A stretch of 39,537 nt of DNA from Phaeodactylibacter luteus (GTDB taxonomy: Bacteria > Bacteroidota > Bacteroidia > Chitinophagales > Saprospiraceae): the NCBI RefSeq assembly GCF_007993045.1, contig NZ_VOOR01000048.1, positions 1 to 39,537 on the forward strand. Reading direction: 5' to 3'. The position numbers and the translations under genes are program-made. Of this stretch, positions 1 to 39,537 are shown one piece after another; within the stretch, counting starts at the first letter, position 1, and each line of letters begins with the position of its first letter. Below the pieces are notes generated by a model. That model worked only from the letters and a program-made list of their open reading frames with translations, was not told where the DNA came from and did no database searches.

Positions 1-1389
1 ATATGCCAGAACGCGGTAGTACAGCTGGACGCGAACGGCATGGGCAGCGTCACGGCATCGGATATCGACAACGGCTCTACAGACGCCTGCGGCATAGCGA
101 GCCTGATGTTGGATGTGGCCGCTTTTGGCTGCGCTGAGGTGGGCATGAACACAGTGACGCTGACGGTGACAGATGAGAACAGCAACGTCAGCATGTGCAC
201 TGCGACGGTCACGGTAGAGGACAACGTAGCGCCAACGGCCTTATGCCTCAATACTACAGTTGAACTTGGGCCAAACGGAGCATATATATTGCAGGAAGAA
301 GATGTATACGATGCTGCTGGCAGCAGTGACAATTGCGGTATAGCATCAATAGTATTTGACCCCGTCACCTTCGATTGTGATGACTTGGGCCAGGTTTTTG
401 TGTCTGGGGTAACGATTGAGGATGAGCTTGGCAACAGCAGTAGCTGCACGGCAAATATCCTGGTGGAAGAAGGCAGTAGCCTGGCAGCGCCATGGTACGA
501 GGCCAAAGTAGGGGACAGCCCCGGTACTTCAGCTGGCTATAGCCCATGCACAGGAGGGGGAGCGTTCTCTTTGGAAGCCGGCGGTCTCAACCCTATCAAT
601 GGGCCACAGGACAACTTGGGCAGCATCCTTCAAACGGTATGTGGCGATGTGTCCATCACGGCACAGGTATCCGATGTGGCCAATGGCTACGCCGGCCTGG
701 TCATCCGGGAAAGCACGGCGGCCGGCAGCCGCTACGTTGGCTTGTATACAGCAGGCAGCAGCATTTACAGGCGCGAATCGAGGGCAATGCCCAACGGGCC
801 GAAGCAGGCGGCCCTTTATATGGGCAGCACCGCTGGATGGATGCGCCTGGAACGGCAGGGCAACCTGGTGCGGTTGTACCGCAGTTTCAATGGGGTGCAA
901 TTCCAGTTGTTGACGCAAGTATTTATCAATCTGCCAGCCTGTGCAGATATAGGGCTGGCAGTCTTTTCTATCCGTCCAGGGCAAGATGGCACCGCCACTT
1001 TTACCAATGTAAGCCTAGCTGGGGCGGGCCCGGCTTTAAAGGGGGCTGTCGTGCCGGCAAACCATCTTGGGCTGAAGGAGGGAGAGCCCTTGGATGCCCC
1101 GGGCATGTTCCTCGAGAGCCTGAGCGGCAGCAGTGTTCTGCCCAGTCAGGCCAAGGTATACCCCAACCCTGCCCGCGGGCAGTTCACCCTTGAGCTGGGC
1201 AGCCCGCTAGAGGCTGAAGCTACCGTTGTACTGCGGGATCAGCTGGGGCGGGCAGTAGGCACAAAAAGGTTGGAGCCTGGGCAGGCACAGTCGGTATGGG
1301 ATGTGAGCGCACTGCCCTCCGGCGTCTACCTGCTGCAATGGTATGGGCAAGAGGGGGCAGCTGCTTCATTGAGGATATTGGTTGAATAG
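1..1389 (+). CDS. HYR-type repeat, DUF1349-like, T9SS-sorted surface protein (5' end outside window)
   Basis: The reading frame is open from base 1, so this is the C-terminal part of a larger protein; the first in-frame ATG at 40 is internal. Order: cysteine-containing HYR/immunoglobulin-like beta repeats (about 1-480, with recurring VTVEDN-type linkers), a concanavalin-A-like domain resembling DUF1349 (about 480-1020; motif YAGLVIRES), a linker, and a T9SS type A sorting domain from about 1155 (motif VYPNPARGQF, ending near a GVYLLQW strand). The product is expected to cross the outer membrane by T9SS and be released or anchored; its missing N-terminus may carry an enzyme domain like that of the downstream paralogue. 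Bases 580-1309 are about 99% identical to 4034-4763. Domain naming is by recognition only; substrate unknown. Confidence 0.85.
   Translation: MCQNAVVQLDANGMGSVTASDIDNGSTDACGIASLMLDVAAFGCAEVGMNTVTLTVTDENSNVSMCTATVTVEDNVAPTALCLNTTVELGPNGAYILQEEDVYDAAGSSDNCGIASIVFDPVTFDCDDLGQVFVSGVTIEDELGNSSSCTANILVEEGSSLAAPWYEAKVGDSPGTSAGYSPCTGGGAFSLEAGGLNPINGPQDNLGSILQTVCGDVSITAQVSDVANGYAGLVIRESTAAGSRYVGLYTAGSSIYRRESRAMPNGPKQAALYMGSTAGWMRLERQGNLVRLYRSFNGVQFQLLTQVFINLPACADIGLAVFSIRPGQDGTATFTNVSLAGAGPALKGAVVPANHLGLKEGEPLDAPGMFLESLSGSSVLPSQAKVYPNPARGQFTLELGSPLEAEATVVLRDQLGRAVGTKRLEPGQAQSVWDVSALPSGVYLLQWYGQEGAAASLRILVE
580..1309 (+). repeat. Long direct repeat, left copy (pairs with 4034-4763)
   Basis: Bases 580-1309 match 4034-4763 at a constant offset of 3454 with no indels. 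I count six differences: 741 C/T, 787 A/G, 1218 A/G, 1227 T/A, 1249 C/A and 1253 C/G. Both edges fall sharply inside coding sequence. Four of the differences cluster in the last 100 bases. Confidence 0.95.
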
Positions 1390-1420
1390 CAGCCTCTCCA
1401 TTTGCTGTCCATCTAATCTG

Positions 1421-1452
1421 AGCCCCGGCAGGTACACACCTGACCGGGGCTT
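1421..1452 (+). terminator. Rho-independent-type hairpin after the first gene
   Basis: AGCCCCGGCAGGT (1421-1433) pairs with ACCTG-A-CCGGGGCT (1438-1451), with one bulged A and a four-base loop. It lies 31 bases after the stop codon. The trailing T-run is weak (TAGCTCTT). Confidence 0.6.
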
Positions 1453-1560
1453 AGCTCTTGTTGGGGGATTATCGATTGAGCGGATAAACCGTTGTTGGCC
1501 GGTGGGCAACGTGCTATTCAGGAGTACAGGTGGCCGCCTGCAAGGTCCTGCAGGGGAATT

Positions 1561-1670
1561 GGCCTAGCGCTGCGCAGGGGTGGCAAGCCCGTCAGGGCCG
1601 AGCGGATAGCGAGCCCCGCAGCATAGCGGCACCTGCCATCCGGCAGGGGCAGGCCCCAAAACGACAAACT
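1561..1670 (+). repeat. Dispersed intergenic repeat, copy A
   Basis: Copy A of a core repeat also present at 9818-9993, 22034-22243, 28076-28231 (inverted) and 32703-32836 (inverted). Shared landmarks in order are GGCCTAGCGCTGCG, GCCC-N4-GGGC, GGGCCGAGCGG, AGCGAGCCCCG, CATAGCGGCACCTGCC, GGCAGGGGCAGGCCCC and an AAAACGACAA tail. The hairpins are GCCC(GTCA)GGGC and CCTGCC(ATCC)GGCAGG. It occupies the middle of the 475-bp gap 1390-1864. Apart from this copy, a terminator and a possible promoter, I see nothing else in that gap. Confidence 0.85.
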
Positions 1671-1760
1671 GGCCGCGGGCTGTAAGGCCAAGCAGGAAGC
1701 TGTAGTGGATGGCGGGTTAAATAGTTTATTATCAGTGGTTTGTGCGGGTTGCATTGTTTT

Positions 1761-1788
1761 TTGTAATGTAAAAAAAATGTAAATTTAT
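1761..1788 (+). promoter_or_regulatory. Possible Bacteroidota promoter for the metalloprotease gene
   Basis: TTTTTTG ending at 1763 is followed after 16 bases by TAAATTTA (1780-1787), seven of eight matches to the -7 consensus TAnnTTTG. The predicted start near 1794 gives a leader of about 70 bases. Spacing is slightly short, so this is tentative. Confidence 0.4.
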
Positions 1789-1864
1789 TGGATTGTAGGC
1801 TTAGCGTGCAGCGCGCTATGCTGGTATTCCTAAAAATCCTATCACAGTCTCAAAAACTATTACC

Positions 1865-4846
1865 ATGAAACAGCTGAACCTATTCGTATTGGCTTGCCTC
1901 TTATCGACCATTTTATTGGGGCAGAGCCCTAACACTGCTTACCCGCTATTTGACGAGGCGGGCATAGCAGCCGCTGAAAAAACGTACCAGGAAGTGGTGG
2001 AAGGCACGCTGCTTTCCATCGATCCTAACATGCTAAAGGCGCTTCGTGCGGAAGCCCCTGGCAGGCTGAGCGTAGACATCCCGTTGAGGAGCGGGAAAAG
2101 CCTAGCGCTGGAACTGGAGCGAATCCAGATTTTTTCAGCGGATTTCAAAGTAGAAAGCAGCCGGGGCGGACGAGCGCATGGCCTCGACTTCGGCATTCAT
2201 TACAAGGGCCGAATAAAAGGCCATGTGGCCTCTTTGGTTTCTTTCAGCATTTACGAAAGTGGTGTCGCTGCGCTGATGAGCGACGGCAGGCACGATTATG
2301 AACTGGCAGAGGTAGAAGACCGGCCAGGCCGTTACATTGTCTACAAAACGGCCGATTTGGAGGAGCGCATCAAGTCGCAGCTGTTCCGTTTCCAGTGCCA
2401 TACGGAGCGCAGCGGCCGTGGCTTGCCGGTCTACAGCGAGGATCAGCTGTTTGGAGCCGGGGCATCCCGAAACGGCTGCAAGGTCATTCAGGTGTACTTG
2501 GTCTCTGATTTTTCCTTTTACGAAGTTAATGGCTCCGATTTGGCAGAGACTACGAACAAGCTCATTTCTGTTTTTGCGCAGACTATCACCATCTATGACG
2601 CTGAAAGCATCAATATGGTCATGTCCGGGATTTTTGTATGGGACTCAGAAGATACCTTTGACGAAGGTGCAGATGCTGAGGTGCAGCGGGACCAATTCCG
2701 GGATTATTATAACGGTGACGGCGCAGGCTGGCCTGGCGACCTCGCACAGCTGATATCGGGCTTTCCGGGCACAGGCGGAGGAGGCATAGCCTATTTTGAT
2801 GGGTTATGCACGGAAGACTCTTATGCACTGACAAGAGCAGGTGGCGATGCCCCCATCTTGCCTTGGACTTCTTATTCCAGGTTTGTGAAAGTGCTGACCC
2901 ACGAGATTGGGCACAACCTGGACTCGAGGCATACCCATGCTTGTGTTTGGAATGGCGACAATACCCAGATTGATGACTATGGCAATGCAAGCCCCGGTGG
3001 TGCAGAAGTTGACGATGCAGAAGGTGGGGCTTGTTTTAGCGATCCGGCGATACTCGATGTAACCCCAACCATCATGAGCTATTTTGACAGCTTTGGCCAT
3101 GGGGAGTTCGTCATGACGAATGGCATGGGCACTCAGCCGGGGAATGTGATGCGCAATTATATCGATAATGCCAGTTGCCTCGATGATGGGAGCAATGTGC
3201 CCCCGGTCGCTATTTGTCAAGACGTGACCGTGCAGCTGAATAGCATTGGGGATGCTGTCACTACGGCAGCCGCTATCGACGACGGTTCTTACGATGCTTG
3301 CGGCAGTGTGCAGTCTTTGTCGCTCAATGTCTCCAGCTTTACTTGCGCCGATGTGGGGGAGAACCCCGTAATGCTTACCGTAGAAGACGATAACGGGAAC
3401 ACGAGTACTTGCACGGCAATGGTGGCCGTTGAAGATAACGTGTCCCCTTCTGCATGGTGTCAAAATGCAACCGTGGAGCTGGACGGCAGCGGAACGGGCA
3501 GCGTCGCGGTAAGCAGCATTAACAACGGCTCGGCCGATGCTTGTGGCATTCAGTCCCTTTCCCTGAGCGAAACAGCTTTTACCTGCTCAGACTTGGGCCC
3601 CAATACCGTTTCCCTCACGGTTACAGACAACAACGGCAATATGGCGAGCTGTGAGGCTACCGTGACGGTCGAAGATAATACTGATCCCGTAGCGGCCTGC
3701 TTTTCTGGCACCGTCTTGCTCAATCCGGAAGGGCTTTATGAGCTTCAGCTGGAAGATGTCTATGATATGGCTGGCAGCAGTGATAACTGTGGCATCACAT
3801 CCGTTGGTTTTGATCCATATACTTTCGACTGTGATGATCTGGGGCTGAGCATTATGGTCGGCGTAACCGTTGAAGATGAGCGTGGCAACAGCAACAGTTG
3901 CACTGCAGAGATTTTGGTAGAAGAGGGAGCCGCTCTGCCGGTGCCCTGGTACGAAGCCACAATTGGTAATGCCCCGGGCACGCTTGGTGCCTATAGCCCC
4001 TGTACCGGAACAGGTGAATTTTCTCTTGAAACGGGCGGTCTCAACCCTATCAATGGGCCACAGGACAACTTGGGCAGCATCCTTCAAACGGTATGTGGCG
4101 ATGTGTCCATCACGGCACAGGTATCCGATGTGGCCAATGGCTACGCCGGCCTGGTCATCCGGGAAAGCACGGCGGCCGGCAGCCGCTACGTTGGTTTGTA
4201 TACAGCAGGCAGCAGCATTTACAGGCGCGAATCGAGGGCAGTGCCCAACGGGCCGAAGCAGGCGGCCCTTTATATGGGCAGCACCGCTGGATGGATGCGC
4301 CTGGAACGGCAGGGCAACCTGGTGCGGTTGTACCGCAGTTTCAATGGGGTGCAATTCCAGTTGTTGACGCAAGTATTTATCAATCTGCCAGCCTGTGCAG
4401 ATATAGGGCTGGCAGTCTTTTCTATCCGTCCAGGGCAAGATGGCACCGCCACTTTTACCAATGTAAGCCTAGCTGGGGCGGGCCCGGCTTTAAAGGGGGC
4501 TGTCGTGCCGGCAAACCATCTTGGGCTGAAGGAGGGAGAGCCCTTGGATGCCCCGGGCATGTTCCTCGAGAGCCTGAGCGGCAGCAGTGTTCTGCCCAGT
4601 CAGGCCAAGGTATACCCCAACCCTGCCCGCGGGCAGTTCACCCTTGAGCTGGGCAGCCCGCTAGAGGCTGAGGCTACCGTAGTACTGCGGGATCAGCTGG
4701 GGAGGGGAGTAGGCACAAAAAGGTTGGAGCCTGGGCAGGCACAGTCGGTATGGGATGTGAGCGGGCTTCCTGTAGGCTTGTACCTGCTGCAGATTGGGCA
4801 AGCCGATGCTGCGGACTGCTACTTGAGGGTAACACTGGAGCGTTAA
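1865..4846 (+). CDS. Secreted metzincin (reprolysin-like, M12B-type) protease with HYR repeats, DUF1349-like and T9SS domains
   Basis: A 993-residue protein. A signal peptide (MKQLNLFVLACLLSTILLG, cleavage after about 20) precedes a propeptide-like region and a zinc protease domain at about 205-440. The zinc motif is HEIGHNLDSRH (His346, Glu347, His350, His356), followed by the Met-turn IMSY near 404. Position 8 of the metzincin motif, usually Gly, is Asp. Three HYR-type repeats follow (about 446-524, 525-603, 604-688), each with paired cysteines, then a DUF1349-like concanavalin-A fold (about 689-875) and a T9SS type A sorting domain (from 916, VYPNPARGQF). It should act outside the cell on proteins or peptides. 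The C-terminal 240 codons are nearly identical to the upstream paralogue. ATG was chosen for the clear signal peptide. Natural substrate unknown. Confidence 0.9.
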   Translation: MKQLNLFVLACLLSTILLGQSPNTAYPLFDEAGIAAAEKTYQEVVEGTLLSIDPNMLKALRAEAPGRLSVDIPLRSGKSLALELERIQIFSADFKVESSRGGRAHGLDFGIHYKGRIKGHVASLVSFSIYESGVAALMSDGRHDYELAEVEDRPGRYIVYKTADLEERIKSQLFRFQCHTERSGRGLPVYSEDQLFGAGASRNGCKVIQVYLVSDFSFYEVNGSDLAETTNKLISVFAQTITIYDAESINMVMSGIFVWDSEDTFDEGADAEVQRDQFRDYYNGDGAGWPGDLAQLISGFPGTGGGGIAYFDGLCTEDSYALTRAGGDAPILPWTSYSRFVKVLTHEIGHNLDSRHTHACVWNGDNTQIDDYGNASPGGAEVDDAEGGACFSDPAILDVTPTIMSYFDSFGHGEFVMTNGMGTQPGNVMRNYIDNASCLDDGSNVPPVAICQDVTVQLNSIGDAVTTAAAIDDGSYDACGSVQSLSLNVSSFTCADVGENPVMLTVEDDNGNTSTCTAMVAVEDNVSPSAWCQNATVELDGSGTGSVAVSSINNGSADACGIQSLSLSETAFTCSDLGPNTVSLTVTDNNGNMASCEATVTVEDNTDPVAACFSGTVLLNPEGLYELQLEDVYDMAGSSDNCGITSVGFDPYTFDCDDLGLSIMVGVTVEDERGNSNSCTAEILVEEGAALPVPWYEATIGNAPGTLGAYSPCTGTGEFSLETGGLNPINGPQDNLGSILQTVCGDVSITAQVSDVANGYAGLVIRESTAAGSRYVGLYTAGSSIYRRESRAVPNGPKQAALYMGSTAGWMRLERQGNLVRLYRSFNGVQFQLLTQVFINLPACADIGLAVFSIRPGQDGTATFTNVSLAGAGPALKGAVVPANHLGLKEGEPLDAPGMFLESLSGSSVLPSQAKVYPNPARGQFTLELGSPLEAEATVVLRDQLGRGVGTKRLEPGQAQSVWDVSGLPVGLYLLQIGQADAADCYLRVTLER
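4034..4763 (+). repeat. Long direct repeat, right copy (pairs with 580-1309)
   Basis: Right-hand member of the 730-bp pair. It encodes most of the DUF1349-like domain, the linker and most of the T9SS sorting domain. Sequence on either side diverges at once: the preceding HYR repeats are only moderately similar and the last 25-30 residues differ. Confidence 0.95.
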
Positions 4847-4900
4847 CAAGGCAGAATGGGCTATGGCTTGTGTTTCAATAGCACTGAGCCGCATAGCTTA

Positions 4901-4944
4901 TAGGAAAGGCCCGGCTGAGCATAAACTCAGCTGGGCTTTTCCTA
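4901..4944. terminator. Bidirectional terminator between convergent genes
   Basis: A 19-base arm (4901-4919) pairs with 4926-4944 around a six-base loop, with two G-U type positions. The right arm carries CTTTTCC and the left arm GGAAAGG, so it can serve both the protease gene and the minus-strand gene ending at 4946. Confidence 0.8.
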
Positions 4945-4945
4945 T

Positions 4946-6400
4946 TTACAACGGCTGTTGGCCTTCGAGCTGCTTGGCCTTGTCCAGCAGCCAGCCTTTA
5001 TTGTTCACGGGCTCAAGGGCTTGAATATCTGAACGTAAGGGAAGCTCAGGAGCCGCCGATCCAAATTGGCGCCCCCGGGACTTGGCTTTTTGTAGCCATC
5101 CGATAGCTTTAAGAAAGTGGTGGTTTGATTTTTTCTGATAGGCAGAGAGCTGCCGGTTGCGTTGGATGTATTTCCTTGAGGCTTCCAATAGGGCAAGGAG
5201 TGCCTCTTCTTCGCCGAGCTCATAATAGCTTTTGAGCTGAATGATCTTTGCGGACATGTGGTAGAATGCATCAGAGAAATCTACATCCTGCAAGGTTTGC
5301 AGGGTTTTGTGATAGGCCGATTGCTCAAATTGCAGTGCGGCGAGGTTGTAGGTGAATACATTCTCCCGGTTTTCCGGGTCGAGCTCTTCCCGGTAGGTGC
5401 GCAAGAACCATTCGGTCCATTTAAATTCCTGCAGGCGGATGCCGGCCGTGGCGATATTGATATAGGTCCACTGAGTGAGCATACCCTGCCGGTGGAGCAG
5501 CCCTTGGGCGAGCATCTCCTTATAGTTGTCCAAGATTTCCCGGTAGTAGGCCGTGTGGCCGGAGTTGATCTGCTTGACGCAAAAGTTCTGAAGATAGTCG
5601 TACAGATCTTGCAGCTCCTCCTGAGGGAAGAGGCCGCGGTGCCCTTGGAGCAGGACCTTGAGCTGTCTGTAATGGGCTTCTTTATCAGTAGTCAGCATGG
5701 CATACGCCTCCGCATATACCGTGATGGCCGGCCATTGCCGCAGTGGGCTGCCCGGCTGTTGGTGCCAACTGAGGACCGTATCGATGTACTGGCAGGAGTA
5801 CCCGGCGTTGATGGCCCGGTTGCGGCTCGCCATGTCACAAGCCGCACGCAATTTCTGGCAGCTGAAGTAAAGGTCGAGCTGATCGCTGTGGGCTTGTAGG
5901 TAGGGGTTATAGCGGCGGGGTGCCCGCAACAGTTCAGCACGGTCCAAAAGGTAAGCTTCCTGTACGGTCTGATGAAGGTATTGTACAGAGCGGGAGGGCA
6001 GCTGCCGGGTGAGCTGTTTCATGCGCCGGGCATTTTGTCTAAGGTGGCGGCTTGCCCTCCGGTCGAGGAGCGGGTTGAGCAAGAGCTCCCGCTCAAGGGC
6101 CGGCCGATTGCTGAGCTCTAGCTGGGCAAGCAGTTGATAGCCCAATTGTAGGGTATCGGAGATCAGGTTGTTGATGCGCAGCTCATTAAAGGTGCTGCCC
6201 GGCCCGTAGACGGCCTGGTAAGCGAGCTCTTTGGCCAGCTTTGGGCTGCTGAAATCAGGGGCAAAAGAAAGCAGGAAGTCGAGCAGGGCAGTGATTTTAG
6301 GGTTTTTATTGAAAAATGGGGACAATGCCATTTCGCGGAAGCGAGTCCGTTCGCGGGTGGATAAAGCTTTGAGCAGATCAGAGAGCTTTGCTTTTTCCAT
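4946..6400 (-). CDS. Conserved helical cytoplasmic protein, function unknown
   Basis: A 484-residue protein starting MEKAKLSDLLKALSTRERTR. There is no signal peptide or membrane segment. The sequence is rich in Leu, Gln, Arg, Tyr and Glu with repeated amphipathic helix patterns, suggesting an all-alpha, possibly TPR-like solenoid. I recognise no catalytic motif or named family. The ATG at 6400 is preceded by AT-rich sequence (TAGCTAAA) typical of Bacteroidota starts without a Shine-Dalgarno. It stands alone on the minus strand between T9SS cargo genes; no functional link to them can be inferred from position alone. Confidence 0.75.
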   Translation of the reverse strand: MEKAKLSDLLKALSTRERTRFREMALSPFFNKNPKITALLDFLLSFAPDFSSPKLAKELAYQAVYGPGSTFNELRINNLISDTLQLGYQLLAQLELSNRPALERELLLNPLLDRRASRHLRQNARRMKQLTRQLPSRSVQYLHQTVQEAYLLDRAELLRAPRRYNPYLQAHSDQLDLYFSCQKLRAACDMASRNRAINAGYSCQYIDTVLSWHQQPGSPLRQWPAITVYAEAYAMLTTDKEAHYRQLKVLLQGHRGLFPQEELQDLYDYLQNFCVKQINSGHTAYYREILDNYKEMLAQGLLHRQGMLTQWTYINIATAGIRLQEFKWTEWFLRTYREELDPENRENVFTYNLAALQFEQSAYHKTLQTLQDVDFSDAFYHMSAKIIQLKSYYELGEEEALLALLEASRKYIQRNRQLSAYQKKSNHHFLKAIGWLQKAKSRGRQFGSAAPELPLRSDIQALEPVNNKGWLLDKAKQLEGQQPL

Positions 6401-6495
6401 TTTAGCTATATTGGATTTATTTAAATAATTGCAAATAAGAGGTTTATGTTGTATTGAGGGATTAAAATTAGCTATATTTTAGATAAAGTGTACTT

Positions 6496-6524
6496 TTTGG
6501 GCGGCAGTAATGGGCCTACCTTTG
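6496..6524 (+). promoter_or_regulatory. Bacteroidota sigma-A promoter for the cohesin gene
   Basis: TTTG (6496-6499), 17 bases, then TACCTTTG (6517-6524) is an exact fit to the TTTG/TAnnTTTG consensus. The predicted start near 6530 leaves a leader of about 73 bases before ATG 6604. Confidence 0.8.
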
Positions 6525-6603
6525 TAATGCAGTTGAGAAAAGGCTGCGCATTTCATAATTCCAGGAACATATTGGAGCCCAGCTCCCCAAAACTAAAATC
6601 TCT

Positions 6604-9600
6604 ATGAAACGACTTATCCTATTGTTCTTTTTATCCATGGCAGCAGGCCCTTGGCTCAAGGGGCAGGAATGTTTCAGCTTGTTCGTTGATCAGGTAGCAG
6701 GCAGCCCGGGCGAGGAAGTTTGTGTGCCGGTGCGTGCAGACGGGGTGGAAGGCTTGGTCTCGATGCAATTCAGCTTAGGCTGGGATGCTTCCAAGCTTCA
6801 GCTCACCGGCGTGGCCAACCTTGTTCTGCCTCAGCTTTCAACGAATAATTTCAACCTTGACCCTGCTTTTAATTCGGCAGGGCAGACCGCCCTATCTTGG
6901 TTTGATATCTCTACACCGGGCGGGCTTTCCCTTCCAGATTCTTCCATTCTCTTTGAGCTGTGCTTCGAGGTCCTTTCCCCCGGAGGGTATGCAAGCATCC
7001 ACTTTGCCCAGACGATTGCCCCCTACGAGTTCACGGCCTTACCTGGGAACGTATTGCCCACTTACGCCCTGATGAGCGGAGGGGTGAGTGCGGAAGCAGA
7101 TATGCCGGCTTTCAGCGGGGCTTGCTTCACATTGGGCGATTGTACAGATGGAGGGGCTATCTTCCCTCAGCTGTCCAATTCAGATCAGGTAGTGGCCTAC
7201 AACTGGCATCAGGGCGGTCAGGGCATATCCACTTCAGATTTTCTTGGTGGGGCAGCCCCCGGCCTTTACAAATTGAATGTGACAGATGTTGCCGGGCGGG
7301 AATTGCAAGCGGATTTTAGCTTGGGCGCAGCAGACGGCGTGTTTGTATCTGGCTATGATTTATCACCTCCGACTACCTGTGGAGGCGCAGACGGCAGCAT
7401 TGAGGTATTTGTGGAAGGCGGTTCGGGCAGCTATGACATTGCATGGAGCAACGGGCAGTCTGGCAGCGTGATATCTGGCTTGTCCCCCGGAGTATACATC
7501 GTATGGGTGACAGACCTGGAAACGAATTGCGATTATACAGCGGTGTACGTCATCCCCGCTGGGGGCGAGCTGTTGACCGCTTATTCCTATGCTTGCACAC
7601 AATTTGAGGATCAGCCGGCAGTGGTGAGCATCACTTGTGCGGTGTGGGACGGTGGCGGCCTTCCGCCCTATACTTTTGAGTGGTCTAATGGGTATACAGA
7701 GGTGAACGATTGGGTAAGCACCCTGGAGGATGTGCCCTCTGGCTTTACTTATGGGCTGACCATTACCGATGCTTCTGGGTGCAGCTATGAGCCTTTGCCG
7801 GCTTTCGCCGAATGTGATTCTGCTGTGCCTGAAGGGCAGCTGAGCATTGGGGAGGCTATTGTAGCCCCCGGGGCTGAAGTTTGCCTGCCGGTATTGATGA
7901 GCGGGGTACAAGCGCTCAGCTCCTTCTCCACGGGCATCGGCTGGGATCCGGAAGTGCTCAGCTTTACAGGGGTGAATGAAGGGAGCCTGCCAAGCCTGTT
8001 AGATTTTGGGCTGGGGCTGGAGCACGCTGGGCAGGGGCTGCTGAGCATAGACTGGGCTACGGATGTGCCAGAAGGCGAGTTCTTCAGCGGCCCTGCTACC
8101 ATACTATTTGAAATCTGTTTTGATGCGGTTGGCGCGCCCGGCAGCAGTACCGCTGTAGAATTTGACCCCGAAATACAGCCAACGGTTTTGGAGCTGACAG
8201 GAGGAGTACTGCAAACGAGCTTATCGGACGGCGTTTGCTTGATCAGTGGGGGGGCTGAATCCGTTGGGCTGCAGTGGGGCGCCAAGGCGGCCAATGTAGG
8301 AGAAAGTGCCTGTCTGGATGTGACCGTATCCAACTTTACAGACGTAGCAGGGGTGCAGTTCTCCACAGACTGGGACCCCACGTTGATTGCTTTTGACACC
8401 TTGTTGCTGTCCGGCAATCTGCCCGCCTTGAACCCTAGTGCGAACTTCAATTTGCAGCATACGGATGAAGGCAATATGGCGGTAACCTGGTTCGACCCTG
8501 CCCTCAGTTCACTGTCCCTGCCTGATGGTACGCCCTTGTTTAGCCTGTGCTTCACGGCTTTGGGGCCAGAAGGGTTTGCTCCGGTCTCCTTTAGCAATCA
8601 GCCGGCATTGATTGAGGTGTCTAATGAAAATGAAGTCCTTCCTGTTCAGGTGCAGCATGGCGGAGTGGATATGCTGCAGCCTGAGGTATGGCCTGGAGAT
8701 ACGGATACCGATGGGCTGGTGAGCCATTATGACCTGCTCAATATCGGGCTGGGCTATGGCTCAGCCGGGCCGGGCCGGGAAAATGCGAGCATCAACTGGG
8801 CAGCACAATATGCACCGGCATGGGAAGGCAGCACGCCTGGCACCGGCGTCAATTTCAAGCATCTGGATACGAATGGCGATGGGCTGATCGATGCTGCAGA
8901 TACGCTCGCCCTAGTCCAAAACTGGGGGGAAGAAGTGAACTTTGCCCCCGGTGAGGCAGAAAACCGCCTCGATGGGGCCTCCATCTTTATCGAGCCGGAT
9001 ACTGTAGTCTTAGGCGACGAAGCGGTCTTCAATATCATTTTCGGTGAAGAGGTGCAGCCTGCACAGGAGATTTATGGCCTGGCCTTTAGCATCGTATATG
9101 ACACCTCGGTTGTAGTGCCGGGCAGCGGGGCAGCTCGCTTCATGGAATCGTGGCTTGGGCAGGAAGGTACCGACCTGCTGGGCGTTTCCAAAGATCAGGC
9201 AGGGGGCAGCCGGGTAGATGTAGCCCTTACCCGGACCGATGGGCTGAACCGGACCGGTGCTGGTACGATAGGGCAGCTGCACATTACCATTCAGGATGTC
9301 ATTTTCGCAAGAGCAGAGGCTTATGAGCTACCGTTCGCCATTGAAAACATCAGGGTCATCAACGCTTTGGAAGAGGAGCAGCCCGTTGTGCCACAGTCCA
9401 CTGTAGCTTTGGTCCTGGAAGCCATCACAACCCTGGCGCCTGGCCCGGATGCGCTGCTGGAGGTATACCCCAATCCTGCCCGTGAGCGCCTTCAGGTCAG
9501 CGTGAAAGGCTTGCCTGTAGACGAGGCAAGGCTTTGGTCTGCCGCCGGGCAGTTGGTTTTAGAGGGCAAAGGGGAAGAGCTTGATATCAGCCAAGTGCCA

Positions 9601-9669
9601 TCCGGCACGTATTGGCTGGAGGCGTGCTCAGCTGGCAAAGTGTACCGGGAGCTGATCGTGGTCCAATAG
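6604..9669 (+). CDS. Multi-cohesin/dockerin-like, SprB-repeat, T9SS-sorted surface protein
   Basis: A 1021-residue exported protein. After a signal peptide (about residues 1-20, MKRLILLFFLSMAAGPWLKG) come a cohesin-like beta domain (about 22-165; motif SMQFSLGWDASKLQ), an SprB-type repeat (about 254-320) and a related Ig-like domain (to about 400). Then follow cohesin-like domains at about 411-550 and 557-695, and a dockerin-like pair of calcium loops (DTDTDGLVSHYD near 700 and DTNGDGLIDAAD near 757). A fourth cohesin-like domain spans about 792-930, and a T9SS type A sorting domain starts at about 952 (VYPNPARERL). No enzyme domain is visible. A scaffolding, adhesive or calcium-stabilised surface role is plausible; cohesin-dockerin pairing within or between such proteins is inference. 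ATG 6604 follows a strong promoter. Confidence 0.88.
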   Translation: MKRLILLFFLSMAAGPWLKGQECFSLFVDQVAGSPGEEVCVPVRADGVEGLVSMQFSLGWDASKLQLTGVANLVLPQLSTNNFNLDPAFNSAGQTALSWFDISTPGGLSLPDSSILFELCFEVLSPGGYASIHFAQTIAPYEFTALPGNVLPTYALMSGGVSAEADMPAFSGACFTLGDCTDGGAIFPQLSNSDQVVAYNWHQGGQGISTSDFLGGAAPGLYKLNVTDVAGRELQADFSLGAADGVFVSGYDLSPPTTCGGADGSIEVFVEGGSGSYDIAWSNGQSGSVISGLSPGVYIVWVTDLETNCDYTAVYVIPAGGELLTAYSYACTQFEDQPAVVSITCAVWDGGGLPPYTFEWSNGYTEVNDWVSTLEDVPSGFTYGLTITDASGCSYEPLPAFAECDSAVPEGQLSIGEAIVAPGAEVCLPVLMSGVQALSSFSTGIGWDPEVLSFTGVNEGSLPSLLDFGLGLEHAGQGLLSIDWATDVPEGEFFSGPATILFEICFDAVGAPGSSTAVEFDPEIQPTVLELTGGVLQTSLSDGVCLISGGAESVGLQWGAKAANVGESACLDVTVSNFTDVAGVQFSTDWDPTLIAFDTLLLSGNLPALNPSANFNLQHTDEGNMAVTWFDPALSSLSLPDGTPLFSLCFTALGPEGFAPVSFSNQPALIEVSNENEVLPVQVQHGGVDMLQPEVWPGDTDTDGLVSHYDLLNIGLGYGSAGPGRENASINWAAQYAPAWEGSTPGTGVNFKHLDTNGDGLIDAADTLALVQNWGEEVNFAPGEAENRLDGASIFIEPDTVVLGDEAVFNIIFGEEVQPAQEIYGLAFSIVYDTSVVVPGSGAARFMESWLGQEGTDLLGVSKDQAGGSRVDVALTRTDGLNRTGAGTIGQLHITIQDVIFARAEAYELPFAIENIRVINALEEEQPVVPQSTVALVLEAITTLAPGPDALLEVYPNPARERLQVSVKGLPVDEARLWSAAGQLVLEGKGEELDISQVPSGTYWLEACSAGKVYRELIVVQ

Positions 9670-9706
9670 TGCGTATAATCCCATAGCACTACCCAATTTT
9701 TATCCT

Positions 9707-9742
9707 GAGCGGGAGGCCTGAGTGTAGGCTTCCCGCTCTTTC
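9707..9742 (+). terminator. Rho-independent terminator after the cohesin gene
   Basis: GAGCGGGAGGCCT (9707-9719) pairs with AGGCTTCCCGCTC (9726-9738), one G-U pair, six-base loop, followed by TTTC. It lies about 37 bases after the stop codon. Confidence 0.8.
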
Positions 9743-9817
9743 ATGTGGCAAAAGTGTGCTGTTTGCCTTGGCATCCACGGCTCAGTAGCCCTATCCTGGT
9801 AAAGGCCAGATGGTCGT

Positions 9818-9993
9818 AAACCAAAATGCCGCAGGCGTTGATATTTTCGGGCTTTATAGCCTGGCATTGGCCTAGCGCTGCGAAGGGGTGGCAAGCCCGA
9901 CAGGGCCGAGCGGACAGCGAGCCCCGCAGCATAGCGGCACCTGCCCTCACGGCAGGGGCAGGCCCCATCCAAAAAAAAAAACGATAATCTGGT
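9818..9993 (+). repeat. Dispersed intergenic repeat, copy B, with upstream module
   Basis: The core starts at 9869 (GGCCTAGCGCTGCG) and is preceded by a module (9818-9868) containing CCGCAGGCGTTGATATTTTC, which recurs at 22034 and, alone, at about 39426. Hairpin one is GCCC(GACA)GGGC and hairpin two CCTGCC(CTCAC)GGCAGG: stems as in copy A, loops different. The core ends in GGCAGGGGCAGGCCCC, an A-run, then ACGATAATCTGG. It fills the centre of the 553-bp gap 9670-10222. Confidence 0.85.
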
Positions 9994-10098
9994 TGGCGGG
10001 CGGTGAGAATAGGCCACTTCACTGAATGTACAGCAGGCAACTGGCAGAGCGGGCTGGGATAGCGCCTTGAATCTTTGGAGTAGTGACGAAGTGGGCGC

Positions 10099-10125
10099 TA
10101 AGCCACAGCGCAGCGCTGTGGCTTA
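10099..10125. other. Perfect 12-bp hairpin in the leader region of the next gene
   Basis: TAAGCCACAGCG (10099-10110), loop CAG, CGCTGTGGCTTA (10114-10125): a perfect inverted repeat with no T-run on either side. A second small hairpin, CCTGCC-GAATTA-GGCAGG, lies at 10175-10192. Either could be a leftover of a mobile repeat, a transcript end, or a leader structure. Confidence 0.6.
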
Positions 10126-10222
10126 CAGGCTTGCTGCCATTTTTTGCTTAACTTTATTAGCTAAAACACCATAACCTGCCGAATTAGGCAGGCATCATTT
10201 CACCAAACCTTATTAATTACAG

Positions 10223-10939
10223 ATGAACGTAACAAAATCATTGGCCCTTGCAGTTGCATTGCTGACAGGGGGCACCGCGCTGAACGCACAACAATTTCTG
10301 GTGCCTTTCGAAGGGTTTTCCAGAAAAAAGAGCACCTATGTAACCCTTAGTGATGGAACAGAAGTAGAAGGCACCTTGAAGAAGTGGAAACAAAACAGAG
10401 GCCTGATTGCCGAATTGCAGCTAGAGCTGGACGGGGGCAAGCGCACGATAATGGCTGAAGAAATCAGCCATATGTACGTGCCAGCTAGTGCTTTAGGGAA
10501 ATTTGGTGCTGCTATGGAGGGCATATCGAACTTGGAACAGGCTCAGTCAAAAAGCGACTTGGATGCTGAGCGGCTCAAAGATGATTATGCCTACTTTGAG
10601 TATGCAACGGTTGATTATGAACGGCGGGGGGACCGCAGGCTCCTGCTGCAATTGGTCAACCCTGGATTTGAGTCAGGGGTGAGAGTCTATCACGATCCAT
10701 TTGCAGCTGAGACCCGAAGTGTGGGCGTCGGCGGCGTGACCATAACGGGGGGGATAGAGAAGTCTTACTATGTGAAGAAGGGGGACGCTAAGGCTTTCCT
10801 GGTCAAAAAGAAAGATTACGACGAGCATTTTCTTACCCTGTTCGGTGATTGCAAAGCATTGGTCAAAGAAGTAGGCAGTAAGCCCAACTGGAAAAATTTC
10901 CCCAAACATGTCTTTAAATATAGCACAATGTGCGAATAA
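10223..10939 (+). CDS. Exported protein of unknown function
   Basis: A 238-residue protein with a signal peptide (MNVTKSLALAVALLTGGTALNA, predicted cleavage before QQFLV), so it is likely periplasmic. The mature part begins with a short beta-rich segment containing TYVTLSDGTEVEGTLKKW, reminiscent of small SH3-like beta folds. A charged middle region and a Lys-rich C-terminus with a single Cys pair (near GDCKAL and the terminal MCE) follow. I recognise no family. It is a single-gene unit: an upstream leader with hairpins and a terminator shared with the convergent peptidase gene. ATG at 10223 is preceded by TTAATTACAG, with no Shine-Dalgarno. Confidence 0.75.
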   Translation: MNVTKSLALAVALLTGGTALNAQQFLVPFEGFSRKKSTYVTLSDGTEVEGTLKKWKQNRGLIAELQLELDGGKRTIMAEEISHMYVPASALGKFGAAMEGISNLEQAQSKSDLDAERLKDDYAYFEYATVDYERRGDRRLLLQLVNPGFESGVRVYHDPFAAETRSVGVGGVTITGGIEKSYYVKKGDAKAFLVKKKDYDEHFLTLFGDCKALVKEVGSKPNWKNFPKHVFKYSTMCE

Positions 10940-10969
10940 AGGCGGCGCGAGCACGCCTTGCCCAAAATG

Positions 10970-11004
10970 AAAAACCCCGCTGGAGCCAATCCAGCGGGGT
11001 TTTT
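10970..11004. terminator. Strong bidirectional terminator
   Basis: AAAAACCCCGCTGGA (10970-10984) pairs perfectly with TCCAGCGGGGTTTTT (10990-11004) around a five-base loop. A-run and T-run flank both sides, so it terminates both the plus-strand gene ending 10939 and the minus-strand gene ending 11026. Confidence 0.92.
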
Positions 11005-11025
11005 GCTTCTGGGCAATGGCCCAAA

Positions 11026-12498
11026 TTAAGGGTTGTCTTTTTGGTCTGCCGCTACAGCCTCTTCAGCAGGCGCCACGCTTGCGGCATTGAGCATAGAGAG
11101 GTAGTTATCGCGTACAGCTGTGAAATTGCTGAGCTCCGACTCCGGCAACGGCTTAGCAGGAGGGAACTTGATGTTGAGGTGGTTGACCTGGTTGCCGTTT
11201 TTCCAGAAGCGGAAACAAACGTGGGGGCCCGTTGCAAGGCCCGTAGAGCCGACATAGCCAATGACCTGGCCCTGTTTAACATGCACACCGGTGCTGATGC
11301 CTTTAGCGAACTTTTGCATGTGCAAGTACTGCGTCTGATAGGTATCGTCGTGCTTGATTTTCACAAAATTGCCATTGCCTTTGGTGAAAGACGCACGCGT
11401 AACCACCCCATCGCCCACTGCGTAAATCGGCGTGCCATAGGGCGCTGCATAATCTGTGCCATAGTGAGGGCGGCGGCGCTTTAAGATAGGGTGGAAGCGG
11501 TTGAGGTTGTAGTAAGAAGAGATACGGGAGTATTTGACAGGAGACTTCAGGAAGCCCCGCTTCATGGGGTGCCCCTCAAGATCATAGTACCCTTCGTGCT
11601 TGCCATCTTCGCTTTTGTAGTAAATAGCATGGTACTCGTTTTGGCCGGTCTTGTAGTAAGCCGCCTGCACGTCGCCTATCCCAACTTCCTCTCCGTCAAT
11701 GAATTCACGGTCGAAAACAAGGCGGAACTCATCGCCCTTTTGGAGGTGGTGGAAGTCTACTGACCATTGTAGGGCGTCTTCCATTTTGGCTGCGAGCTCA
11801 TAGCTTTCCCCTTGCCCGACAATGGCATTCCACAGGGAGCTTTCCATTTGCCCGGCCAGGGTGCCTTGTGCTTTGGTGATGAGGCGCTCCTTGCGTTCTA
11901 CCTTGAAATCGCCTTGCAGGGCGAAAACGATATACTCGTACACATTGGGCTCGTATATCATATATTCCGGCTGCCCGGTAAGCGGCTCGGTCAGTATAGT
12001 GTAGGGCTTGCCAACGCGGAAATGCCGCACGTCAAAGACATCTTTGGAAGCAGCCACGACTTTTTCGATAGCGGGGTAGTCCATGCCCTGCCTGAGCAGG
12101 ATGTCTGCCAGGAATTCTCCGGATTGGATATCCGCCTCGTGCACCTGAAAGGTATCCAAGGCGAAGCCATACTTCAGGGTAGGGACTACGAGTGGGAGCG
12201 CACCGAAATTAGCGGGGGCTTCAGCTGTTGCCAAGGAAGCGCTCAGGCTGTTGGGGCCTTTGAGCTTGGTAGAGGCATAAAAAATAGCTGTCCCAGCGAG
12301 CAGGGCAGCCAAACCAACAGCGGTGTAGGTAACCGGTTTGCGGTGTTTGCGCCAAAGCGCAAGGATCGATTCGGGTAAATCCACAGTCGTTTGATTTGAT
12401 GATTTAATCGTGTGTCTGTTGTTCCGGGAGATGAGCTTTTCGCTGCTTTTGACAAGTACCGCGCCCAAGATGTGGGAGGGCTCATTGCCCGTGCACAA
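11026..12498 (-). CDS. Membrane-anchored M23-family peptidoglycan endopeptidase
   Basis: A 490-residue protein. A cytoplasmic N-terminus of about 50 residues precedes one membrane segment (about 56-72, VTYTAVGLAALLAGTAIFYA), a periplasmic OapA/LysM-like region (about 90-320) and a C-terminal M23 (LytM/NlpD-type) domain. Metal-site residues are His345 and Asp349 (HYGTD), and His393 (YLHM) is also conserved. The usual final HLHF motif is here GPHVCF, with Cys where the second zinc-ligand His normally sits; from memory this variant occurs in related Bacteroidota. Expected role: cutting peptide cross-links of the wall, or activating another hydrolase if inactive. Start is uncertain: ATG 12498 is the only Met before the membrane helix. 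A -7-like TATATTTG lies at 12599-12606 (minus strand). Confidence 0.85.
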   Translation of the reverse strand: MCTGNEPSHILGAVLVKSSEKLISRNNRHTIKSSNQTTVDLPESILALWRKHRKPVTYTAVGLAALLAGTAIFYASTKLKGPNSLSASLATAEAPANFGALPLVVPTLKYGFALDTFQVHEADIQSGEFLADILLRQGMDYPAIEKVVAASKDVFDVRHFRVGKPYTILTEPLTGQPEYMIYEPNVYEYIVFALQGDFKVERKERLITKAQGTLAGQMESSLWNAIVGQGESYELAAKMEDALQWSVDFHHLQKGDEFRLVFDREFIDGEEVGIGDVQAAYYKTGQNEYHAIYYKSEDGKHEGYYDLEGHPMKRGFLKSPVKYSRISSYYNLNRFHPILKRRRPHYGTDYAAPYGTPIYAVGDGVVTRASFTKGNGNFVKIKHDDTYQTQYLHMQKFAKGISTGVHVKQGQVIGYVGSTGLATGPHVCFRFWKNGNQVNHLNIKFPPAKPLPESELSNFTAVRDNYLSMLNAASVAPAEEAVAADQKDNP

Positions 12499-12935
12499 AG
12501 CTTTTGGCTCCGGAAGTTTTTGGGAGTTTTGTAGGTGTGTTGCCTTGGGGCTTGTAGCGCGTTGGGCGGAATAGCCTTTTTCAGAAGCCCCTAAAACACA
12601 AATATAGAACTGAGGGCGTATTACACCTAAATTTAACTGTTAAAACTACAAAATGGGGAACTATTTATGGCGCTTTTCGTACGGTCTCCCATTTCAGAGC
12701 TGTTTTCGATTTCACACAGCGGGCTGCTCTTGCCAAATTTTGTCCTGCTCTTCGTTGTCCTCCCGCCTGCCAAAGTCTTGCTTAGCGGCCTGCGTGTTCG
12801 TTTTGCCTGGCCCCAAACGCCTAGGGCAATGTCCGCAGCTGATTTTTTCGAAGTACCTCCAAGGGCGTGCCACCTTCCTTTCAGGGCTTGGCAGTCTTTT
12901 GGATTTCGCTACCTTTGCAGGAAATTACTTTCAGC
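12499..12935. other. Divergent intergenic region (peptidase / purM)
   Basis: This 437-bp gap holds a minus-strand -7-like element TATATTTG (complement of 12599-12606) for the peptidase and the purM promoter at 12888-12917. Open frames in the gap (such as 12653-12943) have no recognisable protein features and overlap the purM promoter. I see no repeat or RNA gene in it. Confidence 0.55.
12888..12917 (+). promoter_or_regulatory. purM promoter, very short leader
   Basis: TTG (12888-12890), 19 bases, then TACCTTTG (12910-12917), an exact Bacteroidota -7 match. Transcription would begin around 12923-12926, only 10-13 bases before ATG 12936. The longer frame start at 12867 is upstream of the promoter and can be excluded. 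Confidence 0.8.
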
Positions 12936-14117
12936 ATGGCTGACCAATCAAAATATGGGCTAAGGGGGGTATCTGCCACCAAGGACGAAGTACACGCTGC
13001 GATCAAGCACCTTGATAAGGGGCTGTACCCGCTGGCGTTCTGTAAAATCCTGCCTGACTTTGCCGGAGGGGATGAAGCGTTCTGTAACCTGATGCATGCA
13101 GATACCGCAGGCACTAAAGGCAGCCTGGCTTATCTTTACTGGAAAGAGACTGGGGACCTCTCCGTCTGGGAGGGCATCGCACAGGATGCAATCGTCATGA
13201 ACCTCGACGATATGGCTTGCGTGGGCTGTACCGATAATATCCTGCTTTCCTCTACCGTAGGCCGCAATAAAAACCTCATCCCTGGCGAGGTGATCAGCAC
13301 CATCATCAATTTTGCAGTGGCTTTTGCAGATGAGATGAAGAAACATGGCGTAAACATCCACCTGGCCGGTGGAGAGACTGCTGATGTAGGCGATATTGTC
13401 CGTACGATAGACGTAGGGTACACTGCTTTTGCCCGTATGAAGAGGGCTGATTTGATCGTCAATAACATACAGCCCGGCGATGTCGTGGTGGGCTTGGCTT
13501 CTTATGGGCAGGCCATATACGAAAGTGCTTATAACGGGGGCATGGGCAGTAACGGCCTGACTTCCGCCCGGCACGATGTATTCAGCCATGAGTATGCCGC
13601 AAAATATCCGGAGAGCTATAACCCTGCCCTGCCAGAAGAGGTTGTTTACGTAGGTGGCAAACGCCTGACAGATGAAGTAGACATCGGCAATGGGCAGACC
13701 GCCACGGCTGGCAAACTGGTGCTGTCGCCTACCCGCACTTATTTGCCCGTCATCGCCAATTTGTTGAAATCCCTAAAGCCACAAATCCACGGCATGATCC
13801 ACAATACCGGAGGGGGGCTGTCTAAGGTGGTGAAGTTCATCGAAGGGGTCAAAGTGGTAAAAGACAACCTACTTCCACCTCCGCCCTTGTTCCAATTGAT
13901 ACAGGCCGAGTCGGGTACGCCCATGAAAGAGATGTGCCAGGTGTTCAATATGGGGCAACGCCTTGAAGTTTACCTGCCGGAAGAGCATGCACAGGAAGTT
14001 GTGCAAATTTCCCGTAACTTTGGTATCGATGCTCAGGTGATCGGGCATGTGGAAGCTGCCGAACAAGCTTCCGTAGAAGTCCGTACCGAGGAAGGGATAT
14101 TTACCTATATTGCCTGA
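12936..14117 (+). CDS. purM: AIR synthase family protein, PurM-like (phosphoribosylformylglycinamidine cyclo-ligase)
   Basis: A 393-residue cytoplasmic protein. PurM makes 5-aminoimidazole ribonucleotide from FGAM with ATP, the fifth step of purine synthesis. Visible PurM-type features are the N-terminal ATP-loop equivalent DTAGTKGSLAYL, the NLDDMACVG strand matching the classical 'ND' segment, HLAGGETADVGD, GDVVVGLASYG followed by NGLTSARHD, and the C-terminal HNTGGGLSKV. The copy is longer than E. coli PurM (345 aa), with an extended middle (FSHEYAAKYPESYNPALPEE). ATG 12936 is fixed by the promoter just upstream. It is not clustered with other pur genes. A paralogous ATP-dependent enzyme of the PurM/SelD/ThiL fold is possible but less likely. 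Confidence 0.85.
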   Translation: MADQSKYGLRGVSATKDEVHAAIKHLDKGLYPLAFCKILPDFAGGDEAFCNLMHADTAGTKGSLAYLYWKETGDLSVWEGIAQDAIVMNLDDMACVGCTDNILLSSTVGRNKNLIPGEVISTIINFAVAFADEMKKHGVNIHLAGGETADVGDIVRTIDVGYTAFARMKRADLIVNNIQPGDVVVGLASYGQAIYESAYNGGMGSNGLTSARHDVFSHEYAAKYPESYNPALPEEVVYVGGKRLTDEVDIGNGQTATAGKLVLSPTRTYLPVIANLLKSLKPQIHGMIHNTGGGLSKVVKFIEGVKVVKDNLLPPPPLFQLIQAESGTPMKEMCQVFNMGQRLEVYLPEEHAQEVVQISRNFGIDAQVIGHVEAAEQASVEVRTEEGIFTYIA

Positions 14118-14206
14118 GCAGAATAGCCGCACATGCGCCCTGCCAAGCTTTAACCTGTTTGCAAAACCGCCATTGAACATTTAATGATTTCTACCTGCAA
14201 ACACTT

Positions 14207-14851
14207 ATGAGAAGAATTCCAAAGCAGCGAAAGGCTAATTTGATTGCCGAAATGCTGGATGAGATGTACCCGGAAGTGCCGGTGCCGCTCGATCATAAAG
14301 ACCCCTACACTTTGCTTATCGCAGTATTGTTGTCTGCACAATGCACCGACGAGCGGGTCAACCGAATTACGCCCTTGCTCTTCGAAAAAGCCGACAACCC
14401 TTTCGATATGGCACGGTTGGAGGTAGAGGAAATCCGGGAGATCATCAAGCCTTGTGGGCTGTCTCCCCGAAAATCACAGGCCATCAGTGACCTTTCCAAA
14501 ATATTGGTAGCTAATTATGCAGGGGAAGTGCCCGACGATATCGAAGCCTTAGAGGAGCTGCCTGGCGTGGGCCATAAAACAGCCTCTGTAGTTATGGCAC
14601 AAGCTTTTGGAGAGCCGGCTTTCCCCGTTGATACACATATCCACCGCTTAGCTTACCGTTGGGGGCTGAGCCCCGGCAAGAATGTGCAAAAAACTGAGCA
14701 CGACCTTAAGCGCTTGTTCCTGCGCGAAAAATGGAACAAGCTCCACCTGCAGATCATCTTCTTTGGAAGGGAGCACTGCCCTGCCCGCGGGCACGACCCA
14801 TATAAGTGCCCCATCTGCAGCCAATTTGGCCGCAAGTCCTTATTCAGATAG
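14207..14851 (+). CDS. nth: Endonuclease III (DNA glycosylase/AP lyase) with degenerate Fe-S site
   Basis: A 214-residue HhH-GPD glycosylase that removes oxidised pyrimidines and nicks the abasic site (base excision repair). Motifs: LLSAQCTDERVN (helix B region), the helix-hairpin-helix LPGVGHKTAS with catalytic Lys124, and VDTHIHR with catalytic Asp142. The E. coli enzyme binds a [4Fe-4S] cluster through C-x6-C-x2-C-x5-C. Here only Cys191, Cys201 and Cys204 are present with altered spacing (C-x9-C-x2-C) and the fourth Cys is absent, so a normal cluster is unlikely. ATG 14207 is 89 bases downstream of purM, and co-transcription is possible. Function as a glycosylase is well supported by the two catalytic residues. 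Confidence 0.92.
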   Translation: MRRIPKQRKANLIAEMLDEMYPEVPVPLDHKDPYTLLIAVLLSAQCTDERVNRITPLLFEKADNPFDMARLEVEEIREIIKPCGLSPRKSQAISDLSKILVANYAGEVPDDIEALEELPGVGHKTASVVMAQAFGEPAFPVDTHIHRLAYRWGLSPGKNVQKTEHDLKRLFLREKWNKLHLQIIFFGREHCPARGHDPYKCPICSQFGRKSLFR

Positions 14852-15016
14852 GCCTGGCCTGTCAAAATTGTATCATTTTGAGCGGGGGCGGTAGGTCAAC
14901 TGTCTGCTAAAACTGTTTTTCATGCTCAGGGCGGTATTGCCCATTTCAATTTAGGGCTGCTGCAGCCAAGTGCAGGCTTGCTCAATGCTCTGCTGTGCCC
15001 AAAAGAGTAACCAACT

Positions 15017-15328
15017 ATGTTTTCCAGCACCATCAAAACGCTCCGTGCCCTTGCACTTTGGGAGGGCCTTTCTTTTTTGCTCATCTTGTTTGTGACCATG
15101 CCGCTCAAGTACCTGGCAGATATGCCCGCCCCCAATCAGGTGGTCGGTATGGCGCATGGCGTATTGTTCATAGGCTATATCGCAGTGGTCATCATGGCCA
15201 GAAGCGAGTACGGTATGAGCCTGAAGCAGACCTTTTGGTCGCTGGCAGCTTCTATTTTGCCATTCGGGACATTTGTAGCCGATAGCCGTATTTTCAAACC
15301 CCTACAGCAGCAGCTTCAGAAAGGGTAG
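15017..15328 (+). CDS. DUF3817 small membrane protein
   Basis: A 103-residue protein with three hydrophobic segments (about 14-32, 46-64 and 76-90) and the pattern W-E-G-x-S-F near residue 16 and GMAHGVLF near 47, typical of DUF3817 integral membrane proteins, whose function is unknown. It sits alone after nth; its last 13 bases overlap the 3' end of the convergent tamL-like gene (15316), so the two transcripts run into each other. ATG 15017 follows AGAGTAACCAACT, without a clear Shine-Dalgarno. Confidence 0.85.
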   Translation: MFSSTIKTLRALALWEGLSFLLILFVTMPLKYLADMPAPNQVVGMAHGVLFIGYIAVVIMARSEYGMSLKQTFWSLAASILPFGTFVADSRIFKPLQQQLQKG

Positions 15329-17874
15329 CCAAAGCCGAGGTTGAAGGCTACAATATCGCTGAACCTTAGCGGCACCCGGTTGCCGTCTGGCCGGAAGTCC
15401 CTGAACCAATAGTTGCGCCAGTTCTGCCCGTCATCCGGTATATCCGGAAAGGGCGCGGCGTGCCTAAGCTTCACAGCCATGTCCAACCGTAGGATGAAGT
15501 AGGAAAAGTCCAGCCGGATGCCAAAGCCCCCTCCAATGGCAACCTGTTTATAAAAGGCCTCATTGGTATAGCTGATTTTTTCCCCGGTCTCCTGATCTGT
15601 ACAGGCATAGTTGCGCGGGCGGAGCAAAAACTGTGAGCCACAGCGGTTGGGGTCTTGCCGAAGGGTCCACACATTGCCTGCGTCAAGGAAAAATGCGCCG
15701 TGCATCAGCCAGAAGATCTTAAACCGGTACTCTAGGTTAGCTTCTAGCTTGAAATCGCCGGTCTGGTACAAGCGGGTATTGTTGGCACTGCGCACTGCGA
15801 GGGTGTCTTCGTAGGCTCCTGGCCCCAGCCCCCTGGGGGCCCAAGCCCGGAGGCTGTTGGGGCCGCCGGCAAAGAACTGTTTGACGTAGGGCACATCAGA
15901 GGTGTACCCAAATGGCCGTGCTACGCCTAGGGAAAGCCGTGCAGACCAGCTCCGGTTGGGGTGGCCCTGCCAATAGCGGCGCAGATCGACCTGAGTCCTG
16001 GCGTATTGCGAAAAGTCGACTGCTTTTTCCCCACGCAAGTTGAGCCGTAGCGTGTCTGCCTCAAGGGCAAAGCTATTGTAAATGGCGTTGCCGGCCCATA
16101 CCTCAGCCCCGGCTAGCTCTACATTTACCCCAAAATAGTAGGAGTTCCCCCGGCGGTTGGGGCGGGAGTTGTAGACGTAGTTGAGGTCTCTGAACAACAA
16201 ACTGACGAAAAGCTGCTCTCCGAAGGAATTGGCCAGGAAGGGGTTGAAGTTGAGCAAGGCTTCAAAGTTCTCATCTGTCGTAGGGAGCAGATAGTCCAGC
16301 CCAATATGGTTGAAGATGAACCTGCGGTTGGCGGCCGGCTGATGGTCAAACCCATAAGTGCCAGTAAAAAGATTGTAGCGGTAAAAATCAAGGATGAGCA
16401 GGTAGTTGTAGTTGGCTGAAATCCGGGTGGACGCATTTTCTTGCAGCGACTGGTAGAAGCCTTTACGGAAAAGGAGGGGGTCGCCTGTGCGGCCCTTAGG
16501 CTTGCTGAGCCGGCGCCAGATGCCGAGGTAGTCGATGAAACGGGGGAGATAGAGGTTGGCCTGTAAGCCCAAGTCTACGGTATTCCAAAATTTGCCTTGT
16601 GCTATGGCGGAGGGGGCCGGGTTGAACTCCACCCCCGCATTGAAATCGGTGATGAGCAGCTCCGCCCCGTGGAAGAGGTTGCGGTTGCGGAAGCTCGGGC
16701 TGGCGGCAAGCCCAATGAGGTTGCCGACCCCGGTAGCGCTCCGGCTGGCATAGTTGAACTCCAGGTCTGCCCCCAGCTCCATGCGCTTGTTCTGCGTGAG
16801 CTCAATGCGGAAATCTAGATGATTGGGCTTGTCGGGGTCGGGCTCCTGCTTGATGCGCACAAAACGGTAGACGCCCATGCCTGTCAGCTGCTTGTTGGTC
16901 AGGTCATAGTCGGCCTGGCTGTAAAGCATGCCCTTTTTTAGGAATATGGCATCCAGGATGGTCTCTGGCTTAATGCGGAAGCTCTCCCTTGGGCTCAGCA
17001 TCCGCACCCCGCCGATAAGGCTGTCGAGGGCGAGGCTGTCACTTTGGCCGGGGCTGTAGTCTGCAAAAATGGTGATGTCGTCAACCCAATATTGCTGGTG
17101 GAGGGAGTCCTGCGCGGGCGGAAGCACTTCAAGGCTCAGGTTGGCTTGCTGCTTTCCGGATGTGGTATCTGCATCTAAGGCAGTGATGTAGTTGTTGAAG
17201 AAGTAGGCGTAGCCGTGGTTGCGCAGGTAATTGGTAATGCGCTTGCGCTCCTGCTCGAAAAGGGCCCCGTCTACCGGGCTGCCTGCCCGCAGCAGGCTGC
17301 TGCCTGCAATGGCCTGCAAGGTGCTGTCCAGTACAGGGTCGGCACTGTAGAACCCTATCGAGTCAACGGTAAACCGTTCGTTGGGAGTGACATGGTAAGT
17401 GATGTATATCTTTTTGCCCTTGACCAGGGGGTCGGAGTATACTTCTGCGTTGAAATAGCCCTGGTATTGCAGATAATAGCGCATGGAGCGCTCGGTAGCT
17501 TCCCGCAGCTGAGGGTCGTACAGAGCAGGCTCTTCGGCAATGACCCGCTGCTGCCAGCGGTCAAATTTTGTGGTATCGCCCTTGCCCTGGGTGGCAAAAT
17601 AAAACCACTCCCGGGGGATGAAGAAAAAGCGGTTGTTCTCGGTCTGTTTGTAAAGGGTAGACAGCTCGTATTTCATCGCCCGTTTCCGGTCGAGGTCCCC
17701 TTTGTCATACAATTTGATGCTATTGCCGCGCAAAAGGTAATCTTCTGGTGCCAAGTACCGGGCTGGGTTGCAGGACGCCAGCGCCAAGGCTAAGAATAAG
17801 ATCAGGAATAGCCCGCCCGCCGGCTGCGGGGTTCTCCTTAAGGTTGTGTATTTTGCAGGCTTTATCCGTAGCAT
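15316..17874 (-). CDS. tamL: TamL-type BamA/TamA family outer-membrane lipoprotein
   Basis: An 852-residue protein. The N-terminus has a signal segment and lipobox ending LALASC (Cys35), so the mature protein is a lipoprotein. POTRA-like domains follow (about 75-340; for example the TYHVTPNERFTVDSIGFY strand pair), then a C-terminal 16-strand Omp85 barrel (about 400-852) with a GGPNSLRAW loop like the conserved (V/I)RG(F/Y) loop-6 motif, and a terminal aromatic strand GFGYPF. Members of this family help fold or export outer-membrane and surface proteins; the lipidated form, TamL, is described in Flavobacterium. The start at 17874 gives a standard lipoprotein signal. It diverges from the methyltransferase gene with only 51 bp between starts. 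The symbol is by family resemblance. Confidence 0.85.
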   Translation of the reverse strand: MLRIKPAKYTTLRRTPQPAGGLFLILFLALALASCNPARYLAPEDYLLRGNSIKLYDKGDLDRKRAMKYELSTLYKQTENNRFFFIPREWFYFATQGKGDTTKFDRWQQRVIAEEPALYDPQLREATERSMRYYLQYQGYFNAEVYSDPLVKGKKIYITYHVTPNERFTVDSIGFYSADPVLDSTLQAIAGSSLLRAGSPVDGALFEQERKRITNYLRNHGYAYFFNNYITALDADTTSGKQQANLSLEVLPPAQDSLHQQYWVDDITIFADYSPGQSDSLALDSLIGGVRMLSPRESFRIKPETILDAIFLKKGMLYSQADYDLTNKQLTGMGVYRFVRIKQEPDPDKPNHLDFRIELTQNKRMELGADLEFNYASRSATGVGNLIGLAASPSFRNRNLFHGAELLITDFNAGVEFNPAPSAIAQGKFWNTVDLGLQANLYLPRFIDYLGIWRRLSKPKGRTGDPLLFRKGFYQSLQENASTRISANYNYLLILDFYRYNLFTGTYGFDHQPAANRRFIFNHIGLDYLLPTTDENFEALLNFNPFLANSFGEQLFVSLLFRDLNYVYNSRPNRRGNSYYFGVNVELAGAEVWAGNAIYNSFALEADTLRLNLRGEKAVDFSQYARTQVDLRRYWQGHPNRSWSARLSLGVARPFGYTSDVPYVKQFFAGGPNSLRAWAPRGLGPGAYEDTLAVRSANNTRLYQTGDFKLEANLEYRFKIFWLMHGAFFLDAGNVWTLRQDPNRCGSQFLLRPRNYACTDQETGEKISYTNEAFYKQVAIGGGFGIRLDFSYFILRLDMAVKLRHAAPFPDIPDDGQNWRNYWFRDFRPDGNRVPLRFSDIVAFNLGFGYPF

Positions 17875-17925
17875 GGTTTGATTTTACATCAGGCCGCTCT
17901 AGCCCGGGCTTGAAACCAGCATAGC

Positions 17926-18690
17926 ATGCCAATTTCCAAAAATAGCATCAAATTTATTAAAGCGCTCCGCCAGAAGAAGTTCCGGCAAAAGTATAACACA
18001 TTTGTCGTTGAAGGGGATAAAATGGTGGCAGAACTCCTGGCCCAGCGCCCAAGCTGGTGCAAAGCATTGTACGCTTTGCCTGCTTGGCTGGCGCAATATA
18101 CCGCTGCAGAACAGCGGGCCTGGCCTTTTGCCGCGGAGGTGGTCAGCAGTGCAGAGCTCGAGCGCGCTTCACTCCTGAAAACGCCCAACCAGGCTCTGGC
18201 CCTATTGGAAATCCCTGCACCAGCCGCTTTGAATGGGCTCGATGGGCGGCTTTCGCTCTTCCTAGATGGGCTGCAAGACCCCGGCAATATGGGCACCATC
18301 CTCCGGCTGGCAGACTGGTTCGGTATTTCAACGGTGATTTGCGCACCGAATTGTGTGGATGCTTACAACCCCAAGGCCGTACAATCGAGCATGGGGGCTT
18401 TCCTAAGGGTTGGCGTGGTTACAGCAGGCTTGGGCGAGCTATTGGGGGCTTTTCCCGGCTTGCCCGTTTATGGGGCCGATATGGCAGGGGACAATATCTT
18501 TACCGTACGGGTACCGCCCAAAGGGCTGCTTGTCATCGGCAACGAAGGCAGCGGGCTTTCGCCGGAAACCGAACAGGCGCTTACCCGCCGCTTGTCTATC
18601 CCCAAAGGGGAGGGGGGAGGGGCCGAGTCGCTCAATGCTGCCGTAGCAACGGGCATCATCTTGGGGGTACTGCTCCATGCCAACGTATAA
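17926..18690 (+). CDS. SpoU/TrmH-family RNA 2'-O-methyltransferase
   Basis: A 254-residue protein. An N-terminal L30e-like substrate-binding region (about 1-100; KYNTFVVEGDKMVAELL) precedes a SPOUT domain with the three signature motifs. Motif 1 is LDGLQDPGNMGTILRLADWF (Asn and Arg that contact RNA), motif 2 LVIGNEGSGLSPE, and motif 3 LSIPKGEGGGAESLNAAVA, the SAM-binding knot, slightly longer in its glycine stretch than usual. It uses SAM to methylate ribose 2'-OH in rRNA or tRNA; the target nucleotide cannot be told from sequence. It is followed by the metK terminator hairpin, which is better formed on the opposite strand. Confidence 0.9.
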   Translation: MPISKNSIKFIKALRQKKFRQKYNTFVVEGDKMVAELLAQRPSWCKALYALPAWLAQYTAAEQRAWPFAAEVVSSAELERASLLKTPNQALALLEIPAPAALNGLDGRLSLFLDGLQDPGNMGTILRLADWFGISTVICAPNCVDAYNPKAVQSSMGAFLRVGVVTAGLGELLGAFPGLPVYGADMAGDNIFTVRVPPKGLLVIGNEGSGLSPETEQALTRRLSIPKGEGGGAESLNAAVATGIILGVLLHANV

Positions 18691-18719
18691 AGCCTCCCCC
18701 GCGGATATCGGGGAAGGCT
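18691..18719 (-). terminator. Terminator for metK
   Basis: Read on the minus strand, AGCCTTCCCCG (18719-18709) pairs with CGGGGGAGGCT (18701-18691), one U-G pair, seven-base loop, followed by TTATACG. On the plus strand the same position is a C/A mismatch and no T-run follows, so it mainly serves metK, 39 bases upstream. Confidence 0.7.
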
Positions 18720-18757
18720 CTAACGGTTTGTCTTGGCACTTTCCGAGCAATAGGCGT

Positions 18758-20011
18758 TTACAGGCCAAAAGCTTTCTTCACCTGCTCTACGTAGTCCAGC
18801 TTTTCCCAGGTAAATGTCTCCACTTCAACCTCCTTCACCCGGCCAGCGCCATCTTTGAAGCTGACCTTCTTGATCTGTGGCTCCCGGCCCATATGCCCAT
18901 AGGCTGCTGCCTCAGAGTAGATGGGCGTGCGCAGCTTTAGGCGCTGCTCGATCGCATAAGGGCGCATGTCGAACAGCTCGTATACTTTTTGGGCGATCGC
19001 TCCGTCGTTGAGGGCTACCTTGGCCGTGCCATAGGTGTTGACATAAATATTGGTGGGGGCTGCAACGCCAATGGCGTAAGAGACCTGCACCAGTACTTCG
19101 TCGCATACACCTGCTGCCACCAGGTTTTTAGCAATATGGCGGGTAGCGTAGGCTGCAGAGCGGTCTACTTTGGAAGGGTCCTTTCCGGAAAATGCGCCTC
19201 CACCGTGGGCCCCTTTGCCGCCGTAGGTATCTACGATGATCTTGCGGCCTGTCAGCCCGGTATCGCCATGCGGGCCGCCGATGACAAACTTGCCGGTAGG
19301 GTTGATGTGGTAGGTGATATCCCCATCGAACAGCCGCTGCAGCTCGGGCTTGAGCTGCGCTTTTACCCTAGGGATGACGATATTGATGACATCTTCGCGG
19401 ATTTTGCCGAGCATCCGCTCGTCTTCGTCAAAGTCATCGTGCTGCGTAGAGACCACTATGCTGTCAATGCGCTGCGGCACGTTCTGGTCTGAGTATTCGA
19501 TCGTCACCTGGGCTTTGGAGTCTGGGCGCAGATAAGTCATTTCCTGCCCTGCTTTACGGATATCGGCCAGCTCCTGAAGCACCTTGTGAGAAATGGCCAG
19601 TGCCAGCGGCATATAGGTTTCCGTTTCGTTGGTCGCATAACCGAACATCATGCCCTGATCGCCCGCGCCCTGCTCTTCCGGGTTGGCCCTTTCTACCCCC
19701 TGATTGATGTCAGGAGACTGCTCGTGGATAGCCGATAGGACCCCACAAGAATGGGCTTCGAACATATACGCTGATTTGGTATACCCGATGCGCTCTATGA
19801 CATCTCGGGCAATCTGCTGTACATCAAGGTATACATCTGACTTGACTTCGCCGGCAAGCACGACCTGCCCAGTGGTCACGAGCGTTTCGCAAGCTACTTT
19901 CGAGGAGGGGTCAAAGGCGATGAAGTGGTCGACCAGCGCATCGCTGATTTGGTCTGCAACCTTATCAGGGTGCCCTTCGGATACGGACTCGGAAGTGAAT
20001 AAGTATGGCAT
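18758..20011 (-). CDS. metK: S-adenosylmethionine synthetase
   Basis: A 417-residue cytoplasmic enzyme making SAM from methionine and ATP. Family motifs: [13 protein letters not shown] (residues 13-25, ATP/metal site), [12 protein letters not shown], and the P-loop-like [19 protein letters not shown]. Full length compared with the family (380-430). ATG 20011 gives [17 protein letters not shown], the expected N-terminus. It lies 155 bp downstream of the FAH gene with its own possible -7 element, TATTTTTG (20138-20131), giving a leader of about 110 nt. It supplies methyl groups for QueA and the methyltransferase encoded nearby. Confidence 0.97.
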
Positions 20012-20138
20012 TAAGATGATTTTGGTACGTGTTTAACAATGGAACAGCAGGGGTTGGGCTTCATGCCGGTTTGCCCGTAGCATTCCGGCTAGCTTAAGTG
20101 CAGCTTTTGCGGTTTGTGCAGCTGCTGCAGCAAAAATA
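20012..20138 (-). promoter_or_regulatory. metK: metK leader with possible -7 element and hairpin
   Basis: Minus strand: TATTTTTG at 20138-20131 fits TAnnTTTG but has no -33 TTG at normal spacing. The leader contains a stem GCCGG...CCGGC (about 20090-20066) enclosing AATGCTACGGGCAAA. I could not match it to SAM-I, SAM-II or other SAM riboswitch consensus features, so regulation is open. Confidence 0.4.
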
Positions 20139-20166
20139 GGAATTCCCGGCAATAATGCATGGCCCC

Positions 20167-20787
20167 CTATTTTACCTCACAAACAAACATCGGGCGGACT
20201 TCACTGCGCAGGTGGAGAAAGCCCTCCAGGCGGTCGCCGATTTGTACGGGGCCTACACCGGGGGGCGTCCCAGTGTAGATCAGGTCGCCCATTTGCAGCT
20301 TGAAATATTGGGATACAAAAACAATGATGGCCTCGAAAGAGAACAGCATATCTTTGGTATTGCCCTTTTGGACAACAGCCCCGTTTTTCTTCAGTTCAAA
20401 CTCGATCGCATTTAGGTTCACTTGTGAAGTGGGGACAAAGCTGCCCAATACGGCCGAACCGTCGAAGCCTTTGGCAAGCTCCCAAGGCTTGCCTTTCGCT
20501 TTCAGCTCGCTCTGCAGGTCACGGGCTGTGAAGTCGATCCCCAAACCTATCTCTTCAATATAATCTCCAGCAAATTCGGGCTGTACGTGCCGGCCGTTCT
20601 TGCCAATTTTCAGCACCACCTCAACCTCGTGGTGCAAGTCTTGGGTAAACTCCGGGTAGTAGAATGGCTTGTTGTTGACCAATAGGGCAGAAGGGGGCTT
20701 CATGAATACGACCGGCTGCGAGGGCACAGGGTTGTTCAGTTCCTTGGCGTGCTCGGCGTAGTTGCGCCCGATACAGATGATTTTCAT
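20167..20787 (-). CDS. Fumarylacetoacetate hydrolase (FAH) family protein
   Basis: A 206-residue single-domain FAH-fold protein of the FAHD1/YcgM type. N-terminal CIGRNYAEHAKEL and VFMKPPSALL are typical. Metal ligands are probably Glu54 and Glu56 (HHEVEVVL) and Asp85 (GIDFTARD). KGFDGSAVLG and GTPPGVGPV follow. Relatives hydrolyse acylpyruvates or decarboxylate oxaloacetate; which reaction applies here cannot be decided. It sits 23 bp downstream of trpS on the same strand, so the two are probably co-transcribed. Start ATG 20787 gives the normal MKIICIGRNY N-terminus. Confidence 0.9.
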   Translation of the reverse strand: MKIICIGRNYAEHAKELNNPVPSQPVVFMKPPSALLVNNKPFYYPEFTQDLHHEVEVVLKIGKNGRHVQPEFAGDYIEEIGLGIDFTARDLQSELKAKGKPWELAKGFDGSAVLGSFVPTSQVNLNAIEFELKKNGAVVQKGNTKDMLFSFEAIIVFVSQYFKLQMGDLIYTGTPPGVGPVQIGDRLEGFLHLRSEVRPMFVCEVK

Positions 20788-20810
20788 GGTAGTGGTATTG
20801 TAGGCCCGGG

Positions 20811-21824
20811 TTAAAAGCGCACGTTGGACAAGCCTGCCAGCTCTTTGACTTCCCGCACGGTCTCCTGTGCTTTCTTCCTGATTTCAGCGGAAGAGGCCTT
20901 GATTTTGTTTTTGTATTCTTTTTTATCAGCCAGGATAGCCTTTTTGTTTTCCCTGAACTGTTGGCTCAGCGCCACAAGCCCGTCGGCAACAGCGTCTTTG
21001 AGGTCTACATAGCGCAGGCCGCCGGCCTCGTAGTCTTTCATCAGCTGCTCGTAGCTGTCTTGCTGTCCAGCAGCTTTGAGCATTTCGAAGAGGTTGGCCA
21101 CGCCGGGGCTCATTTCCCCTTCAGGGGTTTCTCCGGTATCCGTCACAGCAGAGCGGATCTGCTTGCGGATGCGGTTGTCTTCTGCGAAGACATCGATATA
21201 GTGTTTATCCCCGGCGCTCTTGCTCATTTTACGGTTAGGCTCCGCAGTTGACCTGACTTTGGGCACTTCCGTGTACAGGGGCTCCGGGAGGACGAAGTAC
21301 TCCTTGCCGACCTGATTGTTGAACCGCTGCGCAATATTGCGGGTGAGCTCCAGGTGCTGTTCTTGGTCTTTGCCTACCGGCACATAATCGGCCCGGTAGA
21401 TGAGGATGTCGGCGGCCTGCAGCACGGGGTAATCCAACAGGCCTGCAGAGATGAAACTGTCGGTAGCCGTCTCCTGCACCTGAGCGCTTTTATCTTTGAA
21501 CTGCGTCATGCGGGTCAGCTGCCCATAGGAGGTGAAGCAGTTCAAGATCCAGCACAGCTCGGCGTGCTCGGGCACTAAAGATTGGATGAACAGGTACTCG
21601 GGCTTCACGCCAACTGCCATGAGGTTGAAAAGCAGCTCCCAGGTATTCTCCCTTAGCTTTTTAGGCTGGTACGGCATCGTCATAGCGTGGTAATCTACTA
21701 CGCCGTAAATACAGTCATAGTTTTCCTGAAGCTTGACCCAGTTCTGTACTGCGCCGAAGTAATTGCCAAAGTGCATTTGCCCGGTAGGCTGAATCGCAGA
21801 GAGCACTTGTTTCCGCTTTTCCAT
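20811..21824 (-). CDS. trpS: Tryptophanyl-tRNA synthetase
   Basis: A 337-residue class I aminoacyl-tRNA synthetase charging tRNA-Trp. The HIGH-type signature is PTGQMHFGN (residues 13-21) and the KMSKS loop is RKMSKSAGD (about 199-205). The tryptophan pocket region includes DYPVLQAADILIYRADYVPVG. The frame stays open upstream to 22019, but the proper N-terminus is MEKRKQVLSAIQPTG at 21824, preceded by AAAAAAAGGAACAACC, a fair ribosome-binding site. The extra 65 residues of the longer frame (rich in Pro, no conservation) run towards repeat copy C and are rejected. First gene of a trpS-FAH(-metK) run. Confidence 0.95.
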   Translation of the reverse strand: MEKRKQVLSAIQPTGQMHFGNYFGAVQNWVKLQENYDCIYGVVDYHAMTMPYQPKKLRENTWELLFNLMAVGVKPEYLFIQSLVPEHAELCWILNCFTSYGQLTRMTQFKDKSAQVQETATDSFISAGLLDYPVLQAADILIYRADYVPVGKDQEQHLELTRNIAQRFNNQVGKEYFVLPEPLYTEVPKVRSTAEPNRKMSKSAGDKHYIDVFAEDNRIRKQIRSAVTDTGETPEGEMSPGVANLFEMLKAAGQQDSYEQLMKDYEAGGLRYVDLKDAVADGLVALSQQFRENKKAILADKKEYKNKIKASSAEIRKKAQETVREVKELAGLSNVRF

Positions 21825-22033
21825 GGTTGTTCCTTTTTTTGTCAGATGTGCTACTGAAGGCTGATGCTTGCCCGGCTGCTCTGTGCTGGGATAAGCGAAG
21901 CGCAGTGCTCCGGGCCCTTTTGGGGGGCACATCACAAAACCAGCGCGAAGATAGGAAAACCTGATAGGCTGCAAAAGATAAATTGCCCGGCAGGGCGGTG
22001 GCCTAAAGAATGGCAGCATTTACCCCCATCGGG

Positions 22034-22243
22034 CCAAAACCCAAATACCGCAGGCGTTTATGCCTCTCGGGCTTTCGGCTGGCATTGGCCTAGCGCTGCG
22101 CAGGGGTGGCCGAAGGCCAGACCCGACGCCTGTAGGGCGAGGGGCCGAGCGGATAGCGAGCCCCGGAGCATAGCGGCACCTGCCATCCGGCAGGGGCAGG
22201 CCCCCATCACATGGTGCAGGGGCAGTCCAAAAAAACGACAATC
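22034..22243 (+). repeat. Dispersed intergenic repeat, copy C, with upstream module
   Basis: The upstream module (22034-22086, CCGCAGGCGTTTATGCCTC) is followed by the core from 22087. Compared with copy A it has a 21-base expansion between GGGGTGG and GGGCCGAGCGG and an extra CCCCCATCAC...AGGGGCAG block before the AAAACGACAATCTG tail. That block is shared only with copy D. Hairpin two is CCTGCC(ATCC)GGCAGG. It sits in the 597-bp gap 21825-22421 between divergent genes. I see nothing else definite in that gap besides the trpS leader. Confidence 0.85.
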
Positions 22244-22421
22244 TGTTTTGTGCCTGGCCCCGGTGCTGTAGCGGGCATTTAATTTTGTAGCTTTGGCGTA
22301 CATCAATACCGGTTCGTGCCGGCCTGCGCATAAAGCTGTAGCGAGCTTAAGCTGACTGCTGCAGCCCAATGCCCTTTCCGGGAAGGCATAACCTTTTAGT
22401 TTCTAACCAAAACGCAATACA

Positions 22422-22826
22422 TTGGGCGATCTGTCAACCCTCTCATCTGGCCAGCTTTGCCTGGCCTGCGCATTGATGCTTTTATTTTTAGCCAGTGCCT
22501 GCCAGTCGGGCGAGGAAGAGCTCCTGCACGGACAGTGGCAGGCTACCTCTGTGACCGAAGAGGGCGAGCCGCTGCAGGTGGATGCCTCGGAGATCAGCCT
22601 TGTGCTTTCCCCACAGGGCCAATACCTGTACCGCAGTACCCTCAATTACCGAGAAGCCGGCAAATGGTACTTTCAGTCCGGGTACCTTTTTACCCAAGAC
22701 ACCTTGAAGCAGGGGAGCCGTGAAAAAGCTGTACAGGTGGTAAAGCTGCAGGAAGATACGCTTGAGCTGCGCATGAAGGACGGCGTCAGAGAGCGTATGC
22801 TTATGCTCACCCGCAGCGGGCTGTGA
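22422..22826 (+). CDS. Small lipoprotein, unknown function
   Basis: A 134-residue frame with a hydrophobic stretch and lipobox (LLFLASAC, Cys about 27) followed by QSGEEELLHGQWQATSVTEE. The mature part of about 108 residues resembles small lipocalin-like 'META/DUF' beta barrels in rhythm (GQWQATS, VLSPQGQYLYRS, KWYFQSGYLF), but I cannot assign a family. The start is uncertain: an in-frame stop at 22389-22391 limits it; TTG 22422 gives a signal sequence of adequate length without a positive n-region, while ATG 22479 leaves only about seven residues before the Cys. Probably an inner- or outer-membrane lipoprotein. Confidence 0.7.
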   Translation: MGDLSTLSSGQLCLACALMLLFLASACQSGEEELLHGQWQATSVTEEGEPLQVDASEISLVLSPQGQYLYRSTLNYREAGKWYFQSGYLFTQDTLKQGSREKAVQVVKLQEDTLELRMKDGVRERMLMLTRSGL

Positions 22827-22843
22827 CAGGGAAGTGGGGTGCG

Positions 22844-23425
22844 CTAGAAGGTCCAGAGGTTTTCCTGAGTCCAGTCTTTAAGCAGCCCTTGTTTGAGCTT
22901 GGCTAGCGGCAGGCTCCCTCCATTGGTCTCGATACGGAGGAGGTCATAGGGGAGGTACTTTTGTTGGGGCTCGCTCCATCGGTACTGCATCCAAATACTG
23001 GCCCGGTCTCCGAGCCCGTCTTGGTCAAAATCGTGGCTGCCAGAATCATAGTGGAGATAGACTAGATCGGGGATTTGCCCAGGGCGCTCGATTTGGCGCT
23101 CAAAATAACCGAACAGCCCGGTTTGGTTGCGGTAGCCGTACTTGGTCAGGGCATAAACTTCTCCACTGCAGCCCCCGGAGCCACAGTGTGCTGCAGACTG
23201 CACCTCTATGAAAAAGAGGTCGGGCGCTTCTGCTGCGCCTTTCAAAGGGATGTAGGTGATTTGGCATTCATCGCAGGGGAAATCTTCAAACCCGACCCCC
23301 TTGGCTACAAACTCTGAGCATAGGTTCAACTTCTTCGCCATGCGTATTGCTACAGCTGACTGTTGGGCGTGCAGCGTGGCGGCCAGGAATAATCCGAACA
23401 GCAGAAGAAGGGGTTTTTGCATCAT
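22844..23425 (-). CDS. Exported cysteine-containing protein, unknown function
   Basis: A 193-residue protein beginning MMQKPLLLLFGLFLAATLHA, a clear signal peptide; the frame extends 11 codons further upstream to 23458 but the MM start fits a signal sequence better. The mature domain has paired cysteines (CSEF, CDECQ, HCGSGGC), a calcium-loop-like stretch DFDQDGLGDRASI (about 138-150) and several aromatic strands. I recognise no family. It converges on the small lipoprotein gene (17-bp gap), with no evident terminator between them. Confidence 0.75.
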   Translation of the reverse strand: MMQKPLLLLFGLFLAATLHAQQSAVAIRMAKKLNLCSEFVAKGVGFEDFPCDECQITYIPLKGAAEAPDLFFIEVQSAAHCGSGGCSGEVYALTKYGYRNQTGLFGYFERQIERPGQIPDLVYLHYDSGSHDFDQDGLGDRASIWMQYRWSEPQQKYLPYDLLRIETNGGSLPLAKLKQGLLKDWTQENLWTF

Positions 23426-23678
23426 GTTTGTAGGGTTGGTACAGCTCTCAGGGAGCATTCCGGGTTATACGAATGAACAGGCACAAGGTGGCTTTGCCAG
23501 AATGCCGACGTTGGCCTATTTGCTTTTGGGATGAATTTTAAGGTGCCGTGAACGCAGTTGACGGGGGCAGTTGCAAAAAAAATCAGGATATCAGGCTGGA
23601 AGGGGAGTTGCCCGATTACCCTCAATATAACTTAAAATAAGCTGTTGAAACAAATTTATTTTTTTTCCTCGAAACCTG

Positions 23679-24410
23679 CTACGCTTTGCCCCATTTTCTA
23701 AGCTGTTTTAACACCGCGTTGAAATCTTTGGGCAATGGGGCTTCCCAAAAACGCTTCTCCCCTGTAGAAGGGTGCTGTAGGGCCAGTTTCCAAGCGTGGA
23801 GCGACAGCCGGCCCATCAGCGGCCGCTCTTCTTCGAATTTGCCCAAGCTGTAGTTCCTGCCCTTGATTTCAGAAAGGAATAGGGCCGTGCGGCGCCCATA
23901 AAACTCATCAATGGCCAGTGCATGCCCGAGCGCCTGCAAGTGTACCCGTATCTGATGGGTCCGGCCGGTTTCAATGCTGACCTCCACCAGCGTGAAATTT
24001 TGGAAGCGCTCCAGCACTTTATAGCGCGAAAAAGCAGCTTTGCCCTTCCGGGCAGTCATCATCTGCCCGGGCTTGGCTGGGTTGGGCACTATAGGCCGGT
24101 CGATTTCACCTTCTTCCAAATGTATCTGCCCATCTGCTAGGGCAAGGTAGGCCTTAGCGACTTCCCGCTCTTGAAATTGCCGGGACAATTCCCGATGGGC
24201 CTCCTCATTTTTGGCAAAGACCATAATGCCGGATGTTTCCCGGTCGAGCCGGTGTACCGTCCACACCTTGCCATAGGCCTGGTTGAGCAGCCCCAGCACG
24301 TTGGGCTTTTCTGGGGCGAACCGGTCTGGCAGGGTCAATAGCCCTCCAGGCTTGTTGGCCAGCAGCAGGTCGTGGTCTTCATATACGATGTCCAGTTTGG
24401 GTCGCGCCAT
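23679..24410 (-). CDS. RluA-family pseudouridine synthase
   Basis: A 243-residue protein isomerising specific uridines in rRNA or tRNA to pseudouridine. The catalytic motif VHRLDRETSG holds Asp56; the downstream RluA motif SIETGRTHQIRVHL is intact. There is no N-terminal S4 domain, so it is closer to RluA/TruC/RluF-like single-domain forms than to RluD. The frame is open upstream to 24860, but MARPKLDIVYEDHDLLLANK at 24410 is the proper N-terminus and the longer part overlaps the preceding gene. Its start is 14 bp after the stop of the RibF-glycosyltransferase gene, so the two form an operon. Target uridine unknown. Confidence 0.92.
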   Translation of the reverse strand: MARPKLDIVYEDHDLLLANKPGGLLTLPDRFAPEKPNVLGLLNQAYGKVWTVHRLDRETSGIMVFAKNEEAHRELSRQFQEREVAKAYLALADGQIHLEEGEIDRPIVPNPAKPGQMMTARKGKAAFSRYKVLERFQNFTLVEVSIETGRTHQIRVHLQALGHALAIDEFYGRRTALFLSEIKGRNYSLGKFEEERPLMGRLSLHAWKLALQHPSTGEKRFWEAPLPKDFNAVLKQLRKWGKA

Positions 24411-24424
24411 ATCAACGGGTGTTG

Positions 24425-26419
24425 TCAGAGGTTTTTGAAATGCTTTTTGCCCCGGGCATAATACGCCCATACAATGCTGCCCGGGTAGCGGCCCGCGAGG
24501 TTGGGCGTAGGGCTGATACTGGCTTTCTGTACCAGCTCTGCGGTGTGCCTGCGCTTGGCAAGGGTAGCCGAAATCTGGCCAAAGAACGACCAATGGGCTT
24601 TCACTATTGCGGCAATGTGCGTTAGTTTGCCTTGAAAGAGGAAGAGCAGCCCCGCTACGCCGTCTAGCAGCAAACGGGCGGGCAGCAGCCACAACAGCCG
24701 CTGAGGGGTCTCGTTTTTCACCAAAGTGAACAAGCTGTTCCGGAAGTTGAGGAAAGCTTTGCGCGGGGTGTTGTAGGCCAGGGTGCCGCCTCCTACGTGA
24801 TAGACCACCGAGCGGGGCCGTGCCATGACCTTGTAGCCGGCCCTTTTTATGCGCCAGCACAAGTCGATCTCTTCGGAGTGGGCAAAATAGCCGCCATCAA
24901 AGCCGCCAAGGCCGAGGAAAAGGCGGCTGCGGACCAAGAGGGCAGCGCCTGTGGCCCAGAAGATTTCCTGCAGCTCATCGTACTGCCCGGTATCCGGCTC
25001 TGTGACGGCAAAAATCCGGCCGCGGCAAAATGGGTAGCCCAGGTTGTCCAGCCAGCCGCCAGCCGCGCCAGCGTACTCAAAACGCCCCCGGTCATGGAAG
25101 GCTTTGATCTTGGGCTGGCAGGCGCCCACGGTAGGGTCCCGTTCCATAAGCTCTACCAAAGGCTGCAGCCAGCCCGGCGTCACCTCCACATCAGAGTTCA
25201 GGAGCATATAATAAGGGGCTTCTACCTGCTTTAGCGCTTGGTTGTACCCTTCTGCAAAGCCGTAGTTCTGCCCGAGGTCGATCAGCCGTAGCTGTGGGTA
25301 GGCTTCCCTCAGCCATCGCTTCGAGCCATCTGTGCTGCCGTTGTCCGCAACCACAACGCTCAGGTTGTCGTATTGGCTCTTCAGTACAGCAGGCAAGAAC
25401 TTTTGGAGCCACTCCTTGCCGTTGTAGTTGAGGATGACCAAGGCTACTTCAGGATTCGGCTTGCTCAGCTTTGAAATGTTTTCAGACAAAGGGCGGAGGA
25501 TGCTTAGGGCCGCCTCCCGGTCTTGGCCCAGCTGTTCTGCAAGGCCTTCGAGGCTGCCGAACTGTTGGTCATCGCGGATGCGGGATACCAGCTCCAGCTG
25601 TAGCTTGTCGCCATAGATGTCCCGGTCAAACTCGAAGAGGTTGACCTCTATGGTCTTGTTTTGGTAGGCTTTGAGGGTAGGGCGGTCGCCTATATAAAGC
25701 ATGCCGCCATAGCGCTGCCCCTGATGCTGCGCCCATACCGCATAGATGCCAGCCGGCGGCAACAGTTTATGGCGGTTGCCAAGATCGAGGTTGGCTGTAG
25801 GGTATCCCAGTTGGTGGCCGATCTTGTTGCCGTGCACCACTAGCCCAGTCAGGGTGAAGTAATGGCCCAACAACCGGGCAGCACCTGCCACGTCCCCGCT
25901 TTCTAGCGCTCTGCGCACCTTGGTGGAGCTCACCGCAATATCTTCTACTTCCTGCTTCTCGATCTCTGTGACCTGATAACCACAAGCCGGGCCGTGGTGC
26001 TTCAGGTAATTGATATCCCCTTGCCGGTTGAGCCCAAAGCGGTGGTCGTAGCCGATGACGATGTGTTTTGGGCTGAATTGGCCTACCAAGAACTTTTGGA
26101 TGTACTCATCTGCGGACTGCTGAGAAAAATCCACTGTGAAGGGCACGACCACTACGTTGTCAATGCCATAGTGGCGGAACAAGTCCACTTTTTCTTCTAT
26201 GGTCGTGATCAGTTGAAGGGAGTTGTCTTTAGGGTAAATGACTAGCCTGGGGTGAGGGTGGAACGTGATGACAATGCTCTCGCCGTTCTCTTCCCTGGCC
26301 AGTGCTTTGACCCGGTCCAGTATTTGTTGGTGGCCGTGGTGTACCCCATCAAAGGAGCCAATGGTCAGCACAGCATTTTTGAACTCCGGCAACTGTTTTA
26401 AATCGTTGAATACTCTCAT
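24425..26419 (-). CDS. ribF: RibF (riboflavin kinase/FAD synthetase) fused to a family 2 glycosyltransferase
   Basis: One 664-residue frame with no internal stop. Residues 1-310 are a complete RibF: FAD synthetase motif GSFDGVHHGH (21-30), FHPHPR, GYDHRFG, SSTKVRRAL, and the riboflavin kinase motif GHQLGYPTANLDLG with the expected C-terminal helix. From about 325 a GT2 domain begins (VALVILNYNGKEW, ADNGSTDGSK, the DxD-like LLNSDVEV near 405, and HSEEIDLCWR near 513), with a hydrophobic segment near 575-597. RibF makes FMN and FAD; the GT2 part resembles rhamnosyl- or hexosyltransferases of polysaccharide assembly. Both halves look intact. A TTG in frame near residue 313 could also start a separate GT protein. 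Fusion is seen; joint function is unknown. Confidence 0.85.
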   Translation of the reverse strand: MRVFNDLKQLPEFKNAVLTIGSFDGVHHGHQQILDRVKALAREENGESIVITFHPHPRLVIYPKDNSLQLITTIEEKVDLFRHYGIDNVVVVPFTVDFSQQSADEYIQKFLVGQFSPKHIVIGYDHRFGLNRQGDINYLKHHGPACGYQVTEIEKQEVEDIAVSSTKVRRALESGDVAGAARLLGHYFTLTGLVVHGNKIGHQLGYPTANLDLGNRHKLLPPAGIYAVWAQHQGQRYGGMLYIGDRPTLKAYQNKTIEVNLFEFDRDIYGDKLQLELVSRIRDDQQFGSLEGLAEQLGQDREAALSILRPLSENISKLSKPNPEVALVILNYNGKEWLQKFLPAVLKSQYDNLSVVVADNGSTDGSKRWLREAYPQLRLIDLGQNYGFAEGYNQALKQVEAPYYMLLNSDVEVTPGWLQPLVELMERDPTVGACQPKIKAFHDRGRFEYAGAAGGWLDNLGYPFCRGRIFAVTEPDTGQYDELQEIFWATGAALLVRSRLFLGLGGFDGGYFAHSEEIDLCWRIKRAGYKVMARPRSVVYHVGGGTLAYNTPRKAFLNFRNSLFTLVKNETPQRLLWLLPARLLLDGVAGLLFLFQGKLTHIAAIVKAHWSFFGQISATLAKRRHTAELVQKASISPTPNLAGRYPGSIVWAYYARGKKHFKNL

Positions 26420-26589
26420 TGCGGTGGGTTGTCACAGCGCTTTGGTGATCAGGTGGAGCCGGTTTAGGCCCTGGCCAGAATAGTATGTCATTCCTGGAAA
26501 GCAGAGGCATAGCCTGATCCTCCCAGGGCAGGGTGCAGGCACAGTTGGATAAACCAAGCTTAAAACTGTTCTTTACCCTGATTTGTTTG

Positions 26590-26597
26590 TACTTTTG
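26590..26597 (+). promoter_or_regulatory. -7 element for mrp-nifU
   Basis: TACTTTTG at 26590-26597 matches TAnnTTTG exactly; the -33 region (around 26568-26573) is weak. Transcription would start near 26603, about 37 bases before GTG 26640. Confidence 0.6.
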
Positions 26598-26639
26598 CAT
26601 CCCGGTTCAAACCGGATTTAATTCAGCAAAACCACCTGC

Positions 26640-27737
26640 GTGAGTTTCGATAAAAGCGTCATCGTAAAGGCACTCTCCAAAGTGATCGACCCCAATTCAG
26701 GCCAGGACATCATCACGATGAGCATGGTCCGGGATCTGGAAATCGACGGCAATAATATCAATTTTTCCTTGGAATTGCCTGCTTTGGAATCCAAGAATAA
26801 AGCAGATCTCAATTTCGCCTGCCTACAAGCGGTGCAGGAGGTTTACCCTTCTGCAGAGGTGAATGTGCACATGATCGCTGCTGCCCCGGGCTTGCAGCAG
26901 CAGCCCAAAAGCCCGACAAGCCACATCCGGAATATCATTGCGGTAGCATCTGGGAAAGGGGGGGTTGGCAAATCTACCATTTCCGTCAACCTGGCCTTGG
27001 GGCTGAAGCAGCTCGGGGCAAAAGTAGGGCTGATCGATGCCGATCTATATGGGCCGTCTATCCCTACTATGTTAGGCCTGCAAGGGCAGCGCCCACAGGT
27101 GAAACAAGTGTACGATCAGCCAAAAATCATCCCGCTTGAAGCATACGGCATGCCGGTCATGTCTATCGGCTTCATTATTGAGCCCGAACAGGCGGTCGTC
27201 CTCCGCGGCCCCCGCCTTTCAGGTATCATCAAGCAGTTTTTTAATGATACCATCTGGCCAGAGCTCGATTACCTGGTTGTCGATCTGCCCCCCGGCACAG
27301 GGGATATTCAGCTGAGCTTAGTGCAGACGGTGCCGGTTACCGGTGCGGTGCTCGTTACTACCCCACAAGAAGTAGCGATAGCGGATGCCATCAAAGCCAT
27401 GAATATGTTCTTGCTGCCTTCTGTCAATGTCCCTATCCTGGGGGTAGTGGAAAATATGTCTTGGTTTACACCTGCAGAATTGCCGGAGAACAAGTACTAC
27501 CTCTTTGGCGAGGGCGGTGGCAAGCGCCTGGCCAAGGCCAGCAACTCGGCCTTGCTGGGGCAAGTACCTATTGTGCAGCATATCCGGGAAGCTGGTGACG
27601 AAGGCCAGCCTGCTATATTGCGCGATATCCCGCAGGCCACTGCTGCCCTGCAAGAGGTTGCCCGGAATGCCGCCCGGCAGGTGGCTGTGCGCAATGAAAC
27701 TAAAGGCCCTACTCAAATTGTAAAACTGAATAACTGA
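26640..27737 (+). CDS. mrp: Mrp/NBP35-family Fe-S carrier P-loop ATPase
   Basis: A 365-residue protein. An N-terminal MIP18/DUF59 domain (about 1-85) is followed by a ParA/MinD-like ATPase: deviant Walker A ASGKGGVGKST near 104-114, GLIDADLYGPS, and the switch DLPPGTGDIQLSL. Such proteins carry or transfer [4Fe-4S] clusters to apo-enzymes. No CxxC is visible near NMSWFTPAELPENKYYLFG, where other subgroups carry it. GTG at 26640 is the only possible early start, since an in-frame TAA lies at 26619. A NifU-like gene starts six bases after its stop, so both are in one transcript. Confidence 0.93.
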   Translation: MSFDKSVIVKALSKVIDPNSGQDIITMSMVRDLEIDGNNINFSLELPALESKNKADLNFACLQAVQEVYPSAEVNVHMIAAAPGLQQQPKSPTSHIRNIIAVASGKGGVGKSTISVNLALGLKQLGAKVGLIDADLYGPSIPTMLGLQGQRPQVKQVYDQPKIIPLEAYGMPVMSIGFIIEPEQAVVLRGPRLSGIIKQFFNDTIWPELDYLVVDLPPGTGDIQLSLVQTVPVTGAVLVTTPQEVAIADAIKAMNMFLLPSVNVPILGVVENMSWFTPAELPENKYYLFGEGGGKRLAKASNSALLGQVPIVQHIREAGDEGQPAILRDIPQATAALQEVARNAARQVAVRNETKGPTQIVKLNN

Positions 27738-27743
27738 TCCACC

Positions 27744-28007
27744 ATGTCTACCCTCGAAAAAGAAAAGCTGATTAAGCGCATCGACCTCGCGCTGAACGAG
27801 GTCCGCCCGCACCTGGCTGTCGATGGCGGCAACGTGGAAGTGGTGGATGTGACCGACGAGCATATCGTCAAAATCAAATGGCTGGGCACTTGCGAAAACT
27901 GCAGTATGTCTATGATGACGATGAAAGCCGGCATCGAACAGGCCGTGCGCGGCAAAATCCCGGAAGTGATCGGTGTCGAAGCGGTCAATGGGCTTGGCAA
28001 ACTATAG
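27744..28007 (+). CDS. NifU C-terminal-domain-like Fe-S protein
   Basis: An 87-residue single-domain NifU/Nfu-like protein. The metal motif is C-E-N-C (Cys50, Cys53), set in KWLGTCENCSMSMMTMK; the N-terminal half has RPHLAVDGGNVEVV, typical of the fold. It is a scaffold or carrier of Fe-S clusters and is the immediate downstream partner of mrp, six bases apart. ATG 27744 follows CTGATCCACC. The end of the transcript is in repeat copy D; no separate terminator is evident. Confidence 0.93.
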   Translation: MSTLEKEKLIKRIDLALNEVRPHLAVDGGNVEVVDVTDEHIVKIKWLGTCENCSMSMMTMKAGIEQAVRGKIPEVIGVEAVNGLGKL

Positions 28008-28075
28008 TAGCCGAAGCCTTTGGTGCCCAACTATCGAAAACGGAATGGCCAGGCGATGGGGCGCAAACTTGATTG

Positions 28076-28231
28076 CCTTTTTTGGGGCCTGCCCCTACAC
28101 AACGTGATGGGGGCCTGCCCTCTGCCGCAAGGATGAGCCCTGCTGGCAGGTGCCGCTATGCTCCGGGGCTCGCTATCCGCTCGGCCCTACCGGGCTTAAA
28201 CCCCTGCGCAGCGCTAGGCCAATGCCAGGCT
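28076..28231 (-). repeat. Dispersed intergenic repeat, copy D (inverted)
   Basis: Minus-strand orientation: GGCATTGGCCTAGCGCTGCG at the 28231 side through GCCC(GGTA)GGGC, GGGCCGAGCGG, CATAGCGGCACCTGCC and then a long variable insert before GAGGGCAGG. The ending CCCCCATCAC...AGGGGCAGGCCCC and a T-run (28076-28083) match copy C. It lies in the 309-bp gap between the converging NifU-like and GlgX-like genes; nothing else recognisable is in this gap. Confidence 0.85.
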
Positions 28232-28316
28232 CCGGGGCAATAGTGCAAAAGGATGGGCTCAGCCCCGCCCGAAAGAGGGGAGCCGCAGCCCCGCACTTGA
28301 ATGCATCAAGCCTAAA

Positions 28317-30377
28317 TTATTGCCCATCCCTCAATACGACTACAGAACGGCTGTTGATGACCATCTGCCCGCTCCGTACTAGGGGCGCTTCCCGGAAGTC
28401 CAATATATCCAAAGGGGCAATTTTGGCGGTATTCACAATTCTGCGCCAAGGCCTCCGTCCCTTTGGCTTAGGGATTTCAAAGGCGAGGTGTTCCCAGTAC
28501 GCATTGATCATTACGTGGAGCCGGTAAGGGTAGCGCGGGTTCTTGAGGGTAAAGGATAGGGTGTGGGAATGATGGCTCCAGTCTGGCTTTTTGGTTTTCA
28601 CCCCGCCAAATGTGCAAGTGGAGCTGCCTAGCCCTTTGGGGCTGTTCCAATAGTACTCTTCCTGAAAGTAGGCGGTGTTCAGGTTGAAGTCGATCAGTTT
28701 GCGGACGAAGCGGATCAGGCTCTGCTGTTGGCTGGCCTGGCCCCAGTCCAGCCAGCTGATGGGGTTGTCCTGGCAATAGGCATTGTTGTTGCCCCCCTGC
28801 GAGCGGCGCACCTCATCGCCCATTAGCAGCATAGGCGTCCCCTGGCTCAGCATCAGCAGCACAAGATGGTTTTTGATTTGCCGCAGCCTGAGGGCTTCGA
28901 TGCCGGGGTCGTCTGTGGGCCCCTCTGCCCCACAATTCCAGCTGTGATTGTGGTTGTGCCCGTCCCGGTTTTCTTCTCCGTTGCCCCAGTTGTGCTTTTC
29001 ATTGTAAGACACCAGGTCGTTGAGGGTAAACCCATCGTGGCAGGTAATGAAATTGATGCTCCGGTTGGGGTTGCGCAGCCCTTTCTCGAAGAGGTCCGGG
29101 CTGGCATTAACCCGGTAGGCGGCAGTCCGCGCCATGCCCTCATCCCCTTTTAAGAACCGCCTGATGTCATCGCGGTAGGCACCGTTCCATTCTGCCCACC
29201 GGTCGCCGACAAAATTGCCGAGCTGATACTGTTGCACGTCCCAAGCTTCTGCAATAATCTTGGTCGGCGCCAAAACGGGGTCAGACTCAATGTCCCAAAG
29301 TATAGGCGGGTTTTGTATGGGCTGCCCCGCCTCATCCCGCGATAGGATAGAGGCCAAGTCAAAACGAAAGCCATCTACGTGCATTTCGCTGACCCAGTAC
29401 CTCAGGCAGTCTCTTATCAGCCGCCTTACCACAGAGTGATTGGCATTCAGCGTATTCCCTGTACCGGAATAATTTTGGTAGGCGTACTGCTCATCCAACA
29501 TATAGTAGACCCGGTTCTCTATGCCTTTGAACCCCCAGATAGGCCCGTCGTGGCCCCCTTCTGAAGTATGGTTGAAGACTACGTCCAAGATCACTTCGAT
29601 GCCTGCTCGGTGGAGCGCCTTCACCATGTCCTTAAACTCACGGACGGCGCCCACGGGGTCTGTTGTGCTGGCGTAAGCGCTATGTGGCGCGAATAGCGCG
29701 ATCGGCGCATAGCCCCAATAGTTGACTTTGGTCGGGTCGGGCACATCGGCAGGGTCGAACTGCTGTACGGGCATGAGCTCTACCGAATTGACCCCAAGCG
29801 CTTGCAGGTAAGGGATTTTCTCAATCAGGCCACGGTAAGTCCCCCTGAGCTCCGTTGGCAGCCCCGAGCTGCTGTGTTTGGTGAACCCGCCAACGTGCAG
29901 CTCGTAAATGACAGACCGGGAATAAGGGTGGTTGAGCGGGCGGTCGCCTTCCCAGTCGTAGTTCTGGTCTGCAATGACAACGCTCTTGATACCGCGGGCG
30001 GTATTGTCCCCTTGTACCTTAGCTGCTTCCCGGTCGTAATGCTCCATCGCCACAGCCCGGGCATAGGGGTCTACGAGCAGCTTGTTGCCATCAAAGCACA
30101 GCCCAATTTCTGGCGCATAGGGGCCGTAGAAGCGCCAACCATAACACTGCCCTTCTCCGATGCCATGTACAAAGAGGTGCCAATAGTGGAAAGTCCGGTT
30201 GCGGGACGGCTCAAGGCGGAAGGTATGGCTGGGCTGTGTGCTTTTGGGCCCATCAAATAGCAGGAGCTCCACAGCAGAAGCATTCTTCGAATAGATGCTG
30301 AAGTTGACCCCACCTTCCTGTACAGATGCCCCTAGGGGGGTGCTCAGCCCATTTGCCGGGCGGATATCTTGGCTCAT
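28317..30377 (-). CDS. glgX: GlgX-like glycogen debranching enzyme (isoamylase-type, GH13)
   Basis: A 686-residue cytoplasmic enzyme hydrolysing alpha-1,6 branches of glycogen or limit dextrins. N-terminal CBM48-like domain (about 10-115; VNFSIYSKNASAVEL), then the GH13 barrel with LDVVFNHTSEG, nucleophile Asp340 in GFRFDLAS, acid Glu377 in IIAEAWD, and Asp448 in CHDGFT; a C-terminal beta domain follows. The 693-residue frame begins at a TTG (30398); ATG 30377 (MSQDIRPANG) is preferred. No other glycogen gene is in the window. A possible TAnTTTG element (TATTTTG) lies just upstream on the minus strand. Member of a run of same-strand genes. Confidence 0.92.
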   Translation of the reverse strand: MSQDIRPANGLSTPLGASVQEGGVNFSIYSKNASAVELLLFDGPKSTQPSHTFRLEPSRNRTFHYWHLFVHGIGEGQCYGWRFYGPYAPEIGLCFDGNKLLVDPYARAVAMEHYDREAAKVQGDNTARGIKSVVIADQNYDWEGDRPLNHPYSRSVIYELHVGGFTKHSSSGLPTELRGTYRGLIEKIPYLQALGVNSVELMPVQQFDPADVPDPTKVNYWGYAPIALFAPHSAYASTTDPVGAVREFKDMVKALHRAGIEVILDVVFNHTSEGGHDGPIWGFKGIENRVYYMLDEQYAYQNYSGTGNTLNANHSVVRRLIRDCLRYWVSEMHVDGFRFDLASILSRDEAGQPIQNPPILWDIESDPVLAPTKIIAEAWDVQQYQLGNFVGDRWAEWNGAYRDDIRRFLKGDEGMARTAAYRVNASPDLFEKGLRNPNRSINFITCHDGFTLNDLVSYNEKHNWGNGEENRDGHNHNHSWNCGAEGPTDDPGIEALRLRQIKNHLVLLMLSQGTPMLLMGDEVRRSQGGNNNAYCQDNPISWLDWGQASQQQSLIRFVRKLIDFNLNTAYFQEEYYWNSPKGLGSSTCTFGGVKTKKPDWSHHSHTLSFTLKNPRYPYRLHVMINAYWEHLAFEIPKPKGRRPWRRIVNTAKIAPLDILDFREAPLVRSGQMVINSRSVVVLRDGQ

Positions 30378-30437
30378 GACTATTGGTTTAGCCGGCAAAA
30401 TAAAGAAGTTTTATGGGGCAGCAGGCATAGTGGCCGC

Positions 30438-30719
30438 CTACAGGATGTCTTCAAATTCGTCCTCTGTTTCAGGGGGCGCGTGCCTGGCCAAGGCTTCTGC
30501 CTGTAAGCGGTGGAGCTGCTGCATCTGCCGGCTGACTTCGCCAATGAAGGTGGGGTCGATCAGGCGGCGGAGGTCCTGAACATGCTGCAGGCCTGGCCCG
30601 GTCCGGAATTTGAACGCCTGCTCTGCCCGGCTGTCTTCAAACTTGACCGTAAAGCGGTTGTCCATTTGGAAAATGGTGATTTTTAGTTCAGGGTGCTCTA
30701 TATACCCGGCTATGCGCAT
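30438..30719 (-). CDS. Small conserved protein, unknown function
   Basis: A 93-residue acidic protein starting MRIAGYIEHPELKITIFQMD. The N-terminal 50 residues suggest a beta-rich fold (KITIFQMDNRFTVKFED); the C-terminus is a helix ending in an acidic patch (PPETEDEFEDIL). No signal peptide or known motif. It starts two bases after the DUF2520 gene stops, which strongly supports translation in the same operon. Confidence 0.75.
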   Translation of the reverse strand: MRIAGYIEHPELKITIFQMDNRFTVKFEDSRAEQAFKFRTGPGLQHVQDLRRLIDPTFIGEVSRQMQQLHRLQAEALARHAPPETEDEFEDIL

Positions 30720-30721
30720 GA

Positions 30722-31504
30722 TCAGAAAGTTTGAATGTATTGGGTAATGGCTTTATATACATTGCGCAGCTCCGGATGGTTCGCGAGCTGATTGAGGTGG
30801 CGCTCGATTGTTGGCTGATCGCCCCGGGCCGCGGGCCCGGTTTGTACTGCTTTCGGTGCTTCTGCCTGTGCAGCTTTGCGCAGTGTTTCCCTCAGCAGGG
30901 GCTGCAAAAGGTTGGAGGGCAGCCCCCCTTCCTGGCAAATTTCATGACTGCCCTGCAGCATGGCGTTGGTGAAGTTGTTGATGAAAACCGCAGCAAGGTG
31001 GAGCACCTGCCGCTGCCGGTCGTCCAGGGGGTATACGGAAGTGCTTATCCTTTTGCCTACCGCAGCAAGTAGCTGAGCGGTATCAGGGGTGTTGCCCCAA
31101 TAGCAGATGGGGATTTGCTGGAAGTCAGGGGTGATGCCATGGGAAAAACTTTGGAGGGGGTAAAAAACACCATGCCGCTGTGTAGTGCCAGCCAAGACGT
31201 TGGAAGGGGTGGACCCGGAGGTGTGCGCGAGTACGGCCTGCGGCGATACATGCCGGGCGAGCTGCTCTGCCACGGTTTTGATGGCATTATCGCTCACCGC
31301 AAGGAGGTAGAGTGCGCCATCCCTGGGGAGCTGCTGTAGGGAGCTGCTGTAGGGTACGCCCAATGCTTCGCCGGCTTCTTTTGCGTGTGCTGCCGAACGA
31401 TTGTAGAGGCAGCAAAGGGGCAGCCCAGCCTGTACAAGGGCCCGGCCAAGATGCTTCCCCAGCCGGCCTGCGCCAATCAGTATGATGCCCTTTTTCCCCA
31501 TCAT
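30722..31504 (-). CDS. DUF2520 NAD(P)-binding Rossmann protein
   Basis: A 260-residue protein. The dinucleotide-binding fingerprint GAGRLGKHLGRAL (about 11-23) is followed by LAVSDNAI and HTSGSTPSNVL, then a DUF2520 C-terminal helical domain (HLAAVFINNFTNAM near 165-180). The fold resembles ProC/IMPDH-reductase relatives; the substrate is unknown. Its ATG overlaps the stop codon of the M50 protease gene by four bases (ATGA), indicating translational coupling. Confidence 0.88.
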   Translation of the reverse strand: MMGKKGIILIGAGRLGKHLGRALVQAGLPLCCLYNRSAAHAKEAGEALGVPYSSSLQQLPRDGALYLLAVSDNAIKTVAEQLARHVSPQAVLAHTSGSTPSNVLAGTTQRHGVFYPLQSFSHGITPDFQQIPICYWGNTPDTAQLLAAVGKRISTSVYPLDDRQRQVLHLAAVFINNFTNAMLQGSHEICQEGGLPSNLLQPLLRETLRKAAQAEAPKAVQTGPAARGDQPTIERHLNQLANHPELRNVYKAITQYIQTF

Positions 31505-32628
31505 GCCCGATTGTTTTCCAGGGCTGCTTCCCGCTGTTGCCTTGCCCGCTCGATCATGATGGCTTCCAATATATTCTCCATATTCAGTACCCCGGCCAAT
31601 GTCCCATCCTCATCAAAAACCGGGCTGATGGGCAACTGCTGCTCATTCATTTTGGCGTAAGCCTCAGTGACATCCATGTCAGGCGAGAGGCGCAAAAACT
31701 GCCGGTTGGCCACCTCCTGTACCCTCATCTCAGGCCCGGCAGATTGTAGCCCCCGCAAGATATCATCCCGGGAAATGATGCCGAGTATGCTGTTGTGCCC
31801 TTCTACCACAACGAAGTCTTTCTCCTGGCCATCGAGCAGGGTCTGTACCGCACTGCTCAGCGGTTCCCAAGCATGGATAAGCGTATAATGGTGCATGAGG
31901 ATATCCCTGACTTTAAGGTCGGTCATCAGGCCACGGCTCTGTTCATACCTGGATTCGCTGCTGGCGCCCAAAAAGATGAACAGCCCGATGAAAATAAGCC
32001 AGAAATCATACATGAAGCCCAGAAAAACAAAGCCAATGGCAAGGAACTGGCCTATTTGTGCGGCTACCTGTGTCGCCTTGCCACGGCCATACTTCATGGA
32101 GAGCAGGGCCCTGAGCACCCTGCCCCCGTCCATCGGGAAAGCGGGTATCAAGTTGAACAAAACGAGGATGATATTGACAGCCAAAAGGTTGGGCAGGAAA
32201 GCCTGCCCAAGGCTGATCTGACTGGGGTCTTCAAACTGCTCCGCCTGCCATTCCATGCCCGAGCCCCAGAAAAACAAAGCAAGCAGCATGGCGATCACCA
32301 CATTGACAGCAGGCCCGGCAAGGGCAACGAGCAGCTCTTCCCTCGGGTTGTCAGGCATCTTTTCCAAGCTGGCCACCCCGCCAATGGGCAGAAGCGTGAT
32401 CCGCTTGGTGGGGATGCCAAAACGGCGGGCCGTCAGCGCATGGCCGTACTCATGCAGTACAACACAAGCAAATAGCGCCAAGATGAAGCCTACAGAAAAA
32501 AGGGCTTCTTGTACGTCCTGCCCAGATTGCAGCGTAGACAGGAATATCCAGCCCAGCAAAATCATAAAGGTCCAGTGGATATAGACGTTGATCCCGAATA
32601 ACCGGGCGATTTTCAATGACCAGCTCAT
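31501..32628 (-). CDS. Site-2 (M50) metalloprotease with C-terminal CBS pair
   Basis: A 375-residue polytopic inner-membrane protein. The zinc motif is HEYGH (His59, Glu60, His63) in a membrane helix, and the third ligand is in NLIPAFPMDGGR (Asp167). About six membrane segments are visible between 12 and 225, then two CBS domains (about 240-300 and 305-360) that may sense nucleotides. Such S2P-like proteases cut membrane-bound substrates, often anti-sigma factors or proprotein tails; the substrate here is unknown. Stop overlaps the DUF2520 start. It begins the minus-strand run and its upstream region holds repeat copy E. Confidence 0.9.
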   Translation of the reverse strand: MSWSLKIARLFGINVYIHWTFMILLGWIFLSTLQSGQDVQEALFSVGFILALFACVVLHEYGHALTARRFGIPTKRITLLPIGGVASLEKMPDNPREELLVALAGPAVNVVIAMLLALFFWGSGMEWQAEQFEDPSQISLGQAFLPNLLAVNIILVLFNLIPAFPMDGGRVLRALLSMKYGRGKATQVAAQIGQFLAIGFVFLGFMYDFWLIFIGLFIFLGASSESRYEQSRGLMTDLKVRDILMHHYTLIHAWEPLSSAVQTLLDGQEKDFVVVEGHNSILGIISRDDILRGLQSAGPEMRVQEVANRQFLRLSPDMDVTEAYAKMNEQQLPISPVFDEDGTLAGVLNMENILEAIMIERARQQREAALENNRA

Positions 32629-32702
32629 AGCTTTCTAAATTTCTTATAATAACCCGGCAGGGCGGGGCGAGGTTTTCGGTGGCTACAAACCGCACCGCCC
32701 TT

Positions 32703-32836
32703 TTTCAGGCCTGCCCAGCCCAACAGTAGGGGCCTACCCACGCCCGACGGCGCGGGTCGCTACGCTCCGGGGCTCGCTGCCCGCTCGGCCCTATCGGGCT
32801 TACACCCCTTCGCATCGCTAGTCCGCCAAGGGCCAG
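32703..32836 (-). repeat. Dispersed intergenic repeat, copy E (inverted, divergent)
   Basis: Minus-strand orientation. Core landmarks are retained: TAGCGATGCGAAGGGGT, GCCC(GATA)GGGC, GGGCCGAGCGG, AGCGAGCCCCGGAGCGTAGCG and TAGGCCCC. The second hairpin is a different sequence, ACCCGCGCC-GTC(G)-GGCGTGGGT (complement of 32736-32757), yet still pairs over nine bases with one G-U. It lies in the 310-bp gap 32629-32938; the remainder holds the operator palindrome at 32891-32922. Confidence 0.8.
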
Positions 32837-32890
32837 CTCCCTCAATATAGGTGAAGACACGCCACAGTTGGCAGGAGGGCACACTGCAAC

Positions 32891-32922
32891 GCTAAAATAA
32901 TTAGCATGCTAACTATTTTAGC
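32891..32922. promoter_or_regulatory. 32-bp operator-like palindrome, MarR/SlyA-type core
   Basis: GCTAAAATAaTTAGC | ATGCTAAcTATTTTAGC: a 32-base inverted repeat with one mismatched pair. The central TTAGCATGCTAA is close to the SlyA box TTAGCAAGCTAA (established for Salmonella SlyA). It ends 16 bases before ATG 32939, so it would cover the promoter or start of transcription of the decarboxylase. It could also read the divergent M50 gene. Confidence 0.75.
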
Positions 32923-32938
32923 CTAAAATTCGCTATCT

Positions 32939-34168
32939 ATGCACAAAAAGATGAGGCATTGGAAAAAGCACACCCCGGAGCAGGTCCAAGCCCGGGTTTT
33001 TGAAGCCTTAGCCGGGAATGTAGATTACCGCGAGCGTTCTCCCCTAGGGCTGCCCGCCTCCCACCTCGACGAGAAAGTCTTCACGCCCCAGCCTTCTTTG
33101 CTGCGGGAGGCCCCTTTCCTGAGCACCCTGATACAGAACCCCAATCATATCGGTTGCCATACGCTGGGCGACTCCGAAAGCTTCTTTGCCGGCACACAAG
33201 AACTGGAACGGGAGCTGATCGCGCTTTGTGCGGAGGATATCCTACAAGGCGCCCCTGGCGGTTTTGACGGCTACGTAGCCGCTGGGGGCACAGAGGCCAA
33301 CATTCAGGCAGCCTGGGTTTACCGGAATTACTTCCAGCGGGAAAAAGGGGCGTCAGCTGCTGAGGTGGCCATTCTGACCTCCTCAGATGCGCATTACTCC
33401 ATGCACAAAGCGGCCAACCTGCTGGGCATCCGCCTCTTTGAAGTAGCAGTAGGGGAGGAAGACCGCAGCTTGAGCCGACTGGCGGTAGAACAAGCCATCG
33501 AACGTGCACAGGCAGCAGGCGTCAGGTATTTCATCGTGGTCTGCAATATGATGACCACCATGTTTGGCTCGGTAGACAAGGCAAGCGTATACTTAGAGGC
33601 CCTCCAAAAGGCAGGAGCATCGTTCAAAATGCACGTCGATGGCGCTTATGGCGGCTTTTTCTTCCCTTTTTCGGAGGTCGCCCATGATCTGCACTTTGGC
33701 AATGAGGCCATTTCTTCCATTACCCTCGACGCGCACAAAATGGTACAGGCGCCTTATGGCACGGGCATTTTCCTGGCTAGGAAAGGCTTGATGAAGTATG
33801 CTTATACGGAAGAGGCGCAGTACGTACAAGGGCTGGATGCCACCCTTTCCGGCAGCCGCTCGGGAGCCAACGCTATTTCAGTGTGGATGATCCTGATGAC
33901 CTACGGCCCTCATGGCTGGCACGAAAAAATCCACATCCTTAATTACCGTACTGCATGGCTCTGCCGGCAGCTTAGCGAAAAGAAGGTGCCATTTTACCGC
34001 CATCCGGGCTCTAATATTGTCACGGTAAAGTCATCGGCTGTCAAGGCCGAAGCTGCCCGCAAGTATTCTCTGATCCCGGACAGCCATGGCCAGCCATCAT
34101 GGTACAAATTTGTAGTCATGGACCATGTGACCATAGACCGGCTGGGAGCGTGCCTGCAGGAGCTGTAG
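32939..34168 (+). CDS. PLP-dependent group II decarboxylase-like protein
   Basis: A 409-residue fold-type I PLP enzyme of the glutamate/tyrosine/DABA decarboxylase (group II) family. The Schiff-base Lys267 is in TLDAHKMVQAPYGTG; Asp234 in HVDGAYGG contacts the PLP ring nitrogen; GGTEANIQA (about 120-128) and SDAHYSMHKAANLLG are typical phosphate/ring contacts. It is shorter than GadB and resembles MfnA-type or uncharacterised decarboxylases, so the amino-acid substrate cannot be named. It is a single-gene unit behind a strong palindrome, implying control by a small-molecule-responsive repressor. ATG 32939 (MHKKMRHWKK); a second ATG at codon 5 is possible. Converges on queA with four bases between stops. 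Confidence 0.85.
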   Translation: MHKKMRHWKKHTPEQVQARVFEALAGNVDYRERSPLGLPASHLDEKVFTPQPSLLREAPFLSTLIQNPNHIGCHTLGDSESFFAGTQELERELIALCAEDILQGAPGGFDGYVAAGGTEANIQAAWVYRNYFQREKGASAAEVAILTSSDAHYSMHKAANLLGIRLFEVAVGEEDRSLSRLAVEQAIERAQAAGVRYFIVVCNMMTTMFGSVDKASVYLEALQKAGASFKMHVDGAYGGFFFPFSEVAHDLHFGNEAISSITLDAHKMVQAPYGTGIFLARKGLMKYAYTEEAQYVQGLDATLSGSRSGANAISVWMILMTYGPHGWHEKIHILNYRTAWLCRQLSEKKVPFYRHPGSNIVTVKSSAVKAEAARKYSLIPDSHGQPSWYKFVVMDHVTIDRLGACLQEL

Positions 34169-34172
34169 GCCG

Positions 34173-35408
34173 TTACCGCACGCCCTGCCCCAGCAGCAGG
34201 CTGCTGTCTCCATAACTGAGGAAGCGGAAGCTGTTGTCCAAGGCATATTGGTAGGCGGCCTTCCAGTCTTTGCCGATAAGGGCAGCAATCAAGAGGAGCA
34301 AAGTTGACCTTGGCTGGTGGAAGTTGGTGATCATGCCACTACAGATGCGGAAGGTGTACCCAGGGGCGATGATCAGGCGGGTAAAGCCCTGAAGATGTTC
34401 CTGCCCGTTAACTTTGAGGTGCTCCACAGTAGCGCGGAGCGCTTCGGCCGGCGCAACATCGGGCTTCCCTTCATAAGGCTCCCACTGCCCAACGGAGGCG
34501 AAGGGCGCTGCCCCCCCATCTAAGACCTTACGGCCGTGCCAGTACAGGCTCTCCAGCAGCCGGGTGCTGGTAGTGCCCACCGGGATGACCGGATGGCCAG
34601 CTTCGAGGTGAGCGGCGAGCTGTTGCAGGGTATCTGGGTGGATGAAGATGCTCTCCTCGTGCATGTGATGCCCTTCGAGCCGGTCGGCGGTCACGGGCTT
34701 GAAAGTGCCTGCCCCGACATGAAGGGTGACAAACGCCCGTTGGGCCCCTTGCTTCTCAAGCTCGCGCAGCACCTCATCTGTAAAATGCAGCCCTGCAGTG
34801 GGCGCTGCCACAGAGCCTTCCTCTTCGGCGTAAACCGTTTGGTAGCGGTCTTCATCTTCCGGGGTGTTCTCCCGGTTGAGGTAAGGGGGCAGGGGGATAA
34901 TGCCAGCCGCTGCGAGCAGTTCCCCAAACGCTAAAGTGGGGTCATCCCATTCGAAGCGGATCTCAAAGGCATCTGCTGTGCGCCCAATGCGGGTAGCGGA
35001 TAGGTTTACTTCCCCGGAAGGGCCTGCCACGGTTTTAGCAATTTCCCCGCTCTTCCAGCGGCGGTTGCCGCCCACCATGCATTTCCAGTGTACAGCTTGG
35101 GTGGAGGAAAAGCTCTGCTGATGCTCTGCCGGCGACAGGGGCTCCAAGCAGAGGATCTCCAGAGGTTTGCCGTTGGGCAGGGCAAAGTGGAGGCGGGCAT
35201 GGATTACCCGCGTATTGTTGAAAACCAGCAAAGCTTGTTCTGGCAGTAAGCCGGGCAGCTCCCGGAAAACACCATGGGACAGGTGCCCATTTTTGTAGAT
35301 CAGGAGCTTGGAAGCATCACGTTGTTCCAGAGGGAATTTAGCGATGCGTTCTTCCGGCAGATCGTAGTTGTACTCGTTGATGTCAATTTCTTGAGGGCGC
35401 ACAAGCAT
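34173..35408 (-). CDS. queA: S-adenosylmethionine:tRNA ribosyltransferase-isomerase
   Basis: A 411-residue cytoplasmic enzyme that transfers ribosyl from SAM to preQ1 in tRNA, making epoxyqueuosine. Family signatures: YDLPEERIAKFPLEQRDASKL (N-terminus), FNNTRVIHARL, PTAGLHFTDEVL, TLHVGAGTFKPV and the C-terminal ITNFHQPRSTLLLLIAALIG. Slightly longer than E. coli QueA (356 aa), with a longer region near 115-135. Starts 15 bp after the metH stop, so the two are one operon; co-location links a SAM consumer to methionine regeneration. ATG 35408 yields MLVRPQEIDINEYNYDLP. Confidence 0.96.
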   Translation of the reverse strand: MLVRPQEIDINEYNYDLPEERIAKFPLEQRDASKLLIYKNGHLSHGVFRELPGLLPEQALLVFNNTRVIHARLHFALPNGKPLEILCLEPLSPAEHQQSFSSTQAVHWKCMVGGNRRWKSGEIAKTVAGPSGEVNLSATRIGRTADAFEIRFEWDDPTLAFGELLAAAGIIPLPPYLNRENTPEDEDRYQTVYAEEEGSVAAPTAGLHFTDEVLRELEKQGAQRAFVTLHVGAGTFKPVTADRLEGHHMHEESIFIHPDTLQQLAAHLEAGHPVIPVGTTSTRLLESLYWHGRKVLDGGAAPFASVGQWEPYEGKPDVAPAEALRATVEHLKVNGQEHLQGFTRLIIAPGYTFRICSGMITNFHQPRSTLLLLIAALIGKDWKAAYQYALDNSFRFLSYGDSSLLLGQGVR

Positions 35409-35423
35409 TACGGTATTGAAGGG

Positions 35424-38400
35424 TTAAACGTCATAATTCAAGACGGGGGCGAGCCAGCGTTCGGCTTCTTCCAGGCTCATGCCTTTGCGCTCGGCGTAGT
35501 CTTCCACCTGGTCTTTGCTGATTTGGCCCAAGCCAAAGTATTTGGATTCCGGATGGGCAAAGTACCACCCACTGACAGATGCGGCCGGGTACATGGCATA
35601 GCTTTCGGTCAGGGTGATGCCCGTATGCCGCTCCACATCTAGCAGCTGCCAGAGGGTGCCCTTTTCGGTATGCTCAGGGCAGGCCGGGTAGCCCGGGGCG
35701 GGGCGTATGCCAGTGTAGGATTCGGCAATGAGCGCATCGTTGTCCAGGTTCTCCTCAGCGGCGTAGCCCCAGAACTCTCTGCGCACCCGCTCGTGCATGC
35801 GCTCAGCCAGTGCTTCTGCCAGGCGGTCTGCCAAGGCTTTTAGCATAATGGCGTGGTAATCATCGTGGTCGGCTTCAAAACGCTTGATGTGCGCTTCAAT
35901 GCCCACACCTGCAGTCACGGCAAAGGCTCCTATATAGTCTTCTCCAGCGGCGGCAGGGCGCACGAAATCAGAAAGGGCATAATTGGGCTGCCCGGGGGCT
36001 TTTTGCCGCTGCTGCCGCAAAAAGTAGAGCGAGGCCTCAAGCTCCTGCCTGTCTTCGTCTTTGTAGATGGCCACCGTTTCGTCCCCAGTAGCGTTTGCCG
36101 GGAAAAGCCCAATAATGGCTTTGGCCTGCAGCCACCGCTCATCGATGATCTGCCGGAGCATGCTGCGGGCATCGTTGTACAGCTTCTGCGCTTCTTTGCC
36201 GACCACCTCATCTTGCAAAATGGCAGGGAACTTGCCTGCCAGCTGCCAGCTGGTGAAAAATGGCGTCCAATCGATATAAGCAGTTAGCTCTTCTATGCTG
36301 TAATCCTCAAAGACTTGTACGCCAAGCTGCCGGGGGGCGATAGCCGGGGCTGCTGCCCAGTCTGGAGTGAAAGCGTTGGCCCTGGCTTTGTTCAGGGTAA
36401 GGTATTTTTTATTAGACTTGCGGTTGCCCCTGAGCGTACGCACCCGGTCATAGTCTTTTCGGATGTCAAGGATGTAGTTGCTACGGCTGTTTTCGTCCTC
36501 GCTCAGCAAGTTGCTGACCACCGTCACGCTCCGGCTGGCATCGAGCACATGCACTACCGGCCCCGAGTATTGCGGCTCAATCTTTACGGCAGTGTGGGTC
36601 TTTGAGGTGGTCGCCCCGCCAATAAGCAGCGGCAGTTGCATCTGCCTGCGCTCCATTTCCTTGGCGATGTGCACCATCTCATCCAGAGAAGGGGTGATCA
36701 GGCCACTGAGCCCGATGACATCAGCGCCTACCTCTACGGCTTTGGCCAGTATTTTTTCTGCCGGCACCATTACGCCCATGTCTACAATATCATAGTTGTT
36801 GCAGCCTAAGACTACCCCAACGATATTTTTGCCAATGTCATGCACATCCCCTTTTACGGTAGCGAGGAGGACTTTCCCTTTGGCACTTCCTGCGCCCTCC
36901 GCTTTGGCCGCTTCAATATAGGGCGTGAGGTAGGCCACCGCTTTCTTCATGACCCGGGCGCTTTTGACGACCTGCGGCAGGAACATTTTCCCGGAGCCGA
37001 AGAGGTCGCCTACGACGTTCATCCCGTCCATCAAGGGCCCTTCAATGACATCAAGTGGGGCCGGGAGCGTTTGCCGGGCCTCTTCCGCATCGGCCTCAAT
37101 GAACTCCGTAATCCCTTTGACCAAGGCATGCTCAATGCGCTTGCCCAGGGGCCATTCCCGCCAGGCGAGGTCTTTTTTCATCGTGCGGCCGCCATCCCCT
37201 TTTATGCTTTCCGCAAACTCGGTCAGGCGCTCGGTGGCATCTTCCCTCCGGTTGAAGAGCACGTCTTCTACCCGTTGTAAAAGCTCTTTGGGGATGTCGT
37301 CATAGATTTCCATCATGCCTGCATTGACGATGCCCATGTCCATGCCGGCCTTCACGGCGTGGTAAAGGAAAGCGGAGTGCATCGCCTCCCGCACGGTGTT
37401 GTTCCCGCGGAAAGAGAAGCTGATATTGCTGACCCCGCCGCTCACTTTAGCGCCGGGGCAGCGGGCTTTGATCTGCCGGGTCGCCTCGATAAAGTGTATG
37501 GCGTACTCGTTGTGCTCCTCTATGCCTGTAGCTACTGCGAAGATATTGGGGTCGAAGATGATATCCTGTGGGCGGAAACCGACCTGCTGTGTGAGGATGT
37601 CGTAAGCCCGTGCACAAATCTCTACCTTGCGCTCAGTCGTATCCGCCTGGCCCTGCTCATCGAAAGCCATGACAACGGCTGCTGCGCCATAGCGGCGCAC
37701 GAGTTTCGCCTGTTGGATGAAGGCTTCTTCCCCTTCTTTCAGGGAAATGGAATTGACGATGCACTTGCCCTGCACACATTTCAGCCCGGCTTCGATGACG
37801 GAAAACTTGGAAGAGTCGATCATAATGGGCAGGCGCGCAATATCGGGCTCTGCCATAAGGAGGTTGAGAAAGGTGACCATGGCCTGTTCAGAGTCGAGCA
37901 GGCCTTCGTCCATATTGATGTCAATGACCTGTGCACCGCCTTCCACCTGTTGCAGCGCAACCGAGAGCGCTTCGGTATAGTCTCCGTTTTTGATCAAGCG
38001 GGCAAACTTGCGGGAGCCAGTGACATTAGTCCGTTCGCCCACATTCACGAAGTTGGTCTCTGGGCGGATGATGAGGGGCTCAAGCCCGCTGAGCATGGTA
38101 TATCCCGGTTGGCTGGGTATAGCCCGCGGAGGCACCCCTTTGACTGCCTCTGCCATATGCTGAATATGGTCAGGTGTAGTGCCACAGCAGCCGCCGATGA
38201 TGTTGACAAAGCCGCTTTCCGCAAAGTCGCGGATATATTGTTGCATTTCCTCAGGCTGCTGATCGTATTCCCCAAACTCGTTGGGCAGCCCGGCGTTGGG
38301 GTAAGCGCTGATGTAGCAGTCGGCTATATTGCTCAGGGCTTCTACGTGCGGCCGCATCTCCTCAGCCCCAAGGGCACAGTTGAGCCCAACGCTGAGCAGG

Positions 38401-39101
38401 GGCATGTGGCTGACAGAAATCCAAAAGGCTTCTGCTGTCTGCCCGGAAAGGGTACGCCCGCTCGCATCGGTGATGGTGCCCGATACCATAATGGGCAGTT
38501 GTATGCCCCGCTCATCAAATAGCTGATCGATGGCGAACAAGGCCGCTTTGGCATTGAGGGTATCGAATACGGTCTCTACCAAAATGATATCCGCGCCTCC
38601 GTCGACTAGCCCCCTTACCTGCTCGTAGTATGCTTCCTTCAGCTCATCGAAGGATGTTGCCCGGTAGCCGGGGTCATTGACATCGGGCGACATAGAGGCG
38701 GTCTTGTTGGTCGGGCCCATAGCGCCTGCGACGAAGCGCGGCTGCTCCGGGGTTTTTGCGCTATACTCAGCAGCTGCTTTGCGGGCCACACGAGCCGCTT
38801 CCTTATTGATCTCGTAGGCGTAGGCCTCCATGCCGTAGTCGGCTTGGGCAATGCTCGTACCGCTAAAAGTGTTGGTCTCGATGATGTCAGCGCCTGCTTC
38901 CAGGTAAGCCTTGTGTATGGCTTCGATGATATCGGGCTGTGTGATGGATAGGATATCGTTGTTGCCTTTAATGTCCATAGGCCAATCGGCAAATCGCTCT
39001 CCTCTGTAGTCTTTTTCTTCTAGGCGGTACTCTTGGATCATGGTGCCCATTGCTCCGTCTATGACCAAAATGCGTTGCTGGAGCAGTTCGTATACTGACA
39101 T
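35424..39101 (-). CDS. metH: Cobalamin-dependent methionine synthase, full length
   Basis: A 1225-residue enzyme transferring the methyl group of 5-methyltetrahydrofolate to homocysteine via cob(I)alamin. All four modules are present. The homocysteine domain has zinc ligands Cys242 (LNCALG), Cys305 and Cys306 (GGCCGTT); the pterin domain (about 340-620) carries [12 protein letters not shown]. The cap and B12 domain have [11 protein letters not shown] with cobalt-ligand His754, and the C-terminal AdoMet-activation domain has [15 protein letters not shown] near 1135. Length matches E. coli MetH (1227). ATG 39101 gives [20 protein letters not shown]. It heads a metH-queA operon. The enzyme needs B12, so the cell must import or make cobalamin. 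Confidence 0.98.
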
Positions 39102-39357
39102 GGCTGATGAATTTGCTGGTGATGTAGCTGGATTAGCGCTTGTTTGGACTTTAGTGATCGGGTTGTCCCGCTAGACAGCGGGGCGATTTTTGGCTTATGC
39201 TTTGTTCCGAAAACCCCTCCCGCTTTTTACAGATAGTAATAAAGTGGGATTGGGCTTTCCTGCCTTGCTTAACCAAAAAACTGCATGTTCTCGCCGAGAA
39301 GACCAAAGTTCAAACAGGCTCATAACAACAAGTGTTGGATTGAGGTTGGCAAAGGTA
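39102..39357 (-). promoter_or_regulatory. metH: metH leader and -7 element
   Basis: Minus strand: TACCTTTG (complement of 39350-39357) fits the Bacteroidota -7 consensus; no clear -33 TTG at normal spacing. A transcript from here would have a leader of about 240 nt with hairpins TTCTC-GGC-GAGAA (near 39300) and CCCGCT-GTCT-AGCGGG (near 39170). I see no cobalamin box or SAM-I core in it. A short open frame (39195-39398) here has no protein-like features. Confidence 0.5.
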
Positions 39358-39425
39358 AGGAATAATGGAAACCCGGCTGCTGGCCGGAGGTAATACATAT
39401 GTCAGGAGTTACGGCCTTCAGCTGG

Positions 39426-39475
39426 ATGGGCACAAACCAAAATATCGCAGCCGTTGATGCTTTTCGGGCTCTAGT
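39426..39475 (+). repeat. Isolated upstream module of the dispersed repeat
   Basis: CAAACCAAAATATCGCAGCC and GTTGATGCTTTTCGGGCT match the module that precedes the core in copies B and C. No core follows before the window ends at 39537, so it is either a solo module or a longer spacing variant. The last 60 bases hold nothing else recognisable. Confidence 0.6.
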
Positions 39476-39537
39476 GCCTCAATCCATAAATCCTTGCCAC
39501 CCCAAGTTTCGTTCTTTTCCGCCTACTCTTCGTTAAA

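Follow-up and report, generated by a model that had tools for sequence, protein, structure and literature searches.

Most known dispersed repeats of bacteria are short palindromes. A conserved secondary structure is known from bcr1, an interspersed and likely mobile repeat of the Bacillus cereus group, and folded single-stranded DNA that is recognised by proteins occurs in the promoters of phage N4, which are ssDNA hairpins with GNA loops, and in the attC sites of integrons. The element described here can be likened to bcr1 by description, not by sequence, and occurs in another phylum; its likeness to the N4 hairpins and attC sites is one of analogy, and no integrase or cassette array was seen. 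REP/BIME elements with RAYT are characterised, in the sections of the source used here, as dispersed, intergenic, palindromic DNA with a high copy number (PMC3733652). Narunsky et al. (2024) report, in the portions of the article considered, 250 mobile/repeat candidates with many copies and covarying pairs, left undecided between RNA and DNA; among these is MRSC-65-2, a single long stem with UYCCGG repeats (PMC11109978).

Compared with these descriptions, the core of our element differs from REP/BIME in being a closed junction of ~100 nt with a conserved core, with neither a short GTAG-tagged hairpin nor an association with Y1 transposases, and from MRSC-65-2 in being multibranched instead of a single stem, MRSC-65-2 being the one candidate of Narunsky et al. 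that was compared. By the tests made, and measured against those portions of the sources, the core behaves like the mobile/repeat motifs and REP elements, yet it is neither MRSC-65-2 nor REP. No description of the element was found in the literature searched (subscription journals and supplements lay outside its scope), and six literal core strings turned up only in unrelated papers. Its multibranched fold of ~100 nt comes with a very large covariation signal. The element invites the questions whether selection can act on a selfish element in the form of folded single-stranded DNA, how the two arms of a pairing come to be rewritten jointly at a single locus, and how structured cargo enters a MITE.

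The window, the whole 39,537-nt stretch of Phaeodactylibacter luteus DNA that was analysed, had been proposed in a sequence-only reading to hold five copies (A to E) of a repeat in both orientations, with shared core landmarks and a hairpin stem GCCC/GGGC that is kept in A, B, D and E under the loops GTCA, GACA, GGTA and GATA. Direct reading together with a repeat search in both orientations confirmed the five copies, and landmarks, stem and loops are as described. The wholly different nine-pair stem of copy E is also present, one of its pairs being G-T. In contrast, what had been taken for an isolated module at 39426-39475 is in fact the left inverted end of the same MITE as in the other copies. 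The features are as follows, with bit scores from the covariance model R1:

1560..1657, plus strand: structured core of copy A, R1 112.6 bits; no inverted ends recognisable at up to 5 mismatches
9812..10001, plus strand: copy B, whole MITE; ends worn, no clear target duplication remaining
9868..9966, plus strand: structured core of copy B, R1 109.1 bits
22031..22255, plus strand: copy C, whole MITE; both ends present and worn, long-loop core variant with extra hairpins
22086..22204, plus strand: structured core of copy C, R1 86 bits
28110..28221, minus strand: structured core of copy D, R1 92.9 bits
28059..28078, minus strand: right inverted end of copy D, AGGCAATCAAGTTTGCGCCC; left end not found
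32729..32825, minus strand: structured core of copy E with a wholly different P3 stem, R1 97.2 bits; no inverted ends recognised
39428..39471, plus strand: copy F, a sixth MITE copy, left inverted end and sub-terminal part, by direct reading
39474..39537, plus strand: start of a second MITE family (GTGCCTCA..., inserting at TA), lying within copy F and truncated where the contig ends

Copy F is interrupted at about 39472-39474 by this second, TA-inserting MITE, which runs off the contig end. The MITE nature of the repeat is not visible from the window copies because these are worn, truncated or interrupted. As already supposed, no transposase was found in the window, here by Pfam analysis of 24 likely genes selected from the 114 listed ORFs. 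Two observations concern the genes themselves: the ORF at 24425-26419 (minus strand) combines, unusually, matches to FAD synthetase/riboflavin kinase with one to a family 2 glycosyltransferase, and the neighbouring genes at 298-780 and 3752-4234 have DNA segments of 72-88% identity in common, possibly a domain duplication.

A DNA search with copy B found at least 40 places in the P. luteus genome (6.01 Mb, 301 contigs), with E-values from 2e-87 to 1.3e-51. Model R1 detected 52 cores in 433 kb sampled from the genome (the window plus two long stretches of contig), a density near one per 8 kb; if this sample is typical, extrapolation gives roughly 700 cores genome-wide. The covariance search and copy count had been proposed beforehand, and their outcome, a copy number far above five, speaks against a mere local duplication. 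Pattern matches combined with simple ORF calling placed 48 of 49 sampled copies between genes and one inside a long ORF. Of five congeners of P. luteus, four are without a core match, and the fifth has just one, of 21 bases.

Alignment of full-length copies revealed the outer vehicle, a MITE with inverted ends of ~20 bp (GGGCGYRAACCARAWTGTCG) and 8-bp target duplications. The left-end pattern gave 187 matches at up to 2 mismatches, compared to 0 for the control read backwards. In 52 distinct elements with both ends, the 8-bp flanks were identical in 24 and differed by at most one mismatch in 39 (random pairs: 0.00075), and duplication widths of 6, 7, 9 and 10 gave next to nothing when each element was counted on both strands. 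The reported lack of target duplications is therefore correct for the window copies, but not elsewhere in the genome, where 8-bp duplications are clear. In P. luteus the element is thus mobile as a MITE that duplicates 8 bp of its target, and the earlier suggestion of a non-autonomous element mobilised in trans is borne out, for this genome, by the inverted ends and the duplications. Short length, inverted ends, duplications and high copy number are those of other MITEs, and the outer vehicle belongs to a known kind; the difference lies in the cargo, a conserved folded unit that is found elsewhere without these ends.

Both ends were recognised for 21 of the 52 sampled cores, the left one only for 5, the right one only for 11 and neither for 15; in the window, A and E have neither, D has the right one only, and B and C have both in worn form. 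The copy number and the occurrence in both orientations in P. luteus are explained by the core riding on the MITE vehicle. At 2 mismatches, the end pattern matched 232 and 228 times per strand in this genome, 20 times in the Saprospiraceae MAG_35 (G109), 6 times in G131 and at most 3 times in the others. IS1595 was rejected as source of the vehicle's transposase, as P. luteus has no match to this family.

The cargo folds into a closed, branched junction of ~95-150 nt. Helix P1 (5 bp) joins both ends of the core. P2 consists of a lower helix, a GNA/GNA internal loop and an upper helix of 4-5 bp, and carries one or two free-sequence hairpins as well as a highly conserved strand, CCGAGCGAAYAGCGAG. 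P3 is a further free-sequence hairpin, and the 3' end of the core, CC(C/A), is followed by A-rich DNA. The fold, with P1, the two-part P2, P2a and P3, was proposed from 21 sequences (A1), 19 copies of P. luteus and two of G014, in which 93.3% of the cells are paired and 10 pairs are doubly changed; none of 500 shuffles reached the observed values. For 70 copies taken from 23 other genomes (A1 shares two of these copies), in an alignment made with the model and so biased towards its structure, 92.4% of the cells are paired and 23 of 28 pairs are doubly changed. Here, 348 doubly changed paired cells stand against 101.6 after shuffling and 26-52 with slid partners. The corresponding values for the 43 copies of A5 are 221, 56.4 and 16-29. 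P1 occurs as GGCCT/AGGCC, GCATC/GATGC, GCGTG/CACGC and GCGCA/TGCGC, and in the most divergent copies the lower P2 helix changes from the GCG-type to GGG/CCC, while the CCGAGCGAAYAGCGAG strand and the CATAGCG/CGTAGCG motif vary little in most copies. Across about 20 genera, compensatory changes maintain the fold. The claim that pairing is preserved while bases change holds, with compensatory changes in large excess over shuffled and slid controls.

Rfam gave 0 matches above the gathering score in the window, and a permissive scan of three sequences yielded six sub-threshold matches, none of them on the element. As a separate observation, the forms GCGCTG...CATAGCG and GCGATG...CGTAGCG replace each other almost without exception, C going with A and A with G, even among copies of a single genome; this two-state change is not of the Watson-Crick type and involves columns 11 and 135 of A3 (columns 11 and 130 of A5).

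The distribution of the core extends well beyond its vehicle. R1 matched in 24 of 149 sampled Saprospiraceae genomes and the broader model R3 in 28, P. luteus included, which corresponds to 25 of the 112 genera of the family sample (24 besides Phaeodactylibacter). At least 26 core matches each were found in P. luteus, G014, G029, G052 and G073, the latter being Saprospira grandis str. Lewin, a species that has been cultured. By extrapolation, at least two genera thus have hundreds of cores, and three further genera have at least 26 copies. For Saprospira, a few hundred to about a thousand copies is a fair statement; the density of 32 in 140 kb was measured on a stretch selected for its known matches, and a second stretch is poorer (6 vs 14 by pattern). 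Outside the family, the core was detected in at least 5 of 395 genomes of the class sample and at least 2 of 395 of the phylum sample, with only 9-10 candidates per genome scored in both.

Copies from G073, G052 and 21 further genomes consist of the core by itself, which gives way sharply to unrelated flanking sequence. The right flank of this bare core is A-rich (A 0.87 at +2, 0.80 at +3) and the left one ends in T; target duplications are not in excess (4 of 69 copies, 3.5 expected). The match at 44052-44172 of contig 2 of G073 has the same coordinates in plasmid NC_016936.1, and a Pontibacter plasmid holds one match with an E-value of 1.9e-6 and one weak match. Four of ten viral contigs (IMG/VR, picked by a core string) carry single copies of a divergent fold (E about 1e-5), and a fifth match is doubtful (E 0.0095); three viral contigs have the same core sequence and flanks. 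Similarity searches against plasmids gave no match for the P. luteus core and none for the divergent core, while the viral variant matched nothing in phages and, among plasmids, two of Saprospira, one of Pontibacter and, weakly, one of Thauera.

A dispersed, palindromic and intergenic repeat whose bare core lacks target duplications could be a REP/BIME-like element mobilised by RAYT, a Y1 transposase, and a REP-like site had indeed been suggested for the window. We consider this very unlikely. The core is a junction and not a short tagged hairpin, and 10 of the 28 element-bearing genomes, including the many-copy genomes G029 and G065, are without a Y1_Tnp match at an E-value of 0.001. A Y1 transposase was rejected as mover: matches are present in 109 of 149 genomes, namely 18 of 28 element-bearing ones and 91 of 121 others, without association. 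The sequence-only reading as a whole is accordingly supported in part, for pairing and mobility in trans, but not for a REP/RAYT-like site; that the core is a wider unit existing apart from the vehicle was beyond its view. Reverse transcriptase was rejected as mover as well (78 of 149 genomes; 12/28 vs 66/121, no association), and RVT_1 was not found at 1e-10 in the many-copy genomes G000, G029 and G052. A SINE-like retroelement was dismissed on the missing duplication excess and these many-copy genomes without an RVT_1 match. Among 20 neighbour proteins, mostly from low-copy genomes, Pfam recognised no transposase, integrase or reverse transcriptase, and the searches made found no mobilising enzyme for core or vehicle.

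To follow the element at fixed sites, 140 kb of S. grandis (G073) were compared with G165 (~93% identical) and G166 (~85%). A model match at the orthologous G165 site was found for 26 of 32 G073 copies; for the other six, the G165 spacer is equal or longer in five and much shorter in one. In G166, 26 sites could be anchored, 21 of them with a model match. At some loci the flanks align and whole hairpin arms differ between the species with pairing kept. The exchanged arms of one site are AAGCGC/GCGCT, AAGGCC/GGCC and GCCGCC/GGCGGC; at other loci the copies are nearly identical. The changed pairs comprise 29 double compatible changes, 3 single wobble changes and 26 to or from the unpaired state in G165, and 29, 5 and 40, respectively, in G166, with some misalignment included in both. 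On average, model-paired columns did not outpace the flanks in divergence (0.076 vs 0.070 for G165, 0.117 vs 0.132 for G166), which speaks somewhat against the favoured reading; columns modelled as unpaired contain misaligned hairpin regions and were left out of account. Changes in paired columns are clustered in few loci (0-14 over 26 ortholog pairs), and their variance is about five times the mean by hand calculation, where pairing alone would give two. This fits, and does not prove, block replacement by copy exchange or hairpin template switching with a constrained core. Some Saprospira copies have a longer ACAACAAG-hairpin-GCAGTTCGACGACCGAAGGGAGTAAC module in place of the TAGCG motifs, on the two sides of P2 within a single copy; an example is the G165 counterpart of the G073 copy that lies at position 1040 of the compared stretch.

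The clustering, the near-perfect hairpins and the MITE vehicle would also be expected for an ordinary MITE with palindromic innards, in which pairing is not selected and arises as a by-product of palindrome correction at the DNA level by template switching. However, the P1 arms lie ~90 nt or more apart and yet covary over about 20 genera, and the core reaches 24 further genera, whereas the MITE ends are abundant only in P. luteus. This explanation is improbable in our view. About equally improbable is a host-maintained protein-binding or chromosome-organising site. Conserved positions between species and dense occupation of intergenic gaps speak for it, but the distribution is patchy, with 121 of 149 family genomes lacking a match and four of five congeners lacking the core, and the arms are free in sequence and the orientation is mixed. 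Because the copies are positionally stable in Saprospira, present mobility is no more than a candidate property of the bare core, and a host function would also fit.

The surroundings of the copies were analysed in S. grandis. In a G073 sample, 18 of 20 copies are intergenic (pattern and simple ORF calling), one lies in a long ORF and one is unplaced. Along 50 kb of the S. grandis plasmid, 21 matches were obtained, 17 with E-values below 1e-6 and four between 4e-4 and 0.011. Judged by the deposited genes, this stretch has 23 gaps of at least 120 bp; a copy is present in 17 of them, spacers within the pur and paa clusters included. Relative to codirectional neighbours, same and opposite orientation were counted 18 and 10 times in the P. 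luteus sample, 3 and 9 times in G073 and 6 and 7 times on the plasmid. For the plasmid, the high occupancy of gaps in mixed orientation is taken as a sign of a selfish element. The constant orientation or gene class of a cis-regulatory RNA was not observed, the orientation being mixed and the neighbours having no common family.

Wobble pairs indicate whether one strand or both fold. In A3, G-U was counted in 103 cells and A-C in 7 (18 and 3 without the two core wobble columns); the wobble pairs are strand-specific, and hence one strand folds. Concerning the loops, three Saprospira genomes, whose loops are not independent because they have orthologous copies in common, hold 159 element hairpins, of which 126 have triloops, 70 of them GNA, and 151 are closed by C-G; one is GNRA and none UNCG. 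In the same DNA, GNA occurs in 16 of 690 other inverted repeats and in 0 of 49 terminator-like hairpins. The excess of GNA, which leans towards folded single-stranded DNA, and not the lack of GNRA carries weight, because the terminator-like hairpins are also poor in GNRA or UNCG (2 of 49). Of the 184 loops in the 70-copy set, GNA accounts for 54 and GNRA for 1; P. luteus has 10 GNA loops among 145 and 39 GNYA tetraloops, its P2 loops being mostly GNYA. Triloops of the C(GNA)G and AAA types have an unusually high stability in DNA. Folding-energy z-scores of the window copies, -0.4 to -1.4 for RNA and -0.3 to -1.8 for DNA, gave no decision. The consensus was recovered better by minimum free energy with DNA than with RNA parameters (0.665/0.537, 0.606/0.524 and 0.685/0.515), but by pair probabilities DNA was ahead in only 21 of 43, 32 of 70 and 35 of 50 sequences, in a comparison run with no RNA control alongside. 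As the working form, we rate single-stranded DNA slightly higher than RNA.

The most serious alternative is a transcribed structured RNA, either an ncRNA or an intercistronic mRNA element with a role in transcript protection or processing, which mobile DNA would have multiplied and which would be retained for its function as RNA. Covariation and strand-specific G-U pairs are what such an RNA would display, as are the highly conserved unpaired strand and the position conserved between species. Moreover, a copy that would be transcribed through sits in 10 of the 12 S. grandis plasmid gaps that are at least 120 bp long and flanked by codirectional genes, several of them within the pur and paa clusters. 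The mixed orientation to codirectional neighbours, the enriched GNA triloops and the lack of an Rfam family weigh against it, and we regard it as possible, with the odds clearly against it.

We favour, as the probable explanation, a family of selfish, non-coding and non-autonomous elements whose unit is a folded single strand and whose cores in P. luteus are the cargo of a MITE. In P. luteus, the MITE with its core cargo would be moved by a putative transposase acting in trans. The folded strand itself may be recognised in trans by a protein, somewhat more probably as single-stranded DNA (accessible during replication, transfer or repair) than as RNA, and its hairpin arms would be overwritten in blocks by copy exchange or template switching while the core is held. 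A bolder form of this idea, which we offer only tentatively, is a new class of selfish elements that live as folded ssDNA in Bacteroidota and some viruses, with a conserved junction core and free-sequence hairpins rich in GNA and AAA triloops; they would be able to occupy most of the larger intergenic gaps of a replicon, have their arms rewritten blockwise at fixed sites and at times become the cargo of an unrelated MITE.

The vehicle also occurs with other contents. In G109, similar MITE ends enclose arrays of GTTCCGGAGGAAC hairpins that are unrelated to the core, and R3 found no core match in this genome. By eye only, these hairpins resemble MRSC-65-2 as far as it is depicted in the part of its source considered. 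Three G109 elements have both ends; exact 8-bp duplications flank two of them and none flanks the third. Since the core occurs without the vehicle in other genomes and the G109 ends hold other cargo, vehicle and cargo are separable, and the structured repeat borne by this kind of vehicle varies from genome to genome. Eight flanking ORFs were checked for an autonomous partner in G109, and those with a Pfam match are host-type genes. At the end of G109 contig 3, an inverted end is followed by what, by eye, resembles an ORF start (MNEEEFLKMAKAKY) running off the contig; this is a possible autonomous transposon. A pattern scan returned two broken ends only.

Finally, P. luteus harbours further MITEs. 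The second family seen in copy F has a high copy number, a length of ~165-190 bp and ends starting with GTGCCTCA; it inserts at TA, is repeatedly nested in the first MITE and is found as whole copies elsewhere in the contig samples of this genome. At least two further TA-type families (GTGGTCTGTCAAG... and AGAGCTTTTTGAG...) also nest inside copies of the first MITE.
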